Assembly: GCF_013344685.1 (NCBI RefSeq)
Contig: NZ_CP050137.1
Location: 1,988,001 to 2,052,000, forward strand
DNA from: Sphingomonas sp. CL5.1
Lineage (GTDB): Bacteria; Pseudomonadota; Alphaproteobacteria; Sphingomonadales; Sphingomonadaceae
DNA length: 64,000 nt
Direction of reading: 5' to 3'
The notes under the pieces were generated by a model. That model was not told the DNA's origin. It ran no database searches and saw only the letters and a program-made list of their open reading frames with translations. Positions 1-64,000 of the stretch are shown in pieces (position 1 is the stretch's first letter; each line of letters starts with the position of its first letter). A program made the translations under genes and the position numbers.

Positions 1-653
1 GCGGCATCCGCGATGCCTATGTCGAGCTCATCGTGACGCGCGGTCTGAAATTCATTCGCGAATATCAAAGCTATGAGAACACGCTCTATCTCATGGTCAT
101 GCCCTATGTCTGGGCGATGCCGCCGGAAGTCCAGATGACCGGCGGCGCGGCCGTCGTCACGCGTACCGTGCGGCGCACGCCGCCGGGCGCGATGGATCCG
201 ACGATCAAGAACCTGCAATGGGGCGATTTCTGCCGCGGCTGGATGGAGGCGATGGATCGCGGTGCCGTCTATGCGCTTCTTCCCGACGGTGACGGCAACA
301 TCACCGAAGGTGGTGGCTACAATATCTGCGTGATAAAGAACGGCGCTCTGCGGACGCCATTGCGCGGTGTTCTGGAAGGCGTCACGCGCAAGACGGTGCT
401 TGAAGTAGCGCGCGCGCGTCAGGTGCGGGCCGAACTCGACTTCGTTCGCGTCGAGGAGCTCTACGAGGCGGACGAGCTGTTCATCTGCACGACGGCAGGC
501 GGCGTGATGCCGCTCACCCAGCTTGACGGCGCGCCGGTGGGTAACGGCGAGATCGGGCCCATCACGCGACAGATCTGGGAAGACTATTGGGAAGCGCATT
601 ATGATCCGAAGCTGAGCTTCGCGATCGACTATGCGGATCTGGCGGTCGCCTGA
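1..653 (+). CDS. Fold-IV (class IV) aminotransferase, 5' truncated
   Basis: PLP-dependent transaminase of the branched-chain/D-amino-acid/(R)-amine fold-type IV family. The frame is open from base 3 to the TGA at 651-653, so the N-terminus lies outside the window. The internal GTG at base 33 is not the true start, because the upstream codons ([13 protein letters not shown]) still match the family. Visible family features are the Schiff-base lysine in [11 protein letters not shown], the TEGGGYN loop that contacts PLP, and the CTTAGGV segment near the end. From memory, this arrangement is close to (R)-selective omega-transaminases (ATA-117 type) rather than to IlvE. The substrate is not determinable. 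It converges on the SDR at 783, and with the class III enzyme at 11462 it suggests a pathway that handles amines. Confidence 0.85.
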
Positions 654-706
654 ATCGGTCGATGCGGCACGCGGCCCACGCGGCCCATTTTCGCGGCTAC
701 GAACAA

Positions 707-748
707 GGGGAGGAGCTCCGGCGGTGATCCGCCGGAGCCCCTCCGTCT
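707..748. terminator. Bidirectional intrinsic terminator
   Basis: A perfect 10-bp stem (GCTCCGGCGG at 715-724, CCGCCGGAGC at 729-738) closes a TGAT tetraloop. GGGGAGGA and CCCTCC extend the stem outward, and a short CGTCTTA tract follows. It lies between the convergent stop codons of the aminotransferase (653) and the SDR (783), where a shared terminator is expected. The T-run is weak. Confidence 0.7.
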
Positions 749-782
749 TATGTGCCAGGCGGCACGCCCTTTCCCGCCCGGA

Positions 783-1571
783 TCAGGTGGCGAGCGAACC
801 GCCGTCGACCACAATGACCTGACCGTGGATGAAATCGGCGGCCTCCGAGGCGAGGAACACGACCGCGCCGCCGATGTCGCGAGGTTGACCGATCCGGCCG
901 CAGGGGATGCGGTCCCTGGCATAGGCCATGCCGGCTTCGCTTCCCCACAGATTGTTGGTCATGTCGGTCTGGATGAGGCCCGGCGCGACGCAATTGACGC
1001 GCACGCCCTGCTTGCCGAGTTCGAGCGCCATCGTCCGCGTCAGGCCGAGGACGCCGTGCTTCGCGGGCGTATAGGCGCCAGCCTCAGCCACCGCGACCTG
1101 ACTCAGCACCGATGCGATGTTGACGATCGATCCGCCGCCGTTGGCGACGAAATGCCTGGCTGCCTGCTGCGACAGGCGCATCGGCACTTCGAGGTCGAAG
1201 CGGATCACGCGACGCCACGTCTCGAGATCGTAGTCGATCATCGGCCCGTCCGCATCGATCCCGGCATTGTTGACCAGGATGTCGAGCTTGCCGGCCAAGG
1301 CGACGGTATCGGATATCAGGGTATCGACGGCATCGTCGTCGAACAGGTCGCAGACGACAAGGTCGCCTTCGGTGCCGACCTTTCTCGTGGCCGCGACAAC
1401 GTCTTCGGCATTGGACCTGTCGCGCCCCGAGACGATCACCTTCGCGCCGGCGGCGGCCATCGCCAGGACGATCCCGCGGCCGATGCCGCGCGTGCCGCCG
1501 GTAACCAGCGCCACCTTGCCCGCGAGATCGAGCCGGGCGGGCGCATATTGGATTTCGCTGTCGACGGACAT
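783..1571 (-). CDS. SDR-family NAD(P)-dependent oxidoreductase
   Basis: Classical short-chain dehydrogenase/reductase of 262 aa, the usual length. It has the Rossmann motif TGGTRGIG (residues 24-31), the NNAG strand (101-104), catalytic Ser154 and YTPAK (Tyr167, Lys171), and the typical C-terminal end IVVDGGSLAT. The ATG at 1571 is chosen because AGGAA sits 8 bases upstream; a TTG one codon earlier (1574) is also possible. It would oxidise or reduce an alcohol/ketone in the cytoplasm, substrate unknown. It is divergent from the MFS gene at 1788, and the 216-bp gap between them holds an AT-rich operator-like element, so it probably belongs to the amine-catabolism block. Confidence 0.9.
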   Translation of the reverse strand: MSVDSEIQYAPARLDLAGKVALVTGGTRGIGRGIVLAMAAAGAKVIVSGRDRSNAEDVVAATRKVGTEGDLVVCDLFDDDAVDTLISDTVALAGKLDILVNNAGIDADGPMIDYDLETWRRVIRFDLEVPMRLSQQAARHFVANGGGSIVNIASVLSQVAVAEAGAYTPAKHGVLGLTRTMALELGKQGVRVNCVAPGLIQTDMTNNLWGSEAGMAYARDRIPCGRIGQPRDIGGAVVFLASEAADFIHGQVIVVDGGSLAT

Positions 1572-1648
1572 CAAGACGGTTCCTTTCCTGACGGATGACG
1601 CCCCCTGCTCCGGGGGGCTATTCTGGCCAGCGTAACTTGGCTCAGAAA

Positions 1649-1663
1649 CCAGATAATAATCAA
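1649..1663. promoter_or_regulatory. Possible TetR-type operator half-site
   Basis: CCAGATAATAATCAA lies in the divergent promoter region between the SDR and the first MFS gene. It resembles one half of the palindrome at 12746-12771 (CAGATATTAATC). The similarity is visible but imperfect, and binding is inference. Confidence 0.3.
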
Positions 1664-1787
1664 CTCAATATGTCGATGATAGCCGAAAAACGCTCGAATT
1701 GTCCGCCATCGCGCCGAATTAACTCGACATCTATCGTGTTTTGATTAGGCTCGGGTTCCTTGGGGCCGCGAACGTGGAGCGGGCGAG

Positions 1788-3101
1788 ATGAGGAATGAGG
1801 AAGCGCGCGGCGGCGCGCCGGGACGCGGCATTTACTTCGGCTGGCGCGTCGTTGCGGCATTGTTCCTGTGCACGCTGGCGCTGTTCGGCGTCAGCATCTT
1901 CTCGTTCATCATCCTGACCGCGCCAATGGCCGCCGAATTCGGCTGGACCACGACGCAATCGGGCATGCTGATCTCGGCCATGTATCTCGTCGCGCCACTC
2001 GCGCTCCTGGCCGGGCCGATGACCAGACGCGTACCGCCCTGGCGTCTTATCATCACGGGTCTGTGCATCCAGGCCATCGCCATGGTGCTGCTCGGTCACA
2101 TCTCCAGTATCACCCAGCTCTATCTGCTGCGCGTCTTCATGGGGTTCGGCAAGATTATGACCGCGTCGGCGGCGCCGATCGTCGTGGCACGCTGGTTCTC
2201 GCGGCGATTTGGGACAGCTGTCGCGCTGGTCTGGGCCGGAGGATCGGCGGGAGGTTTCATCATGTCGCCCTTGACCGAAGCGCTGGTGGCGGCATTCGGA
2301 TGGCGCAGCGCGGCGCTGTTCATTGCGGCGATCGTGCTGCTGCTCGCCGCGGTCGCGGCCCTTCTGGCCCGTGGTGCCGCCTCGCCCGCCGAACTCGGCG
2401 TCGGGCTTGATGGCGATCCTTTGGGTGCCGGCCATGTCGCGGGCGAAGCATCGCCCTCCGGCGAGATATTTCCTGCTGACCAGCGTTCGATCAGTCCGCT
2501 CGTCGCGATCGCGATGATGCTGGCGATCGTCGGTGCCGGCATGACCTCGCTCGGGACGCAGGCGCAGCAGCCGACCTTCCTGCGCGGCGCCGGGCTGTCG
2601 GCCGAACTCGCCGCCACAATCCTTGGGCTGACTGCTGCGGGATCGCTCATCGGTTCCGCCTCGATCGGGGTCGTGCTCGATCGGTTGCCGGGCTGGTGCT
2701 GCGGATTGCTGGTGTCGGCCGGCATCTATGTCGGCGTGGTTGCGCTCTACTTCGTGTCGCAATCGCCGAACCCCGTATTCGCGATCATCGGGGCGATCTC
2801 GATGGGCTACGGATTCGGCGCCGGTGAAGTGATGTGGATCACATTCACCAAGCGGCAGTTCGGGCAGCGGGTATTTCCACTGGCCTATGGCGGCTTCTAC
2901 TTCGCTCTCCAATTGGGTTACGCCCTTGGCGGCGGCATAACGGGCTGGAGCCTGGAGCATTTCGGTTCGAATGGTTTTCTCGCCTTGCTCGGCCTCCTTT
3001 ACCTGCCGCCGCTCGTCGTCGGCCTGCTGATCCGGGCAGCCCATATCCATCCCCGCGCGCTGCGGGTCATCGAGCCCGCGCGCGCCATTGCGGCTCAATG
3101 A
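1788..3101 (+). CDS. MFS transporter (oxalate/formate or monocarboxylate type)
   Basis: Inner-membrane permease of 437 aa with about 12 hydrophobic segments and a central cytoplasmic loop around residues 200-240. The N-terminus (GWRVVAALFLCTLALFG) and the motif at MGFGKIMTASAAPIVVARWF are typical of the OFA/monocarboxylate branch of the major facilitator superfamily. The ATG at 1788 follows a GGAGCGGGCGAG tract. It is the first gene of a rightward series (second MFS, FAD oxidase, small ORF, dioxygenase, dehydrogenase). Import of the compound degraded by that operon is the likely role. The direction and substrate cannot be read from the sequence. Confidence 0.85.
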   Translation: MRNEEARGGAPGRGIYFGWRVVAALFLCTLALFGVSIFSFIILTAPMAAEFGWTTTQSGMLISAMYLVAPLALLAGPMTRRVPPWRLIITGLCIQAIAMVLLGHISSITQLYLLRVFMGFGKIMTASAAPIVVARWFSRRFGTAVALVWAGGSAGGFIMSPLTEALVAAFGWRSAALFIAAIVLLLAAVAALLARGAASPAELGVGLDGDPLGAGHVAGEASPSGEIFPADQRSISPLVAIAMMLAIVGAGMTSLGTQAQQPTFLRGAGLSAELAATILGLTAAGSLIGSASIGVVLDRLPGWCCGLLVSAGIYVGVVALYFVSQSPNPVFAIIGAISMGYGFGAGEVMWITFTKRQFGQRVFPLAYGGFYFALQLGYALGGGITGWSLEHFGSNGFLALLGLLYLPPLVVGLLIRAAHIHPRALRVIEPARAIAAQ

Positions 3102-3139
3102 ATCGGACTTCGTTGCGTCGCGCGCGCGGGAAAATGAAG

Positions 3140-3220
3140 TTTAATCGGAAAAATATGCGGCGATGATGACCGAACCGCACGATCCGCGGTTGAAAACCGA
3201 TTTTAATCTGATAAAAATCG
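3140..3220. promoter_or_regulatory. AT-rich promoter/operator region upstream of second MFS
   Basis: In a GC-rich setting this stretch is AT-rich. It holds TTTAATCGGAAAAATAT (3140-3156) and CCGATTTTAATCTGAT (3197-3212), both related to the palindrome at 12746-12771 (arms CTAAATC/GATTTAG, core GAT-ATTA-ATC). This supports a separate promoter for the gene at 3262 under the same regulator. Confidence 0.4.
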
Positions 3221-3261
3221 AATCGTATAAGCGAAGCCGCGATCAGGAGAGGTGCTCAGCC

Positions 3262-4503
3262 GTGCGCCAGGCAAACCATAACGCCAACGCGGTCGACGCC
3301 TTGTCCGCGTTGATCGCGGCGGCGCTGCTGAGCGGGCTCACCGCGCTGGTCGTCAATCTTCAGCCCATCATCATGGGGGCGCTGGCCGATGGTCGTGGAC
3401 TCAATGATGGCGATCTCGGCCGGGTCAGCGCGATTTTCATTGGCGCCAACACGATTTCGGTGATGACCGCCCCTTGGTGGGTGCGGCGCTGGAGCTGGCG
3501 CATGACGGCGATGCTTGGCGTGGCCGCAACGGTGCTGATCTCGCTTGCCGGAATATTCATCGCCGGACTTGCCGGGATCGCCGTGATCTTCACCGGGCTG
3601 GGTCTCGCCACCGGCGTCATCGGCGCAACCGCCTTTGCCTGCCTTGGCGACAATCATGACCCCGACCGCGCCTATGGCGCATCGATCATCGCCCAGTCCA
3701 TGCTTGCCGCATTCGCCGCATGGCCGATGTCGGGTTGGGTAATTCCGGGCTGGGGTGTGACCGGCATGTTCGTCGCGCTCAGCGTCCTGAGCGGCGTCGG
3801 TTGGCTGGCGCTGCCCTGGTTGCCCGCGCGCGGACGAGTGCGGGCCGAGGAGAGCGACGACCGGCGAAGCGCCGGACTCGTGTCGCGCGCATCGATTCCC
3901 GCTGCCGTCTCGCTTTTGGCCTGTACCTTCTTCGCAGGCGGCATCCTCGGCTTCTGGTATTTCATGGAGCGGATCGGGACGGCGCGCGGCGTTTCGCCCC
4001 AGCAGATCGGCGCGGTCGTGAGCTTGAGTGCGCTGTCGACGATCGTGACGGCTGGGGTCGTCGCCTGGTTTGGAACGCGGCTTTCGAGTTGGACCTATAT
4101 GTGGATCGGCACCACCCTGCTGCTCTCGGGCTACGGTCTGATCGTCAGCCCCGGCACCATTCCCTTCATGATCGGTGTGCAGCTTTTCGCGCTCGGCTGG
4201 GGGTTCGCGCAACCGCCTTATTATGCACTGGCGCGCAAGATCGACGTGACGGGCCGGTTGTTCGTCGTGGCCCCCGGCACCGTCGGGATCGCCGGCGTCC
4301 TGATCGGTTCCTCGGCAGGCGCGATCATCGCGCGTGCCGGTTATGACGGGCTGGTGTTGCTGAGCGGCGGATTGATCGTGATCGCGACCTTGCTCTTGCT
4401 GGTCGCGGTTCGCGCCGCCGGGGTCGCTGCATTGAGCGATGCGCCGGGCGTCGAGGACATCGTGCGCGAACCGCCCGTCCATCTGCTCCACGCAGAGGCT
4501 TAG
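3262..4503 (+). CDS. MFS transporter
   Basis: Second major-facilitator permease, 413 aa from the chosen start. The frame is open back to an ATG at 3163, but those residues are hydrophilic and lie in the AT-rich operator-like region. A GTG at 3262 has AGGAGAGG (3245-3252) at good spacing, so it is preferred. About 12 transmembrane stretches follow, beginning LSALIAAALLSGLTALVVN. It differs clearly from the MFS at 1788, so the two are not a recent duplication. It is followed after a 1-bp gap by a 23-codon ORF that overlaps the FAD oxidase start. Uptake of the substrate or of a related compound is inferred. Confidence 0.8.
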   Translation: MRQANHNANAVDALSALIAAALLSGLTALVVNLQPIIMGALADGRGLNDGDLGRVSAIFIGANTISVMTAPWWVRRWSWRMTAMLGVAATVLISLAGIFIAGLAGIAVIFTGLGLATGVIGATAFACLGDNHDPDRAYGASIIAQSMLAAFAAWPMSGWVIPGWGVTGMFVALSVLSGVGWLALPWLPARGRVRAEESDDRRSAGLVSRASIPAAVSLLACTFFAGGILGFWYFMERIGTARGVSPQQIGAVVSLSALSTIVTAGVVAWFGTRLSSWTYMWIGTTLLLSGYGLIVSPGTIPFMIGVQLFALGWGFAQPPYYALARKIDVTGRLFVVAPGTVGIAGVLIGSSAGAIIARAGYDGLVLLSGGLIVIATLLLLVAVRAAGVAALSDAPGVEDIVREPPVHLLHAEA

Positions 4504-4504
4504 G

Positions 4505-4576
4505 ATGTATTCGCTCGGTGAGAAGACGCCGCCGCGTGACGCCATCGAATCCAATATAATGGACAATCGCTTGTGA
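4505..4576 (+). CDS. Possible 23-aa leader/coupling ORF
   Basis: ATG at 4505 and TGA at 4574-4576 give the peptide MYSLGEKTPPRDAIESNIM plus four residues. AGAGG lies just upstream, inside the end of the MFS gene. The TGA overlaps the GTG start of the FAD oxidase (4573), which has no clear ribosome-binding site of its own. Translational coupling is therefore plausible. It may equally be a chance ORF. Confidence 0.3.
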   Translation: MYSLGEKTPPRDAIESNIMDNRL

Positions 4577-5835
4577 CCCAAACCTTTCCTTACAAGACGA
4601 GCTTCTGGGCAACCGAAGACGTAATCGCCCAGAACCCGCTCGGAACGCAATCGATCGAGGCGGACGTCGTCATTATTGGCGCCGGTTTCGCAGGCATGTC
4701 TTCGGCCTATTACATCAAGAAGGCCAGGCCCGATGCGCGGGTGGTGGTTCTTGAAAAGGAATATGTCGGCTTCGGTCCGAGCGGTCGCAATTTCGGCGCC
4801 GTGGTGCCGGGACTGCGCGAGTTGCGCACCGTTTTCCTGACCGATATCGATCCCGCCGAAGAAGCCTTCGCACAGCAATGGTATCTGGGCGCGCGCGGTG
4901 AGCTTGAGCGCCGCATCGCAGAGGGCGGGATCGAGTGCGAGTATCGCGAGGAGCCGCTGCTGATGCAGTCGCTCGACGAGGAAAGCTGGGAAGCGCAACA
5001 GCGCGAATCCGAATTGCTGACCCGGCGCGGCACCCCGCACATATTGCTCGACCGCGCGGCGTTCAGGCAGGCGATGGATCTTCCCTTCGACACCTTCGGC
5101 GGCATCGTGCGCACGGCCTGGCGCGCGGTCCAGCCGTTCAAGCTCGCGCGCGGCTTCGGCGCGCAGTTGAAGGCGCTCGGTATCGCCGTCCATGAAGCGA
5201 CGGCGGTTACCGGGGTTGCCGATGACGGGAGCCGGGTGACGATCACCACTGCGGAAGGCGGCGTGGTGAAGGCGAAAAAGGCGGTCCTCGCGACCAACGC
5301 CTATACACGGCTCCTCGATCAATTCTCCGGCATGATCTGGCCGCGTCACACCCATGTGATCGCGACCGAGGTGCTGCCCGACGACGTGTTCAATTCGCTC
5401 GGCTACCGTGACTACAAGTTCGTCGAGGATTCCGGGCTCACCTTTTACTATACCCGCGTCTACAAGAACCGCCTGCTGATGGGCGGCGGCGCCTCGAGCC
5501 ACGGCCTTTTCCATATGTCGAGCGTCGATGCCGCGGCCGACCGGGATACGCTCGAGTTCCAGCGCATCTATGACGAGATGCAGCGGCGTTTCCCCCAGCT
5601 TGCCGGTGTCGGGATCGACGCCGCCTGGGGCGGGCCGGTCGATATGACCGACAATTTCATGCCGATCATCAAGCCGCTGGACGATCTGCCCAACGTCATT
5701 TCGCAGATCGGCTTCAACGGCGATGGGCTGCTCAACGGCAGCATCACCGGCAAGATGGTCAAGGGGCTGGTATTGGGCGACGAATATGTCGACCCGGCGG
5801 CCGAGCGCATCCGTCAATATATGGCGCGGGCATGA
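4573..5835 (+). CDS. FAD-dependent oxidoreductase (DAO family, amine/amino-acid oxidase type)
   Basis: Flavoprotein of 420 aa from the D-amino-acid oxidase/gamma-glutamylputrescine oxidase superfamily. It has the dinucleotide-binding motif IIGAGFAGMS (GAGFAG at residues 36-41), a GPSGRNFG segment of the kind seen in PuuB/OrdL-like oxidases, and a C-terminal FNGDGLLNG flavin-contact motif. Such enzymes oxidise primary or secondary amines or amino acids to imines/aldehydes. The N-terminus (YKTSFWATED) is also like OrdL/PuuB proteins. The start is GTG, overlapping the stop of a 23-codon ORF. Its stop overlaps the next small gene by 4 bases (ATGA), which indicates an operon. It fits oxidation of the amine imported by the adjacent permeases; the actual substrate is unknown. 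Confidence 0.85.
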   Translation: MTQTFPYKTSFWATEDVIAQNPLGTQSIEADVVIIGAGFAGMSSAYYIKKARPDARVVVLEKEYVGFGPSGRNFGAVVPGLRELRTVFLTDIDPAEEAFAQQWYLGARGELERRIAEGGIECEYREEPLLMQSLDEESWEAQQRESELLTRRGTPHILLDRAAFRQAMDLPFDTFGGIVRTAWRAVQPFKLARGFGAQLKALGIAVHEATAVTGVADDGSRVTITTAEGGVVKAKKAVLATNAYTRLLDQFSGMIWPRHTHVIATEVLPDDVFNSLGYRDYKFVEDSGLTFYYTRVYKNRLLMGGGASSHGLFHMSSVDAAADRDTLEFQRIYDEMQRRFPQLAGVGIDAAWGGPVDMTDNFMPIIKPLDDLPNVISQIGFNGDGLLNGSITGKMVKGLVLGDEYVDPAAERIRQYMARA

Positions 5836-6053
5836 AGATCAGCGCACCGTCGCTGAAGCTCGACATGGCGTTGCACGACGTCGTGGTGAAGGACGGCCGG
5901 CCGGTCATCGTTTGCCGGATGGGGGTCTATGAGGCGACCACCGATCTTTCGCGGGACGATGTCATTGCGATGCTCAAATGTCTGGCGCGCCCTTCGATAT
6001 TCGCGGCTTTCATGCGGCTTGTCCTGTCATCCCGTAGCGCTCGAACCGGATAG
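5832..6053 (+). CDS. Small hypothetical protein, translationally coupled
   Basis: A 73-aa protein (MKISAPSLKLDMALHDVVVK...) with no signal peptide or membrane segment and no family that I recognise. It overlaps the stop of the FAD oxidase by ATGA and ends 12 bases before the dioxygenase start, so it sits inside an operon. This context makes it more likely to be real than a random ORF. It contains one CRMG and one MLKCLA segment, but no clear metal site. Confidence 0.55.
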   Translation: MKISAPSLKLDMALHDVVVKDGRPVIVCRMGVYEATTDLSRDDVIAMLKCLARPSIFAAFMRLVLSSRSARTG

Positions 6054-6065
6054 AGGAGAATGGAA

Positions 6066-6947
6066 ATGACGATACTCACCCGCATCGCGAACCGCCCGGA
6101 TGCGCTCGCCGATGTGATTGCCGTGATCGATCGCGACGGCGGCGTCATCGTCGAGGATTTCATTTCGCAGGAGACGCTTGCCGCGCTCAAGCAGGATCTG
6201 CTGCCCCTCGTCGCCGCGGTCGATACGGGCAAGGACGATTTCTTCGGCAAGCGCACCCGGCGGTTGTCCAACCTGTTTGCCCATACCCGGCATTGCGCCG
6301 GGATCGTGACCCATCCGCTATTTCTGGAAGCGGCGAAGCATTTCATCTGCGTCCCGCGCAAGGTGTGGAGCGGCGATGAGCAGATGACCAGTTCGTGCGA
6401 CGTCCAGATCGGCGTCGGCCAGGTGATCCAGATCGGGCCGGGCGAAGGCGCGCAACCGATCCATCGCGATGACGGCGCCTTCATGTGGTCGCGTTCCTAT
6501 GGCCGCGAGGCGCGGCTCCAGATCATGATCGCGCTGTCTGATTTCACGAGGGAGAATGGCGGGACGCTGGTGATCCCCGGCAGCCATAAATGGGACGATG
6601 ACCGGCCGCCCGTGATGAGCGATGTGGTGTCGACGGAGATGAAGGCCGGCTCGGCCCTGCTGTTCCTTGGCGGCACGTTCCACGCCGGCGGCCAGAACCG
6701 GACGAGCGGCGAATTGCGCACCGGCCTGACCATCGCGCTCGACGCCTCCAATGTGCGCCAGGAGGAGAATCTATACTTGTCGCTGGCGCCGGAACGCGTC
6801 GCGGAGTTTCCCGAACAGGTCCAGCGTCTGCTGGGCTGGTCGACCTCGGGCCGATCGCTCGGCTGGATCGAGATCGATGGCATCCAGAGCGATCCCAATG
6901 AATTGCTGGCCCGCCTCAACCCTGCCAGCGCCGCTGCTTTGGCGTAG
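6066..6947 (+). CDS. Phytanoyl-CoA dioxygenase (PhyH) family protein
   Basis: Fe(II)/2-oxoglutarate-dependent hydroxylase-like protein of 293 aa. The facial triad is visible as His133-x-Asp135 (PIHRDDG) and distal His206 (GGTFHAGG), with a downstream Arg (GELRTGL) suited to bind 2-oxoglutarate. There is an ATG at 6060, but GAGGAG ends only one base before it; the ATG at 6066 has a 7-base spacing and is preferred. PhyH proteins hydroxylate carbons next to a carboxyl, amine or CoA-ester group. It has the same length and motif order as the gene at 13942, so the two are paralogues flanking the E1/E2 operon. Substrate unknown; likely the compound handled by the FAD oxidase. Confidence 0.85.
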   Translation: MTILTRIANRPDALADVIAVIDRDGGVIVEDFISQETLAALKQDLLPLVAAVDTGKDDFFGKRTRRLSNLFAHTRHCAGIVTHPLFLEAAKHFICVPRKVWSGDEQMTSSCDVQIGVGQVIQIGPGEGAQPIHRDDGAFMWSRSYGREARLQIMIALSDFTRENGGTLVIPGSHKWDDDRPPVMSDVVSTEMKAGSALLFLGGTFHAGGQNRTSGELRTGLTIALDASNVRQEENLYLSLAPERVAEFPEQVQRLLGWSTSGRSLGWIEIDGIQSDPNELLARLNPASAAALA

Positions 6948-6970
6948 CGGGACGCGGCAGAGTAATTGAG

Positions 6971-7990
6971 ATGACCCGGCCTGTTCTCCTCATGGGCGGC
7001 TACGGCGTGCTTGGCGCCGAGCTCGCACGCACGCTGCGGCGTCGGCAGCCGGATCTGCCGCTGGCGATCGCGGGGCGGACGATCGGGCGCGCCGAGGCGC
7101 TCGCCGTCGAGCTCGGCAATGCAACCGCCCATTGCTTCACGTACCGTCAGTCCGGCGAAGCCATACCTTCAGGCGAATTCTCGGCGGTGGCTGTGCTGCT
7201 CAAGGACAACACATTGCGCTTGACCGACGTCGCCGTCCGTCGCGGTATTCCGCTCATCTCGGTTTCCAGCGCCGCATTCGAGATCGGCGCGGATCTCTTT
7301 CATGGTTTGAGGGCGCGGAATGCACCGGTCGTGATGGCGAGCAACTGGTTCGCCGGAGCGCCGGCAATTGCGGCGCTTGCACTCGCGCAGGGGTTGGCGC
7401 GCGTCGATGAGATTGAGGTGGGTCTCGTCATCGATCGCGGGGAAGCTCCAAGTGGCGCCGCGACGATCGCCGATTTCGAGCGAATCTCGCTATCATGCCC
7501 CAGCACATTGGTACGCGAGGCAGGATGTTATCGCTGGGTCCAGGGCGATGCGGCCAGTGCGCATTTCGAGCGCGAGAACGGCGCCATTGCTGAAGGAAAG
7601 ATCGCCGTATCGACCGACGTCATGTCGCTCACGGCGGCGACTGGCGCTGCCACGGTTCGCGTTATCGAGGCGTTTACGCCGTCGCTCAGCCTGTTGCGCG
7701 GCGAAGGTGCCGCCGATGAGATCAGTATCCGTGTCGTCGGTGCGGATGCGCACGGCATTCGGATCGAACGTCGCCGGTTTCTGACCGCGCGGCGCGACAA
7801 GGTCGGGCTTACCGCGCTGACTGTCGCGCTGGCGCTCGAACGCCTGGTCGGAAGGTTTGGAGAATCCGCACCGGCATCAGGATTGCATCCGGTCGAGGCG
7901 ATCTTCGCCCCCGACGCTTTTGTCGATGCGGTGCGTGCCGCAGGCGTTCAGGTATCAGCGGTGATCGAACGCCGCTCACCAGATGCATGA
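6971..7990 (+). CDS. Saccharopine dehydrogenase-like NAD(P)-binding protein
   Basis: A 339-aa cytoplasmic protein with an N-terminal Rossmann motif (LLMGGYGVLGAELAR) and the overall pattern of saccharopine dehydrogenase/homospermidine-synthase-like proteins. These form or break C-N bonds between amino acids or amines and oxo compounds, using NAD(P). No family-specific catalytic residues could be assigned with certainty. It follows the dioxygenase by 23 bases in the same direction and is the last gene of the rightward series. An inverted repeat (CATCGAGC/GTTCGATG, 8021-8041) in the 53-bp convergent gap may act as a weak terminator. It could reduce or hydrolyse an imine generated upstream. Confidence 0.65.
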   Translation: MTRPVLLMGGYGVLGAELARTLRRRQPDLPLAIAGRTIGRAEALAVELGNATAHCFTYRQSGEAIPSGEFSAVAVLLKDNTLRLTDVAVRRGIPLISVSSAAFEIGADLFHGLRARNAPVVMASNWFAGAPAIAALALAQGLARVDEIEVGLVIDRGEAPSGAATIADFERISLSCPSTLVREAGCYRWVQGDAASAHFERENGAIAEGKIAVSTDVMSLTAATGAATVRVIEAFTPSLSLLRGEGAADEISIRVVGADAHGIRIERRRFLTARRDKVGLTALTVALALERLVGRFGESAPASGLHPVEAIFAPDAFVDAVRAAGVQVSAVIERRSPDA

Positions 7991-8043
7991 CGTTGCATTT
8001 TCCGGGAGGTGCAGCCTCGGCATCGAGCGGACCGTTCGATGCG

Positions 8044-9066
8044 TCACGCGATCGCCTTCGCGCGGGAGGTGATGCTCAGTGCCGCCTGTTTGATCGCCTC
8101 GATCGAGGGGATATAGGCGTCCTCGAGCACTGGCGCGAAGGGAACCGGTGTGTGGGGGGCGGTCACCTTGCGGATCGGCGCCTTGAGGAAGTCGAAACCT
8201 TCCTCGGCGACGACCGATGCAATGTCGGCGGCAAGCGAGCAACGCGGCGGGCTCTCGTCGACCACCACGAGCCGGCCGGTTTTCTCGACACTCTCGAGGA
8301 TGGTTTCCGCGTCGAGCGGCGAGGTGGTGCGCGGATCGATCACCTCGGCGGACACGCCGGCCCTGGCGAGCAACTCGGCTGCTGCGGCGGCGCGCTGCAC
8401 CATCGCGCCGAGCGCGACGATCGTCACGTCCTTACCGCTCCTGAGGATGTGCGCTTCGCCAAAGGGGATGCGATAGGATTCGTCCGGAACCTCCATCTGC
8501 TCGTCGTACAAGAGCTTCGATTCGAGGAACATGACGGGATCGTCGTCGCGGATCGCCTGGATCAGCAATCCCTTGGCGTCATAGGCGTTGGAGGGCATGA
8601 CCACCTTGAGCCCCGGCACCGCGGTGAGCCAGGGATGGAGCGTCTGGCTGTGCTGCGCCGCCGCGCGGCGTCCGGCGCCGATCATGGTGCGCATGACCAT
8701 CGGTGTCCTCGCCTTGCCGCCGAACATGTAGCGGAATTTGGCCGCCTGATTGTAAATCTGATCGAGGCATACGCCGAGGAAGTCGACGAACATCAGCTCG
8801 GCCACGGGGCGCAACCCCGTAAGCGCGGCGCCGGCGGCGGCGCCCATGATCGCGCTTTCGCTGATCGGCGTATCGATGACCCGATCAGGCCCGAACTCCT
8901 TGTAGAGTCCGCGCGTCACCCCCATCACGCCGCCCGCATCGCCCTCGACGCCGCTGCCGCCGTGGCCGCCCGCGATGTCGATTCCGATCAGGATCACCTT
9001 GGGATCGCGGCGCATCTCCTGGGCAAGCGCCTCATTGATCGCCTGGCGATAGGATTTCTTGGACAT
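8044..9066 (-). CDS. 2-oxoacid/acetoin dehydrogenase E1 component, beta subunit
   Basis: Transketolase-like beta subunit of 340 aa, full length. It shows the ISESAIMGAAAGAALTG region, the TMIGAGRRAAAQHSQTLH loop and the C-terminal transketolase domain (VIDPRTTSPLD). With the alpha subunit at 9078 it forms a heterotetrameric thiamine-diphosphate E1 that decarboxylates a 2-oxo compound or cleaves acetoin and passes the acyl group to lipoyl-E2. The sequence style is AcoB/PdhB. Together with an AcoC-type E2 this favours an acetoin-dehydrogenase-like complex, but the substrate here may be a different 2-oxoacid or alpha-hydroxyketone. It is the last gene of the minus-strand operon 11167-8044, separated from E1 alpha by 11 bases. 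Confidence 0.9.
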   Translation of the reverse strand: MSKKSYRQAINEALAQEMRRDPKVILIGIDIAGGHGGSGVEGDAGGVMGVTRGLYKEFGPDRVIDTPISESAIMGAAAGAALTGLRPVAELMFVDFLGVCLDQIYNQAAKFRYMFGGKARTPMVMRTMIGAGRRAAAQHSQTLHPWLTAVPGLKVVMPSNAYDAKGLLIQAIRDDDPVMFLESKLLYDEQMEVPDESYRIPFGEAHILRSGKDVTIVALGAMVQRAAAAAELLARAGVSAEVIDPRTTSPLDAETILESVEKTGRLVVVDESPPRCSLAADIASVVAEEGFDFLKAPIRKVTAPHTPVPFAPVLEDAYIPSIEAIKQAALSITSRAKAIA

Positions 9067-9077
9067 CGATTTGCCCT

Positions 9078-10043
9078 TCAGTAGCTGACGTAGACATCTT
9101 TGGTGAGCGCGGCGACGTCCGGAACGTCAGCCACGAGGGCTTCGGCGACCGCGGTATCGACTTCCGCCCGGATTTCGGCATCGATCGCGTCGAGCTGCTC
9201 GTTCGACAGGAGGTTCGCCCCGGTGACGCTTCGGCGAAACCGTTCGATCGGATCGTTCGCACGCGCACTCGCGAGTTCGTCGGTCGACCGATAGCTCTGC
9301 GGATCGCCGACGAAGTGGCCGAGGAAACGACGCGAAACGAGTTCCAGCGCGTAGGGGCCCTTGCCGCCGCGCGCGTGCTCGATCGCCCGGCTCATTGCCT
9401 GCTGGACCGCGAAGAAATCGCAGCCGTCGACGGTTTCGGCTTCCATGCCGAATGCGCGCGCGCGCTCCGCGATCGAGGCGGCGCCAACCGCATAGCTCGA
9501 TCCCGTGAACTCGCCGTAGCCGTTGTTCTCGAATATGAAGATCGCCGGCACCTTGAGCACGACCGAGAGGTTCATCGCCTCCATCGTGGTGCCCTGGTTC
9601 GACGCGCCATCGCCGCTGAATGCCACCGCCACCCGGCCATTGCCCCTGGCTTTCTCGGTGAGCGCCGCCCCGACCGCGAGCGGTGGCGAACCGCCGACGA
9701 TGGCGTTCGCGCCCAGCATTCCCTTGTCGAGATCGGCAATATGCATCGAGCCGCCCTTGCCACCGCAAAGACCGCCTGCGCGGCCGGCGATCTCGAGCAT
9801 CATGCCGCGCACGTCGCAGCCCTTCGCGATGCAATGACCGTGACCGCGGTGAGTCGATCCGATCCAGTCCTCGTCGGTGAGGTCGAAACACACGCCGACT
9901 GCTGACGCTTCCTGGCCGAGATAGACGTGGCAAAAGCCGGGGATATTGCCGGCGGCAAACTCCTTTTCGACCCGCTCCTCGAAAACCCGGATCGTCTGCA
10001 TCAGCCGGAACGCCCGAATGAGATCTTCCCTGCTCAGGTTCAT
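9078..10043 (-). CDS. 2-oxoacid/acetoin dehydrogenase E1 component, alpha subunit (TPP-dependent)
   Basis: E1 alpha of 321 aa. The thiamine-diphosphate/Mg motif runs from GDGASNQG to ENNGYG, with the usual spacing of about 30 residues. Also seen are GSTHRGHGHCIAKG and GGKGGSMHIAD, which are characteristic of AcoA/PdhA proteins. Its ATG overlaps the stop of the E2 gene by 4 bases and it is followed closely by E1 beta, so the three are co-transcribed and probably coupled. No dihydrolipoyl dehydrogenase (E3) gene is nearby; an E3 from elsewhere in the genome must serve the complex. Confidence 0.9.
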   Translation of the reverse strand: MNLSREDLIRAFRLMQTIRVFEERVEKEFAAGNIPGFCHVYLGQEASAVGVCFDLTDEDWIGSTHRGHGHCIAKGCDVRGMMLEIAGRAGGLCGGKGGSMHIADLDKGMLGANAIVGGSPPLAVGAALTEKARGNGRVAVAFSGDGASNQGTTMEAMNLSVVLKVPAIFIFENNGYGEFTGSSYAVGAASIAERARAFGMEAETVDGCDFFAVQQAMSRAIEHARGGKGPYALELVSRRFLGHFVGDPQSYRSTDELASARANDPIERFRRSVTGANLLSNEQLDAIDAEIRAEVDTAVAEALVADVPDVAALTKDVYVSY

Positions 10044-11167
10044 GCGTCCGCTCCCGTCAGTGCCTCGACGACGAGTATGTTGATTTCCTCAACCTGCTCC
10101 ATGTGCAGCATGTGTCCGGCATCGACTGCGACCACCTGCCAGCCTGGCGGGAGCGCGGTGAGGTCCGGCAGGCCGGTCACCCTGTCGTGTTGGCCGTAGA
10201 TCACGGTCGTGCGGGGCAGCCGGCCGAGATCGGGTTGCAGGGCGGCGAGTTCGTCGCCGCTCTCAAGTCCGGCCGCGATCTTGGCAAGGGCTTCGTCGAC
10301 ACCGTCCAGACGCTTGTATTTCATCATCTCGTCGGCCATCTCGCGCGTGGCAGCATCCGGGTCGGCAAAGAGATCGCGCAGGACCGGCAACAATTGCCGG
10401 CTGTTCTGCGCCTCCACCACGCCGTGGATGAAGGCCATGTTGACGGCGGGTCCGGGAAGACCGGCCGGCGCGAGCAACACGATCGAGCGAACCAGCGCCG
10501 GCCGATCGAGCGCGATCCGCATCGCGACCGCGCAGCCCAGCGAATGCCCGACGATGTCGCATCGCTCGACATGAAGCGCGTCGAGCACGCGCTTGACCGC
10601 GCCGGACAGTTCAGCGAGGCTGCCTGACTGGAGCCGCTTGTCCGACGCTCCGTGGCCGGGCAAATCAAGCGAGATCACCGGACCAAGGCTGGCGATCGCT
10701 TCGATATTGAAAAGCCAGTTGTCGAGGTCGCCGCTGAAACCGTGGATCAGGACGGTGACATCGCCTGTGGCGAGGTCGCCGATCACATTGATACGATATT
10801 CCTTGTCGCCGACGGTCACCGTCTGCCGCGGCGTTTCGGTATCGGCAGCCTCGCCCTGCGTCTCGGGGACGAAACGGGCGCTGAAATCCGCGGCGAATGC
10901 GTCAAGTTCCGCAGCGGCGGTTTCTTCCGGCGCCGAAATGCCGATCAGGCCGCCGACTGGCACGGTATCGCCTTCGCTGGCGACGATTCTCGCCAGGCGT
11001 CCGGCGAATGGTGCATCATAGTTGTTGTTGATCTTGGAGGTCTCGATATCGACGAGTTCGTCGCCTTCGACAAAGCTGTCCCCGGCCTTCTTCCACCACG
11101 TCGTGACCGTGCCTTCGGTCATGGTGAGGCCCCATTTGGGCATCGTGATCGCCACGATCTCGGACAT
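10040..11167 (-). CDS. acoC: Acetoin dehydrogenase-type E2: lipoyl domain fused to alpha/beta hydrolase
   Basis: A 375-aa protein with an N-terminal lipoyl domain (ITMPKWGLTMTEG, lipoyl lysine in IETSKI) followed by an alpha/beta-hydrolase domain with nucleophile GHSLGC and catalytic His in DAGHMLH. This architecture, in place of the usual acyltransferase domain, is that of AcoC, the dihydrolipoamide acetyltransferase subunit of acetoin dehydrogenase. The ATG at 11167 is preferred over an in-frame codon at 11194 because GGAGGG stands directly before it. It is first gene of the operon E2-E1alpha-E1beta. The 294-bp gap upstream is AT-rich and carries operator-like elements. In this neighbourhood the complex may cleave an acyloin or 2-oxoacid made from the amine substrate. 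Confidence 0.85.
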   Translation of the reverse strand: MSEIVAITMPKWGLTMTEGTVTTWWKKAGDSFVEGDELVDIETSKINNNYDAPFAGRLARIVASEGDTVPVGGLIGISAPEETAAAELDAFAADFSARFVPETQGEAADTETPRQTVTVGDKEYRINVIGDLATGDVTVLIHGFSGDLDNWLFNIEAIASLGPVISLDLPGHGASDKRLQSGSLAELSGAVKRVLDALHVERCDIVGHSLGCAVAMRIALDRPALVRSIVLLAPAGLPGPAVNMAFIHGVVEAQNSRQLLPVLRDLFADPDAATREMADEMMKYKRLDGVDEALAKIAAGLESGDELAALQPDLGRLPRTTVIYGQHDRVTGLPDLTALPPGWQVVAVDAGHMLHMEQVEEINILVVEALTGADA

Positions 11168-11200
11168 GATCCCTCCAAATGCGCTGCGCAGCATCGGGCC

Positions 11201-11232
11201 TATCTAATAAATCGATAAATATTTTAAAAATA
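11201..11232. promoter_or_regulatory. AT-rich promoter/operator region before the E2-E1 operon
   Basis: TATCTAATAAATCGATAAAT (11201-11220) followed by ATTTTAAAAATA is strikingly AT-rich. It shares TAAT/ATCGAT elements with the sites at 3140-3220 and 12746-12771. It lies about 35-65 bases upstream of the E2 start. The rest of the gap to 11461 shows no gene; two further AT-rich patches occur near 11310-11340 and 11405-11430. Confidence 0.35.
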
Positions 11233-11461
11233 CGCGCTGTCAATCCGGAACTGGCGGCACGCATGAACGTGTGATTAGCTGCCCTGCTATATCATCAAGA
11301 AAGAACTCATATATTTGAAAATGAAAGATATTTTTCGATCCTATGAAACCGGGGTGGCGTGGTGCTCGTACATTCCCGCGCAAGGATTTGACGCTCTGAA
11401 ACGAAATGTAATAGAATAAATATCCTGAATACGGCGCAATCGTTGATCGGGCGCTGTTCGC

Positions 11462-12733
11462 TCAGCCGGCTAGAAGCTGCATCAGGATGGGGTGAGGCTC
11501 CAGCCTGTCGCGCCTGGCCTTGAGCGCTTCGAACGCTTGATCGGTGATCTCGAGCGTCGCGTTGATATCCGCCTCGCTGTGCGCCGCCGACAGGAACAGG
11601 TTATGATAGGGATGAATATAGGCGCCGCGCTTCAGGCATTCCGTAACCCAGCCATAGCCCACCCGGAAATCGGCATCGTCCTCGAACAGGAGCTGCGGCA
11701 TCACCACAGGCCCGGTCTGGCGCAGTCCGAAGCCGTGCGCGCCGGCCTGTTGCTGCAACCCGTCGCGCAGCCGCTGCCCCATCTGGTTGATCCGCTCGAG
11801 ATAATCGGTTTCGCGAATCTGCTTCAGCGTTTCGATTGCCGCCGCCATCGGGGCTGCCGAGAACCAGAACGAGCCGGTAGCGAAGATCGCGCACGCCGCG
11901 TCGCGGGCTTTGTCCGATCCCAGGAGCGCCGAGATCGGATGGCCGTTGGCGATGCACTTGCCCCAGGTGCTGAGATCGGGACGGACGCCGATCGGCTCCC
12001 AACTGCAATCGCGCGCCATGCGGAACCCGGCGCGCACGTCGTCGACGATCAGCAGCGCGTCATGCTCGTCGCACAACCGGCGCGCGGTGCTCGCATATTC
12101 GAGCGTCGGCTCCTGCTGATCGTAGAACACCTCATGGCGGAACGCCGTGGCGAATACGCCGGCGACGTCGCCGGCATGTTTCGCGAAGGCGTCGGCGAGG
12201 CTGTCCGGGTCATTGTAGGTGTAATAAACGATGTGGGCGCGATCCTCGGGCAGGATGCCGGCGAGGCGGGGCGTGCACCAGGGGGCGGTCCCGTGATAGG
12301 TGCCCTTCGCGCACAGGATCGTCTTGCGGCCGCGATGCGCGCGCGCGACGACCATTGCCATCGTCGTGGCGTCGGAGCCGTTCTTGCAGAACATCGCCCA
12401 ATCGGCATGCGACACCTGGCCGACAAAGGCCTCGGCAAGATCGACCATGATCTCCGACGGGCCGGTGAGCGTGTCGCCCAGCCGCTGCTGCGCGGCTGCG
12501 GCCTCGTCGATCGATGCATGGCCGTAGCCGAACAGGTTGGGGCCGAAGGCGCAGATATAGTCGATGTAGCTGTTGCCGTCGGCGTCCCACATCCGGGCTC
12601 CTTCGCCGCGATGGAAGAACTGCGGGAATTCATCAGGCAGCAACCGGGTCGATTCATGCCCGTACATGCCGTTGGGGATCACGCGTTGGGCGCGCTCCCG
12701 GAGCGCACGTGCCTTGATGTTGGCCCAGGCCAT
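11462..12733 (-). CDS. Class III aminotransferase, FumI-like
   Basis: PLP-dependent class III transaminase of 423 aa, in the glutamate-1-semialdehyde-aminomutase-like branch. The PLP lysine lies in TWGKCIANGHP, and LLIVDDVRAGFR provides the PLP aspartate. From memory, long stretches (MYGHESTRLLP, LTGPSEIMV, HADWAMFCKNGSDAT, GSFWFSA, HPYHN) match FumI of Sphingopyxis, which deaminates hydrolysed fumonisin B1 with pyruvate as acceptor. This suggests a long-chain or hydroxylated primary amine substrate. The start ATG has GGAGGG upstream, next to a 26-bp palindrome (12746-12771). The divergent-side TetR at 12872 is the probable regulator. Class III is certain; FumI orthology needs alignment. Confidence 0.85.
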   Translation of the reverse strand: MAWANIKARALRERAQRVIPNGMYGHESTRLLPDEFPQFFHRGEGARMWDADGNSYIDYICAFGPNLFGYGHASIDEAAAAQQRLGDTLTGPSEIMVDLAEAFVGQVSHADWAMFCKNGSDATTMAMVVARAHRGRKTILCAKGTYHGTAPWCTPRLAGILPEDRAHIVYYTYNDPDSLADAFAKHAGDVAGVFATAFRHEVFYDQQEPTLEYASTARRLCDEHDALLIVDDVRAGFRMARDCSWEPIGVRPDLSTWGKCIANGHPISALLGSDKARDAACAIFATGSFWFSAAPMAAAIETLKQIRETDYLERINQMGQRLRDGLQQQAGAHGFGLRQTGPVVMPQLLFEDDADFRVGYGWVTECLKRGAYIHPYHNLFLSAAHSEADINATLEITDQAFEALKARRDRLEPHPILMQLLAG

Positions 12734-12745
12734 CTGCCTTCCCTC

Positions 12746-12771
12746 CTAAATCAGATATTAATCCGATTTAG
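12746..12771. promoter_or_regulatory. 26-bp palindromic operator (TetR candidate)
   Basis: Arms CTAAATC (12746-12752) and GATTTAG (12765-12771) enclose GAT-ATTA-ATC, giving a 26-bp near-perfect palindrome with one mismatched pair. It touches the ribosome-binding site of the FumI-like aminotransferase. Related sequences occur at 1649, 3140-3212, 11201 and 13828. The TetR gene at 12872-13561 is the nearest regulator. Confidence 0.6.
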
Positions 12772-12871
12772 TCATGGAAGTGCGGCACGGTCAAGCCACC
12801 GGCGGCGTTCGGCCAGGAGTTTCGAATGGTCCGGTGACGCGCGGTGAGACGGGAGGCGCGGGTGAATGGAG

Positions 12872-13561
12872 TTACTCTACCGGCTTTTCCTCCGCCGATT
12901 CCGTGGTGAGCTGCGGCCTGAGCGGAAGATATTCAGGCAAATAGGTGCGCATATGGGCAACCCGCGCCCGGCGCGAATATTCCGCCGCCTCGTCGGTGAT
13001 AAATCCGTGTTTATAGTTGGCGAGCGCCCACAGCGCGTCGTTGATAACGATCGTTTCCACCATGCGGTCGACGAGTCCGGGAATTTCGGGAACGAAGAAG
13101 GCGTGACTCATCGCCTTGAGTGAGCGGATCGCCACTTGCTCGTTGATGTCGAAGTCGCGCGAATGGATCGTCCAGGAACTCGCGGCACCGCCGAGAAGTA
13201 TCTTTCTCGCCGCGGTATTGCGGTTGAAATAGTCGCGCGACGCCGCATAGCGCAGGTCGATCCATTCCTGCCAATTTGTATAGAGTTTGCTCTCGTAATC
13301 GCCGAAGGCGCCTGACGTGAATGCGGCGAAATAGCGTTCCGCCAGCGCGATGAAGATGTGCTGGCTGTCGGGGAAAAAATGGTAGATCGACGGAGGCGAC
13401 ATGGCGGCTTCGTCGGCGATCGTATAGATGCTGATCTTGTCGGGCTCGTGATGGTCGAGAACCCGTTCCGCCGCGTCGAGAATTGCTTCGAACCTCTCTT
13501 GGCTGCGTTTTTGCCGAGGCCTTCTGATCTGCGGCGGCTTGGGCTGTACTTTGTCGACCAT
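12872..13561 (-). CDS. TetR/AcrR family transcriptional regulator
   Basis: A 229-aa regulator. The N-terminal helix-turn-helix is clear (RFEAILDAAERVL ... TIADEAAMSPPSIYHFF), preceded by a basic arm (RRPRQKRSQ). The frame is open further upstream to 13897, but those residues are low-complexity and Arg-rich without family similarity; the ATG at 13561 gives the normal TetR length. The C-terminal domain (residues 75-229) is ligand-binding and not assignable. It is flanked by the FumI-like aminotransferase and a PhyH dioxygenase, both preceded by AT-rich elements with the TAATC/CAGATA theme. It is therefore the likely local repressor of the amine-catabolism block. Confidence 0.85.
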   Translation of the reverse strand: MVDKVQPKPPQIRRPRQKRSQERFEAILDAAERVLDHHEPDKISIYTIADEAAMSPPSIYHFFPDSQHIFIALAERYFAAFTSGAFGDYESKLYTNWQEWIDLRYAASRDYFNRNTAARKILLGGAASSWTIHSRDFDINEQVAIRSLKAMSHAFFVPEIPGLVDRMVETIVINDALWALANYKHGFITDEAAEYSRRARVAHMRTYLPEYLPLRPQLTTESAEEKPVE

Positions 13562-13941
13562 CGCGATGTCATGTCTTCTATGATGTGGATGCGCAAGGGT
13601 CCCGCTGGCCGGCGCGAGTCCGGGCGGTGACCTGCCGGGCCGAACGTCTCGCGCTGCTGCAAGCGATCGCGGGCCGAATAGGAAAAGCGCGTCGACCTCG
13701 CCGACGCCGTCAGCGAGGAAATGGGCATGCCCGCGGCGCTCGGAGCGAGAAGGTGCGCCGCGCCCGTTGTCCAGCCGATACGAAAGTAAGCCGGGCGCAC
13801 GCACGGGCCTTGCATATGACGCATAAAACAGATAAATATCCAAATAAAGTGCCGTTTGTCGGGCGAGTCTCGCTGAAATCGCGATCCTCTCGGGCATTGA
13901 GCAGATTTTTATTCAATTATGTCGACCGAAGGGGATTGAGT
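13562..13941. promoter_or_regulatory. Divergent intergenic region with AT-rich operator-like element
   Basis: This 380-bp gap lies between the TetR start and the chosen start of the second PhyH gene. The first 240 bases are GC-rich and encode nothing recognisable. AACAGATAAATATCC (13828-13842) lies in an AT-rich patch and resembles the TetR-type sites described at 12746. An in-frame ATG at 13816 falls at the edge of that patch and could be an alternative start. Confidence 0.4.
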
Positions 13942-14823
13942 GTGGCTGGAGAGACAATCGAGCGCGATCTGCAGCGGGTCGCGATCGACACCGAAGCGCA
14001 ACTCCTCGCGGAGATCCTCGACCGCGACGGTGCCGTGGTGCTGGAAGGCGTCCTGTCGCGCGAGGACGTCGCCCTGGTGAATGCCGAACTCGACGTTGAA
14101 ATGGGGCCGATGCCGGAAGGCAATTGGGCGGCGGCTTCGGAGGACTGGATCGCGGAGTTCCAGGGATACAAGACCAAGAGACTCCAGCATTGCGTGCGGT
14201 ATAGCCCGACCTATCGGGCGAAGTTCCTCGACAATGAATTGATTGCGCGGCACGTCGCGATGATCCTCGACAGCCCCGCCGATACCGCATCGCTCTATGC
14301 CAGCCAGGCGATTGAAATCTGCCCGGGCGAAAAGGCGCAGGTGCTCCATCGCGACGCCACGGGATTTCATCAGAGGCTCGGAACGTTCAGCCGCGAAGGG
14401 CCGGAGCTGGTCATGAACACGTTGCTGGCGCTCACCGACATCACGGAGGAGATCGGGGCGACGCGAGTGGTGCCGGGTAGTCATCGATGGGAGGATTTCG
14501 AGGCCGGCGCGGAGCCCGCGCAAACTGTTCCGGCAACAATGCGCGCCGGTGATGCGCTGTTGCTGACTGGGCGGCTTGTTCATGGCGGGGGCGCAAACAC
14601 CACGGCGAACCGGTCGCGCCGCCTGATCTCGACCTCCTGGTCGCTCGGTTTTTTCAAATCGGAGGAGGCATGGCACATCGCGATTCCCCTCGAAGAAGCG
14701 CGACACTATCCAGCACGGGTGCAACGCTATCTGGGCCTCTATTCACCGTCGCTTCTGGGAGAACTGCCAGGGTTCCTGTGGCGTGTGGATGCCAAGCCGC
14801 TTGAGGAACACCTGCAACTCTAA
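13942..14823 (+). CDS. Phytanoyl-CoA dioxygenase (PhyH) family protein
   Basis: Second Fe(II)/2-oxoglutarate dioxygenase-like protein, 293 aa from the GTG at 13942, which has AAGGGG at 13929-13934. The metal triad is visible as His136-x-Asp138 (LHRDATG) and His214 (RLVHGGGAN), followed by NRSRRLIS with the 2-oxoglutarate arginine. The frame is open upstream to 13585, but that part is Arg-rich and overlaps the TetR gene and its promoter. Its length is the same as the PhyH gene at 6066, with similar motif order, so the two are paralogues that may hydroxylate successive positions of one substrate. It is followed after 20 bases by a membrane protein. Confidence 0.8.
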   Translation: MAGETIERDLQRVAIDTEAQLLAEILDRDGAVVLEGVLSREDVALVNAELDVEMGPMPEGNWAAASEDWIAEFQGYKTKRLQHCVRYSPTYRAKFLDNELIARHVAMILDSPADTASLYASQAIEICPGEKAQVLHRDATGFHQRLGTFSREGPELVMNTLLALTDITEEIGATRVVPGSHRWEDFEAGAEPAQTVPATMRAGDALLLTGRLVHGGGANTTANRSRRLISTSWSLGFFKSEEAWHIAIPLEEARHYPARVQRYLGLYSPSLLGELPGFLWRVDAKPLEEHLQL

Positions 14824-14843
14824 ACCGCGCGGGGGGCCAACCT

Positions 14844-15509
14844 ATGACGAAACTGACCGTTGCTATCGTGCTGGCGCTGGGCGCGCTGGCCTTCACGGGT
14901 TTTTTCTTTGGGACGAAGTTCCTCCAGCGGAAGAACCTCCTGCTCGGACTGGAATGGTATATTCTGGCAATCTCGGCGACTAACGGGGTCGTCTACTTTC
15001 TGACCGGGTGGCAGACATCCTTCATCATCACGAGTTTCTGCGACGCCTTTTCGCGTACCGTGGGCATACCAATAATCGGAATCATCGGTCTGGTTCAGGC
15101 CTTCAATGGCTGGAGACCGTCGCACGTCCTGGAGGCCGGGCTGTTTGCGGGCGGGGCATTGGTGGCGGTGCTCGTACTGACCGTAGCGCCGATCCATGAG
15201 GCGCTTCCGATGGGTTCGGTCGTTCTCGGCCTCGGCTTTGATGCTGCGTTGATCCTCATGAGCATCGCCCTGTTTCGAGGCGGCGCAGCAGGACACGCAT
15301 TCGCCGTGGTGCTCTGCGCTCTGGCCCTTCTGGCGATTGCATTGTGGGATGGCATTCCACAAGATCCGGACGGCGCGGGCAGTATCCTGCTGAATTTCTG
15401 GGTCGTTTCGGATTTGGTATGGGCGATTGCCTTCGCGGAGGTCTATTTCGCCTATTGTGCGCTGGAAGATCTCCACTGGCAGAATGCCCGTCAGCTGCAA
15501 CGCTTCTGA
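14844..15509 (+). CDS. Hypothetical integral membrane protein
   Basis: A 221-aa protein with about seven hydrophobic segments, starting LTVAIVLALGALAFTGFFFG and ending with a short soluble tail (EDLHWQNARQLQRF). No domain is recognised. It follows the PhyH gene by 20 bases in the same direction and is probably co-transcribed. It might assist uptake or sense a lipophilic substrate, but nothing in the sequence proves either. Confidence 0.65.
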   Translation: MTKLTVAIVLALGALAFTGFFFGTKFLQRKNLLLGLEWYILAISATNGVVYFLTGWQTSFIITSFCDAFSRTVGIPIIGIIGLVQAFNGWRPSHVLEAGLFAGGALVAVLVLTVAPIHEALPMGSVVLGLGFDAALILMSIALFRGGAAGHAFAVVLCALALLAIALWDGIPQDPDGAGSILLNFWVVSDLVWAIAFAEVYFAYCALEDLHWQNARQLQRF

Positions 15510-16159
15510 CAAGGGGGATTGGCACGGGAGGTGCGTGGCGGCTGCGTAAAGGTGACGATGCTGTATAATGGATCGCCCGTGAAGTGCCGCCAATTACTGG
15601 GGTCCGATACCAACTAAAGCGGGAGACGGCGCTTGTTGGCTGCTCTCGCGGCCGCATCCGAATAACTGAAATCGTGACAGGGGCCCGCTCACGGACGAGG
15701 GAAATATTTTCCGTGCTCAAGTAAAGGCGCCTCGGAGCGGGCATACTCAGAGATTGATATATAGCCGGGTGGCCGAGACGTGTGTCCAGGCTCGTAGCGA
15801 TAAGAGCCTCGGCGTGTGTTCAAGCACGATCCTTACGTCCGGCATTTTATTCAAAATGCGATTTCGTGACCACACATTCGGGTGTGCCCAGCCGCGCTGA
15901 AGGGACGGAACGGTGCGGACCGCGTTGTTCGATGTCGCTAGTATCGATGCCGCTGACCAAGGGCTGGAAGGAATGGAGCCTGACCTGCCGTTCCCATTGG
16001 CTTATCGCGGCATTTATAAAGAGCGGCAGCGCGAAGTTGATTGGCAGCTCTACGACAGTATCGGTGTGCGCCGTGCGAACCCTCCTTCCAAAAGGAAAAT
16101 CCGCCGGAATTACTAACGCTTGGTGTGGAGCACTTTCACCGTGTCACCTCAAATGAGCA
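15510..16159. other. 650-bp gap without a recognisable gene
   Basis: This lies between the convergent membrane protein gene and the SDR at 16160. A short GTG-started frame at 15913-16116 (MRTALFDVASIDAADQG...) has mixed composition and no recognised family; it may be a gene remnant. Base composition is less GC-rich than in the neighbours. The gap marks the border between the amine block and the hydantoinase block. Confidence 0.5.
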
Positions 16160-16918
16160 TCACGCGCACCAGCCGTCGTCGACGAGCAAGATAAGGCCAT
16201 GAACACCCTTGGCATCGTCGCTTGCCAGAAAGGCGGCGGCGCCGGCCATGTCGTTCGCGTCCATGAAGGCACGCCCGGTCGGCGTCCGGTTGCTCATTTG
16301 AGCCATATAGTCTTCGTGGCCCGGACCGCGCAGATGGGCGTTTATCGGTGTGGCGACGTTGCCCGGCGCGATCGCGTTCACGTTGATATTCTCTCGTGCG
16401 AGTTCAGACGCGAGCGCCTTGGTCAGCAAGGACACGCCACCCTTTGATGCGCAATAGGCGGGGCAGTTCGGAAAGGCATCGACGCCAGCGATCGACGAAA
16501 GGTTGATAACTTTGCCGCCGCCCTGCTTGCGATACCACGGCAAGACCGCCTGAACGCAGAAAAAGGTGCCCTTGAGATTGAGATCGATCTGTTCGTCCCA
16601 GATCGCTTCGGTAGTTTCGGCCACGGGCACGGTGCGAAAGGTGCCGGCATTGTTCACCAGAATATCGATACGACCAAATTCGGCGCCGACATCTTCCACA
16701 AATCGCTGGATATCAGCAACGTCGGCGCAATTTCCACGCACCGCCTTCGCGTTGCCTCCCGCTGCAACGATTTCAGACACAACCTTGTCGGCCGCCGCAT
16801 CGTTGCGGCTGTATACGATGGCGACGGTCGCCCCATCCTTGGCGAGGCGTTTGGCGATCGCCTCGCCGATACCCTGGCTTCCGCCAGTGACAATCGCAAC
16901 TTTTCCCTGAAGTTTCAT
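16160..16918 (-). CDS. SDR-family NAD(P)-dependent oxidoreductase
   Basis: A 252-aa classical SDR with TGGSQGIG near the N-terminus, NNAG, catalytic Ser in NLSSIAG, YCASK (Tyr/Lys pair) and the closing LLVDDGWCA. FabG-like in style. GGAG precedes the ATG. It lies 12 bases downstream of the HyuB gene on the same strand, so it is the third gene of the unit hyuA-hyuB-SDR controlled from the 20.8-kb promoter. It probably oxidises or reduces a hydroxy/oxo intermediate from hydantoinase ring opening; the substrate is unknown. Confidence 0.9.
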   Translation of the reverse strand: MKLQGKVAIVTGGSQGIGEAIAKRLAKDGATVAIVYSRNDAAADKVVSEIVAAGGNAKAVRGNCADVADIQRFVEDVGAEFGRIDILVNNAGTFRTVPVAETTEAIWDEQIDLNLKGTFFCVQAVLPWYRKQGGGKVINLSSIAGVDAFPNCPAYCASKGGVSLLTKALASELARENINVNAIAPGNVATPINAHLRGPGHEDYMAQMSNRTPTGRAFMDANDMAGAAAFLASDDAKGVHGLILLVDDGWCA

Positions 16919-16930
16919 TTTCTTACTCCG

Positions 16931-18658
16931 CTAAACCGATTGTGCTCCGTAGATGGCGGCGGCGCGTTCCGCACTGATCCATCCTTCCTGAACGTCGCGG
17001 CGGATACTCGCCGGATCACGCGTCCTCGGATCGCCGTAGCCGCCACCGCCGCATGTTACGGATACGACCGCTTCGCCGGGACGAACGGTCAGCACCATAA
17101 CTTGATCGATGGCGACACGGCTGCCATCGGCCCTGCGGAGATACTGGCTGGAGGCGCCGCCAGTTCCGCCGCCGCGCACGCCCGTGGGACCGTTTACCAA
17201 GCCATCGCTGACGAAGGCGACGTCGATGGTGCAATCGACCGGGCCGAAGACCACTTCCAGGCTTGGTGCGCCTCGCTGCCTGCCTGGTCCTTCGGTGTCC
17301 TTCACCAGACGGCGGCTCTCGACAAGAATCGGCTGGCACAACTCGTCGAGCTCGACGCTGTCGATGAAGCAAAGTCCCCCATTGCCGGCATGGAGGTAGG
17401 TGAGCCATGCATCGTTACCGGAAGTGGCAGCCCCCCCGGTCGCACCCAGAAAAAGCTGGTTGATAAACGGTTTGCCGGTACGTGGATCGCGGCCCGAAAC
17501 GACACCGCTAGCCGGAGACAGACCGGCCCCGACTTCGGCCATGCCGAAACCGTCGGCGATCTGGGCAATCGCGCCTTGGGTAGCCGCGCAAACACGATCG
17601 GCAATGTTGGTCGTCGCGGCCGAGCAACTCGTCGGATGAACTGGGATACCGCAGACGCAGCCTTCGCGCAGCCGTACTTCGACACGCCGGAACGCACCGG
17701 CATTTTTTGGCACCGAGTGATCGATCGAGTTGAACACTCCGATCAGCGCGCTGGTACGCGCACATGCCTCGCTGAGGTTAAGGCCGCAGGGCAAGCTGTC
17801 GCTGTTTTCCGTGAGATCGACCACGATCCGCGCCTGCGCCGGGTCCACCTCGACGATCGCCTTGATGACGATGCCTTCGACCGGCGTACCGGGAATATGA
17901 TCGTGCGTGCTCGTTGCGCTGATTCGGCCTGCAGGGAGTTGCCGGATGGCGTCCATCATCCCTTGTTCGCTGTAGTCCAGCCAGCGGTGCGTGAAGGCAT
18001 CAAGCTGATCCCAGCCGATCTCGGCGGCGAGAGCGAGGAGTTCCTGTTCTCCGATCCGCGCGGCGCCGAGCATGGCAAGGAAATCACCTTTCCATTGCTC
18101 GGGTACACGGATGCGCATCTCGCACATGCGCACGATATCTTCGATCGTCTCGAAATTCTCCTGGACCTTGACGGCCGGAAAGATCAGCGCGCCTTCCTCG
18201 TACACATCGCGCGCTGTGCCGTGATAGGTTGTGGGAAGCGAATTGCCGATGTCGGCCTGATGAGCTTTGGCGACGACGGTGAAGCGATGCCGCCCGTCGT
18301 CGTCGATCACCGGCACCAGAATACTATGATCCGCGGGATGCGAGCAGCCGTGATAGGGCGAGTTGTGTAGAAAGGCGTCGCCGCGCTTCAGTTGGGGATG
18401 AAATCGCTGCATTGACGCCGCCATCAAGTCGGGACCAGACAGGACATGGATCGGCAGACTCTCGGCCGCGGCAAGAAGCTGATGGTCGGCAGTGACAATG
18501 CATGCCGAGAAATCTCGCGCGCGATTGAGCACTCCGGATCTGCCTGCGCGAAGCAGCGTGTTCGCCATCTTGCGGGCGGCGCCTTCGAACCGGTTGTTGA
18601 GGATGGCGAGCTGGGCGCCGTCGAGTGGCGATGTCTCGGAGTTGGGCAAGGTGGTCAT
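16931..18658 (-). CDS. hyuB: Hydantoinase B/oxoprolinase family protein
   Basis: A 575-aa protein of the HyuB family (N-methylhydantoinase B / 5-oxoprolinase C-terminal half / acetone-carboxylase alpha). Typical segments are RAGRSGVLNRARDFSACIV, HNSPYHGCSHPADHSILVPV, and the Gly-rich end RGGGTGGASSQYL with CGGGGYGDP. With HyuA it performs ATP-dependent hydrolysis of cyclic imides/lactams or carboxylation; which of these applies is not predictable. Its ATG overlaps the HyuA stop by 4 bases, indicating a coupled pair of subunits. Confidence 0.92.
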   Translation of the reverse strand: MTTLPNSETSPLDGAQLAILNNRFEGAARKMANTLLRAGRSGVLNRARDFSACIVTADHQLLAAAESLPIHVLSGPDLMAASMQRFHPQLKRGDAFLHNSPYHGCSHPADHSILVPVIDDDGRHRFTVVAKAHQADIGNSLPTTYHGTARDVYEEGALIFPAVKVQENFETIEDIVRMCEMRIRVPEQWKGDFLAMLGAARIGEQELLALAAEIGWDQLDAFTHRWLDYSEQGMMDAIRQLPAGRISATSTHDHIPGTPVEGIVIKAIVEVDPAQARIVVDLTENSDSLPCGLNLSEACARTSALIGVFNSIDHSVPKNAGAFRRVEVRLREGCVCGIPVHPTSCSAATTNIADRVCAATQGAIAQIADGFGMAEVGAGLSPASGVVSGRDPRTGKPFINQLFLGATGGAATSGNDAWLTYLHAGNGGLCFIDSVELDELCQPILVESRRLVKDTEGPGRQRGAPSLEVVFGPVDCTIDVAFVSDGLVNGPTGVRGGGTGGASSQYLRRADGSRVAIDQVMVLTVRPGEAVVSVTCGGGGYGDPRTRDPASIRRDVQEGWISAERAAAIYGAQSV

Positions 18659-20739
18659 GCTGCCGCTCCCTGGGTGGAGAGATCGATCACGAGGCTCCCG
18701 TCCCCGGTTCGCCAGAAGGTTGTACCAGGATCGGCGACCACGGTTGTGAAGGGTGATTCAATCAGCGCGGGCCCATGTTGAACTTCGCCGATTGCGAGTA
18801 ACGGGAAAGATACAACTCTGGTTTCGCAGGCGCCCACGGCGGGGAAATACGCTTGGCGGGTGGCCGGCCGCTGTTCGTCGCCGGCACGGACGTGCATCCG
18901 GCCGATCATCCGTTCATGCACCCGGCAGCTGGCCCGCGCCGACCAGCCGATAATCTCCACCGCCGATTGTTCGTCGCGGAAGGCAAAGATCCTTTCGTGG
19001 GTTCGGTGCATCGCCTCAACCACCGCGTCGACGTCATCCTGTCCTTCGAAGACGTCGAAGGTGAGGGGCACCTCGATTTCCCACACCTGCTGTTCGTAGC
19101 GCGCCTCGAGCGCGAACTGGATCTGTGGGTGGAAACTGCTGCTTCCGGTATCAGCCAAAAAAGCTTCGCTCCGTTGGCGCAGGTCACGCAGGATGGCGTT
19201 GGCGCGTTCGCGGTCGAAGCGCGATGTCACCATATAGTCGACCGCACGAAAATCCGCTGCCAGTTCGGACATCAACGCGCCGGCCGCGCTCAGTGCCGCG
19301 CCGACCTCCGGAATCACCAGCCTCGGAATGTTCATCCGCCGTGCGATGAAAATGGAATTCAGGCCGGCAGCGCCTCCCCCACCTATCAATATGGCCTTGC
19401 GGGGATCGATGCCTTGGTTGACCGTAATGTCGGCAATGGCCTGTGCCATGTTTTCGGTAGCCAGAGTGACGATCGCCAATGCCGCGTCCTCGACGCTCAT
19501 GCCGAGCGGCGTGGCGATGCGCTGCTGGATCGCGCAACGCGCGGAATCGATCCTTAATGTCATCTTGCCCCCCAGAAAGTAATCGGGGTCGAGATAACCA
19601 AGTACGACACATGCATCGCTTAGCGTCGGTTCGATGCCGCCACGACCATAGCAGACCGGTCCCGGAACCGCGCCGGCGCTTTGCGGGCCGACGCGCAGCA
19701 GACCGCCTTTGTCCACGTGAGCGATGCTTCCGCCGCCGGCACCGACGCTCTGCACGTCCACCGACGGAAAGCCGGTCATGTGGCCGCGAAAGGGCTGGCC
19801 GATCCAGGCGTCTCGGGTGAGGGGGATGCGCCCACCGCGAACCAGGCTGACGTCGTAGGTCGTTCCACCGGTGTCGGCGACCACGATATCTGCGCCGGGC
19901 ATTGCGCGTTCACCAAAATATTTGCCGGCTACCGGCGCCAGCGATGGCCCGGAATTGATTGCGCGGATCGGCGACTGCGCGACTTCGTGCGCATCGACCA
20001 TGCCACCCTGCGATGTGAGAACGAGCAATCGGCCCCTGAACCCGACCGACCGCAACCTTTCGGTGAGCGAACCGAGATAGGAGCCCATCAGCGGACGCAG
20101 CGAGGCATCAATGGCGGCGGATGAGGCGCGGCGGAATTCGCGGATCGTCGGATTGAGCGTGCTGGACAGGGTTACCGGCACGCCAGGAAGGTGTTCGGCA
20201 AGAAGTTCGCGGATTCGCAATTCATGGGCGGTGTTGGCCACCGCCCACAACAGCGCGACGGCCACTGCCTCGACCTTTAATGCAAGAAGATGCTCACAGA
20301 TCGCTACGACCGCCGCCTCGTCCAATGGAGTCACAACGCGTCCGTCGGCGCCGATTCGTTCGGGTACCTCGAAGGTTAGCGAGCGCGGGATGTAAGGCTC
20401 GGGATAGGCGATGGTAAAGTTGAACGGCTCCATCCGGCCGCCTTCACGCAAGACGAGAATGTCAGGATGACCCTGCGTAGTGAGCAGCGCCGTTCGCGCG
20501 GTGCGGCCGGTGATGACCGCGTTGATTGCGTGGGTGGTGCCGTGAATGAATACATCGGCTTTCGCGAGATAATCGGCGAGATCGACACCCGCCGCCTCTG
20601 CCGCCAGCCGGGCCGCGTCGAGCACGCCGCGTACAGGGTCGTCCGGAGTAGTCGACGCCTTGAACATTTCCAGGTTGCCGTCATCGTCCTCCACGATGAG
20701 ATCGGTGAACGTCCCACCGGTATCGCAAGCCAACCGCAT
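18655..20739 (-). CDS. hyuA: Hydantoinase A/oxoprolinase family protein (ATPase subunit)
   Basis: A 694-aa ASKHA-type ATPase subunit. The N-terminus LACDTGGTFTD is the classical phosphate-1 motif, and VVADTGGTTYDVSLV the second nucleotide motif. The frame extends to 20874, but the ATG at 20739 matches the usual HyuA start. It also leaves the operator-like 14-mer at 20787-20800 outside the gene. Together with HyuB it would use ATP to open an amide or imide ring, as in N-methylhydantoin or 5-oxoproline hydrolysis. Divergent from the kinase gene at 20945; the 205-bp promoter region between them contains three copies of the shared motif. Confidence 0.92.
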   Translation of the reverse strand: MRLACDTGGTFTDLIVEDDDGNLEMFKASTTPDDPVRGVLDAARLAAEAAGVDLADYLAKADVFIHGTTHAINAVITGRTARTALLTTQGHPDILVLREGGRMEPFNFTIAYPEPYIPRSLTFEVPERIGADGRVVTPLDEAAVVAICEHLLALKVEAVAVALLWAVANTAHELRIRELLAEHLPGVPVTLSSTLNPTIREFRRASSAAIDASLRPLMGSYLGSLTERLRSVGFRGRLLVLTSQGGMVDAHEVAQSPIRAINSGPSLAPVAGKYFGERAMPGADIVVADTGGTTYDVSLVRGGRIPLTRDAWIGQPFRGHMTGFPSVDVQSVGAGGGSIAHVDKGGLLRVGPQSAGAVPGPVCYGRGGIEPTLSDACVVLGYLDPDYFLGGKMTLRIDSARCAIQQRIATPLGMSVEDAALAIVTLATENMAQAIADITVNQGIDPRKAILIGGGGAAGLNSIFIARRMNIPRLVIPEVGAALSAAGALMSELAADFRAVDYMVTSRFDRERANAILRDLRQRSEAFLADTGSSSFHPQIQFALEARYEQQVWEIEVPLTFDVFEGQDDVDAVVEAMHRTHERIFAFRDEQSAVEIIGWSARASCRVHERMIGRMHVRAGDEQRPATRQAYFPAVGACETRVVSFPLLAIGEVQHGPALIESPFTTVVADPGTTFWRTGDGSLVIDLSTQGAAA

Positions 20740-20786
20740 AGCTGTCGTTTCCGTCTCGTCGTCGAGTTGAAGGGCCATCGAATATA

Positions 20787-20800
20787 TTACGGATCGGTAA
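20787..20800. promoter_or_regulatory. Regulon operator A (TTACGGATCGGTAA)
   Basis: Exact consensus copy TTACGGATCGGTAA upstream of hyuA. Outer arms TTAC/GTAA are inverted repeats. The same 14-mer recurs before four other transcription units of the block. Confidence 0.7.
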
Positions 20801-20891
20801 GTGTCCAATGCGGTTCCGTGAGTCAATGCTATTTTTATGTCGCGGCGCTGATCGGGAAGGCGACCCGGCGTCAAATCTCCACACCGTTGAC

Positions 20892-20926
20892 TTACGTATC
20901 CGTAATAGTAATATTCGGATCGGTAA
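20892..20926. promoter_or_regulatory. Regulon operators B1 and B2
   Basis: Two copies lie in front of the kinase/phospho-lyase operon: TTACGTATCCGTAA (20892-20905) and ATTCGGATCGGTAA (20913-20926), with 21-bp start-to-start spacing (two helical turns). B2 lies about 18 bases before the TTG start. Their number makes this the strongest control point of the regulon. Confidence 0.65.
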
Positions 20927-20944
20927 AGAAGGGTTGTTTAAAGT

Positions 20945-21940
20945 TTGGGTATAAACGATTCCAGAACGGCAGTTTCATCGCCATCGAAGCCTGTCGTGAG
21001 TCCGCGCGAGGCCGAGACGCTCTGGCGGTGGGCTTTTGCGGGAGATGCGACGGCGATTCCGATTGCCAGTGAATTGGACGCGATCTTTCGTATGCGCTCC
21101 GCGACATGTGGGAGTGATTATCTTCTGCGGATCGTTCCCGCGCGGGAAGCTCGCGTCGTCGACTTGCAAGCCGCTTTGCTCGACTACCTGGGAGACGTCG
21201 TACCGGATCTTCCCGTCCCGCGATTGTGTCGCAACGCCAGCGGCCAGCTGGTTACGCTACTGAATACCGGCCAACTGGCGCTTGCGATGACTTTCCTGCC
21301 CGGCCGGCCCTTGGCCGCACTGAAAACCGAGGAGATCGATCGCGGCCGGATATTCGCGGAGCTTGCCCGGCTGGATCGGGCACTGGCGAATTTCGATCAT
21401 GAAGCGGCCGTCCGCGACCTGTTGTGGGATGTTTCGCGAGCGGATCAGGTTCTGTCCATGGTAGAAGAAATCGGCGACGCGGACCTGCGTCGGCTTGCCG
21501 CTCAGGCATTGGCTGACTGGGAGGCGGAAGTCATGCCCATCCTGCCGACCTTGCGACAACAGATTCTCCACAACGATTTCAATCCATCCAACATATTGGT
21601 GGATGCAAATGCTCGGGTCACGGGAATCATCGATTTTGGCGACGTGGTGAAGGCGCCGCTGATCTGCGATCTGGCGACCGCCGTTGCGTATCAGGATCCG
21701 CGAGGCGATTTCGGCGATCTTCTGGCCATCGCGATCGACGGCTATGAGGCGGAGTACCATCTTACTCCCACAGAGCGAAGCATCCTGCCGGTTCTGGTGC
21801 GTGCAAGAGCGGCGATGGTTGCCGCGATCGCTCACTGGCGGTCTGCCCGAATGCCCGCGAACCGTGATTATCTCCTGCGGAACGTTCCGGCGGCCGCACG
21901 CCTCCTTGCTGCCGCTACAAGCGACCTCCACCGCATCTGA
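20945..21940 (+). CDS. APH-family kinase (hydroxylysine-kinase-like)
   Basis: A 331-aa aminoglycoside-phosphotransferase-fold kinase. The catalytic loop is visible as LHNDFNPSNILVD and the metal-binding aspartate as IIDFGDVVKAPLICDLA. It lacks a signal peptide and is cytoplasmic. The proposed TTG start is 12 bases after GAAGGG; a GTG at 20996 is the alternative. It is followed after 14 bases by a class III PLP enzyme of the phospho-lyase type. In animals and bacteria this pairing (hydroxylysine kinase with 5-phosphohydroxylysine or O-phosphoethanolamine phospho-lyase) removes a hydroxyl and an amino group. I infer that it phosphorylates an amino alcohol; the exact substrate is unknown. Confidence 0.8.
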   Translation: MGINDSRTAVSSPSKPVVSPREAETLWRWAFAGDATAIPIASELDAIFRMRSATCGSDYLLRIVPAREARVVDLQAALLDYLGDVVPDLPVPRLCRNASGQLVTLLNTGQLALAMTFLPGRPLAALKTEEIDRGRIFAELARLDRALANFDHEAAVRDLLWDVSRADQVLSMVEEIGDADLRRLAAQALADWEAEVMPILPTLRQQILHNDFNPSNILVDANARVTGIIDFGDVVKAPLICDLATAVAYQDPRGDFGDLLAIAIDGYEAEYHLTPTERSILPVLVRARAAMVAAIAHWRSARMPANRDYLLRNVPAAARLLAAATSDLHRI

Positions 21941-21954
21941 AGGAAGAGTGAGAG

Positions 21955-23277
21955 ATGACGCGTGACACGTCCGGCATGCTGAATTCCTATTCCGGATCCA
22001 TCGAAGTCGAGGCCAGCACCCAAGCCCTCATCGAGCGCCGGCGCGGGCTTCTAGGCCCGGCCTATCGCCTGTTCTACGAACATCCGATCCATATCGTGCG
22101 AGGCGAGGGAGCGTGGTTGTTCGATGCGGAAGGATATCGCTATCTCGACGCCTATAATAATGTAGCGTCAGTGGGGCATTGTCATCCCCATGTGGTCGCG
22201 GCGATCGCGCGGCAGGCAGCGACCCTCAATACCCATACACGCTACCTCGGCGCAGAAATTCTTGACTATGCCGAACGGATCCTGGCGACCATGCCCGATG
22301 ATCTGGGTAACATCATGTTCACCTGCACGGGCAGTGAAGCCAACGACCTTGCCCTGCGCGTGGCGCGCCATTGCACCGGCGCCCGCGGCGTAATCGTCAC
22401 GCGGCTGGCGTATCACGGCATCACGGAAGCGGTTGCCGCAATTTCGCCGTCGCTCGGCTTTGGAGGCGCGCAGCCACCCTATGTCCGCGTCGTCTCCGCT
22501 CCGGACAGTTATCGGCTTGGGAAAGAGGCGACTGCGATTCTCCTGCGCGAAACAGAGGAGGCGATCGCGGATCTGAAGGCGGCGGGGCATGGCGTCGCTG
22601 CGATGGTTTGCGACACTATTTTCTCCAGCGATGGGGTATTCGCGGAAGCCGGCCTGCTCTCCGAAGTAGCACGGGTTGTGCAGCGGGCCGGGGGGCTGTT
22701 CATCGCCGACGAAGTGCAGGCGGGTTTTGCCCGTACCGGCATGACGATGTGGGGATTCCAGCGGCACGATATGGTGCCGGACATCGTGACGATGGGAAAG
22801 CCGATGGCGAACGGTCACCCGGTCGCGGCGGCGGCTATGCGTCCTGACCTACTTGCGAGTTTCGGCGAGAACACGCGCTACTTCAATACGTTCGGTGGCA
22901 ACACCGTGTCCTGCGCGGCCGCTGCGGCCACCCTGGACGTCATCGAGCGGCAAGGACTAGCGGCGGGCGCCACCGCAATCGGGGCGCAATTCACCGATCG
23001 GCTGCGCGCGTCGATGGACCGTCATGAGGCAGTCGGCGACGTTCGGGGAGCGGGCCTGTTTTTGGGCGTGGAAATCGTTGCCGATCGCGCCAAGCGCACC
23101 CCCGATTCGGCCAGGGCGCAGGCGATCGTCAACGGGATGCGCGATCGACGAGTCCTTATCAGCAGCACCGGTACATATGGCAATGTCCTGAAAATCCGGC
23201 CGCCGTTGATCTGGGAAGAGGATCATGTCGCGATTTTTGCCGAGGCGTTCGACGCGACATTGGATGCCTTGTGCTGA
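21955..23277 (+). CDS. Class III PLP enzyme, phosphoethanolamine/phosphohydroxylysine phospho-lyase type
   Basis: A 440-aa class III aminotransferase-fold protein. The segments YLDAYNNVASVGHCHPHVV, LNTHTRYLGAEILDYAERI and FTCTGSEANDLALR match the AGXT2L1/AGXT2L2 phospho-lyase branch, not ordinary transaminases. PLP contacts are seen in FIADEVQAGFARTG, and the Schiff-base lysine in VTMGKPMANGHP. These enzymes eliminate phosphate and ammonia from O-phosphorylated amino alcohols to give an aldehyde. The kinase gene directly upstream would supply the phosphorylated substrate. Ordinary transaminase activity cannot be excluded. The following 294 bp to the XRE gene hold no recognisable gene. Confidence 0.85.
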   Translation: MTRDTSGMLNSYSGSIEVEASTQALIERRRGLLGPAYRLFYEHPIHIVRGEGAWLFDAEGYRYLDAYNNVASVGHCHPHVVAAIARQAATLNTHTRYLGAEILDYAERILATMPDDLGNIMFTCTGSEANDLALRVARHCTGARGVIVTRLAYHGITEAVAAISPSLGFGGAQPPYVRVVSAPDSYRLGKEATAILLRETEEAIADLKAAGHGVAAMVCDTIFSSDGVFAEAGLLSEVARVVQRAGGLFIADEVQAGFARTGMTMWGFQRHDMVPDIVTMGKPMANGHPVAAAAMRPDLLASFGENTRYFNTFGGNTVSCAAAAATLDVIERQGLAAGATAIGAQFTDRLRASMDRHEAVGDVRGAGLFLGVEIVADRAKRTPDSARAQAIVNGMRDRRVLISSTGTYGNVLKIRPPLIWEEDHVAIFAEAFDATLDALC

Positions 23278-23571
23278 TTGTACCCGATCGGAGAGGCCTG
23301 CATCATCAATTATGTGGCCAGCTTACGTGTCGATAATATGCCTTATGGCGTGATCCGCGATTTGAGTTTGGGACGCGAAGGGTTCGCTTCGCCATGGAAG
23401 ATAGGAAGGAAAAATCCGCAATTTGGTGGTGGGCCGTCGCTGCGGACCTTCGAATCGCGCGCACCTGCCTCTTTCCCGTCGTTAGCGACGAACACCATTA
23501 TGTCGTGGGAGCTGGCGAACCGCGTTGTCGGATCAACTGTTCTGCCGCGGAAAAAAGCGTCCGGTCTTTTG

Positions 23572-24288
23572 TCAGTTATCCCCGGCATCCCGCCGTTGCG
23601 CCAGCCGGGCCGCGAATGGTTGCATGTCCTCCTGCGACACCGGATCGACCGTGGTGATGTTCAGCACTCGCGGGCGCGAACGCGCCTTGGCGACATAGGC
23701 GTGCGGCGTTTCGCAATTGAATAGGACACTGGCACCAGCCGGCAACTCGACCGGCGCCCTGCCTTCGACGTGCATGATGACAGTACCACGAAGCACGTAA
23801 CAGAATTCGTAGCCCTTGTGCCCGCGCAAGCCGCCCGCGCTGTCAACGTCAACCGCGCGAATGTCGAAGATCACAGGCTGGATCCTGTCGTTTAGTCGGC
23901 TCGAGAGGTGCGGCGCATAATAAGCGTAACCGGGGACTTCCGTCGGGTCGCCAGAAGGCGGCATGGCGATGCTTATGTCGGAGCCCGAACCGTCCGTCGG
24001 GTCGTCCATCAATTCCGCCCACGATAGACGCAATCCCGCCATAAGCTTTATCAGCGTGGGGAAAGTCGGCGACATCTTGTTCGTTTCTACTCGGGACAGG
24101 GTTGCGGCGGGCACGCCGGTCAGATCACTGGCGCCATTCAACGACAAGCCCTGTTTCTCGCGATGTTCGCGGATGCGTTGGCCAAGCTTTTCCGTGAGAT
24201 TATGATCAGCAAGCTCGCGTTTCCAGGCGAAGCGTTCTGACACCGCGTCCGTTTTGTTAGTCTTGGTTTTTGATGCCTTGCGTGCCAC
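23572..24288 (-). CDS. XRE-family HTH regulator with C-terminal cupin sensor
   Basis: A 238-aa regulator. The HTH domain lies at residues 34-90 (LGQRIREHREKQGLSLNGAS ... TLSRVETNKMSPTFPTL). A cupin_2 domain follows (EFCYVLRGTVIMHVEG, LPAGASVLFNCETPHAYVA). The architecture is that of PuuR-like and other repressors of amine/amino-acid catabolism genes that sense a small ligand in the cupin. It starts with GTG at 24288. It sits centrally in the motif regulon and is the best candidate for its regulator. Its own upstream region shows only a partial motif (TATCCGTATGG near 24299), so the assignment is inference. Confidence 0.85.
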   Translation of the reverse strand: MARKASKTKTNKTDAVSERFAWKRELADHNLTEKLGQRIREHREKQGLSLNGASDLTGVPAATLSRVETNKMSPTFPTLIKLMAGLRLSWAELMDDPTDGSGSDISIAMPPSGDPTEVPGYAYYAPHLSSRLNDRIQPVIFDIRAVDVDSAGGLRGHKGYEFCYVLRGTVIMHVEGRAPVELPAGASVLFNCETPHAYVAKARSRPRVLNITTVDPVSQEDMQPFAARLAQRRDAGDN

Positions 24289-24381
24289 TATGTTTATATC
24301 CGTATGGTCCGGTGCGTCCGTTCTTATCCATAGACATTGCGCATGTCGATTGAAGTAGCGCGGCGATGATATCGAGGCGAA

Positions 24382-24830
24382 TCATTGGTTACGTGCCGCG
24401 CTGGCGATCACCTTGCCCACGAGGCGACGATCCGCCGGCGCCTTGACGGCAGTGTCCGTGGTTGCGGCATGTGATGCCGGAACATGCCGGATATGGGCAT
24501 CGTATCCTCTCCCGGCTTATGTCCAGCACTCCGCGCCTTTCAACAGAAGGAGGTTTGCAGCCGTGATGCCGACTCGGCATAGACGCCGCCAACAGGATTA
24601 AACATGCAAATGATCGCGCATCCGTCCGCCCCGGCTATATCCGCGGCCAGGTCGTGGTGATCATTTTGTACCGCTGGTAGATCAGTACGGCTCCAGCCCC
24701 GCCGGTTCGGGCAGCCTCCGCCCTGTCGTCGGAAAAGATTGCGGCGACGACATGCACTGGCGGCGACCTGCCAAAGCCGCGCCGCTGCGGTTGAGTAGAG
24801 CACGCGCGAGTGATGTTCCACAGACATGAT
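24382..24830 (-). pseudogene. Remnant of a quinone oxidoreductase (MDR/zinc-less) gene
   Basis: The C-terminal half of an NADPH:quinone oxidoreductase-like protein can be read in several frames on the minus strand. The pieces are VLYSTAAARLWQVAASA (for VLVHSAAGGVGQ...), VAAIFSDDRAEAARTGGAGAV, FNPVGGVYAESASRL, and the C-terminal ADRRLVGKVIAS ending at a TGA (24382-24384). These are colinear in family order but separated by frameshifts, and the N-terminal half is missing. The remnant begins just after the CoA-ligase stop, so it was probably the last gene of that operon. Confidence 0.6.
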
Positions 24831-24845
24831 ACGACGACTGACGGA

Positions 24846-26381
24846 TCAGACCAGCGCGCGCAGTTCTCGCTTCAGCACCTTGCCGCTCGCGTTCTTTGGC
24901 AACGACTCGGCGATGACCACCCGCTTGGGTAGCTTGAAACCAGCGAGCCGCGTGCGGCAATAATCGATCACTTCGGCTTCGGTGATGGCCTGGCCCTGTC
25001 GCGCGACCACCACAGCGGTAACCGCCTCGATCCAACGGGGATCGGGCATGCCGATGACGGCGGCCTCCGCGATCCCCGGATGACCATAAAGGACTTCCTC
25101 AACCTCGCGCGATGATACGTTCTCGCCGCCCGATTTGATCATGTCCTTCTTGCGATCCACGATGGTGATATAGCCGTCGGCGTCCATGACGCCGAGGTCG
25201 CCGCTGTGAAACCATCCGCCCGCGAAAGCCTCTGCGGTCCGCTTTGCATCGTTCCAATAACCAATCATGAGTTGAGGCGATTGATGGACGATTTCTCCGA
25301 TCTCGCCAGCCGGAACATCGTGCATCGCATCATCGACGATGCGGGTGGAGACATGAAGCGTCGGGCGTCCGGCGGAGCCGGCGCGGTCGCCATGTTCGTG
25401 GGGAAACAGGACCGTCGCGACTGGTGCGATCTCCGTTTGCCCATAGAGGTTCCATAACCGCAGCGCAGGCAGCCGGCGGGCAAGCTCGCGCAGAATCTCC
25501 ACCGGCATTATCGATGCGCCATAATAGCCGCACGCCAGTTGGGAAAGATCGGCATCGTCGAGGAGCGGTGATCGCAGGATGCCGATCCAGACGGTCGGCG
25601 GCGAGAAGAAGGATGTCACTTTATATCGGGAAAGCAATGGAATGAGATTATCCGGCGACGCCGTAGCGGTGATGATATTCGTGGCGCCGGACTGGAGCGC
25701 GGGCCCGAGCATCGCGTCTAGCTGGGCGCAATGAAACATTGGTAGCGCATGGAGCGCTACGGTTCGCGCCGACCATTCGCAATCGATGACGCAAGATTGG
25801 TATTGCCACAACACCGCGCCATGCGTGAGCATTGCGCCCTTGGGGCGAGATTCCGTACCGCTCGTATAGATGATCTGCAGCAGATCGTCCGCCGAGACGA
25901 CTTCGTCCGGTATCGGGCCGGGCCGGCATAACGTGTCCCACGATGGAATACCGTCCGGCGGCGCTATACCTTCTCCCGCAATACCGAAAATTGCTTCCAC
26001 GGCTGCGGTACGAGCGTCCAGGCCGAGTGCCTTTGTCGTCCGGTCGACGAATAGCAGGCGTGCGCCGGAATGATCGAGCACATAACGCACTTCCTCTGCG
26101 GTCAGCATGAAATTGATGGGAACCAGGACCGCCCCGATCCGGGCGACCGCGAAGCGGAGAGCGGCGAAGACATGGCTGTTGCGCGCCAGGATCGCGACGC
26201 GATCACCCTTCGCGATGCCGCGATCGATCAGGCCGCGACCTAGCGCATCCACGATGTCGTCGAACATCAGATACGACCAGCTTATCTCGCCGCAGATGAT
26301 GGCGGGCTTGTTACCGTGCCGCGCGGCGCTCCTGCGCAACAAGGTTGACAAGGATTGGTGGCGAGCCTGATCGACGTGCAT
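24846..26381 (-). CDS. AMP-dependent acyl-CoA synthetase/ligase
   Basis: A 511-aa ANL-superfamily ligase of normal length. Motifs are P-loop YTSGTESRPKGAM, the adenine-binding NLYGQTEIAP, the hinge GGWFHSGDLGVMD, and the catalytic lysine in PKNASGKVLKREL. It activates a carboxylic acid to its CoA thioester via the acyl-adenylate. GAGAGGAAGAG precedes the ATG. It lies 77 bases downstream of the C-C hydrolase gene and belongs to the same unit, driven from the 27.74-kb operator. Its product would enter the acyl-CoA dehydrogenases encoded at 38.4 and 40.1 kb. The acid could be aliphatic or aromatic. Confidence 0.9.
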   Translation of the reverse strand: MHVDQARHQSLSTLLRRSAARHGNKPAIICGEISWSYLMFDDIVDALGRGLIDRGIAKGDRVAILARNSHVFAALRFAVARIGAVLVPINFMLTAEEVRYVLDHSGARLLFVDRTTKALGLDARTAAVEAIFGIAGEGIAPPDGIPSWDTLCRPGPIPDEVVSADDLLQIIYTSGTESRPKGAMLTHGAVLWQYQSCVIDCEWSARTVALHALPMFHCAQLDAMLGPALQSGATNIITATASPDNLIPLLSRYKVTSFFSPPTVWIGILRSPLLDDADLSQLACGYYGASIMPVEILRELARRLPALRLWNLYGQTEIAPVATVLFPHEHGDRAGSAGRPTLHVSTRIVDDAMHDVPAGEIGEIVHQSPQLMIGYWNDAKRTAEAFAGGWFHSGDLGVMDADGYITIVDRKKDMIKSGGENVSSREVEEVLYGHPGIAEAAVIGMPDPRWIEAVTAVVVARQGQAITEAEVIDYCRTRLAGFKLPKRVVIAESLPKNASGKVLKRELRALV

Positions 26382-26458
26382 CTCTTCCTCTCTTGTCGTC
26401 CGCCTTTCTGACGGATGACCTGCTGGTTGCCGTCCAGGTCTGGATCGCTTTATTCCGT

Positions 26459-27706
26459 TTAGCGATTAGGCTTGAGCAGCAGCCCCGGAAGTGCCGCTTG
26501 GTCAATGCCAAGTTTGTCCGCGAGCCAATCGCAGATATATTCCATGCCAAGTGTCAGATTGTCGATCTGGCAATGCGATGCGCCAGTTTCCTCAGCGGTG
26601 AACACTTTCATGGTTACATCCTGGCCAGCGGCTTTCGAATAGGCGTAGGCTTCCTCGGCCAAGTGGAAACCGGCATGATCAAGTTCGCCTTCCACCATGA
26701 GATAGGGGCAACGAATCTTGTCCTGCACCCCTTCGAGCGAGAAGTCGGCAAGCTTCTCCAGGACGGCATCGAAACCCTCCAGCGTTCCTTCGCCCGGCAC
26801 GCCAAGAATCCAGTGCAGATGCCGGACCGCGATACGGGATGGATTGTTCGCCGGCACGCCGACACAGCGTTGCGCATTCCAGATCACGCCGTCCGATACC
26901 ACCGCTTTCAACCGATGTTCGAAACTGGCTGCGCGCGGAGCGTAATAGCCACCCAGGCTGGCGCCGTAGAGGGCGATCCGGTCAGGGTCGACGTCGGCGC
27001 GGGACTCCAGATAGTCCACGCATGCACCTACCGGCACTTCCGTATCGAAGCGCGACCGGAGCTTTTGCCGTCGCAAGGTGCCACCCTGTCCGGGCAAGTC
27101 GACCAATAGCAGCGACAGGCCGCGCGCGAAGGCGTGACGGGTGATCTCGTGCAGCAGTTCGTCCTTGAACTCATCCAACCCGCCAAAGCAGATCACCACT
27201 GGATGCCGGTCAAGCGAATATGGCGCGCGAAGGAAATATGCGTCGAGATGCGCGCCGTTCTCATAGGGGACGCGGACGACCTCGCCCGCGGGGTCCATGC
27301 GCCTCATATATTCACGCGAACAGCCTTCGATCAGGTCGAGCAGCTGCAATCGCCGCGGATCATCGTGGCGCAGGAAAAATTCGGCCGACCGGAAATAATT
27401 CGCCGCGCGCAGCCAATTGTCCCGAGCGGTTTGCACATGGCCGATCGCCAACGCGGCCTCTGCCCGGGCCTTGTTGCGATGGCCGAGCGCGGTCCACTCC
27501 TTATGCCAGCTCTCGTCGTCACCGGGTGAAATGCGGGTGCCGGCCTGAAAGCACTCGCTTATGGTGCTGGCGCCCTCCTGCGCTGCCCCCAGCACGCGCA
27601 TGAACTGGAAAGAATAGTCCGGATTGTCGGGCCACTGCATCCAACCCGCCGGCTGATACTCGCCCCGGCGACCGGCGATCGCGGTTGCGCAAGTCTGATC
27701 GTTCAT
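26459..27706 (-). CDS. Alpha/beta hydrolase, 2,6-dihydroxypseudooxynicotine hydrolase-like
   Basis: A 415-aa cytoplasmic serine hydrolase with a helical N-terminal domain (residues 1-135) before the alpha/beta core. The nucleophile elbow is GASLGGYY (Ser250), an acid lies in VEGELDHAG, and the His in TGASHCQ. This long N-terminal domain and the motif set are those of the DHPON hydrolase group, which splits a C-C bond next to an aryl or vinylogous ketone in nicotine degradation; FrsA-like esterases are the alternative. AAGGGG precedes the ATG. An exact regulon motif lies 37 bases upstream. It would release a carboxylic acid for the CoA ligase encoded next. Confidence 0.75.
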   Translation of the reverse strand: MNDQTCATAIAGRRGEYQPAGWMQWPDNPDYSFQFMRVLGAAQEGASTISECFQAGTRISPGDDESWHKEWTALGHRNKARAEAALAIGHVQTARDNWLRAANYFRSAEFFLRHDDPRRLQLLDLIEGCSREYMRRMDPAGEVVRVPYENGAHLDAYFLRAPYSLDRHPVVICFGGLDEFKDELLHEITRHAFARGLSLLLVDLPGQGGTLRRQKLRSRFDTEVPVGACVDYLESRADVDPDRIALYGASLGGYYAPRAASFEHRLKAVVSDGVIWNAQRCVGVPANNPSRIAVRHLHWILGVPGEGTLEGFDAVLEKLADFSLEGVQDKIRCPYLMVEGELDHAGFHLAEEAYAYSKAAGQDVTMKVFTAEETGASHCQIDNLTLGMEYICDWLADKLGIDQAALPGLLLKPNR

Positions 27707-27742
27707 ACAAACCCCTTATGCGAGCAATATTCCATGCGGGTA

Positions 27743-27756
27743 TTACGGATCGGTAA
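27743..27756. promoter_or_regulatory. Regulon operator C (TTACGGATCGGTAA)
   Basis: Exact consensus TTACGGATCGGTAA 37 bases upstream of the alpha/beta hydrolase ATG (27706), on the promoter side. It is identical over 14 bases to operator A. Confidence 0.7.
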
Positions 27757-27826
27757 TAGTTTTGTCGAGCTATTTCGCGCGGTGAATCACGAGGCTGAAC
27801 AGAGAGCGGTCGAATCACCGCTCCCG

Positions 27827-28429
27827 TCAGACTGCAACGCGGAAGCTCGCGGCAGTCGCTATCTCGGAAAGCGGTTTGCGGTCGCTGGGTGCTTCTCTGG
27901 CCCGTAATTTTTCCGGGAGGATATCGGGTGCCGCCCTGCGGCCGATCGCTGCGGCCGCCTCGATCCGCCATGCCGCGGGAATGTTCAGAAGCGACCGGGC
28001 AAGATCGAAGTCAATGCCGGTCATGGCATGAGCATGATAGCCCAGCAGCGTTGCTTGCAGGGCGATCTGGGCCCAGGCGGCTCCCGCATCGAAGCTGTGC
28101 GTGTGCGATGGATTGCCGGAATCGTTCATTGCACATTCCGACACGAAAACGATCAACAGCGATGCCCGACATGCCCAGTCCCGGTTGAACGGCAAGAGTA
28201 GAGAAAGGAAATGATCAAACTCGGGATGATCGCGTTGCGCATAGATGAAGCGCCACGGTTGATAGTTGAACGCTGACGGCGCCCATCTGCCGGCGTCGAG
28301 AATGGTCAGAATATTGGCATCAGGCATGGCTGATCCATCAAAGGCACGCGGTGACCAACGGTGCAGGAATAATGGGGCAACCGCGCTCGTGCTGGTTCGC
28401 GGTGTCGCTGTAATGGAGGCCTCGGTCAT
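27827..28429 (-). CDS. Nitroreductase-family flavoprotein
   Basis: A 200-aa FMN-dependent nitroreductase-fold protein. Family segments are RWSPRAFDGSAMPD near the N-terminus, LDAGRWAPSAFNYQPWRFIY, and the GAAWAQIALQATLLGYHAH core. Such enzymes reduce nitro groups or quinones, or supply or use reduced flavin. It is coupled by an ATGA overlap to the RibBA-like gene and is last in the TBDR-amidohydrolase-RibBA-nitroreductase unit. It could provide FMNH2 for the two-component LLM monooxygenase at 35757, or reduce a pathway intermediate. Both are inference. Confidence 0.85.
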   Translation of the reverse strand: MTEASITATPRTSTSAVAPLFLHRWSPRAFDGSAMPDANILTILDAGRWAPSAFNYQPWRFIYAQRDHPEFDHFLSLLLPFNRDWACRASLLIVFVSECAMNDSGNPSHTHSFDAGAAWAQIALQATLLGYHAHAMTGIDFDLARSLLNIPAAWRIEAAAAIGRRAAPDILPEKLRAREAPSDRKPLSEIATAASFRVAV

Positions 28430-29571
28430 GGTTGTGCTCCGGCGACATGTTGATCGTCTGTGAAGCCGATGGGGTGGTCCCCCACGATGTTCACACCAAA
28501 GGCGTCCACTCCATATCCTCGCGGCGGCGGCGTGTTGGTCAGGCGGACAATGTCGTGGATGCCCAGATCAGCCAGAATCTGTGCACTGATCCCCAAAGTC
28601 CTGATCATCTGATCGCTATACGGATGACTGCTCGGCTCGACTTCGGGCTCGACGCTCAAGTCCTCCGGTTCAATAAGAACGATGACTCCGTGTCCGGCTT
28701 CGCCGACATGCATCATGGTACGGTGCAGCAACTGAAAATCCGATCCCGGCACGCTTAGTATGTCTGACCGGCGGGAGAGGCGATGAATTCGGACTGGGGT
28801 GGGCGAGGTTGGGTCGATCTCGCCCTTGCACAACACGATTACCTCGCTGTTGTCGATCGCGCTGCGGTAGCGAAGCATGCGCCACTCGCCCCCATATTGT
28901 GACAGCAGCGGTTCGTCGCCAATGCGAGTGACCAGATTGTCGTGCCAGCGGCGATACCCGATTAAATCCCGGATCGTGCCGACCTTCAATTCGTGACGCT
29001 GCGCGAAGGCGCGCAACTGATCACCGCGCGCCACGGCGCCCGTCTCATCGAGAATTTCGCAGAGCACCGCCGACGGATTCAGTCCCGCGAGCCTTATTAT
29101 GTCCACTGCCGCTTCGGCATTTCCGGCGCAAGCGAGAACGCCGCCGTCCCGAACCACCACGGGGAAGACATGGCCCGGCACCACAAGTTCATCCGGATCG
29201 CGGGTGGAAATCGCGACCGTGATCGTTCGGGCGCGATCCGCGGCGGAGATTCCCGTCGTCACCCCCGTGCGCGCCTCGATCGACACCGTGGCGGCGATGC
29301 GGGTTCGCGGCGCCGCATCGCCGACCATCGGCGGCAGTCCCAGTTCGTCGACACGCGCCCGAGACAATGCTAGCCGGATCAACCCGCGCCCGTGCGTGGC
29401 CATAAAGTTGATGGCTGCGGGCGTCACCATTTGTGCCGCGATCACCAGATCCCCGGGGCTGTCGCAGCCGATTTCATTGACCATGATGAACATGCCGCCA
29501 TTTCCCGCCAATGCGATAAGATCGGCGGGAGCCGGAACGAGGGCGCGATCATGAGCCATGGGCGTCGACAT
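28426..29571 (-). CDS. RibBA-like protein with degenerate catalytic sites
   Basis: A 381-aa homologue of the bifunctional riboflavin enzyme (DHBP synthase plus GTP cyclohydrolase II). The N-terminal half keeps the fold signature INFMATHGRGLI, GVTTGISAADRARTI and PGHVFPV. The acidic loop normally DEDRENEGD reads VNEIGCDSPGD (Cys36, Asp37), and the metal-binding His of AGHTEA is Asn151 (AGNAEA). The C-terminal half lacks the zinc cysteines of GTP cyclohydrolase II, retaining only a divergent tail. The ATG at 29571 shares one base with the upstream stop (TGATG). Normal riboflavin synthesis is unlikely; a new reaction or binding role in the catabolic unit is inferred. Confidence 0.8.
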   Translation of the reverse strand: MSTPMAHDRALVPAPADLIALAGNGGMFIMVNEIGCDSPGDLVIAAQMVTPAAINFMATHGRGLIRLALSRARVDELGLPPMVGDAAPRTRIAATVSIEARTGVTTGISAADRARTITVAISTRDPDELVVPGHVFPVVVRDGGVLACAGNAEAAVDIIRLAGLNPSAVLCEILDETGAVARGDQLRAFAQRHELKVGTIRDLIGYRRWHDNLVTRIGDEPLLSQYGGEWRMLRYRSAIDNSEVIVLCKGEIDPTSPTPVRIHRLSRRSDILSVPGSDFQLLHRTMMHVGEAGHGVIVLIEPEDLSVEPEVEPSSHPYSDQMIRTLGISAQILADLGIHDIVRLTNTPPPRGYGVDAFGVNIVGDHPIGFTDDQHVAGAQP

Positions 29572-31163
29572 CAGTTCCGTGGCGACTGATAGCGTATGCC
29601 GAGTTGGTCGAGGTAGGTCGGAAACCTTGAGGGCTGGTAGTAGAATTGCTCCATCTGCGGCCGGATCTGACTCATCAAGTTCGCGTTCAGCCAGATTGCA
29701 GGCTTTTGCAGGATCGGATCGTAGTGATCGGTCTTCCTCTGCACATTCTCGAAATAGGCGCGGGCAGCGGTCAGCAATGTCGGGCTGGTCATCGCGTCGA
29801 GGACGGTGAGCGCGACTGCCTTGGCCCCCACCGCGACACCCTTGTGCGCGATCGGGGTGGCCATGGCCATGGCGGATTGCTGGTTGTGACTGATAAGGTT
29901 GGGGATGTTCGCAGGGTAGAACAGGGTGATGGTCGGAACGGTCCACATAATGTTGCCGATGTCGTCCGATCCACCGTTTACCTGTGTCGGATCCGGTGGC
30001 GCCAGCGGGGTGACCGTGGTGCGCAGGCCATCTACCGGACGACCGTTGGCCCGCTGGACTGCTCTGGCGAAGTCCTGGTCGTTCGACGACCAGCGCGGTA
30101 TCCCGACACGTCTGATGTTGGCGAAGGCCGCCTCTGCCAGCGGCCGATTGCCGAAATATTTTGCGGCATAACCCAATACGGTGTGCTTTACAGTCGTGCC
30201 CGTGGCAAGCGCGGCCGCTTCGGCAATCGTATTTCCCGTGTCGTAAAGAGCTCGCACTCCCGCAGACGTTCGGTCGCGGAAATAATACCAGACTGAAGCA
30301 TGCGCGGGAACAATGTTGGGTTGGCCGCCGCCATCCGTGATGACGTGATGCGACCGCTGCGTGAGTGGAAGATGTTCTCGTCGGAAGTTCCAGGCGGTAT
30401 CCATGATCTCCACGGCATCAAGCGCGCTGCGGCCTTCCCAGGGGCTAAGTGCCGCATGTGCGGATTTTCCCGAGAACTTGTATTCCACGGACACCGCCGC
30501 AGTAGTGCCGATGTCGCCGTAATTGGTCGTGAAACGATCGCTGACATGGACGAAGATACAAGCGTCGACATCTTTGAAGACGCCTGCCTGAACGTAATAG
30601 GCTTTGCTCCCCAGCAACTCCTCCGCGACGCCAGGCCAGATCAGCAGGCGACCGGGAATATGATGTCGTTCCATCACGCGCTTGACGGCAATGGCGGCCG
30701 CCACGATTAGCGGCATACCAGAATTGTGTCCTTCGCCGTGACCGGGCGCACCCGCGACCATCGGTGACACCGTGCTGACGCCCGGGCGTTGCGACATGTC
30801 GGTCAGTGCGTCGATATCGCTGCCCAGCGCGATCAGCGGACCGCCTTTGCCCCATGTGGCGATAAAGGCGGTTGGAATTCCCGCGACGCCCTTCTTTATT
30901 TCGAAGCCGTTTTCAGCCAGCCTTTGTTGAAGGAGATCCGATGTTCGAAACTCCTGGAACCCCGGCTCGGCAAAGGAGAATATCTGGTCGACCATGACCT
31001 GAATATTCCTGGCTTGCGCGTCGATCGCAGCGACTGTTTCGGCGCGTTGATCGCCGCCGCCGGCCTCGGCGGGGCTGGAGGTCATGGCGACGCCGGCCAA
31101 TGCCAGCGCCATGCCCAACTTCCTCCGGCGGTACACCTGCCCGATCCTGCCGATCGCGCGCAT
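29571..31163 (-). CDS. Exported M20-family metallo-amidohydrolase (AbgB-like)
   Basis: A 530-aa peptidase-M20 protein. The first ~35 residues form a signal peptide (basic MRAIGRIGQVYRRRK, hydrophobic MALALAGVAM, end SPAEA), so it acts in the periplasm. Metal-binding motifs are GSDIDAL, GHGEGHNSG, the EE pair in VAEELLG, and the late GGSDDIGN/ISHNQ region; SAHAALSPWEGRSA marks the dimerisation domain. The family hydrolyses N-acyl amino acids or amide conjugates (AbgB cleaves p-aminobenzoyl-glutamate). It begins one base after the TBDR stop. I infer that it trims an amide-linked substrate arriving through the receptor. Confidence 0.85.
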   Translation of the reverse strand: MRAIGRIGQVYRRRKLGMALALAGVAMTSSPAEAGGGDQRAETVAAIDAQARNIQVMVDQIFSFAEPGFQEFRTSDLLQQRLAENGFEIKKGVAGIPTAFIATWGKGGPLIALGSDIDALTDMSQRPGVSTVSPMVAGAPGHGEGHNSGMPLIVAAAIAVKRVMERHHIPGRLLIWPGVAEELLGSKAYYVQAGVFKDVDACIFVHVSDRFTTNYGDIGTTAAVSVEYKFSGKSAHAALSPWEGRSALDAVEIMDTAWNFRREHLPLTQRSHHVITDGGGQPNIVPAHASVWYYFRDRTSAGVRALYDTGNTIAEAAALATGTTVKHTVLGYAAKYFGNRPLAEAAFANIRRVGIPRWSSNDQDFARAVQRANGRPVDGLRTTVTPLAPPDPTQVNGGSDDIGNIMWTVPTITLFYPANIPNLISHNQQSAMAMATPIAHKGVAVGAKAVALTVLDAMTSPTLLTAARAYFENVQRKTDHYDPILQKPAIWLNANLMSQIRPQMEQFYYQPSRFPTYLDQLGIRYQSPRN

Positions 31164-31164
31164 G

Positions 31165-33354
31165 TTAGAATTTGGTTTCCAGCGACACGCCATATGTTCG
31201 CGGCTCGCCGGGAGAAGAGGAGGTGCCGACCGTTGCCGCCGTCAGTATGACGGTGTAATACTTATTGGTAAGATTGCGAGCCCAAAATGTAATCTTATGC
31301 CTGTTGTCAAAGTTGAGCGCTACTCTCGTGTTGATGAGTGAATAGGCATTTTGGAACAGAACATTGTCTGGTTCGGGGTAATAGCCATTATTATAGGAAT
31401 AGGTGAGATTGAAATCCGCCGAGACGTTCGAAGCGACCGGCAGCGAATAGTCCACCGCGGCATTGCCGGTCCACCGTGGGGCGCGATACAATTCGTTCCC
31501 GCTGGCGTCCCCGACCACGACGGAATTGCCTCCGCCGGGGAGGGGAACGGCAATGGCAGCGCCGGGGAAGGAAATATATTTGCTGCGAAGGTATTCAACA
31601 CTGCCGGACAACCGCAGCCTTGACGTTAGCAACGCTTCGGCGTCGATATCGACACCATATACCTCCGCGCGCGCGGCGTTACGGATAGTCTGCGTTCCGA
31701 GCACGAACTGACTGAGCTGAATATCCCTGAAGTTGTAATAGAAGGCCGCTAGGTTGAGTCGAAGACGCCGTGCGAAGAGGCTTTATTTCAAGCCGACTTC
31801 ATAGGCGTCGAGCACTTCCGGGCGGACGGGCGGACTGGTCAGCGAACTCGGATTGTATGCGCCGCTGCGGAAGCCTCGATTGTAGCTTACATATGCGAGC
31901 ACGTCCTTCGCGAGATCCTGGTCGACGGCAATTCGCCATGTCATCTTATTGAAAGTCGCGTCAGTATCGTCGGGTACGACATAGGTGCTGGCCACGGTTG
32001 TCCCGTCCGCGGCGTAATTAATCTGCCGGCCCGACAAGCCGCGCTTTTCGGAATTGTAGCGGGCGCCCAGTGTAATGCGGGTATGCTGCAGCACCGGGTA
32101 AGTCGCTTGTGCATAGCCGGCAAAGGATCGCGTCGTTTGGGTTGCGAAAATGTCACGGAAGAAGGACCCGGAAAACGCGATCCACTGCCGGCCGTTCGCG
32201 TCGAAATAATATAGGCCGGCGGTCCATTCCAGCGAGCCTGGTGATCCTCCGTTCAACTGCAGCTCCTGGCTTATCTGCCGTTCTTGAACGCCGGTGTCGA
32301 ACCGGAGCGTGGGTGCGGGGCTGACGTCCGCATCCAGCGCGAAACCATAGTTGGTGCGGCGATAGGCAGTGATGCTGGTGAGCGTTATATCGTCGAAATC
32401 GTGTGCGATGGTGAGGCTCGCTCCACGCGCCTTGGACCGGAAGAACTGATCGAAGGTGGTGGACACTCCATAACGCGGCCCGACGTAGGGCTGCCCGTTG
32501 GCGGCCAGGAAGCCATCCGCCGTGCGGACGGCTAGGCCCGTGTTCGAATCTCGTTCGCTGTAATCGCCGGCCAGCGTGATGCGCGTATCCTCGCCGGGCG
32601 TGAACAACAGCTTGCCGCGGGCGAGAAAACTGTCGGTCGTATTCACGTTGTTGCCAGTGACGGTATTGTAGCCCCAGCCCTTGCCCTGATTGCGATAATC
32701 CAGGACGAGATCGGCCGCGACCCCGTCAACGATGCCGCCCGTGAGATAGCTGCTGGCGGTTACGGTGTTGAAATTCTCATAGCCCACCTTGGCCGAGAAC
32801 CCTGGAGTGGACGATGGGTCGCGGGTGATGATCTGAATTAATCCGCCGGTGGCGTTGCGGCCGAACAAGGTGCCTTGAGGGCCCTTGAGCACCTCAACGC
32901 GCTCGACATTGGCGAGGCTTTCCATGGCGTCGGCCTTCGAGCCGTAATAGACGCCGTCGACATAAGTGGCGATTGAACTCTCGGTGCCGGGACCATTGCT
33001 CGAACTGCCGATGCCACGGAGGAATGGGGAGTTGAGGCCGACACCGCGGGCGACAACCAGACCCGGGGTCACGCTCGCGAGGTCAGAAGTGTCTTCGATG
33101 CCTGAAGCCTGCAGTGTTTCGCTTGTAAAGGCCTGCACGGCGATTGGCACCGACTGAAGCGATTGTTTCCGACGTTGCGCGGTCACGACGATATCGGCCA
33201 AACCTTGTTCGGCGGGCTGTCCGACATCGCTCTTTGCGGGAGGTGATGCCGGTGTCTTGTCGTCGGTAGCCGGAAGCTCCTGCGCCATGGCCAAGTTCGG
33301 CAAGAACATTGTCAGGCAAGTCGACATCAACGCCGCAGTGATACCGGTCCGCAT
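31165..33354 (-). pseudogene. TonB-dependent receptor interrupted by one in-frame stop
   Basis: The outer-membrane receptor is readable in a single frame over about 729 codons, with signal peptide, the TonB-box/plug start IVVTAQRRKQSLQSVP, the plug signature VEVLKGPQGTLFGRNATGG, beta-barrel segments, and the terminal VSLETKF. A TAA (31783-31785) follows AYEVGLK. The reading continues in the same frame as SLFARRLRLNLAAFYYNF. The intact receptor at 42754 has a sense codon (Thr) at the equivalent place, so this is a nonsense mutation (or sequencing error), not a frameshift. The product would lose the last third of the barrel and be non-functional unless the stop is read through. First gene of a unit with two upstream operators. 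Confidence 0.85.
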
Positions 33355-33409
33355 GGCTCATCCCCTTTGATGCAGGACGCATCGATTCCGAATGTTGGCA
33401 GGCTGATCT

Positions 33410-33449
33410 TTACAGATCCGTAAGTCAACTGGAAATTACGGATCGGAAA
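33410..33449. promoter_or_regulatory. Regulon operators D and E
   Basis: TTACAGATCCGTAA (33410-33423) and TTACGGATCGGAAA (33436-33449) form a tandem pair, 26 bp start to start, 55-95 bases upstream of the TBDR start. Both are variants of the 14-mer found at 20787 and 27743. Confidence 0.65.
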
Positions 33450-33593
33450 TAGGTTGCAAAATGGATGCTTCGAGCTGGGCGCGTTCCATCCGGTATAACA
33501 AGGCGGCTTTGGCCCGTTGGCGCGGATGAGCGGAGCAATAAGATCTGCGCGGGGATCAGCGGCCACCGCCAATTCCACCGCGGGCCTGAGAAC

Positions 33594-34334
33594 CTACCGG
33601 ATCGCTGCGGACCAGCAGATGATCGTGCATCGCTCCCTGGCGTCAAGCACGTCAGAGTGCGACCGATCGGTGACGACCAGAAACTGATGGGCCGTCACGG
33701 CGCAGGTTTCCGCCGCGGAGGTTGCCCGAAGCGATCCGGACTCAACAAAATAGACCCGATCCCTTGCAGCTTGCTGGAAGCATGCTCGTGCGCCCGCGTC
33801 CAAAACGATGTGCGACATCGTCATCGCCGGGGTGTCGAACATTACGCGAAGCGTGACCCCGTCGTCGGTACCGGCAAGCGGCTGCACCTCGTCTACGTTG
33901 CGGAACTGCGGGATCGGGCATACGGGAAGCGCCTGCTGCGCCGCAATCTGCTCGGGAGTCAGCAAATGGCTCCATGCGTCGACCCTGGCCGGTCCGAAGC
34001 CACAGATAGAGTTATAAGCCGAGGTGACGGTGAATCGCTCCGTCACGGCGCCCGCCGGTCGCCACATGAACATGCCGCCGCCGAAGTCAACGGCCTCTCC
34101 GCCGTTCACCATGCGCGCATTGCCCGCGACGGTGTAGCAGAATTCATCCCGGTCGTAGGCATAGGGTCGCGCGTGATCCATGCCGGCCGCTGAATGATTG
34201 TATCCGAGATCGAGGCTCGCCGGGCCGCCGCGCATCGCTGTCAGGATGCGGCGGTGCACCTGGCGCCCGGCCCGATGATCGGCTGAAGAGCGGTTGACCG
34301 TGGGGTCTATGTCCCGGGGATCGACTACGTACAT
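33594..34334 (-). CDS. Two-domain cupin protein
   Basis: A 246-aa protein whose two halves both look like cupin barrels: YDRDEFCYTVAGNARMVNGG with PAGAVTERF in the N-terminal half, and VLDAGARACFQQAARDRVYFVESG with VTAHQFLVV in the C-terminal half. Metal ligands are not obvious in the second half. Bicupins may be dioxygenases, isomerases or binding proteins. It is preceded by an MFS permease on the same strand, 49 bases away, with a palindrome at the junction. The role is unknown; it is cytoplasmic. Confidence 0.6.
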   Translation of the reverse strand: MYVVDPRDIDPTVNRSSADHRAGRQVHRRILTAMRGGPASLDLGYNHSAAGMDHARPYAYDRDEFCYTVAGNARMVNGGEAVDFGGGMFMWRPAGAVTERFTVTSAYNSICGFGPARVDAWSHLLTPEQIAAQQALPVCPIPQFRNVDEVQPLAGTDDGVTLRVMFDTPAMTMSHIVLDAGARACFQQAARDRVYFVESGSLRATSAAETCAVTAHQFLVVTDRSHSDVLDARERCTIICWSAAIR

Positions 34335-34368
34335 GAATAAGCTCCGACCGGATGAAGAATGGGCATGC

Positions 34369-34386
34369 TAACCGCGATATCGGTTA
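34369..34386. promoter_or_regulatory. 18-bp inverted repeat between MFS and cupin genes
   Basis: TAACCGCGATATCGGTTA has perfect 6-bp arms (TAACCG/CGGTTA) around CGATAT. It overlaps the MFS stop codon and lies 35 bases before the cupin start. It may be an operator or a processing site; it does not match the TTACGGATCGGTAA motif closely. Confidence 0.35.
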
Positions 34387-35739
34387 ATCCCGCAGTGCAT
34401 CGCTCGCCGTCTCAACGCCTAGAACCAGCACGAGAATGAGGATCGCCAGCAAACACACCATCAGGCTGAGCATGATGCCGGTGCCGCCGTACGAGGCAAG
34501 CAATGCCGCCATCGCAAATGGCGCGATGATAAGGGAGATTCGGGACACCGTCAGCGCGAACGAACTGCCTCTCGCGCGCAAGCGGGTGGGAAAGAGTTCC
34601 GGGAGATAAATGCCCAGGATGATCGTGCAGATCAGATTTATCAGCGCCATCAGCACAAATGCCGCGGGGATCAACCCGGTATCGCGGTCCATATAGGCGC
34701 AGGCGCCGGCACAGGTGGTCGCCAGCAGGGCGGATACGCCGAGCGCGCGACGTCGGCTGGCGCGGGCCATGATGAAATAGCCGATAAGGCTGCCCAGGGG
34801 CGCGCCGAGCATGATGACAAAATTGTCACCCAGCCCCTGCAGGACGGGACTGCGGGCAAGCAGCAGAGTGGGGAGCCAAGCTACGACGCTATTGCTGGTC
34901 ACCGTCGCTGCGACGGCCAGCCCCGTGCCCAGGATCAACCGGCGCAGCAACGGGGGACGAAAGAGATCAATCGATTGCGCGGGCGGTGCGGATAGTTCCA
35001 GGGTTGCCCGGCCCGCCGCCGCCGCAACCGGGTAAGTCGGCGGCCGCGCGGCGATGCGGGCAAAGGCGTGAGCGGCACTCTCGCAATGCCCCTGTACATC
35101 CAGCCAGCGAGGGGATTCGGGTGCGAAATGGAGGCCCAGCATCAGCAGCACGCCCGCCAGAACGGGCAGGAAGAACATCAGCCGCCACATGCCCATCGGC
35201 AGCAGATAGTAAGCGACAACCGATGCGACGGTCGAGGATGCCGCTACCACGATCCCGGCCCCACTGATCCACGGGCCACGGACCCGGGCGGGCAATATCT
35301 CGCTCAGGTACACATAGCCGATCGTGGGAATGCCGCCCATGCCCATCGCCGCGATCACGCGCGCGACGACCAGGAACGCCATGGTCGGCGCGACCATGCA
35401 AAGCACCGTGCCGCCGGTCATCAGCCCGAAGCAGATTTGCAGGACGCGCACACGACCGATGCGGTCGGCCAGCAGTCCGGCCACGAACACGCTTATCGCG
35501 GCGCCCACACCCGCGGCCGCGAAGAACATCGAATTCAGGGTCACCGTAGTCCAGCCGGTGTGGAGAAGACTGGCTGCGATGGCGCCGCCCATGGTCAGAT
35601 CAAAGAAGTCGACGAACAGCGCAGCGGCGATCAGGCAGAACAGCAAGCGGTGTCGCGCGGTCGGCGCCAGCCCATCCAGCGCCACGCCGATCGTGCTCGG
35701 CGTGCCCTCGCCTTCGGGGGAGCGTGCGGGAAAGGCCAC
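34384..35739 (-). CDS. MFS transporter, aromatic-acid/sugar-porter type
   Basis: A 451-aa inner-membrane permease with 12 predicted helices. GLLADRIGRVRVLQ and ARVIAAMGMGGIPTIGYVYLSEILPARVRG carry the paired MFS signature motifs of the AAHS/sugar-porter branches, and the LDVQGHCESAAHAF loop is typical of the central region. It starts with GTG at 35739, 17 bases after the flavin monooxygenase stop, so they share a transcript from operator F. It probably imports the small acid or heterocycle consumed by the block. Confidence 0.85.
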   Translation of the reverse strand: MAFPARSPEGEGTPSTIGVALDGLAPTARHRLLFCLIAAALFVDFFDLTMGGAIAASLLHTGWTTVTLNSMFFAAAGVGAAISVFVAGLLADRIGRVRVLQICFGLMTGGTVLCMVAPTMAFLVVARVIAAMGMGGIPTIGYVYLSEILPARVRGPWISGAGIVVAASSTVASVVAYYLLPMGMWRLMFFLPVLAGVLLMLGLHFAPESPRWLDVQGHCESAAHAFARIAARPPTYPVAAAAGRATLELSAPPAQSIDLFRPPLLRRLILGTGLAVAATVTSNSVVAWLPTLLLARSPVLQGLGDNFVIMLGAPLGSLIGYFIMARASRRRALGVSALLATTCAGACAYMDRDTGLIPAAFVLMALINLICTIILGIYLPELFPTRLRARGSSFALTVSRISLIIAPFAMAALLASYGGTGIMLSLMVCLLAILILVLVLGVETASDALRD

Positions 35740-35756
35740 TAGCTATTCCGCCCCCG

Positions 35757-37082
35757 TCATCGCTCGCTCTCGCGAGCTACGGTGTAGCGATTGGGGACGG
35801 CGGGAAGGCCCAGATTGCCCCGAAACGTGGTCGCTTCATATTCAGTCCTGAACAGCCCCCGTTTCTGGAGGATCGGAACAACCAGTTCATAAAAGTCCTG
35901 CAATCGCCCGACCGAGGCGGTCAGCATGAACCCGTCGACGGCGCCGGCATTGAACCAGCGCTCGCAAGCATCGGCGACTTGCTCCGCGCTGCCGATAAAG
36001 TCCGTGCGGGGGATCGCGAACCGGTGCGCCACCTGACGCAGCGTCAGCTTTTCCTCCGCCACGATCTTTCGGATATAATCGACCTGGCTGCGATAGGCGT
36101 TCTGGCCGACATCGCCCAAATCGGGGAACAATGCATCAGGATCATACTGGCTGAAATCGTGATAGCTGAAGATAAAGCTTACCCAGCCCAGGCTTTCTTC
36201 ATACCGCATGTAATCGCAGGCGTTCTTGTACTTGCGCTCCGCATCCTCCTGCGTTTCGCCCACAATCGCGTCAATGCCGGGCATGAAGACGATATCTTCG
36301 ACGGATCGGCCGAATGAGACGGCGCGACGCTTTACGTCGTCATAATAGTCCTTGGCCTCCTGCATCGACTTGACCAGGCCGAAGATCGCGTCGGCGGTTC
36401 TCGCGGCAAGATCGCGCCCGCCTTCCGACGCGCCCGCCTGGAACAGCACCGGATGACCCTGCGCCGAGCGTGCGATGTTGAGCGGTCCGTCGACGCGAAA
36501 GAATTCGCCCTTGTGCATCAACGGATGCAATTTGGACGGATCGAAGAATACGCCGGTGGATTTGTCCGGCGTAAAGGCGTCGTCCTCCCACGAATCCCAC
36601 AAGCCCTTCGCCACCGCGACATGCTCGCCCGCGCGCCGATATCGATCCTCGATCGGCGGCAGCGTATCGAGGCTGTGATTGTAGGCGGCTCCCTCCAGCG
36701 CGGAAGTTACGACATTCCATCCCGCGCGGCCGTGGCTGATGAGGTCGAGCGAGCTGATCTGCCGCGCGGCGGTGAACGGTTCGGTGAAGGTAGTCGATAA
36801 AGTGCCAACCAGGCCAATGTGCGAGGTATGCGCGGCCAGCGCGCCGAGCATCGTCATTGGCTCTAGCCGGTTCAGAAAGTGTGGCGACGACGTGGGCGTG
36901 ATCGAAACGGTGTCTGCGATGAAGATGAAATCGATCTTCGCGGCCTCGGCGCTCCGCGCTTCCGCGATGAAGCACTCGATGTCGGTGCTGGCATGGGGAT
37001 CGATGTGCGCCCTGCGCCACCCCCAATGGGACCCGCCAATGCCGTCCAGCATGGCGCCCAGCTTCATGAAACCCGACCGCAT
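35757..37082 (-). CDS. NtaA/SnaA/DszA-family LLM flavin monooxygenase
   Basis: A 441-aa FMNH2-dependent luciferase-like monooxygenase of the long NtaA/SnaA/SoxA/DszA group. Visible features are MKLGAMLDGIG at the N-terminus, LEPMTMLGALAAHTSHIGL, ISHGRAGWNVVTS and VLFQAGASEGGRDLAA. These two-component enzymes oxidise C-N or C-S bonds (nitrilotriacetate, dibenzothiophene sulfone, EDTA) with reduced FMN from a separate reductase. The nitroreductase at 27827 or a remote reductase could provide it. The ATG at 37082 or 37067 may be used. Operator F lies 83 bases upstream. It is the most likely oxidative step of the pathway. Confidence 0.9.
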   Translation of the reverse strand: MRSGFMKLGAMLDGIGGSHWGWRRAHIDPHASTDIECFIAEARSAEAAKIDFIFIADTVSITPTSSPHFLNRLEPMTMLGALAAHTSHIGLVGTLSTTFTEPFTAARQISSLDLISHGRAGWNVVTSALEGAAYNHSLDTLPPIEDRYRRAGEHVAVAKGLWDSWEDDAFTPDKSTGVFFDPSKLHPLMHKGEFFRVDGPLNIARSAQGHPVLFQAGASEGGRDLAARTADAIFGLVKSMQEAKDYYDDVKRRAVSFGRSVEDIVFMPGIDAIVGETQEDAERKYKNACDYMRYEESLGWVSFIFSYHDFSQYDPDALFPDLGDVGQNAYRSQVDYIRKIVAEEKLTLRQVAHRFAIPRTDFIGSAEQVADACERWFNAGAVDGFMLTASVGRLQDFYELVVPILQKRGLFRTEYEATTFRGNLGLPAVPNRYTVARESER

Positions 37083-37164
37083 CCGTCTTCTCCCATTGGC
37101 GCCTTTGGCAATCGTATCGGCAATGCGAGCGACCGCGTTTCAACTCGCCGGTGGGATCATACCT

Positions 37165-37178
37165 GTACGGATCGGTAA
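37165..37178. promoter_or_regulatory. Regulon operator F
   Basis: GTACGGATCGGTAA matches the consensus 14-mer except at its first base, 83 bases upstream of the monooxygenase ATG. The remaining 275-bp gap (37083-37357) shows no recognisable gene. Confidence 0.6.
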
Positions 37179-37357
37179 GTCAAGGCGACCTGGGCTCAGG
37201 GAAAAGGGCAGGCCAATGCGCTACATGCACATTTGGAGCGGCGGATTTATCGACCATATGCCGATCCGAAGATTGGCCGGGCCGAAGAGAGCCTGGGACA
37301 AGGGCAGGTCGATCGCATGCTGGCGGCGGGGCGGTTTGCGACGACGGCTCGCGCCGA

Positions 37358-38422
37358 TCAGAAACGGTCCATCGCCTGTCGACCGAGCGCGGTGAGTATC
37401 GGGAAACTTTTTACGCGTTCCCGGGCGTGCGCGGACGATGCGGTGCCGCGCGCGACCCGGCCCTTTATGCCGTGAAAGATCGCTGCGATGCGGAAGTAAT
37501 TGAATGCTAAGTAGAAATCCCAGTTCGGAATCCCGGTTCGGCCCGTTCGCGCGCAATATCGGGCGATATATTCCTCTTCGGACGGTATATTGAGCGCGGC
37601 GAGGTCCGCGCCCGCCAGTCCTGCCAGAATATCAGGTGGCATCCGGTACATCAGCGCGTGATATGCAAAATCGGCCAAGGGATGACCGAGCGTGGACAAT
37701 TCCCAATCCAGCACCGCGACGATGCGCGGCTCGGTTCGATGAAAGATCATGTTGTCGCAGCGAAAATCGCCGTGGACAATGCTGCTCTCGTCATCATCCG
37801 GGATCGCGGTGGGAAGCCATTTGACCAACGCATCCATGTCGGGATCGCGGCCAGCGTCCACGTCCTCCAGATACTGTCTGGACAGGCGGCCGATCTGGCG
37901 AGCGAAATAATTGCCGGGCCTGCCATAGTCCGCCAGCCCGAGCGCGGAAAAGTCGGTCTTGTGCAATCTCGCCATGGCGGCGTTCATTGCATCAAAATAG
38001 GCGGGCCGCGCCGCATCGCCGACTCCGGGAAAGGCCGCGTCCCAAAAGATGCGGCCTTCCACCATCGACATGACGTAGAACCAGCTGCCAATGATGCTGT
38101 CATCCGTGCAAAGGCCATAGACGCGGGCGACTGGAAAGCCGGTGTCGCCCAGCGCGGTAAGGATTCGCGCTTCCCGATCCACGACATGTGTGCCCTTGCG
38201 CATTTCGCCTGGCGGCTTGCGACGCAGCACATAGCTGCGACCGGGGGTCACCAGCTTGTAGGTCGGGTTGGATTGACCGCCCTTGAACTGCTCCACGCCA
38301 AGCGGGCCACGATAATTCTCGACATGGCTCGCCATCCAGCGATCGAGCGCCCCCTCGTCGAACCGTGAGCCTTCACGCACCGGCGTGGTGCCGGCATTGG
38401 CATCCTGGCCAAGCGCGCTCAT
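37358..38422 (-). CDS. ACAD10/11-type phosphotransferase (hydroxyacyl-CoA kinase-like)
   Basis: A 354-aa APH-fold kinase of the type found at the N-terminus of human ACAD10/ACAD11 and in LvaA. Family features are FKGGQSNPTYKL, YVLRRKPPGEM, catalytic loop VHGDFRCDNMIFH and VLDWELSTLGHPLADFAY. Members phosphorylate the hydroxyl of 4-hydroxyacyl-CoA so that an ACAD-like partner can eliminate it. The ATG at 38422 overlaps the stop of the adjacent acyl-CoA dehydrogenase (ATGA), giving exactly that pair as a coupled operon. The substrate is presumably a gamma-hydroxyacyl-CoA intermediate. It is distinct from the kinase at 20945. Confidence 0.85.
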   Translation of the reverse strand: MSALGQDANAGTTPVREGSRFDEGALDRWMASHVENYRGPLGVEQFKGGQSNPTYKLVTPGRSYVLRRKPPGEMRKGTHVVDREARILTALGDTGFPVARVYGLCTDDSIIGSWFYVMSMVEGRIFWDAAFPGVGDAARPAYFDAMNAAMARLHKTDFSALGLADYGRPGNYFARQIGRLSRQYLEDVDAGRDPDMDALVKWLPTAIPDDDESSIVHGDFRCDNMIFHRTEPRIVAVLDWELSTLGHPLADFAYHALMYRMPPDILAGLAGADLAALNIPSEEEYIARYCARTGRTGIPNWDFYLAFNYFRIAAIFHGIKGRVARGTASSAHARERVKSFPILTALGRQAMDRF

Positions 38423-39600
38423 GTCGCGACCGATCCGCTCGTCTGCCACTCGCGCTTTATCTTCTTGGCCAGGCTCCATTTGTGCACTTCGGTTGGCCCG
38501 TCGTAGATTCGGAAGGCGCGGATTTCGCGAAACACCTGTTCGACGATGGTGTCGTCGGTGACACCTGTCCCCCCCATCACCTGCACGCATCGGTCGGCCT
38601 CGCGCATCAGGGCTTCCGATACGGCGACTTTCGCCATCGAACTTTCGGCCGTGCCTGTCGCGCCTCCGTCCAATATGCCGGCGCACCAGTCGATCATCAG
38701 TTCAGCTTGCTTCAGGTCGATTAAATTCTCCGCCAGCATGAAGCCGACGCCTTCATGGTCTATCAGCGTCTTTCCGAAAGCAGTGCGCCGGTTGGCGTAA
38801 TCGGTCGCGATCTCCTGCGCCCGCAAACAGGCGCCCAGCCAGCGCATGCAATGGGAAAGTCGTGCGGGACTGAGCCGTACCTGCGCATATTCAAAGCCCT
38901 CGCCCGGCCGCCCAAGCATCTGGTCGGCCGGTACCCGCAGGTTGTCGATGACGACCACGGCGTGACCGCCCGGCATCGAACTGTCGATCGTCCTTGGAAC
39001 CCGTTCGATCCGGATCGCCGGATCAGGCAGGTCGACGAGGAACATGCACGCGCCCTTGTCCGACTTTGCCATGATGATGCCGGTTCCGGCACCGTCGGCG
39101 CCGGTGATGAATGCCTTGCGCCCGTTAACGATCCAATGATCGCCTTCCGGTCGGCAAATAGTCTTCATCATTGACGGATCGGATCCAGCGCCGCCTTCGT
39201 CGGCCGGCTCGGTCATGAAGAAGGCGGATCGTTTGCGGCCCTCGATCATCGGCTGCAGGAAGCGGGCCTTCAGTTCAGGGCTGCCGACCGCGCCGAGCAG
39301 AAACATGTTGCCCTCGTCGGGACCTGCTGTGTTGCATGCGATCGGGCCGAGCGGCGAGAGGCCGGAGCGGATTAGGACGATCGCGGTCTCCCGCTGCGTG
39401 AGATGACTTCCGTCCCGCAGAATATGGGGCGTCAGCACGCCGGCCGCGCGCGCCTTTTCCTTAAGCTCGGTCACAAGCTCTTCGGCGGGGCAATCATGAT
39501 GGTCGCGCCGGGGATCGCGTTCGTAAGGGACGACCACCTCGCGGACGAAGGCTTCGACCCTGGCGGCGATCGCAGCGGTCTTTTCGGGGCCGGCGCTCAC
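38419..39600 (-). CDS. Acyl-CoA dehydrogenase, ACAD10/11-like
   Basis: A 393-aa FAD acyl-CoA dehydrogenase-fold protein. FMTEPADEGGAGSDP is the substrate/FAD loop, NRRTAFGKTLIDHE the C-terminal helical domain, and FREIRAFRIYDGPTEVHK the ending typical of the ACAD10/11 group. With the kinase downstream it probably removes the phosphorylated 4-hydroxyl (as LvaC/ACAD11 do); simple alpha-beta dehydrogenation is possible too. It overlaps the upstream SDR remnant by 4 bases, so it was part of a larger beta-oxidation operon. Confidence 0.88.
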   Translation of the reverse strand: MSAGPEKTAAIAARVEAFVREVVVPYERDPRRDHHDCPAEELVTELKEKARAAGVLTPHILRDGSHLTQRETAIVLIRSGLSPLGPIACNTAGPDEGNMFLLGAVGSPELKARFLQPMIEGRKRSAFFMTEPADEGGAGSDPSMMKTICRPEGDHWIVNGRKAFITGADGAGTGIIMAKSDKGACMFLVDLPDPAIRIERVPRTIDSSMPGGHAVVVIDNLRVPADQMLGRPGEGFEYAQVRLSPARLSHCMRWLGACLRAQEIATDYANRRTAFGKTLIDHEGVGFMLAENLIDLKQAELMIDWCAGILDGGATGTAESSMAKVAVSEALMREADRCVQVMGGTGVTDDTIVEQVFREIRAFRIYDGPTEVHKWSLAKKIKREWQTSGSVAT

Positions 39601-39905
39601 TTCGCGGCCATCCCGATCGCGCCATCAAGACGGATGGCTTCACCGTTTAGCGCAGGGTTGGCGAGGACCTGTTCCGCCATCATCACATATTCCTCGGGCC
39701 GACCTAACCGGCTGGGGAAGGGGGCCTGTCGTCCGGATGAATCCTGGGCTTCCTGTGGCAGCGAGGCGAGCAAGGGCAGAAGGAGGCCGGGTGCGATCGT
39801 CACCGCGCGAGTACCGTATCGGTCGAACTCGCGCGCGATCGGCAAAGTCGTGCCTGAGCCGGAAGCGCCACCCGTGACGATTGCGGGCAATCTTCTCATA
39901 TTCAA
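39597..39905 (-). pseudogene. SDR gene with large internal deletion
   Basis: A 102-codon frame that joins the first Rossmann strand of an SDR (AIVTGGASGSGTT) directly to the C-terminal part (DRYGTRAVTIAPGLLLPLL ... EYVMMAEQVLANP and ...LNGEAIRLDGAIGMAAK). The middle of about 140-150 residues, including NNAG and the Ser-Tyr-Lys catalytic residues, is absent. The C-terminal part resembles 3-hydroxyacyl-CoA dehydrogenase/17beta-HSD10-type SDRs. The reading frame is kept, so a short product may still be made, but it cannot be an active dehydrogenase. It overlaps the next gene by ATGA, as in an intact operon. Confidence 0.75.
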
Positions 39906-39941
39906 CAGAAAATTCCTTTCGGGTTGAATTGGGTTCGATGG

Positions 39942-40067
39942 TCAGGGTGGTGGCAACGCCCCGCCGATGCATAGTGCGGCCGGCTCGCGCCTGAGGCCGC
40001 GATTCTGCAACGCCTCGATCAGGGGCGTCAGGATTCGCGCAACGATGACGACCACATCGTTCAACAT
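39942..40067 (-). pseudogene. C-terminal remnant of a thiolase
   Basis: The frame encodes VARILTPLIEALQNRGL followed by REPAALCIGG, the terminal signature of acetyl-CoA acyltransferases (ARIL-hydrophobic helix, then CIGGGxG with the catalytic Cys). After CIGG the frame shifts: one extra G in the GGGG run would restore CIGGGVATTLTIEP. The upstream ~350 residues of the enzyme, including the nucleophilic Cys region and the GHP motif, are gone. It lies between an acyl-CoA dehydrogenase gene and an SDR remnant, where a thiolase is expected. Confidence 0.65.
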
Positions 40068-40091
40068 CTGGAACGGCCCGGCCATGTGCGA

Positions 40092-41228
40092 TTACAACGC
40101 ACGCGCGATGACCATTCGTTGGATATCCGACGTGCCTTCGTAAATCTGACAGACGCGGACATCGCGGTAGATTTTCGCGACCGTGAACTCTTCCAGGTAG
40201 CCATGGCCGCCAAGCGTCTGGATCGCACCGGATGCCACTGCTTCCGCCGTTTCGGACGCGATCAGCTTCGCCATCGATGCTTCCTTCAAGCAAGGTTGGT
40301 GAGCATCCTTCATCGCTGCCGCATGCAGCACGAGCTGGCGTGCGGCTTCGAGCCGGGCGGCGAGATCGGCCAAACGAAAACCGACAGCCTGATGGTCGAT
40401 GATCGGCTTGCCGAAGCTGGTGCGAACCTTGGCATAGTCGATCGCTACGTCGAGAGCGGCTTGCGCCATGCCGATGCACTGCGCGGCGATGCCTATCCGG
40501 CCGACTTCCAGATTCGCCAGCGCGATCCCGTAACCCGCGCCTTCCCGGCCGAGCCGGAGGGAAGCGGGGATGAAGAGGTTGTCGAAGCGAATGGCGCAGG
40601 TGTCGGAGGCCGCCTGGCCCAGCTTGTACTCCACCTTGTCGACGGAGTAACCGTCGCTGTCGGTCGGCACGATGAACCCGGTAATTCCGCGCTTGCCGGC
40701 ATCCGGCTCCGTCACCGCATAGACGATAGCAATGCTGGCGATTCGCCCAGATGAGATGAACTGCTTGGCGCCCGTCAGGCGATAACCGCCTTCGACCCTG
40801 ACCGCACGGGTCCGAATGGCGGCGGCGTCCGAGCCGGCGTCCGCTTCGGTAAGGGCGAAAGCGCCGATTGCCTTGCCCGTCACCAGATCGGGTAAAAAGC
40901 GCGCCCGTTGCTCAGGCGTGCCGTCATTGACCAGGCTCGCCACGATCAAGCTGTTCTGGATGCTGAGAATCGTGGAGAGTGCGCCGTCCGCGGCGGCTAT
41001 TTCCATCAGCGCCAGCGCGTATGAAATATAGTCGGTCCCCGCGCCGCCGACCGATTGGGGAGCTGTCATGGCCATCAAGCCAAATTCGGCCAATTGTTCA
41101 AACAATTCCGGCGGAAATCCCCGTGATTCCTCATAGGCGCGCGCGTTGGGCCTGATCCGGTCCTGCGCAAAAGCGCGGACCGCATCGCGAATGGCCGATT
41201 GTGTGTCGGATAGGACCATAACACTCAT
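40092..41228 (-). CDS. Acyl-CoA dehydrogenase
   Basis: A 378-aa short/medium-chain-type acyl-CoA dehydrogenase. It has FALTEADAGSDA, the FAD-contact GAKQFISSGRIA, and the closing IYRDVRVCQIYEGTSDIQRMVIARAL, in which the Glu of YEGT is the usual catalytic base. It would form the 2-enoyl-CoA in beta-oxidation. The start is uncertain: ATG at 41228, 41219 or 41243 are possible and none has a good ribosome-binding site. Divergent from a TetR gene with a 12-bp perfect palindrome between them, so it is probably repressed by that regulator. Confidence 0.9.
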   Translation of the reverse strand: MSVMVLSDTQSAIRDAVRAFAQDRIRPNARAYEESRGFPPELFEQLAEFGLMAMTAPQSVGGAGTDYISYALALMEIAAADGALSTILSIQNSLIVASLVNDGTPEQRARFLPDLVTGKAIGAFALTEADAGSDAAAIRTRAVRVEGGYRLTGAKQFISSGRIASIAIVYAVTEPDAGKRGITGFIVPTDSDGYSVDKVEYKLGQAASDTCAIRFDNLFIPASLRLGREGAGYGIALANLEVGRIGIAAQCIGMAQAALDVAIDYAKVRTSFGKPIIDHQAVGFRLADLAARLEAARQLVLHAAAMKDAHQPCLKEASMAKLIASETAEAVASGAIQTLGGHGYLEEFTVAKIYRDVRVCQIYEGTSDIQRMVIARAL

Positions 41229-41237
41229 CAGTATATT

Positions 41238-41255
41238 ATGCACTCATGAGTGTAT
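41238..41255. promoter_or_regulatory. Palindromic operator between acyl-CoA dehydrogenase and TetR genes
   Basis: CACTCATGAGTG (41241-41252) is a perfect palindrome, extended to ATGCACTCATGAGTGTAT with one imperfect pair. A partial copy, ACTCATCAGT, lies at 41222-41231. It is likely the autoregulatory site of the TetR protein encoded to the right. Confidence 0.6.
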
Positions 41256-41308
41256 TGAGCGGTGCGTCGTTTTCTGTCAACGGCTCAGGGCTTTTGTCGG
41301 GAAATCAT

Positions 41309-41932
41309 GTGACAGTTTCACCCTTCAGGACTCCGGGCGAGCGCGCTGCCGATCGCGCGGCAAAACGTGAGGCCGTGCTGCGTGCGGCTGTCCGGATGTT
41401 CAACGAACGCGGCTTTCATGCGACGTCGCTTGACGATGTCGCGGCCAGCCTCGGCATCTCGAAGCGCACCATCTATCATTATCTGGCCAGCAAGGATCAG
41501 GTGCTGCTGGAATGTATAACCATCGGCCTGCAGCAGGTGCTGGCGGCAGCCAAAGAAGCGAGAACGGCGGAGGGAACAGGTCGCGAGCGGCTGGAACACC
41601 TGCTGCGTCGCTATGCCGAAATCAATATGGACGATTTCGGTCGTTGCGTCATTCGCACCGGGGAAGAGGCGCTGGCGCGGGAAAGCCTGCCGCGCTATCG
41701 CGCGCTGAAACGCGAGATCGACCTGGCGATGCGAACGCTCATCGCGGATGCGGTCGAAGATGGCTCGATCGGGGCGGTGGATGTCAAGATGGCGGCTTTC
41801 GTCCTGGCGGGGGCGCTGAACTGGCCTGCCAGATGGCACAAGCCTGACGGTGCGATGGCAGCGAACGACATCGCCAGTATAATGGTCGCCCTGCTCATGA
41901 ATGGTGTGGCAAATGGGGGTAAGGCGGTTTGA
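41309..41932 (+). CDS. TetR/AcrR family transcriptional regulator
   Basis: A 207-aa regulator with HTH residues AVLRAAVRMFNERGF ... VAASLGISKRTIYHYL and a C-terminal ligand domain. The frame is open from an ATG at 41246, but that codon is inside the palindromic operator; GTG at 41309 with GGGAAA just before it is preferred. It is divergent from an acyl-CoA dehydrogenase gene and is in the style of FadR/KstR-like TetR repressors that bind acyl-CoA esters. Convergent with the next TetR gene, with 33 bases between. Confidence 0.85.
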   Translation: MTVSPFRTPGERAADRAAKREAVLRAAVRMFNERGFHATSLDDVAASLGISKRTIYHYLASKDQVLLECITIGLQQVLAAAKEARTAEGTGRERLEHLLRRYAEINMDDFGRCVIRTGEEALARESLPRYRALKREIDLAMRTLIADAVEDGSIGAVDVKMAAFVLAGALNWPARWHKPDGAMAANDIASIMVALLMNGVANGGKAV

Positions 41933-41965
41933 ATCGAGCGGGATCGCAACCAATGATCTTGCCGC

Positions 41966-42631
41966 CTATGACAGCACCCGGATCTGCCTCCCTGAAACAG
42001 CGCGCCGTCCCGATCCCGCGGCGGCACGGTCGAGCGCCTGGATCGCGCCGACAACCGCCGCTGCCGTCAGGCGGGGATATTCCATCTCGTCGATCGGTTG
42101 CTTGGAAATGATTGCCCGCCAGTAAAGCGGTCCAATCAGCATATCGTACACCAGCTCACGGTCAACGGCGTCCGAAACCTCTCCGCGTCCAACTGCCCGA
42201 TCAATCAATTGCGTCACGCTATCGCGCTTTTTGCGTTCGATTGTCCGGCGAATTGCGTCCGCCAGAGCCGTGTCGCGGCTCATCTCGGAATAAAGCGACG
42301 GCAGTATCCGTGAAGACAGCGGGCGCTTGAGCAGGCGTAATGCCTTTTCGATATAATTGGCAATATCCGCGCCAAGCGAACCACAATTGTCAGCTGTGAT
42401 GATTTCGATCTCGATTGCCTCGACAAGCGCGATAATCATCGCTTCCTTGTTAGGCCAGCGGCGATACAGGGCCGCTTTTCCAACGCCAGCACGTTTGGCG
42501 ACCACTTCCATCGACATCTGGGCATAGCCTGTTGCGGCCAGCTCGACGATTGCCGCGCGCCAAATTGCCCGGGTGCGATCCGGCTGGAGGACGGCGGCCC
42601 CCGATGGCGCTCTTTTGGTTCTGTTCAACAT
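41966..42631 (-). CDS. TetR/AcrR family transcriptional regulator
   Basis: A 221-aa regulator. The HTH region is RAAIVELAATGYAQMSMEVVAKRAGVGKAALYRRWPNK in style (basic RRW after the recognition helix), which is the TetR subgroup with a C-terminal TetR_C11-like domain. It is divergent from the TBDR at 42754. Two related operator-like sequences, one a perfect 20-bp palindrome, occupy the gap, so it probably represses the TBDR-NTF2-NmrA operon and itself. Confidence 0.88.
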   Translation of the reverse strand: MLNRTKRAPSGAAVLQPDRTRAIWRAAIVELAATGYAQMSMEVVAKRAGVGKAALYRRWPNKEAMIIALVEAIEIEIITADNCGSLGADIANYIEKALRLLKRPLSSRILPSLYSEMSRDTALADAIRRTIERKKRDSVTQLIDRAVGRGEVSDAVDRELVYDMLIGPLYWRAIISKQPIDEMEYPRLTAAAVVGAIQALDRAAAGSGRRAVSGRQIRVLS

Positions 42632-42650
42632 AATCGACCATTACACGACA

Positions 42651-42704
42651 GAACGGTTGCGTTCCATCCAAAACGTTAGTAAGAACGGAACGGTACCGTT
42701 CCGT
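42651..42704. promoter_or_regulatory. Tandem TetR operators including a perfect 20-bp palindrome
   Basis: ACGGAACGGTACCGTTCCGT (42685-42704) is a perfect palindrome. GAACGGTTGCGTTCC (42651-42665) is a related, imperfect copy nearer the TetR start. Both lie between the TetR (42631) and TBDR (42754) start codons. Confidence 0.7.
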
Positions 42705-42753
42705 ACGTATAGGCGGGCGGACGCCGTGAAATATGAGAGAGAGGGGGGAGTGT

Positions 42754-44970
42754 ATGTCGATTCCGACCAGGACTGCGCTTTGGCTTGGCGTCGCGCCGGT
42801 TATTTTTGTTGCCACCCAGGCTTCTGCACAGGTTGTGGAATCACCCGCCCGGCCAGCGGCAAACGGCAATGCTCCGGCACAGCCGGTTGTCAGCGACGAT
42901 ATCGTCGTCACCGCGACCAAATCCGGCGAACAGCAGCTTCAAAAAGTTCCGCTTGCCATATCCGCTTTCTCCGGCGCTGCCCTCGAAACGCGCGGCGCCG
43001 TATCGCTCGCTGACGTGGCGAAGCTCACTCCGGGCTTCAACTATACATTCAATACCGTTTGGGCGATCTCGTCCATTCGCGGCATCGGCACCAACAATGT
43101 CTTCGCTGGCGGCGATCCGAGCACCACCCTTCAGGTGGACGGAGTTTATTACGGGCGACCGACGGGCGCCAACCTCGATTTCGTCGACGTCGATCGCGTC
43201 GAAGTCCTGCGTGGACCGCAGGGCACGTTGTACGGGCGTAATGCCATCGGCGGCACGACCAACGTCATCACGCGCGACCCGACAAACGAGCTTGGCGGCA
43301 TGGTTCGTGGGACACTTGGCAATTACGCGCTGCGTCGACTGGAGGGGGAAATTTCGGTGCCGATCGTTTCGGATCTGGTGTCCGCCTCGATCGCCGGTCG
43401 CATATCGCGGCGCGACGGCTATATCGAGGAACTCAATCCGGCGCTTCCCGATCAATGGAACGAAAGGCGCGAGGCGGTTCGCGGCAAGATAAAGATTACG
43501 CCCTCGGCCAACTTGAAGCTGATCCTGGCTGCCGATTATAACCATGCCAACGAATATTACGCGCCGTTCAACATCCGCCGTTCGCCGGTGACGCCGGACG
43601 GTCAGGATCCCGGATTTTTTCAGACGGCGCAAGATGCGCCGGACCGTGATCGGATGCAGCAATGGGGCGTCAGCCTCCGGGCGGAATGGGATCTCGGCGG
43701 AGCGACCCTGACATCAATCACGGCCTATCGCCACTCCTTCACGACGCTGGAAAGCGATCTCGATTTCACCGAACTGCCGCTCTTCCACACCCGTCAGTTT
43801 CCGGAGTACCAGAGCCAGTGGAGCCAGGAATTCAATATCGCGGGCAAGGCGGGTCCTGTCTCCTATGTCGCTGGTCTCTTCGGCTATCGCGAGCGAGTCT
43901 TCAGCTTCTACAATGCCAGCCTTTTCGAATCGCTGCTCATCACCCAGGGCATGACGGCGATAACCAAGTCCGTCGCCGCTTTCGGCCAGGCGGATTATGA
44001 ACTGGTGCCCGGTTTGAAGTTCACGCTTGGGCTGCGTTACACAATCGACCGCAAAAGCGCCGTCAACGTCGACGGAACGCAGTCCTTCGATCCACCCGGT
44101 GCGGAAGGCGGGCTGACGAGCGACCTCACCCAGCAAGCGGCTGGCGTCAGCGAGATTTTCCGGGGGCGTAACATTCGGCGGGCGTTGACGCCGAAATTCG
44201 GTATTCAGTATCAGGCCACACCCGATATTCTGGCTTATGCGTCGATAACGCGTGGCTTCAAGAGCGGTGGCTACAACCTCCTGATCAGCCCGAGCTCGAT
44301 TGATGCGGCGGAGTACGGGCCTGAGACGGTATGGGCCTATGAAGCAGGTCTGAAGACGCGCATTGCGCCGTTAAACGGCACGCTGAACCTTGCCGGCTTT
44401 TATTACGATTACAAAGGCCTTCAGATCAATCAATTCATTTTCTTGCCGGACAGCGTCGCCCAATTGGTCAGCAATGCAAAGGCGGCGAACATCAAGGGGG
44501 TCGAGGCGGAACTGGCGTTGCACCCGTCGCAGGTCGTCGACGTGGGGGGCGCGCTTGCCTATCTCGATGCGCGGTACAAGGGTAATTTCCCGGCGATCGA
44601 CAATTTTACGAATACGGTCATCGATCCTGATGGCAAGCGCCTCAATGATGCGCCGAAATGGGCGGGCAATGCCTATCTACAGCTCAACGTTCCCGTCGTG
44701 TTGTCGACCGCGCATTTGCGAGTCGAGGGGATCTACAAATCCAAAGTCTATTATACACCGTTGAACGACATCCGCCTCGGCGCGAACGGCCGTTTACTCT
44801 TGAATGGCAGTCTTGTCCTGGATCTCGCCAACGCACCGATCCAGATCGGTGTCCGTGCGAACAACATCACCAACAAGAAATATATCGTTGCGACCTACTA
44901 CGGTTTCACGGCCGGGGCGCAGCCTGGCGAACCGCGGACGGTGCTGGGTTTTATCAGCTATAAATTCTGA
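42754..44970 (+). CDS. TonB-dependent receptor
   Basis: Outer-membrane active transporter of 738 aa. The signal peptide is SIPTRTALWLGVAPVIFVA ending QASAQ. The plug begins at DIVVTATKSGEQQLQKVPL and has VEVLRGPQGTLYGRNAIGG; the barrel ends with GEPRTVLGFISYKF and a C-terminal Phe. The ATG at 42754 has GGGGGGAG in front; an ATG at 42733 is less likely. It belongs to the sphingomonad catabolic TBDR group rather than to siderophore receptors. It is first gene of an operon with an NTF2-like and an NmrA-like gene. The substrate is not known. Confidence 0.9.
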   Translation: MSIPTRTALWLGVAPVIFVATQASAQVVESPARPAANGNAPAQPVVSDDIVVTATKSGEQQLQKVPLAISAFSGAALETRGAVSLADVAKLTPGFNYTFNTVWAISSIRGIGTNNVFAGGDPSTTLQVDGVYYGRPTGANLDFVDVDRVEVLRGPQGTLYGRNAIGGTTNVITRDPTNELGGMVRGTLGNYALRRLEGEISVPIVSDLVSASIAGRISRRDGYIEELNPALPDQWNERREAVRGKIKITPSANLKLILAADYNHANEYYAPFNIRRSPVTPDGQDPGFFQTAQDAPDRDRMQQWGVSLRAEWDLGGATLTSITAYRHSFTTLESDLDFTELPLFHTRQFPEYQSQWSQEFNIAGKAGPVSYVAGLFGYRERVFSFYNASLFESLLITQGMTAITKSVAAFGQADYELVPGLKFTLGLRYTIDRKSAVNVDGTQSFDPPGAEGGLTSDLTQQAAGVSEIFRGRNIRRALTPKFGIQYQATPDILAYASITRGFKSGGYNLLISPSSIDAAEYGPETVWAYEAGLKTRIAPLNGTLNLAGFYYDYKGLQINQFIFLPDSVAQLVSNAKAANIKGVEAELALHPSQVVDVGGALAYLDARYKGNFPAIDNFTNTVIDPDGKRLNDAPKWAGNAYLQLNVPVVLSTAHLRVEGIYKSKVYYTPLNDIRLGANGRLLLNGSLVLDLANAPIQIGVRANNITNKKYIVATYYGFTAGAQPGEPRTVLGFISYKF

Positions 44971-44983
44971 TCGGGACAAGAAC

Positions 44984-45451
44984 ATGAATTACCGAGATTC
45001 CGCTCATATTGTTGTTACTGACCTGTTCAAGGCGCTCGATGATCTAACCCGAGGCGATACGGAAGCCTGGGGACGTCTGTTCATGGTCGATGGTGTTCTG
45101 GAATTTCCTTTCGCGCCAGATGGCTATCCCAGGAGGGTCGAGGGCCAAAAAGCCATTGCGCAATATCTCGCCGGGTTCCCGGAGAGGCTGGTCTTCACCG
45201 CCATTCACAAAGACGGAGTATATTCCAGCGAGAACGGCCTGATCGTCGAATTCCATGTCGACGGCCACGAGATCGGAACGGACGCTCCCTATCCGCAACG
45301 GTACATTGCGGTCATCTTCCACGAAGACGGAAAGATCCGTCATTATCGCGACTATTGGAATCCGCTGATTGCATTTGGCGCGATGGGAGGGGCTGCCGGT
45401 TTTCATGAATTCGGCATGAAGCAAACCTCCGATCCCGCGGTCGGGCGGTGA
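44984..45451 (+). CDS. SnoaL/NTF2-like fold protein
   Basis: A 155-aa cone-shaped alpha+beta barrel protein. Segments ALDDLTRGDTEAWGRLFMVDG, VEGQKAIAQYLAGF and DGKIRHYRDYWNPL are typical of the SnoaL-like/PhzA-B-like group, whose members are small isomerases, cyclases, dehydratases or binding proteins. The ATG at 44984 follows the TBDR stop by 13 bases. The frame is open further back inside the TBDR, but that is out of phase with the receptor. It likely acts on the compound taken up by the receptor. Confidence 0.8.
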   Translation: MNYRDSAHIVVTDLFKALDDLTRGDTEAWGRLFMVDGVLEFPFAPDGYPRRVEGQKAIAQYLAGFPERLVFTAIHKDGVYSSENGLIVEFHVDGHEIGTDAPYPQRYIAVIFHEDGKIRHYRDYWNPLIAFGAMGGAAGFHEFGMKQTSDPAVGR

Positions 45452-45473
45452 TGACGGCAAGCAGGGGAAGCGC

Positions 45474-46313
45474 ATGACAAGCAAGCAAACCATTCTGGTG
45501 ACCGGTGGCACCGGCAAGAGCGGTCGGCGCGTCGCGAGTGCGTTGGCGGGGCAAGGTCACCTGCCGCGTGTCGCGTCGCGTGGCGGAGAGGGCGGCCTGA
45601 AATTCGACTGGCTGGATCCCGCCACCTTCGATCTCGCATCCAGGGACATCACCTCAGCCTATTTGCTCGCGCCAAGCGGTGTGTTTGACCTTCTGCCGGC
45701 TATGCGGCCGTTCATCGATCACCTCTTGAACAAGGGTGTCGGGCGCCTGGTGCTTCTCAGTGGGTCGACCGTCGATCGCGACGGGCCGCTTATGGGACCT
45801 GTCCATGCGTATATCGCGGACCACGCGCCGTCCTGGACGGTATTGCGCGCAAGCTGGTGGTTCGAGAACTTCTCCGAGCAACAGCATCGAGCGACGATCG
45901 TGCAAGAAGATGCCATCTATTCCGCTACTGGCGACGGCCGGGTCGCCTTCATCAGCGCGGAGGATATTGCGGCGGTAGCTGCGGCTGTGCTGACTGATGT
46001 CGATTATCCGAGCGGCGACCTTATCCTGACCGGGCCTGAATCACTTTCTCACGATGAAGTCGCCGGCATGATATCTGAATCGGTTGGCCGCACTATCACT
46101 CACCACAAGCTGTCCGTTGCTAAACTGTCGGATCGCATTCAGAAGATGATGGGACTGCCGGCCGACTATGCGACATTGCTGGCGGAATTGGATGGCGAGC
46201 TTGCTGGGAAAGCCGAGCCGACCACCGATGTCGTGGCGACTTTGACCGGACGCAAGCCGCGCCGTTTTGCGGATTTTGTACGAGATGCAGGTGTTGTTTG
46301 GAGAAAAGGATGA
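45474..46313 (+). CDS. NmrA-like NAD(P)-binding reductase
   Basis: A 279-aa atypical SDR. The N-terminal nucleotide motif is ILVTGGTGKSGRRV. There is no YxxxK pair in the usual place, and ASWWFENFSEQQH and AFISAEDIAAVAAAVL are typical of NmrA/HSCARG and ergot-alkaloid EasG-type reductases. GGGGAAG precedes the ATG. It is third gene after the TBDR and NTF2-like genes. It may reduce an imine or enone, or act as a redox sensor; the gene order favours an enzymatic role. Confidence 0.8.
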   Translation: MTSKQTILVTGGTGKSGRRVASALAGQGHLPRVASRGGEGGLKFDWLDPATFDLASRDITSAYLLAPSGVFDLLPAMRPFIDHLLNKGVGRLVLLSGSTVDRDGPLMGPVHAYIADHAPSWTVLRASWWFENFSEQQHRATIVQEDAIYSATGDGRVAFISAEDIAAVAAAVLTDVDYPSGDLILTGPESLSHDEVAGMISESVGRTITHHKLSVAKLSDRIQKMMGLPADYATLLAELDGELAGKAEPTTDVVATLTGRKPRRFADFVRDAGVVWRKG

Positions 46314-46332
46314 AGGGCTGATTCGTGGCCGA

Positions 46333-46554
46333 TCATGTGGACGAGCATCGCTGTGTGGGAACGTTCGCATCAACCTCATAGAGATTTAGCTGCTTGGATT
46401 CGAGCAATGCTCTGATATGCAGCCGGCGATAGCCGGATCGACGGCGCCGCTGAGCCAGTTCGCGCGGCTTCGACCGAAGCTCGGCATCATCGTTCCGGCA
46501 CGACCGATAGCGCATGCTCAGCGGGAGCGTGTGCCGCCGAAAGGCGACAACCAT
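46333..46554 (-). mobile_element. Remnant of an IS3-family transposase (OrfB N-terminus)
   Basis: The frame reads LSMRYRSCRNDDAELRSKP and RELAQRRRRSGYRRLHIRALL, which is the N-terminal conserved region of IS3-group OrfB (usually LxYRSxxxDDxxLRxRLRELA..RRRFGYRRLHxLL). After RALLE the similarity stops and no DDE domain, OrfA or terminal repeat is visible. It is a fragment at the border between two catabolic islands. The surrounding 46314-46605 contains no other gene. Confidence 0.6.
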
Positions 46555-46605
46555 CGCTTTCTCCCATGCGAAAGGATCACACCATCAAACCGTGGGATCG
46601 AACAG

Positions 46606-47805
46606 CTAGAAAATACCCGAGCGCACCACATCAATGATCATGCCGGCTGCTTCGTCCAGCGCGCGCCGTTCGGCCCAACGGCGGAGCATGCCGGCGGAAT
46701 CGATCGCCGCCATTACCGAGTGGCCGGCAATCTCTGGATCGATCGTGCGGATCGAGCCGTCGGCGATGCCGTCGGCGATCGTTCCGGCGACGTGGCGCGT
46801 CGCTTGATCGGTGCGCTGGAGCATGCGCCCGCGTAACTCCAACGGCAGCGCCTGATAGGTATTGGTGCGCAGCAACGGACTTTCCCCGGCGAATTGCAGC
46901 GCGACGAGGCTCGACACCATGATCGCTAGTCGTTCGCCTTCGTCGCGGCCGCTGGCGTCGGCACGCGATTGTGCGGTTTCGAGCAGGGCGTGGGTGCGAT
47001 CGAAACAGGCGACGACCAGATCGTCCTTGTTGTCGAGGTGGTGGTAAAAGCTGCCGGTCGACAAGCCGAGCTCGGCCGCGATCTTCTCGACGCTGGCGCC
47101 GATATAGCTTTCGCGGTTGATGAGGTTGGTTGCGGCGTGGAGGAAGCGCGTATGCGCGTCCCCGCTCTGCTCCTCCAGCGGTTCGATACGGATCGGCCAG
47201 GCCCGACCTGTGCTGAGTCCCCGATCGAGGATGTCGAACAGCCGCTCTCCGGCGCGGTCTAGGTCGCGGTCGAGATAGTGCGGCAACCACGCCGACGTCC
47301 AATGAACGTTCTGGAGCAGCACGGTGGCGGAGATCAGCGATCGGGACCGCGCGCCAGGCTCTTCGCCGAACGCGAAGAAGCCGCGCACGATCCGGAACAT
47401 CTCGGCATAGAGGTCATCGAGCGGCGCACGGGTATCGTCGTCGAGCGCGCGCATGTCGGACAGGAGGGCGAGGCGGGCCACGTTCGGATCGCGCTGTCGA
47501 TGATGAAGATCGAACTGCGCGCGAAGGAAGGCGTGGACGCGCGCGCGGGGATCGGGTTCGTGAGCGGCCGTGGCGGCGGCATCGCGCAACCATAGCAACG
47601 TGCGTTCGAGACAGGCCGCCGCGAGCAGATCCTTGCGCTTGAAATAATAGGTCACGCTCGACGTATCGAGTTCGAGCGCCTTGGCGACGGCGGTCAAGGT
47701 CATACCACGCGTGCCGTGGACGTTGATCAGTTCGGAGGCGACATCGAGAATCTCGCCCCGGCGGCGCGCGAAGCGTTGGGTCTGGCGCACGGGCTCGGCG
47801 GACAT
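46606..47805 (-). CDS. Tandem double-TetR transcriptional regulator
   Basis: A 399-aa protein with two TetR modules in one chain. HTH 1 is near residues 15-60 (GEILDVASELINVHGTRG ... SSVTYYFKRKDLL). HTH 2 is near residue 215 (FLHAATNLINRESYIGASVE ... STGSFYHHLDNKDDL), each followed by a helical ligand-binding region. A usual TetR protein is ~200 aa, so this is a fused tandem duplication that could bind DNA as an intramolecular pseudo-dimer. The ATG at 47805 is chosen; an ATG at 47880 adds 25 residues. It is divergent from the TBDR/GPH/BVMO cluster and is its likely regulator. Confidence 0.85.
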   Translation of the reverse strand: MSAEPVRQTQRFARRRGEILDVASELINVHGTRGMTLTAVAKALELDTSSVTYYFKRKDLLAAACLERTLLWLRDAAATAAHEPDPRARVHAFLRAQFDLHHRQRDPNVARLALLSDMRALDDDTRAPLDDLYAEMFRIVRGFFAFGEEPGARSRSLISATVLLQNVHWTSAWLPHYLDRDLDRAGERLFDILDRGLSTGRAWPIRIEPLEEQSGDAHTRFLHAATNLINRESYIGASVEKIAAELGLSTGSFYHHLDNKDDLVVACFDRTHALLETAQSRADASGRDEGERLAIMVSSLVALQFAGESPLLRTNTYQALPLELRGRMLQRTDQATRHVAGTIADGIADGSIRTIDPEIAGHSVMAAIDSAGMLRRWAERRALDEAAGMIIDVVRSGIF

Positions 47806-48001
47806 GGCGCCATTATAGCTGAAGATGGGGGCGGCACAATCGGCTCCCACGGCGCTTTCAGGTATATCGTTACGTATCATGGGGAAAAGGGAAGTTTGTG
47901 CGAACTGAAAAATAGCGCGAATTGCCGAGAAAAACGGCGGCAATGATCGGCATATCGAACATTGAAATTTGACATGGACCTGTTTTTTTCCAAGATTGAA
48001 T

Positions 48002-48330
48002 ATGGAGAGGACGATTCGAAAGGAGGGCAATGCCCGCTTCGATGGAAAGGTCGCGCTGGTAAGCGGCGGGGCATCGGGTATCGGCCGCGCGAGCGCGCAG
48101 GCGATGGCGGCGGAGGGCGCGATCGTAATTGCAGCCGACCGCGATCTCGCGGGCGCCGAGGCATGATGTCGCCGAAGCCGCGATGTTCCTGGCGAGCGAC
48201 GCCGCGGCGTCCGTAACCGGCGCGCACCTGCCGGTCGACGGCGGTCTGATGGTCGATCCGCGCCTGAGCAACAAAACAACCGCGGACCGGATGCCGACAA
48301 AGCACCGGCCGCCCAGTCGGAGGGGATGAG
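48002..48330 (+). pseudogene. SDR gene with large internal deletion and frameshift
   Basis: The N-terminal Rossmann start of an SDR (FDGKVALVSGGASGIGRASA ... AADRDLAGAEA) runs to a TGA at 48164. In another frame, beginning at once at about 48162, the C-terminal end appears (DVAEAAMFLASDAAASVTG, HLPVDGGLMV). About 150 residues, including the catalytic Ser-Tyr-Lys, are missing. It ends right before the TBDR start. The pattern is the same as in the SDR remnant at 39597. Confidence 0.75.
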
Positions 48331-50850
48331 ATGAAGGCCTATCTGTTTGCCGGCGCGGCGATCGCCGCGATGCTGCCCGCAATCGCCGCGGCGCAATCGA
48401 CCGATTCGAAATCGGCGACATCGACGTCGCCTGAGGCCTCTCCGTCGACCGACCGCGACGACGACATCATCGTCACCGCGCAGCGTCGCGACGAGAGCTT
48501 GCAGAAGGTGCCTGTCGCCGTCACCGTCTTCAGCTCCGAGAATCGCGACAAGATCGGTATCCGCACGATCCAGGACATGTCGAACGCGACGCCGGGCCTC
48601 ACCTTCAATTCCACGCTCGACCGCTTGTCGCTGCGCGGCGTCGGTCGACTGACCAACACGATCGGGTCGGATCCGGGCGTCGCCGTCTACAATGACGGGC
48701 TCTACACGTCGTCGAACGCCGAGGCGTCGAAATCGCCGATGTTTGTCGATTCGATCCAGATCCTGCGCGGACCGCAAGGGACGCTGTTCGGGCGCAATTC
48801 GGTCGGCGGCGCGATCAACGTCATCTCGAAGCGGCCCAAGGACCATTTCGAAGGCGAATTCCGCCTGACCGGCGACCAATATGGCGGCTTGATCGCCGAG
48901 GGTTACCTGTCGGGACCGATCACTGGCGGGCTGAAAGGTCGCGTGTCGGTCCAGATGGGACCCCGGCCGCTCGATACCGCGTTCACCAATATCGGTCCCG
49001 CCCAGGGCAAAGGCGCGCAGCGTCGCTTCCTCGTCGAGACGCAGCTGCAATATGATTTCGGCGACAAGGCGCAGCTATGGTTAAAATATTCGCATGCCGA
49101 ATGGGATCATGAGAATTACGGCAGCGCCAACCTCGTCACGCCCTATGCGACCGCGAGCCTGTTTCCGTCGGGGGCGGTCGTTCCCAATCCTGGGTATGGC
49201 TACACCGTCGCCAATCCGGGGGTAACGAACCCGCGCACCATCAATACCAACACGACCGACAACGACACCCTGTCGCGCAACCACAATTTCGTGGTCAATT
49301 TCCGCGCTGACCTGGGGAGCGACATTCAGCTCAAATATGTCGGCGGTTATTCGCAGTATCTGTACACGCTCTACACCGATTTCGATCAGACGGCGGCGAC
49401 CAAGCGCTCGATCGCCGCCGGCGATCCCAACGCATCAGCATACGGCACGTACACGTACAATCCGACCTATATTCAGCGTTACGTCGAGGACAAGAAATAC
49501 TATTCGAACGAGGTTACGCTCTCCAACTCACGAGCGGGCGATCGCTTCAATTGGGTAATCGGCGCCTATCAGTTCCATGAACATTACTACCAGCCGGTTA
49601 GCTGGTATCAGGGCGGCGACGGCACCGACAACATGGCGGCCGGGCTGGCCAATCCGATCTGCGTGGATCAGAACTTCGGGCTCGCCGCGAGCTGCCCGGC
49701 CAACCCGCTGCGCGCTTACTACAGCGGCAGCGGCGACCTGAAGACCGACAGCTATGCCGGATTTGGCCAAGTTGATTACAAGCTGACCGAGCAACTGAAG
49801 GTCACCGCCGGCCTGCGCTATTCGTCGGACAAGAAGAGCGGCTTCGAAACCTACCGGCTCGTCAACTGGAACCCGGTCGGATCGGCTTATTGCGTCTACC
49901 CGCCCTTCGGCGTGATCGGTTTCGGAGGGTGCGGGCCGATCACGGCGGGCCAGGACATCACCCGCTACGTCCTGCAGATCGCGGGAAGCGGGCCGGCGAC
50001 GCGGTCGCTGGCCGATACCTTCAGCGGGTGGTCGTGGCGGCTCGGCGCGGACTATACGATCAGCCCCAATGCGATGGTCTATGTCAGCTACAACCGCGGA
50101 ATGAAGGCCGGCGGATTCAATCTCGGATCCTATGCCGCCAGCCCCGAGGTGAAGAACGAACAGGTCGACGCCTACGAGATCGGCCTGAAGAGCCGGCCGA
50201 CAAAGGACCTGACGCTCAACCTCACCGGGTTCTACTACGACTACCGCAATGCCCAAATCCCGATCTTCGTCGCGCTCGGCAACGGCGCGCTCGGGCTCAC
50301 CACGCAGAACTTTTTCAACATCAACAAAACGCGCGCGCTGGGCGCCGAGGTCGAGGCGCGCTGGAACGTCACGCCCCGGTTCGAGCTGAGCGGGACGTAC
50401 GCTTATCTCGATTCGACGATCCGCCAGGCGCCGCAGCTGTTCGACGATCCCAACCAGCCCGGCAACAATCCGGTCAGCATCGTCGGCAATCGGACGCCGG
50501 CGACATCGCGGCACAAGTTGTCGGCTACCGCCTTGTACGACGTCCCGCTCGGCCCTGACGCCGGCAGCCTGTACCTCGCGGCAAGCTATTATTATCGGTC
50601 GGATGCCTATTACGACGTGTTCCAGTCGGAAACTGGCCGCACGCCGGGTTGGGATCAGGTCGATGCGCGGATCACCTGGGTCGACCCGTCGCAGAAGCTG
50701 ACCCTGATCCTCTACACCCGGAACCTGTTCAATACGCTCGGCTATGACGGCGCGACCGGCGCCAACGGCACGAACGCGGCCGGGTTCGGCAAGACCTATT
50801 CGTACACGCTGCCGCGCCAGATCGGCGCCGAGATGCACATCAAGTTCTGA
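48331..50850 (+). CDS. TonB-dependent receptor
   Basis: Outer-membrane receptor of 839 aa. The signal peptide is MKAYLFAGAAIAAMLPAIAA ending in AQ. The plug starts at DDIIVTAQRRDESLQKVPV with the signature IQILRGPQGTLFGRNSVGG; the barrel ends SYTLPRQIGAEMHIKF. It is longer than average because of extended surface loops (for example the Cys-containing loops near residues 440-470 and 515-530). It is followed closely by a GPH permease and a Baeyer-Villiger monooxygenase. Together they probably serve uptake and oxidation of a ketone, terpenoid or steroid-like compound. Confidence 0.92.
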   Translation: MKAYLFAGAAIAAMLPAIAAAQSTDSKSATSTSPEASPSTDRDDDIIVTAQRRDESLQKVPVAVTVFSSENRDKIGIRTIQDMSNATPGLTFNSTLDRLSLRGVGRLTNTIGSDPGVAVYNDGLYTSSNAEASKSPMFVDSIQILRGPQGTLFGRNSVGGAINVISKRPKDHFEGEFRLTGDQYGGLIAEGYLSGPITGGLKGRVSVQMGPRPLDTAFTNIGPAQGKGAQRRFLVETQLQYDFGDKAQLWLKYSHAEWDHENYGSANLVTPYATASLFPSGAVVPNPGYGYTVANPGVTNPRTINTNTTDNDTLSRNHNFVVNFRADLGSDIQLKYVGGYSQYLYTLYTDFDQTAATKRSIAAGDPNASAYGTYTYNPTYIQRYVEDKKYYSNEVTLSNSRAGDRFNWVIGAYQFHEHYYQPVSWYQGGDGTDNMAAGLANPICVDQNFGLAASCPANPLRAYYSGSGDLKTDSYAGFGQVDYKLTEQLKVTAGLRYSSDKKSGFETYRLVNWNPVGSAYCVYPPFGVIGFGGCGPITAGQDITRYVLQIAGSGPATRSLADTFSGWSWRLGADYTISPNAMVYVSYNRGMKAGGFNLGSYAASPEVKNEQVDAYEIGLKSRPTKDLTLNLTGFYYDYRNAQIPIFVALGNGALGLTTQNFFNINKTRALGAEVEARWNVTPRFELSGTYAYLDSTIRQAPQLFDDPNQPGNNPVSIVGNRTPATSRHKLSATALYDVPLGPDAGSLYLAASYYYRSDAYYDVFQSETGRTPGWDQVDARITWVDPSQKLTLILYTRNLFNTLGYDGATGANGTNAAGFGKTYSYTLPRQIGAEMHIKF

Positions 50851-50875
50851 TCGGCGGCAGCGAAGAAAGAGCGCC

Positions 50876-52393
50876 ATGCAACTCACGTCCCCGGCACAGC
50901 GCAAGGTCGGCTTGCGCACCAAGCTCGCCTACGGGTTCGGCTCGATCGCGTATGGGATCAAGGATAACGGCTTCCAGACGCTCCTCTTGCTCTACTACAA
51001 CCAGATCGTGGGGTTGCGCGCCGACCTGGTCGGGCTCGCCATCCTGATCGCGCTGGTGCTCGACGCGTTCGTCGACCCGATCGTCGGGCACTTCTCCGAC
51101 CATACCCGCGCCGGGTGGGGGCGACGGCATCCGTTCATGTATGCCGCCGCGGTTCCGGTCGGGCTGTTGTATCTGTTGCTGTGGAACCCGCCAACGGGCA
51201 ACCAGACGGTGACGCTGATCTATCTGGTCGGCGTGGCCATCGCGGTGCGGACCGCGATCAGTTGCTACGAGGTGCCGTCGAGCGCACTCGCGCCCGAACT
51301 GACCGCCGATTATGCCGAGCGCACTTCGGTGCTCGGCTATCGCTATCTGTTCGGCTGGGCGGGCGGCATGGTCATGACGCTGCTGACCTTCATCGTCCTG
51401 CTCGCGCCGACGCCGCAATATCCCAACGGCCAGCTCAACCCGGCGGGCTATCACACATATGCCTGGATCGCGGCGATCGCGATGACCGCGGCGATCCTGA
51501 TCTCGTCGCTCGGGACGCACGACCAGATCCGCCACCTCCCGCGCGCCAATCCCGAGCGGACGTCGCTGGGCGAGACGTTCCGCGGGATCGGCCGTACGCT
51601 CGGCAACCGCGCGTTCCTGATGCTGTTCGTGTCGGGCATCTTTGGGTTCACGGCACAGGGGTTGACCTTCGCGCTGTCGGTGTACGTCAACACCTACTTC
51701 TGGGTGTTTCCGGCCAAGATCGTCGGGTTGTTCATCGTCGCGGTGATGGCAGGCGTGGTGATCGCGTTCGGCATCGCGTCGTTCGGTACGCGCAAATGGG
51801 GCAAGCGGCCGACGGGCGTCACGGTGATGGTGCTCTATCCGATCTTCGGCGTGTTGCCGTTCGTGATGCGCTTCGCCGGCCTTTATCCGGTCAATGGCGA
51901 CCCGCTGCTGTTCCCTCTCCTGATGCTCAACGTCGCGATCGCGACCTCGTTCGGGGTAGCGGGGTCGATCCTCGGCGCGTCGATGATGTCCGACGTGGTG
52001 GAAGACGCGCAGCAGCAGACCGGACGGCGGTCGGAAGGGCTCTACTTCGCGGGCATGTTCTTCATGCAGAAATGCGTGTCGGGTCTGGGATTGTATCTGA
52101 CCGGGGTGATCCTCGCGCTGGTCCATTTCCCGACCGGTGCGACGCCGGGGACGGTCAAGCCCGAGGTCCTGCGCAACCTCGTCACCACCTATGGCGGCGC
52201 ACTCGTCGCGCTCGGCCTGCTGGCGGCGTATTTCGTGCATCGCTTCCCGCTCGGCGGGCGGGCCGAGCATGAACGGCGCCTCGCCGAACTGGCGCGGGCG
52301 GAATCGCACGCCGCGCCCTTGCCCGGCAGCGAGAGCGAATTTCCCGGCGAGGAACTGACCGATCGCGGTGGCCGACTGAACCCCGCCGAATGA
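50876..52393 (+). CDS. GPH-type MFS symporter (MelB-like)
   Basis: A 505-aa inner-membrane permease of the glycoside-pentoside-hexuronide:cation symporter group (MFS_2). Typical features are KLAYGFGSIAYGIKDN, DAFVDPIVGHFSDHTRAGWGRRHP and a C-terminal half with VMVLYPIFGVLPF. The ATG at 50876 lies 25 bases after the TBDR stop, behind AAGAAAGAG. In sphingomonads such permeases often accompany catabolic TBDRs. The substrate may be a glycoside or a cyclic compound. Confidence 0.9.
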   Translation: MQLTSPAQRKVGLRTKLAYGFGSIAYGIKDNGFQTLLLLYYNQIVGLRADLVGLAILIALVLDAFVDPIVGHFSDHTRAGWGRRHPFMYAAAVPVGLLYLLLWNPPTGNQTVTLIYLVGVAIAVRTAISCYEVPSSALAPELTADYAERTSVLGYRYLFGWAGGMVMTLLTFIVLLAPTPQYPNGQLNPAGYHTYAWIAAIAMTAAILISSLGTHDQIRHLPRANPERTSLGETFRGIGRTLGNRAFLMLFVSGIFGFTAQGLTFALSVYVNTYFWVFPAKIVGLFIVAVMAGVVIAFGIASFGTRKWGKRPTGVTVMVLYPIFGVLPFVMRFAGLYPVNGDPLLFPLLMLNVAIATSFGVAGSILGASMMSDVVEDAQQQTGRRSEGLYFAGMFFMQKCVSGLGLYLTGVILALVHFPTGATPGTVKPEVLRNLVTTYGGALVALGLLAAYFVHRFPLGGRAEHERRLAELARAESHAAPLPGSESEFPGEELTDRGGRLNPAE

Positions 52394-52424
52394 CCCACGC
52401 CGCCGAGGCGGCCAGGAGAGACGC

Positions 52425-54254
52425 ATGACGAGTACCGCGACCGAGGCTCAGGAGTTCCCGGCACAGGCCGAGATCGGCTTCGACCCCAAGGCGCTGAAGG
52501 CAAAATATCGCGCCGAACGCGACAAGCGGCTGCGCGCCGACGCCAACGAGCAATATGTCGAGATGGCGGGCAAGTTCGCCCACTATCTCGACGACCCGTA
52601 TATCGACGCGCCGATCGACCGCGCGCCGCTGACCGACGAGAAGGAGGTCGTGGTGATCGGCGGCGGTTTCGGCGGACTGCTGGCGGGCGCGCGGCTGCGC
52701 GACGCCGGGATCGCCGACATTCGCCTGATCGAGAAGGGCGGTGAGTTCGGCGGCACCTGGTACTGGAACCGTTATCCGGGCGCGGCGTGCGATATCGAGA
52801 GCTACGTCTACCTGCCGCTGCTCGAGGAAACCGGGTTCATGCCCGAGCGCAAATATTCGCGGGGGCCCGAAATCCGCGACTATTCGAAGCGCATCGCCGT
52901 GCATTACGATCTCTATCGCGACGTGCTGTTCCAGACCGAGGTGACGGACCTGACCTGGAACGACGACGACCGTCGCTGGATCGTTTCGACCAACCGCGGC
53001 GACGCCATTCGCGCGCGCTTCGTGGTCATGGCGAACGGCCCGCTGCACAAGCCGAAACTGCCGGGTATCCCGGGCATCGAGAGTTTCGCGGGCCATACCT
53101 TCCACACCAGCCGCTGGGACTATGCCTATACCGGAGGCGATCAGAATGGCGGCTTGACGCGGCTGGCCGACAAGGTGGTCGGCACCGGCGCGACGGCGGT
53201 GCAGGCGGTGCCGCATCTGGGGGCTGGGGCGAAAAAACTCTATGTCTTCCAGCGCACGCCCTCGTCGATCGACGTCCGCGGAGACCGTCCGACCGATGCG
53301 GCGTGGGTGAGCACGCTTCAGCCGGGCTGGCACCGGCATCGCATGGAGAATTTCAACACGCTCGTCTCCGGCGGCTGGGCGGAGGAGGATCTCGTCGCCG
53401 ACGGCTGGACCGACATCATCCGCAATCTGGGCGTGATCGCGCGGATGCGGGCCAACAGGCAGGCCAAAGGAACGAACGTTGATCCGGGCGAACTCGTCCA
53501 ACTCGCCGACTTCCAGAAGATGGAATCGATCCGCCACCGCGTCGACACGATCGTCGCCGACCAGTCGACCGCCGATGCGCTGAAGCCCTATTACAACCAG
53601 TTCTGTAAACGGCCCTGCTTCCACGATGATTATCTGGCGACGTTCAACCGCCCCAACGTCCATCTCGTCGACACTGACGGACAGGGCGTCGAGCGGATCA
53701 CGGCAAAGGGTGTGGTCGCGGGCGGCAAGGAGTATCCGCTCGACTGCCTGATCTTCGCGACCGGGTTCGAGGTCGGCACGAGCTATGCGCGCCGCGCCGG
53801 CTACCAGATCCGCGGTCGCGGCGGTATCACGCTCGAGGAGAAATGGGGCAAAGCGGGATGCCGCACGCTGCACGGGCTGATGAGCCACGATTTCCCCAAC
53901 TGCTTCATCTTCTCGACGATCCAGTCGGGGTTCACCGTCAACTATCCGCATGCCTTGGCCGAGCAAGCGACCCAGGCCGCGTACATCATCCGCCAGACGC
54001 TCGATCGACAGAAAACGCTGGTCGAACCGACTGTCGAAGCGGAAGAGGCGTGGACCAAGGAAATTTTGGAAGCGGTGCTCGATCGGCGCAAGTTTCAGGA
54101 GGAATGCACGCCCGGTTATTACAACGGTGAAGGCGGTAAACCCAGCCCGCTGCTCGCGAGTTATGCCTCTTACGGTAGGGGATCGGTCGCTTTCTTCCGT
54201 TTGCTCGGCGATTGGCGTGCGGCGAACGACATGACGGGCATCGATCTTCACTAG
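52425..54254 (+). CDS. Baeyer-Villiger-type flavin monooxygenase
   Basis: A 609-aa class B flavin monooxygenase. The FAD motif GGGFGGL lies near residue 80 and the NADPH motif VVGTGATAVQ near residue 250. The type-I BVMO fingerprint is FAGHTFHTSRWD (FxGxxxHTxxW). An N-terminal extension of ~70 residues resembles the longer BVMOs acting on cyclic or steroid-like ketones. GGAGAG precedes the ATG. It inserts oxygen next to a ketone to form an ester or lactone, in the cytoplasm. No lactone hydrolase gene is adjacent. Its stop overlaps the convergent dsdA stop by 4 bases. Confidence 0.92.
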   Translation: MTSTATEAQEFPAQAEIGFDPKALKAKYRAERDKRLRADANEQYVEMAGKFAHYLDDPYIDAPIDRAPLTDEKEVVVIGGGFGGLLAGARLRDAGIADIRLIEKGGEFGGTWYWNRYPGAACDIESYVYLPLLEETGFMPERKYSRGPEIRDYSKRIAVHYDLYRDVLFQTEVTDLTWNDDDRRWIVSTNRGDAIRARFVVMANGPLHKPKLPGIPGIESFAGHTFHTSRWDYAYTGGDQNGGLTRLADKVVGTGATAVQAVPHLGAGAKKLYVFQRTPSSIDVRGDRPTDAAWVSTLQPGWHRHRMENFNTLVSGGWAEEDLVADGWTDIIRNLGVIARMRANRQAKGTNVDPGELVQLADFQKMESIRHRVDTIVADQSTADALKPYYNQFCKRPCFHDDYLATFNRPNVHLVDTDGQGVERITAKGVVAGGKEYPLDCLIFATGFEVGTSYARRAGYQIRGRGGITLEEKWGKAGCRTLHGLMSHDFPNCFIFSTIQSGFTVNYPHALAEQATQAAYIIRQTLDRQKTLVEPTVEAEEAWTKEILEAVLDRRKFQEECTPGYYNGEGGKPSPLLASYASYGRGSVAFFRLLGDWRAANDMTGIDLH

Positions 54255-55567
54255 GTGTTCAGTCCCGGCATCCGGTCGCGCAGGCCTTTTGCCGGCGAAC
54301 TGGGCGGGCCGGAAAGAAGGCGCTCAAACTCGACTTGCGGAATCAGCGAACCGCCAGTAGTCCACGCCACGTGCGTGCCCTGGCGGGCCTGATCATCGGC
54401 CTTCGCTAGATATTGATCGGCCGCCGCGAGAGCGGCGGCGGCGGAAGGCTCCAGCTTCAGCCCGGCCAGCCGCCAGGCGCGGTGCATCCATGTCAGCATC
54501 GCATCGTCCGATACTGTAACGGCGCCATATGCGATCTCGCCGACCGCTTCGAGGGCGAGGTCAGAGGCACGCGCGACGGCAAGGCCATCCGCTATCGTTT
54601 TATTGTTCCATTCATAGTCATAGACGGACACGCTTGTCCCACCAGCGCGCGCGAGCGCGAGGAACATGCAGGCGGCCGTAACAGGCTCAGCGAATATGCC
54701 TCGCACGGCATTGCCGTAAATACGATGCAGGCCGAACAGAATGCCGCCGGGCGCGCCGCCGACACCGCAGGGAAGGTAAACGGTGAGCGGCTCGGCGTCG
54801 GAGACCATGATGCCTTGATCCGCGATCTGCCGCGCTATTTCCGCTCCCGCCGTTGCGTAGCCGACGAACAGGCTGGTAGAACGCTCGTCGTCCACGAAGT
54901 GGGCATTCGGGGACCGCGCATGAATTCGCCTGGCTTTCGCGACGGCTTCGCCATAATCGCCAGCATGCTCTACGACGGTGGCGCCGATCGCGCGCAAGCG
55001 GTCACGCTTCCAGTGCTTAGCGTCGGCAGAAACATGCACTTCCGTGGCGATACCGAAGGCGCGAGCCACGATTCCGATCGCCAATCCGAGATTGCCCGTA
55101 CTGGCGACGATCACGCTATAACGCGCCAGCCGCTCATGGGCGCGTGCCTCGATCAGGGGCGTCATGTCGCCGCCCACCTCCACGAGGCCCTCGGCCGCGG
55201 CGATGTCCTCTAGATAGACGAGCAATTCGTGCACGCCGCCCCTGGCCTTCACGGAACCCGCAAGCGGGAGATCGTGATCGGCCTTCACGAAGAGGCGATC
55301 GACGCCGCGGATCGATCCCGGCCACGGCAGGAGCGAAGACATAATCTCGCCGGTCCGCGGCATGTCCGGAAACAGCGCAGCGAGCACGGGCGCGAAACGC
55401 AAAAATCTGTCGATGGCGCGGTCGATTTGCGGGAGGAGATCAAGTCGCCCAACTCGGTTCGACCGGAACGGATTGATCCACAATTCGCCTTTGCCGGCCC
55501 AAGAATCCGATCGGCCAACCTGTCCCAACGCCTGCTCCTTCATGCCCGCGCGTGCGGCGCTCGTCAT
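54251..55567 (-). CDS. dsdA: D-serine dehydratase (D-serine ammonia-lyase)
   Basis: Fold-type II PLP enzyme of about 438 aa, the length of E. coli DsdA. The Schiff-base lysine is Lys107 in GSVKARGG, and the phosphate-binding loop STGNLGLAIG and CGVGGAPGG are as in DsdA. It converts D-serine to pyruvate and ammonia. The ATG at 55567 is chosen; TTG at 55588 is possible. It lies next to a LysR regulator on the same strand, as in dsdC-dsdA systems. It converges on the BVMO gene, so it is not part of that pathway. Confidence 0.9.
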   Translation of the reverse strand: MTSAARAGMKEQALGQVGRSDSWAGKGELWINPFRSNRVGRLDLLPQIDRAIDRFLRFAPVLAALFPDMPRTGEIMSSLLPWPGSIRGVDRLFVKADHDLPLAGSVKARGGVHELLVYLEDIAAAEGLVEVGGDMTPLIEARAHERLARYSVIVASTGNLGLAIGIVARAFGIATEVHVSADAKHWKRDRLRAIGATVVEHAGDYGEAVAKARRIHARSPNAHFVDDERSTSLFVGYATAGAEIARQIADQGIMVSDAEPLTVYLPCGVGGAPGGILFGLHRIYGNAVRGIFAEPVTAACMFLALARAGGTSVSVYDYEWNNKTIADGLAVARASDLALEAVGEIAYGAVTVSDDAMLTWMHRAWRLAGLKLEPSAAAALAAADQYLAKADDQARQGTHVAWTTGGSLIPQVEFERLLSGPPSSPAKGLRDRMPGLNT

Positions 55568-55642
55568 GTCAGCATTGGACAAGGCCAACCGACGAGCAAT
55601 CCAGAAGAGCTTGGTGTTGCATTAGTCAGTCTTATGGAAACG

Positions 55643-56620
55643 TCAGCGTGACACGCCCACCTGCAACATCGCCAACGTCTGTTCCTGCGAGACCTTCATT
55701 TCATCGATCAGCCACTTGGCGAAGCGCCGGATCGGCGAACGAGTTCCCCCAGGGCGGCTCGCCAAAACCCGGTACGTGGCGCCGGCTACCGGCGGCCGCT
55801 TGGAGGCTGCGACCAACTCTTCCCCCCTCATAAGCCGATGGACCAAGACTGTCCGCCCCATGGCGACTCCCTGCCCTGACCGGGCCGCCTGATAAGCCAG
55901 GTGGGCGAGATTAAAATGTCGGTCGAGAAAGTCTTTTCCCGCCCATTCAGGCGCCGTCACGACCCAGGTATCCCACTCGAAATACATCGGTCCATCGACC
56001 CAGGGTACGACATCGTGAAGGCGCGTGATCTGCCGCGCCGTCGAGCGATGGTTGTCGCCCTCGTCGATCAAATACCCTTTGGCGCAAACCGGAAATATCA
56101 ATTCCTGTAGCGAGGCGAGTTCGTGCAGCCCGGCCGTCGGTTCCTTTTGATATTCGATCATGACGTCGACGCCTTGATCGTCGAAATTGTCGATCGAGGT
56201 CGGAATTAATTCTGCCTTGATCGATAATTCAACATCGGGATTTCGGCCGTAAAAGTCTTCGAGCCGGGGTACCAGCCACTCGGTCGCCAGCGAGGGAGCG
56301 CAGCTTACTACCAGCGCGCGACGACGCACACCCTCGAAATCCTCCAGCACACCGTTCAACGTCGAGGACACGACGTTCATGGCGCCGAGCATGTTGTAGC
56401 CCGATTCGGTAAGATGCAATCTGCCCCGCCTGCGCACGAAAAGGGCAATATTTAATCGCCGTTCCAATCGGAGGATGCGCTGGCTTACGGCACTTTGCGT
56501 GACGTTAAGTCGTCGCGCCGCGGCAGTGATGGATTCAAACCGGGCCACCGAACGGAACAACCACAGATCGGACAGAAGCTGCCCGTCGAGTTTGCCCGTA
56601 CCATCGGAATCGCGATCCAT
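55643..56620 (-). CDS. LysR-family transcriptional regulator (possibly DsdC-like)
   Basis: A 325-aa LysR protein of GcvA-like style. The winged HTH is SDLWLFRSVARFESITAAA followed by RRLNVTQSAVSQRILRLE; the effector domain starts around residue 100 (ALVVSCAPSLATEWLVPRL). It precedes dsdA by 75 bases on the same strand, and DsdC is a LysR activator of dsdA, so regulation by D-serine is likely. A divergent action on the TBDR at 56859 is also possible. Confidence 0.88.
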   Translation of the reverse strand: MDRDSDGTGKLDGQLLSDLWLFRSVARFESITAAARRLNVTQSAVSQRILRLERRLNIALFVRRRGRLHLTESGYNMLGAMNVVSSTLNGVLEDFEGVRRRALVVSCAPSLATEWLVPRLEDFYGRNPDVELSIKAELIPTSIDNFDDQGVDVMIEYQKEPTAGLHELASLQELIFPVCAKGYLIDEGDNHRSTARQITRLHDVVPWVDGPMYFEWDTWVVTAPEWAGKDFLDRHFNLAHLAYQAARSGQGVAMGRTVLVHRLMRGEELVAASKRPPVAGATYRVLASRPGGTRSPIRRFAKWLIDEMKVSQEQTLAMLQVGVSR

Positions 56621-56709
56621 TCGGCTCCCCTTTGGTTTGCGTCATCCGAACGACCTGGGCCGCTCATCCTATAATTTTAGCTAATGGTCTCGCAAGGTCT
56701 TCAACATTG

Positions 56710-56726
56710 CGGAAGCGAAACTTCCG
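56710..56726. repeat. Short inverted repeat upstream of TBDR
   Basis: CGGAAG-CGAAA-CTTCCG forms a 6-bp stem in the 238-bp gap between the LysR gene and the TBDR. It may be an operator or a leader hairpin. No Fur box was recognised. Confidence 0.3.
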
Positions 56727-56858
56727 GCAGACAAAAACACGCGGGTCCGATCGGATCGGGAGCGCGGCAAAATGCGCTGAGCAGCGCTCTTACGGTTCGA
56801 AACTCGCGAGGGATGTCGGGCGACAAAGCTCGACGCTCAGGGAAGAAGGGGAAGAGGT

Positions 56859-59036
56859 ATGAACCGATTTTGGAAATCAGCCGGTAGGTCCCGACTCATG
56901 GAAAGCACAGTTGTCGTGCTGACGAGTCTCTCAGCCTATTCCTCTCCGGCAATCGCCCAGACGGCATCCGCCGAAGCGGCTACCACCGATGCCCAGAAAA
57001 CAACCAATCGGGAAAACGACGACATCGTGGTGACGGCGGCGCGCGCGATGAGCGCGAACGGCGCTCTCGGCAGCAGACCGGTGTTGGACACTCCCTATTC
57101 GATCAATATCGTCTCCGCGAAGGAAATCGAGGACCGGCAGGCATTTTCAATGTCGCAGGTCTTTGCGAAGGACGCCAGCATCGGCCTGTATACGGGCAGC
57201 GCCTACAACGCTTATTCGAACCGATTGACCATACGTGGCCTAAGTCTCGATCTGGGCAATAGCTATCGTTTGAACGGCCAGCCTTTCTATGGGTGGGGCT
57301 CAGTATTGCCGATCGAGGATATGCAAGAGATACAGGTGCTGAAGGGCGCTTCCGGCTTTATGTATGGGTTGGTCGCACCCGGTGGCGTCATTAACTTCGT
57401 TACGAAGAAGCCGACGGAGACACCCTTGGCCAGCGTCGATGCGGGGTTCCGGTCGGACTCGGTATTTACAGGTCATGTCGATCTAGGGGGGCGCATAGGC
57501 AAGAACGATATGTTCGGCTATCGTACCAATCTATCGTTCGAAACGGGCCATACCTATACCAATAGCGACGTCGACCGGCAGGCGGCCACATTGGCGATCG
57601 ACGCGAAGATTTCGGACAGCCTCCTGTGGAGCGCAGAAGTGCTGTATCAGCGTTTCTACATCCGCCGGCCGGTTCCCACGAATTTTGCCATCAACACGCC
57701 GACTTATCTGACCACCGTCGTGCCCGAGGGTATCGACAGCCGTAATCTGCAGGTTTCCCCGCAAGCGTTCAGCGATGACCATTTCTTTTACGGGACGACC
57801 GGCCTGAGTTGGCGGTTTGCTCCGAACTGGTCGGCCAGTCTGGCCGCGTCGGCGATGCGCATCAACCGCGTCTATCCGACTGACTATTTCTACATCCTGA
57901 ACCAGGCCGGCGATTATAAGGACCGAACCTTCCCCGGCCGGTATCGATTATCATACCGTCATCTGCAACTCCTGGTGAACGGCACCTTGAACACCGGTCC
58001 GGTCGAGCATCAGATCGTGCTCGGCGGCGTCATCCAACAGCAGCAGGCCTATACCGACACCAACAACGTCTTCACCGTCTCGCTCGCTGCCGCGCCGCTT
58101 AGCAATTTATACAACCCGACCGCGCCGAACTGGACGGTGCCGAACGAGGGCGCCCAATATCGCTATACTTACGTCCTGCAGAAGGCGGCGTTTATCAGCG
58201 ACACGCTGACCTGGGGCAAGTTCTCGCTCCTGGCCGGCATTCGCTATAACGACTACACCACCCGTCAGTGGAATGGCCCGGGACAACCGCCTGCACTGAA
58301 CTATCAGAAGCCGGTAACAACTCCATCGCTCGCCATCATGTTCAAGCCGATCCCCGGCGCAACGGTATATGCAAGCTATGCCGAGGCGCTCGAGCAGGGC
58401 GTGGTCGTGAATTCACTCTACAACAATTACAATCAGGTCTATCCGCCGCTCAAGAGCAAACAATACGAAGCCGGAGTGAAAGTCCAGCGCCCGCTATTCG
58501 ACGCCACCGTCGCGCTGTTCCAGATGGACCGCGCCGCCTACGTCGCCGATATCGCGAACAATTATGTGCCCGCAGGTCTTCAGCGGTATCGCGGCATCGA
58601 CAGCGCGTTCGCCTTGCGACCGGCATCGGGACTCGAACTGTTCACGTCCTTCGTCCTGCTGGACGGCGTATACAAGAACACCGACATCGCCTATCTGCGC
58701 GGTCGCCGGGCGGCGGGCGCGACACCGTTCTCGGCAGCGTTCGGGGCGAGCTACGACGTCGCCGCTGTTCCAGGGCTTACCTTCAACCTTCTGGGTAAGT
58801 ATTATGCGAAGACGCCAGTCTACGTCACAGCCGCAACTCAAGTGACGATAAGCACGCGCGATTCAACCGTGTTCAGTGGCGGGCTGGGTTACAAAACGAA
58901 GGTCGGGACAACGCCGATCACATTCCGTGCCCAGATGGAAAACATCTTTAACGTGAAATACTGGCTACCGGCGGCCAACGCCCTGAGCATCGGCGTGCCC
59001 CGCATGGTATCGCTGAACGTCAAGGTCGATCTTTGA
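56859..59036 (+). CDS. TonB-dependent siderophore-type receptor
   Basis: Outer-membrane receptor of 725 aa. The plug has DIVVTAARAM, LDTPYSINIVSAKEIEDRQ, RLTIRGLSLDLGNSYRLNGQ and IQVLKGASGFMYGLVAPGGV, which are features of FhuE/FhuA-like siderophore receptors and differ from the GPQGTLFGRN type of the other receptors here. It ends in VSLNVKVDL. GGGGAAGAGGT stands before the ATG. It is followed 40 bases later by three exported-protein genes, so it may deliver a peptide or siderophore-like compound for them. Confidence 0.9.
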   Translation: MNRFWKSAGRSRLMESTVVVLTSLSAYSSPAIAQTASAEAATTDAQKTTNRENDDIVVTAARAMSANGALGSRPVLDTPYSINIVSAKEIEDRQAFSMSQVFAKDASIGLYTGSAYNAYSNRLTIRGLSLDLGNSYRLNGQPFYGWGSVLPIEDMQEIQVLKGASGFMYGLVAPGGVINFVTKKPTETPLASVDAGFRSDSVFTGHVDLGGRIGKNDMFGYRTNLSFETGHTYTNSDVDRQAATLAIDAKISDSLLWSAEVLYQRFYIRRPVPTNFAINTPTYLTTVVPEGIDSRNLQVSPQAFSDDHFFYGTTGLSWRFAPNWSASLAASAMRINRVYPTDYFYILNQAGDYKDRTFPGRYRLSYRHLQLLVNGTLNTGPVEHQIVLGGVIQQQQAYTDTNNVFTVSLAAAPLSNLYNPTAPNWTVPNEGAQYRYTYVLQKAAFISDTLTWGKFSLLAGIRYNDYTTRQWNGPGQPPALNYQKPVTTPSLAIMFKPIPGATVYASYAEALEQGVVVNSLYNNYNQVYPPLKSKQYEAGVKVQRPLFDATVALFQMDRAAYVADIANNYVPAGLQRYRGIDSAFALRPASGLELFTSFVLLDGVYKNTDIAYLRGRRAAGATPFSAAFGASYDVAAVPGLTFNLLGKYYAKTPVYVTAATQVTISTRDSTVFSGGLGYKTKVGTTPITFRAQMENIFNVKYWLPAANALSIGVPRMVSLNVKVDL

Positions 59037-59076
59037 CAAGAGCACCGGTCACGCATTGCAGAGAGAGCAGATTCGG

Positions 59077-60006
59077 ATGACAAAATTGCTCGTGGATCGG
59101 CGGATGGTCACTGCGGCGCTGCTCGCCTTGCCCTTCGCTACGCCCGCGCGGGCGCATCTTCGACAGATCGCCTTCGTCAACCATTTCTATGCCCTGCTCG
59201 ACGGGGAGACGGCGGAAGCGGTGAAGACCGCGGCGCTGCTCAAGTCTTTCGGCGTGCTGCGCGTCAAGCACGTCAATGCCGGGGACGGGCAAAGCTGGAC
59301 GGGCCGCTATCTGTACATGCGAAACACCTATATCGAGCTGTTTGGGCCGGGCGATTCGGGCGACCTGACCGTCGGGTCGCTCGGCATCGGTTTGGGGGGC
59401 GATCGGCCGGGCGTGCTCGACGAAATGGCGGCCCGCCTGCGCCGTGCCGGCGTAGCGTTCGAGGCGGACATGACGCGCCGCACCTATGTGGATCGGAGCG
59501 TCGATTGGTTTAAGAAGATCGCGCCTCCTTCGCCGCCGCCGGTGTCGGCGCCCGCGGGGGTGCCCAGACCACCCGCGGTCGAGATCTGGGCGATGGAATA
59601 CGTGCCGGGTTATTTCGACGTTCCCGAAGCCGGCAAGGGCGTGAGCCTGGGACCGCAGGACGTGGTCTCCCGCCGACGCTATAACGCGTCCGAATATCAC
59701 GGCGAACTGCTGTCCGACCTCGCGCACGTGTCGTTCGCGATCGATCGCGGCGATTATCTGTCGATCCGTCCGCTGCTCGCCGCGGCGGGTTTCGACCTGG
59801 CCGCCCGGGCGGACGGCGAAGCAGCGCGGAGCGCGGAGGCCTCGGTCGACTTCACCTTCGTCCCGAAACGGCAAGCGGGGCTTCGCGAGGTCGGCTTTCA
59901 CCTCAACCGGGCGCTGGGCAGTACGCACCGGGAAACGATCGGCAAGTCGGAGTTGGTCATAGGGCCGGGGCGGACAGCGCGCTGGTCGTTCCAGCCAAGG
60001 CAATGA
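59077..60006 (+). CDS. Exported protein, DUF5829-like
   Basis: A 309-aa protein with a signal peptide (MTKLLVDRRMVTAALLAL, cleavage near PARA-H). The body begins QIAFVNHFYALLDGETAEAVK and has WTGRYLYMRNTYIELFGPGD, as I remember for DUF5829, a family related to glyoxalase-fold proteins. A Pro-rich linker lies at about residues 155-175. No catalytic site can be named. It overlaps the following hydrolase gene by ATGA and is part of the operon after the siderophore-type receptor. Confidence 0.65.
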   Translation: MTKLLVDRRMVTAALLALPFATPARAHLRQIAFVNHFYALLDGETAEAVKTAALLKSFGVLRVKHVNAGDGQSWTGRYLYMRNTYIELFGPGDSGDLTVGSLGIGLGGDRPGVLDEMAARLRRAGVAFEADMTRRTYVDRSVDWFKKIAPPSPPPVSAPAGVPRPPAVEIWAMEYVPGYFDVPEAGKGVSLGPQDVVSRRRYNASEYHGELLSDLAHVSFAIDRGDYLSIRPLLAAAGFDLAARADGEAARSAEASVDFTFVPKRQAGLREVGFHLNRALGSTHRETIGKSELVIGPGRTARWSFQPRQ

Positions 60007-61052
60007 GTATGCGTCGGGGACTTGCCGGCGTCGTATGGGCGACGAGAAGCCGCATAGCGATGCTGGGCATCGCGGCGCTTGCTCCGCTGGCGGCCGCCGG
60101 CGGAGCGACGGGACAAGTGGCGTCCGCGCTCGACTATGCGATCTACGCCGCGGCTCCGACCAAGGTCGACATCGGCGGCCGCAGGATCGCCCTGCGCTGT
60201 GCCGGGACCGGCGGCCCGACGGTCGTGCTCGACACCGGCCTGGGAGGATGGTCGATCCACTGGTGGCTGGTGCAACCGGTGCTGGCGAAGCGCGTCCGGA
60301 CCTGCGCATGCGACCGCGCTGGCTTCGGCGACAGCGATCCGCCGCCCGGGCCGCAGACCGTGGGTGACGTCGCCCGCGATCTCCACGCCGCGCTCCGGGC
60401 GGCGCGTGAGAAACCGCCTTATGTGCTTGTCGGGCAATCGCTTGGCGGCGTCGAGGTACGTTTGTTCACCCAGCGCTGGCGGCACGAGGTCGCCGGCATG
60501 GTGCTGGTGGACAGCAGCTTCGCCGACCAAGTAACGGTCAAGAGGGCGCTGCCGGGCTGGGATGCGGCGGCCGATCGCAAGAAGCGTGACGACAATCTCG
60601 ATTGCGCGCGACGCGCCGCCGCGCCGTCGTTCAAGCCTGGCAATGACGCCTATGCGCGGTGCGCCTTCCCGCCCCCCGACGGCGCGCCGGCCGTGATCGC
60701 CGCGACGTGGCCGCATTATTTCACGCCGAGCTATTTTACGAGCAGCCAGCCGTTGAGCGATTCGCTCAGCGGCACGCGCTTCCTGCGCGCGGACAAGCTC
60801 AAGCTTGGCGTCATGCCGCTCGTCGTCCTGACCGGGCTCAACCGCCCCGCGCCGGCACGGGGTCAGGAGCAATACATGAAACGCTGGCTGGCTATCTGGC
60901 AGGAACGGCATGAGGCGCTGGCACGGATGTCGTCGCGCGGCGTCCATCGCATCGTCGCCGATTCGGGTCACAACATCCAGTTCGACCAGCCCCAGGCCGT
61001 CCTCGCCGCCATCGATCAGGTATTGGACCAACTCGGCGCGGAGGCCAGATAG
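60003..61052 (+). CDS. Exported alpha/beta hydrolase
   Basis: A 349-aa alpha/beta-fold hydrolase with an N-terminal hydrophobic export signal (IAMLGIAALAPLAAAGG). The nucleophile elbow is VGQSLGG and the catalytic His is ADSGHNIQF. The oxyanion region VVLDTGLGGWS is typical. It has Cys residues in the cap (CARR, RCAF) that may pair in the periplasm. Coupled by ATGA to the upstream gene and one base before the next. It likely hydrolyses an ester or peptide-like bond of the compound taken up by the receptor. Confidence 0.8.
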   Translation: MSMRRGLAGVVWATRSRIAMLGIAALAPLAAAGGATGQVASALDYAIYAAAPTKVDIGGRRIALRCAGTGGPTVVLDTGLGGWSIHWWLVQPVLAKRVRTCACDRAGFGDSDPPPGPQTVGDVARDLHAALRAAREKPPYVLVGQSLGGVEVRLFTQRWRHEVAGMVLVDSSFADQVTVKRALPGWDAAADRKKRDDNLDCARRAAAPSFKPGNDAYARCAFPPPDGAPAVIAATWPHYFTPSYFTSSQPLSDSLSGTRFLRADKLKLGVMPLVVLTGLNRPAPARGQEQYMKRWLAIWQERHEALARMSSRGVHRIVADSGHNIQFDQPQAVLAAIDQVLDQLGAEAR

Positions 61053-61053
61053 G

Positions 61054-62757
61054 ATGCCGATCGTGGATCGCCGATCCTTTCTGGGCTCTGCCGGCGGCGG
61101 GGCGATGGTCCTGTCCGCTTCCGGGGCGGGCGCCGCTGTCCTTCGCGACGATCGGGCCGCCAGGCTGGACGCCGTGCTGGGCGCCGCTGTTTCCACGAAC
61201 GGACCCGGCATGGCGGTGGGCATGGTGCAGGGCGGCAAGACCGTCCTGCTTCGCGGCTACGGGCTCGCCGACATGGAATCGGGCGCGCCGTTCACGACGC
61301 GGACGCCGGTCTGCGTCGCCAGCGTGTCGAAGCAGTTCACGGCGTTCGCGATCGGCCTGCTGGTCGACGAGGGGAAGGTCGACCTGTCGGCCGATGTCCG
61401 CGCCTACCTCCCATGGGTGCCGGATTTCGGGACGACCATCCGCGTCGGCCACATGATCCACCATGTCAGCGGCCTGCGTGACCAGTGGAACCTGTTCATC
61501 ATCGCGGGCAAGCAGATGGAGGACCTGCTCGATCGGGGTCAGGTGATTGCCGCGGTCAAGCGACAGCGCGCGCTCAACTTTCCGCCAGGGTCCGACTTCG
61601 CCTATTCGAACACGGCCTACACGCTGCTGGCGGAAATCGTGGAGGCGGCGAGCGGCAAGAGCCTGCGCGCCTTCGCGGCGGAGCGCATCTTCGCGCCGCT
61701 CGGGATGACCGCGTCGTTCTTCGACACTGATACCCACGACATCGTGCGCGATCGCGCAGCCTCATACGAGAAGCGCGATGACGGACGTTGGGGGCGGTCA
61801 ATCCTCAGCCACAGCATTGTGGGATCAACCAACCTGGTCACAACGGTCGAGGACCTGTTGAAATGGCAAGGTTTCATCCTGTCGCCGTCGGGTCCGCTCA
61901 AGACAGTCGCCGACAGGGCGCTGGACCCGGTCATCCTGTCCGATGGAACACCGGTGAAGTATGGCTATGGTCTGTATCGGGGCAAAGTCGCGGGATTTGA
62001 CGTGTTCGGGCACGGTGGCAGCGTCGCCGGCTTCAGGACCAATGTCATGTGGATTCCTGGCGCCGACGCGGCCATCGTCGCGCTGCGCAACGACAGCGGC
62101 AACGCCGTTGAGGCGATGACGAAGATCGTCGACATCTATCTTCCGGCCGGCGGCGCAAAGCCGGCAGCCGCGGCGCGGCACGCCCCGATCGCGTGGACCG
62201 CGACAACCATGAACGGCCTGGTCGGGCAATGGCTGGCGCCGAACAGGATTGTCCTGACGATCGCGGAGACGCCGTCCGGCTTGTCGCTCGCGACCGCTGC
62301 TGCGCCGCCCAAGGCGATCATCCTGCGCGACGACGGCACGTTCGATACTGGCGCGTTCAGGGGCACTTGCTATCGCGTCGTTCGGGATGCCGCCGGACGC
62401 GCGATCCAGCTGTACGAAGATAATGCCTATGCCCAGGGGATCAGCCGCCCCTATCACCGCGTGACCGCAGCCACGCCCGCCGCGGCGCAACTGGCGGAGA
62501 TCGTGGGCGCCTATCAAAGCAAGGAGCTCGACATCATCCACCGCTTTACCGTCGAGGGCGGCCGCCTGGTGTCGCGCGACATCTGGTCGACCGAACCGGT
62601 CGTCTGGCAACCGAGTATCACCGACCGCTTCGATGCATGCGGCAAATGGGCCGACTGGCTCGGTAATCTGGACGTGATACGCGACACCGCGGGGCGGGTT
62701 GTTGCCGTCGCGTTCTCGTCCGTGCGCGCCAGGAACATTCGGTTGGACCGCATATGA
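61054..62757 (+). CDS. Exported serine hydrolase (beta-lactamase/S12 family)
   Basis: A 567-aa protein with a twin-arginine-like signal (DRRSFLGSAGGGAMVLSA). The penicillin-binding/beta-lactamase C catalytic motifs are SVSK (SxxK), YSN (YxN) and HGG (third motif). The last ~190 residues form a C-terminal domain seen in D-aminopeptidases and D-amino-acid esterases of family S12. It probably cleaves D-residue peptides or esters in the periplasm. It starts one base after the alpha/beta hydrolase stop. A DgcN-like remnant follows and dsdA lies nearby, which fits a D-amino-acid theme. Confidence 0.85.
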   Translation: MPIVDRRSFLGSAGGGAMVLSASGAGAAVLRDDRAARLDAVLGAAVSTNGPGMAVGMVQGGKTVLLRGYGLADMESGAPFTTRTPVCVASVSKQFTAFAIGLLVDEGKVDLSADVRAYLPWVPDFGTTIRVGHMIHHVSGLRDQWNLFIIAGKQMEDLLDRGQVIAAVKRQRALNFPPGSDFAYSNTAYTLLAEIVEAASGKSLRAFAAERIFAPLGMTASFFDTDTHDIVRDRAASYEKRDDGRWGRSILSHSIVGSTNLVTTVEDLLKWQGFILSPSGPLKTVADRALDPVILSDGTPVKYGYGLYRGKVAGFDVFGHGGSVAGFRTNVMWIPGADAAIVALRNDSGNAVEAMTKIVDIYLPAGGAKPAAAARHAPIAWTATTMNGLVGQWLAPNRIVLTIAETPSGLSLATAAAPPKAIILRDDGTFDTGAFRGTCYRVVRDAAGRAIQLYEDNAYAQGISRPYHRVTAATPAAAQLAEIVGAYQSKELDIIHRFTVEGGRLVSRDIWSTEPVVWQPSITDRFDACGKWADWLGNLDVIRDTAGRVVAVAFSSVRARNIRLDRI

Positions 62758-63308
62758 CGCACGATGCGTCCCTGATCCCTCGACCCTGTCGTGTGTGTGA
62801 CCGATCCAATGGCGGTAAAGACGGCGCGGTATCGCCCGTTGGAGGACCGGCGCGGCGATCGGCGGGCTGTGCCGTCAGTGTCGGCCTGCCGCGCATGACG
62901 GTCGCCGAGGCGGTCGCCCAAGGAGCGAGGACCGCCGTGCCCGGTTTCGCGAACGCGGGCGGCGTGATGGAACAGGCCGATATATTGTTCTGCGTGGAGG
63001 CACTCCGCGCTGGCCTTCACGTCTCATCCAGCCTGCACGCCCGCCTTTCCGCCGCTCCGGAGATCAGCGCGGCAGCCAGGCCGGCCGGCCTGTCGCTGTT
63101 CGATGTCCGCGAGCCGCTGGCTGGATTACCGGTCGGCGCGGAGGAACCGTGCGCCGGCCATAGACCGCTGACCGTTGGCACCGGCTGCCCCCTTGAGATG
63201 GTCCAATGCCTCGTTTCTCCAGCCCTCGATCTGGCGGCGGGACGAATCCTGCCCGAGCGCCGGCGGCCACGATCAGGGCGAGCATCGCGCTCGCGCTACT
63301 GCGGCTGA
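62754..63308 (+). pseudogene. Remnant of a DgcN/DUF1611-family gene
   Basis: The frame from 62754 contains GLPRMTVAEAVAQGARTAV, FANAGGVM, LRAGLHVSSSLHARLS and FDVREP, the core of DUF1611/DgcN (D-glutamate N-acetyltransferase). The preceding part, DPMAVKTARYRPLEDRRG, appears in another frame. At the P-loop the usual GTDCSxGKM is GTGCPLEMV, and the following ATPase half is missing. The gene is therefore frameshifted and truncated. ATGA overlaps the serine hydrolase stop, suggesting that it was once coupled to it. Confidence 0.65.
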
Positions 63309-63537
63309 ACAGCCTTGAGATACGCATCCACGCGATCCCTCATGTCGATCTGGATATCGGAGTGGGCGCGAGCCTCGATGTCCGCATAATATTCGGAGAG
63401 CTCGATCCTGCTGAAATCGAGCGCCTGAAACTCCTCGGGCGTGAACCCCCGACACACGGGCTTCTTCGGGTTTCCCAGAGGTTGCCGTTGAACGACCTGA
63501 GCTGCGGGCGGCTCTGCGAAGGATCGTTGCTGCGCAT
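63296..63537 (-). pseudogene. Small ORF with probable frameshift
   Basis: An ATG at 63537 has AGGAGG at ideal distance and opens MRSNDPSQSRPQLRSFNGNL. The other frame then gives KKPVCRGFTPEEFQALDF and SRIELSEYYADIEARA, with natural-looking composition to the TAG at 63296. One indel near 63480 would join them into an ~80-aa protein. I do not recognise the family. Confidence 0.45.
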
Positions 63538-63560
63538 CGGGCCGGCCTCCTGCTTCTTCC

Positions 63561-64000
63561 TCAGCGCCGGACGGGTGCTCCTGTAAGGAAACGCACGCGC
63601 AAGCGTTTGATCCCCGCATCATTCAGCCCGAATGCCTGATGGACATAATTGTCGAACGAGCCGTAACGGCGATCGACCTCCGCGAAGGCGGCGTTGATAT
63701 AGGCCGGGCGCACCGTCAGCAGCGGCTCCAGCATCGTCGGCGTCACCTTGCTGTCGGGGCGGGCGAGCATGGCGAGCGTCTTCTCGTTCTTCGCCTTCAG
63801 CGTAACGTTGCTTTCCAGATAGTCGGCCATCACTGTCTCGCGCGGCACGCCCAGGATGGTCAGGATCACCGCCGTTGCCCAGCCCGTCCGGTCCTTGCCG
63901 GCGGTGCAGTGATAGAGCATCGCGCCGGTTTCCGGCAGCTCGAGCCGCGCCAGCATCGTCGAATAGGCGTCGCGCGCGCTTTTCAGCGTCACCATCTCGC
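63561..64000 (-). CDS. Tyrosine phosphatase family protein, N-terminus outside window
   Basis: The C-terminal part (about 146 residues) of a tyrosine phosphatase of the Y_phosphatase3 type. The active-site loop HCTAGKDRTGWA contains the CX5R motif. The frame stays open past the right edge, so the ATG at 63995 is probably internal. The end VRFLTGAPVRR is a short basic tail. Such proteins in alphaproteobacteria are often exported or periplasmic phosphatases; the signal region lies outside the window. Transcribed toward the small frameshifted ORF. Confidence 0.85.
   Translation of the reverse strand, partial: EMVTLKSARDAYSTMLARLELPETGAMLYHCTAGKDRTGWATAVILTILGVPRETVMADYLESNVTLKAKNEKTLAMLARPDSKVTPTMLEPLLTVRPAYINAAFAEVDRRYGSFDNYVHQAFGLNDAGIKRLRVRFLTGAPVRR

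Follow-up and report, generated by a model that had tools for sequence, protein, structure and literature searches.

A 14-bp palindrome, the predicted operator of an XRE-cupin regulator, marks a putative five-unit catabolic regulon in Sphingomonas sp. CL5.1

We found that seven sites of a 14-bp palindrome, TTAC[CG]GATC[CG]GTAA, lie upstream of five transcription units in a 16-kb gene cluster of Sphingomonas sp. CL5.1, and sequence comparison makes it almost certain that they are recognized by the XRE-cupin protein encoded in the same cluster. The best explanation as a whole, to which we give a probability of about 85%, is that the palindrome is the operator of this protein, which would act by repression and ligand release, and that the five units would be switched together in a pathway for a nitrogen-containing compound. 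Positions are those of the window, i.e., the whole 64,000-nucleotide stretch of DNA that was analyzed.

Seven palindromic sites in one cluster

The initial annotation had listed a 14-bp motif at seven places upstream of five units, and a pattern search of the window located all of them as listed. The motif itself is present, and we recast it as the palindrome above, which is exact in two of the seven sites. Mismatches to the 14-bp motif numbered none at 20787 and 27743, one at 33436 and 37165, and two at 20892 and 20913, while site 33410 had one when read on the minus strand and two on the plus strand. A matrix built from the seven sites scored them as follows (predicted operators, no strand assigned).

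20787..20800, hyuA-hyuB-SDR promoter, exact TTACGGATCGGTAA, 25.0 bits
20892..20905, operator 1 of the kinase/phospho-lyase promoter, TTACGTATCCGTAA, 22.8 bits
20913..20926, operator 2 of the kinase/phospho-lyase promoter, ATTCGGATCGGTAA, 19.1 bits
27743..27756, FrsA-like hydrolase/CoA-ligase promoter, exact copy, 25.0 bits
33410..33423, operator 1 of the TonB-dependent receptor unit, TTACAGATCCGTAA, 23.5 bits
33436..33449, operator 2 of the TonB-dependent receptor unit, TTACGGATCGGAAA, 22.5 bits
37165..37178, LLM monooxygenase unit, GTACGGATCGGTAA, 21.0 bits

The next-best place in the window reached 10.9 bits, against 19.1 to 25.0 for the sites themselves. With up to three mismatches allowed, the window held 16 matches, several of them one palindrome counted on both strands, against 3.7 expected and a largest count of 8 in 100 shuffles. 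None of the seven sites lies within an assigned gene of the window; site 20787 falls within the longest possible hyuA frame, and comparison with the Sphingopyxis copy places the hyuA start near 20739. The earlier assignment of sites to units was corrected at 27743, which belongs to the hydrolase/CoA-ligase unit.

The 4.57-Mb genome holds five matches with no more than one mismatch, and every one of them lies inside the 16-kb cluster. This confinement supports the idea of one local regulon of five units. Outside the cluster there were six places with two mismatches, and a reversed control pattern gave five matches in total (two forward and three reverse); these counts are pattern matches by mismatch, and the matrix was applied to 11 fetched off-cluster places. 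Two of these lie inside open frames, namely, L009 (19.1 bits, equal to site 20913; a 408-codon frame) and L007 (16.5 bits; a long frame). L012 (15.4 bits, upstream of a TonB receptor) and L006 (15.0 bits, near an SDR) might be weak further members of the regulon; places of this kind occur in the genome at control frequency.

Genes of the five units

The regulator and the genes of the proposed units are as follows.

23572..24288, minus: XRE-cupin, predicted regulator (HTH_3 2.8e-10, Cupin_2 1.2e-08; operators upstream of relatives' genes)
18655..20739, minus: hyuA, ATP-dependent amidohydrolase/lactamase-type subunit (Pfam Hydantoinase_A 3.6e-71; start by Sphingopyxis comparison)
16931..18658, minus: hyuB (Hydantoinase_B 1.2e-116)
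16160..16918, minus: SDR oxidoreductase (adh_short_C2 2.6e-62)
20945..21940, plus: APH-type small-molecule kinase (APH 1.1e-27; resembles the N-terminal part of PRK06148)
21955..23277, plus: class III PLP enzyme, amino-alcohol-phosphate phospho-lyase type (Aminotran_3 4.5e-73)
26459..27706, minus: FrsA-like alpha/beta hydrolase (FrsA-like 8.6e-13)
24846..26381, minus: acyl-CoA ligase (AMP-binding 1.2e-83)
31165..33354, minus: TonB-dependent receptor interrupted by an in-frame stop codon (two pieces match the plug and barrel; one frame, one stop)
29571..31193, minus: M20 amidohydrolase (TIGR01891 4.2e-53, above cutoff; true start probably slightly downstream of 31193)
28426..29946, minus: RibBA-like protein (DHBP_synthase 4e-60, GTP_cyclohydro2 7.3e-19; true start probably near 29570)
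27827..28429, minus: nitroreductase-family flavoprotein (Nitroreductase 3.1e-19)
35757..37082, minus: LLM flavin-dependent monooxygenase, NtaA/DmoA family (TIGR03860 500 bits)
34384..35739, minus: MFS transporter (Sugar_tr 3.6e-38, MFS_1)
33594..34334, minus: conserved protein, family unassigned (57% homolog in L041)

We propose that unit 1 would comprise hyuA, hyuB, and the SDR gene; unit 2, the kinase and phospho-lyase genes; unit 3, the FrsA-like hydrolase and CoA-ligase genes; unit 4, the genes for the TonB receptor, M20 amidohydrolase, RibBA-like protein, and nitroreductase; and unit 5, those for the LLM monooxygenase, the MFS transporter, and the 33594..34334 protein. The last of these had been labeled a cupin, a label that we dropped since no Pfam or NCBIfam match was found at E 0.001. 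The best solved relatives of the class III PLP enzyme were a phospholyase (5g4i) and ethanolamine-phosphate phospho-lyase (6tor), and the APH-type kinase gene adjoins it, which is the arrangement of an amino-alcohol kinase with its phospho-lyase; the activity is predicted from sequence. Relatives of the FrsA-like hydrolase include 2,6-dihydroxypseudooxynicotine hydrolase (2jbw) and AntI (6hxa). Among solved structures, the closest relative of the LLM monooxygenase was B. subtilis YtnJ (481 bits), an S-alkyl-cysteine monooxygenase related to YxeK.

The XRE-cupin protein and its relatives

HTH_3 (residues 39 to 93, N-terminal) and Cupin_2 (155 to 204, C-terminal) occur in this one protein, as in the XRE-cupin class. 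The predicted structure (mean pLDDT 78.8, pTM 0.53) has a helix-turn-helix at residues 50 to 68 and a cupin barrel at 116 to 213, and its best fold match by E value was the HTH_3 regulator 1y9q, with whole-chain TM-scores of only 0.31 to 0.41. The best NCBIfam match was of the PuuR type (NF007408, 4.5e-15); its 55.7 bits fall below the equivalog cutoff of 211, and thus the regulator is not PuuR.

Apart from the query, all matches of a family-wide search with the XRE-cupin protein were paralogues whose identity did not exceed 39%, and 19 paralogue places (L021 to L039) served as first controls. Loci L040 to L061 were fetched by peptide patterns, one of which covers the recognition helix, so that the shared helix partly reflects how these loci were chosen; their operators played no part in the choice. 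The matrix, trained solely on the window sites, found 54 sites in these 22 XRE-cupin loci (13.1 per 100 kb versus 0.15 in shuffles), and 20 of the 22 had at least one, compared with two sites in the 19 paralogue loci, both of the form TTTC...GAAA.

A comparison of promoters, which the initial annotation had recommended for related sphingomonads, bore out its regulator candidate: a TTAC-type site was present 84 to 414 bp upstream of the XRE-cupin match in 19/19 loci with the helix A-[TS]-[LF]-S-R, and this was unchanged when the view was restricted to 3.7 kb around the gene, as for the control loci. They span sphingomonads, Exilibacterium, Variovorax, Burkholderia, and a Phyllobacterium plasmid; because several are close kin (Burkholderia), the independent lineages are fewer than 19. 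The 19 distinct relatives are what remains of 24 SR-helix rows after removal of L062, L063, and L064, which repeat or nearly repeat L052, L053, and L056; L071, the window's own gene in a 3.7-kb stretch and the sole SR-helix row without a site; and L072, rejected as an independent orthologue because it shares contig number, helix, and sites with L042 and is apparently the same genome. The TTAC-type site was absent from all 74 XRE-cupin rows of other helix type, which include some places fetched twice, and the TTTC...GAAA variant occurred in six of them; four more rows had no readable helix. PEATLSR proteins (L049, L050, and L052) go with TTACATATATGTAA. The tie of helix to operator is not absolute, since L048, with an SR helix, has a TTTC...GAAA site between two TTAC-type sites.

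Sites also recur at the same genes elsewhere, i.e., at the LLM and TonB receptor genes of Sphingopyxis panaciterrae and at hyuA and the kinase gene of Sphingopyxis bin28. The S. panaciterrae copy (L041) has an operator pair before the TonB receptor with the same 26-bp spacing as 33410/33436 and keeps the gene order LLM, MFS, 33594..34334 protein, and TonB receptor. In several lineages the regulator again has the FrsA-like hydrolase, HyuAB, the kinase/phospho-lyase pair, and the SDR as neighbors, and 12 of 14 genomes carried a homolog of the hydrolase on the same contig as the regulator. The M20 and nitroreductase proteins had no match in L040 to L061, and RibBA matched L055 alone among them (39%, some 9 kb from the regulator).

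These comparisons contradict already the idea that the motif is a repeated element, such as a mobile-element end or REP-like sequence, or a product of chance, a reading that seven close copies inside 16 kb might suggest and whose probability we regard as negligible. What the sites have in common is limited to the 14-bp core and, for some, a TTGAC ahead of it, without longer shared flanks; they lie upstream of gene starts and are conserved in other genera; and shuffles yielded just 0.23 sites of this kind per window. Of the 45 places with exact TTACNNATNNGTAA in 14 other genomes, 30 were in XRE-cupin clusters, and the 15 elsewhere were no excess over the 20 of the control pattern. A mobile repeat was thus rejected on cross-locus conservation together with the comparison of flanks and promoters. 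A family-wide scan found the exact palindrome in 7 of 298 genomes, including its own, whereas the control pattern occurred in 3; none of the six singletons had an XRE-cupin match within about 1.5 kb.

Might another regulator bind the sites? Three TetR-family genes lie within the window (12872-13897, 41246-41932, and 41966-42631), and TetR dimers can suit 14-bp palindromes, as this one. That one of them binds the sites, with the XRE-cupin a bystander, is nevertheless highly improbable: relatives of the three genes were found in 0 of the 22 XRE-cupin loci (L040 to L061; threshold E 1e-10 with coverage of 30% or more, in flanks of up to 10 kb), whereas sites were found in 20. TetR was rejected on this absence. 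Besides, the motif changes with the recognition helix of the XRE-cupin, the TetR genes are positioned outside the regulon, and the divergent TetR gene 41966-42631 is separated from a TonB receptor at 42733 by a region with a 20-bp palindrome of its own (42685-42704), distinct from the motif. The XRE-cupin had been put forward as the most central regulator candidate, and its gene, not a TetR gene, is the one that the motif accompanies in 19/19 same-helix loci.

Promoter context and proposed mode of action

Four units (hyuA, kinase, hydrolase, and LLM) out of the five have sites surrounded by sigma-70-like box pairs with up to four mismatches, the core-promoter location being judged by consensus only. 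On the minus strand, site 20787 is flanked by TTGGAC (from 20808) and TATATT (from 20786), site 27743 has TCGACA (27768) upstream and TAATAC (27745) overlapping its end, and site 37165 lies between TTGACT (37183) and TATGAT (37161). TTGAC precedes site 20892, with boxes TTGACT (20887) and TAATAT (20909), and also, on the minus strand, site 33410; the TonB-receptor promoter is a weak sigma-70 match (best, five mismatches). The box search gave no good promoter of their own for sites 20913 and 33436. Among 61 sites, 15 had TTGAC within nine bases upstream (random places, 0.7%) and 15 were overlapped by promoter-like box pairs with up to three mismatches (random, 2.5%; nearby places, 4.5%), the random controls not being A+T-matched to the operator itself; three quarters of the sites had neither feature. 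Twelve of 16 close site pairs were spaced 21 to 23 bp, about two helical turns, as are the two kinase/phospho-lyase operators (21 bp).

Since about a quarter of the sites follow TTGAC or sit in a good sigma-70-like promoter and the pairs are about two turns apart, the sequence points to repression by promoter occlusion, as known for Pseudomonas XRE-cupins (PMC7901475). A ligand-free XRE-cupin dimer would occupy each palindrome, with a second dimer at paired sites about two helical turns off on the same DNA face, and RNA polymerase would be excluded because the operator lies between the -35 and -10 boxes or covers them. A pathway compound may then bind the cupin domain and release the protein, turning on the five units together.

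The protein might instead bind the sites and mainly activate, or activate some promoters and repress others. Activated promoters often have weak boxes, as the TonB-receptor promoter does, and the LLM and TonB-receptor sites lie 56 to 96 bp upstream of the start codon. We consider this unlikely, since the spacer is filled by the operator at the hyuA, kinase, hydrolase, and LLM promoters, where it comes directly after the -35 box or overlaps either that box or the -10 box, and since P. aeruginosa XRE-cupins with determined regulons are described as inhibitors on core promoters (PMC7901475).

Relation to known systems and implications

The kind of system is not new, because Pseudomonas XRE-cupins (PsdR, PauR, ErfA, and others) are local repressors with palindromic promoter operators (PMC7901475). 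Like them, the present protein combines an XRE helix-turn-helix with a cupin, is associated in the window and in relatives with a palindrome at predicted core promoters, and has predicted targets adjoining its gene that encode enzymes and transporters; the regulator is likewise thought to move between bacteria together with its targets (PMC7901475). The differences are the operator, here TTACSGATCSGTAA with the helix A-[TS]-[LF]-S-R (the Pseudomonas consensus logos lie outside this comparison), and the scale, here five units with seven sites, whereas most characterized members have one or two targets and PauR has 29 genes (PMC7901475). An intergenic site directly adjoining the regulator gene, reported for P. 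aeruginosa XRE-cupins outside the domain definition (PMC7901475), was not found in the window, where the best places scored 10.4 bits (23323) and 5.4 bits (24292), the latter being the partial match upstream of the gene already recognized in the initial annotation; in lacking a strong site beside the gene, the window copy also differs from its relatives.

Wang et al. (2025) catalogued XRE operators by predicting motifs from the palindromes found ahead of each regulator's gene, and their catalogue comprises 223 motif clusters (PMC12565409). A TTAC segment is common to two of its test sequences; the passages compared here tie no motif to a multi-operon catabolic regulon, the supplementary motif tables being outside this comparison (PMC12565409). 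Literature searches, with supplementary files outside their scope, gave no paper on the cluster among the matches listed, and none of six operator strings occurred in the collection of papers searched. The earlier word undescribed applies to the operator, regulon, and pathway, which appear to be so, and not to the kind of system.

The pathway likely serves uptake and breakdown of a nitrogen-containing compound, perhaps lactam- or hydantoin-like. HyuAB may open a ring, an amino alcohol may lose its nitrogen through the kinase/phospho-lyase pair, and a C-C or ester bond may be cleaved by the FrsA-like enzyme. HyuAB resembles CapAB of caprolactam degradation (PMC6061476) in its best NCBIfam matches, but identity as caprolactamase was rejected at 552 and 237 bits (NF050156/NF050157) against a cutoff of 1000, and the PLP enzyme here is of the phospho-lyase type. 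B. subtilis breakdown of S-(2-succino)cysteine (YxeK) uses an FMN-dependent monooxygenase and a deacetylase together, and the regulon likewise holds a monooxygenase and an M20 amidohydrolase; however, an acetyltransferase is absent among the genes annotated here, and HyuAB, the kinase/phospho-lyase pair, and the FrsA-like hydrolase are without counterpart in the pathway as described (PMC9706529).

As a tentative extension, on balance rather doubtful, the protein may represent a horizontally travelling XRE-cupin repressor subfamily with the helix [IV]P[AGE]A[TS][LF]SR, the operator TTACNKATMNGTAA, and a readable code (SR with TTAC; SK, in part, with TTTC; PE with an ATATAT core), controlling an undescribed route of HyuAB, kinase/phospho-lyase, FrsA-like C-C hydrolase, and SDR for a lactam- or hydantoin-type compound.

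The proposed regulon would join seemingly unrelated catabolic genes in a single pathway that can be tested, for which both the switch and its operator are specified. Missing members of the pathway could be sought in other genomes by means of the operator, and the pathway compound could be identified with the regulator as a probe that senses the substrate. Furthermore, the tie between helix and operator may allow target prediction for part of a very large and mostly uncharacterized family of regulators.

Operator sites and transcription units

The seven sites reported by the initial annotation were all confirmed in the window and are versions of a single 14-bp palindrome, scoring 19.1 to 25.0 bits against a matrix built from these same sites, with the next best place in the 64-kb window at 10.9 bits. 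The five transcription units which the sites had been proposed to tie together were likewise recovered from Pfam and NCBIfam matches and frame positions, and where starts were clear, neighboring genes of a unit overlap by 4 bp at the closest and stand 77 bp apart at the farthest.

20787, 20892, 20913, 27743, 33410, 33436, 37165: copies of the palindrome
23572-24288 (-): XRE-cupin gene, candidate regulator
Unit 1: hyuA-hyuB-SDR
Unit 2: kinase-phospho-lyase
Unit 3: FrsA-like hydrolase-CoA ligase
Unit 4: TonB receptor (31165-33354)-M20-RibBA-like (28426-29946)-nitroreductase
Unit 5: LLM monooxygenase-MFS-unknown
24289-24845: 557 bp with no clear gene, between the XRE-cupin gene and the CoA ligase

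The start of hyuA is most likely at 20739, because the Sphingopyxis copy starts at the matching codon, and site 20787 would thus lie outside hyuA. The TonB-dependent receptor gene has one in-frame stop codon near 31783; it may be a pseudogene, or the stop may come from a polymorphism or from faulty sequencing. The copy in Sphingopyxis panaciterrae (L041, 14567-16807) is a single open frame. The RibBA-like gene, of riboflavin precursor synthesis, stands beside the nitroreductase in a catabolic unit and perhaps supplies flavin for the LLM monooxygenase.

A genome-wide pattern scan placed all five matches with at most one mismatch within window positions 20787-37178 (whole host genome, 4,567,794 bases), with six two-mismatch places outside the cluster; the reversed control pattern gave 2 forward and 3 reverse matches. 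The looser pattern TTACNNATNNGTAA occurred exactly at 4 places in the host genome, all inside the cluster, and with one mismatch at 10 places (2 known sites, 1 at 31258 within the TonB-receptor gene, and 7 elsewhere, compared with 6 for the control pattern). A perfect 20-bp palindrome of another type, ACGGAACGGTACCGTTCCGT (42685-42704), sits between a divergent TetR gene (41966-42631) and a TonB receptor (42733-44970), and is perhaps the TetR protein's own operator.

XRE-cupin protein as the candidate regulator

The XRE-cupin protein is the sole regulator found within the cluster. An alignment of its relatives, searched against the genomes of 84,980 species, yielded 22 loci, which we scanned with the matrix from the window alone at a threshold of at least 15 bits. 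This detected 54 sites in 412.5 kb (13.1 per 100 kb, versus 0.15 in shuffled sequence), with at least one site in 20 of the 22 loci, whereas 19 paralogue loci (67.7 kb) held only 2, both of the TTTC...GAAA form; the control loci are mostly about 3.5 kb and those of the relatives up to 20 kb. Each of the 19 loci with a recognition helix ending in A-[TS]-[LF]-S-R (SR type) has a site 84 to 414 bp upstream of the XRE-cupin match, and the result for the 19 is unchanged within 3.7 kb. Other sites precede hyuA, the kinase, the TonB receptor, the LLM monooxygenase, or the hydrolase, varying by locus. In contrast to the relatives, the window's own XRE-cupin promoter, within the stretch 24289-24845, has no strong operator.

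Helix type and operator type were found to covary. The helix could be read in 98 rows, of which 24 were SR type. TTAC-type sites were present in 23 of these 24; the one row lacking such a site is that of the window's own gene, covered by a stretch of 3.7 kb. None of the 74 other-helix rows had one, and six of them had TTTC...GAAA. When repeats of the same place are discounted, 19 distinct relatives, several of them close kin, support this rule. Besides, three PEATLSR proteins go with TTACATATATGTAA, and the SR-type locus L048 has an extra TTTC...GAAA site. The helix differences fall in residues 61 to 68, the second helix of the helix-turn-helix in the predicted structure. One of the two patterns in the relatives' search covers the helix peptide, so that helix sameness among the 22 loci is partly selected, while the DNA sites are unselected. 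Judged from these sequences, such covariation is of the kind expected if the XRE-cupin protein reads this DNA. The regulator role proposed in the initial annotation is thus strengthened by the upstream sites and the covariation, and we consider both its observation and its interpretation sound.

TTTCNNATNNGAAA palindromes occur near some XRE-cupin genes with SK-type helices (L030, L032, L059, L060, L073, L112, and L113), lying in L059 and L060 between the regulator and an FrsA-like hydrolase gene; they perhaps form a sister operator class.

Promoter layout

TTGAC lies within 9 bases upstream on one strand at 15 of 61 sites, compared with 0.7% of random places, a count independent of the operator's own letters. 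Sigma-70-like box pairs (at most 3 mismatches) overlap 15 of 61 sites, compared with 2.5% of random and 4.5% of nearby places; none of these controls, nor those for TTGAC, was matched for base composition.

Predicted promoters in the window
LLM monooxygenase: TTGACT-16-TATGAT, operator in the spacer
Kinase: TTGACT-16-TAATAT
hyuA: TTGGAC-16-TATATT
Hydrolase: TCGACA-17-TAATAC
TonB receptor: weaker, the best with five mismatches

Twelve of 16 close site pairs (spacing 17 to 26 bp) are 21 to 23 bp apart, about two helix turns. From sequence, the layout is that of a putative repressor occluding RNA polymerase. Pseudomonas aeruginosa XRE-cupin proteins with determined regulons are promoter-occluding repressors, mostly of neighboring genes (PMC7901475). 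We infer that the XRE-cupin protein represses the window's units.

Proposed pathway

The FrsA-like hydrolase shares a contig with the regulator in 12 of 14 genomes. Burkholderia arboris carries hyuA-hyuB-kinase-phospho-lyase-hydrolase-SDR as one run (38 to 61% identity to the genes of the window), where operators precede the hydrolase and the regulator, and a beta-keto acid cleavage enzyme adjoins the regulator in Exilibacterium tricleocarpae and a Sphingomonadales MAG. Relatives of the hydrolase include 2,6-dihydroxypseudooxynicotine hydrolase and AntI, phospho-lyases are relatives of the PLP enzyme, and the monooxygenase is related to YtnJ. The route would open an amide ring, deaminate an amino alcohol via phosphorylation and then elimination, and cleave a C-C or ester bond. 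Since the 22 relative loci gave no M20 or nitroreductase match and a single RibBA match (L055, 39%), the TonB-receptor unit is a local addition.

In Xenophilus (L046, 6309-9826), the regulator has a gamma-glutamyltranspeptidase and an FAD-binding hydroxylase as neighbors, and a search of the genome turned up no FrsA-like homolog. Because these neighbors differ, the same operator class may serve other pathways too.

Distribution and novelty

Across 14 genomes with relatives, TTACNNATNNGTAA occurs exactly at 45 places, of which 30 belong to XRE-cupin clusters, and the 15 outside are no commoner than those of a control pattern (20); thus, as far as TTACNNATNNGTAA shows, the regulon is local in those genomes. 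Two genomes (G944 and G946) have imperfect sites and no exact TTACNNATNNGTAA. Among 396 sampled genomes of the order, only one orthologue-level match was found beyond the own genome (354 bits, apparently the genome of L042), the remaining matches reaching at most 140 bits; the regulator is therefore an accessory gene.

No text match for six operator strings was found in the literature searched. The kind of system, a local XRE-cupin repressor regulon, is already known, here with a predicted repressor; newly defined is the operator, and the putative catabolic pathway behind it appears undescribed. Members also occur in Beta- and Gammaproteobacteria, and one relative is carried by a Phyllobacterium plasmid; both fit joint transfer of the regulator and its targets.
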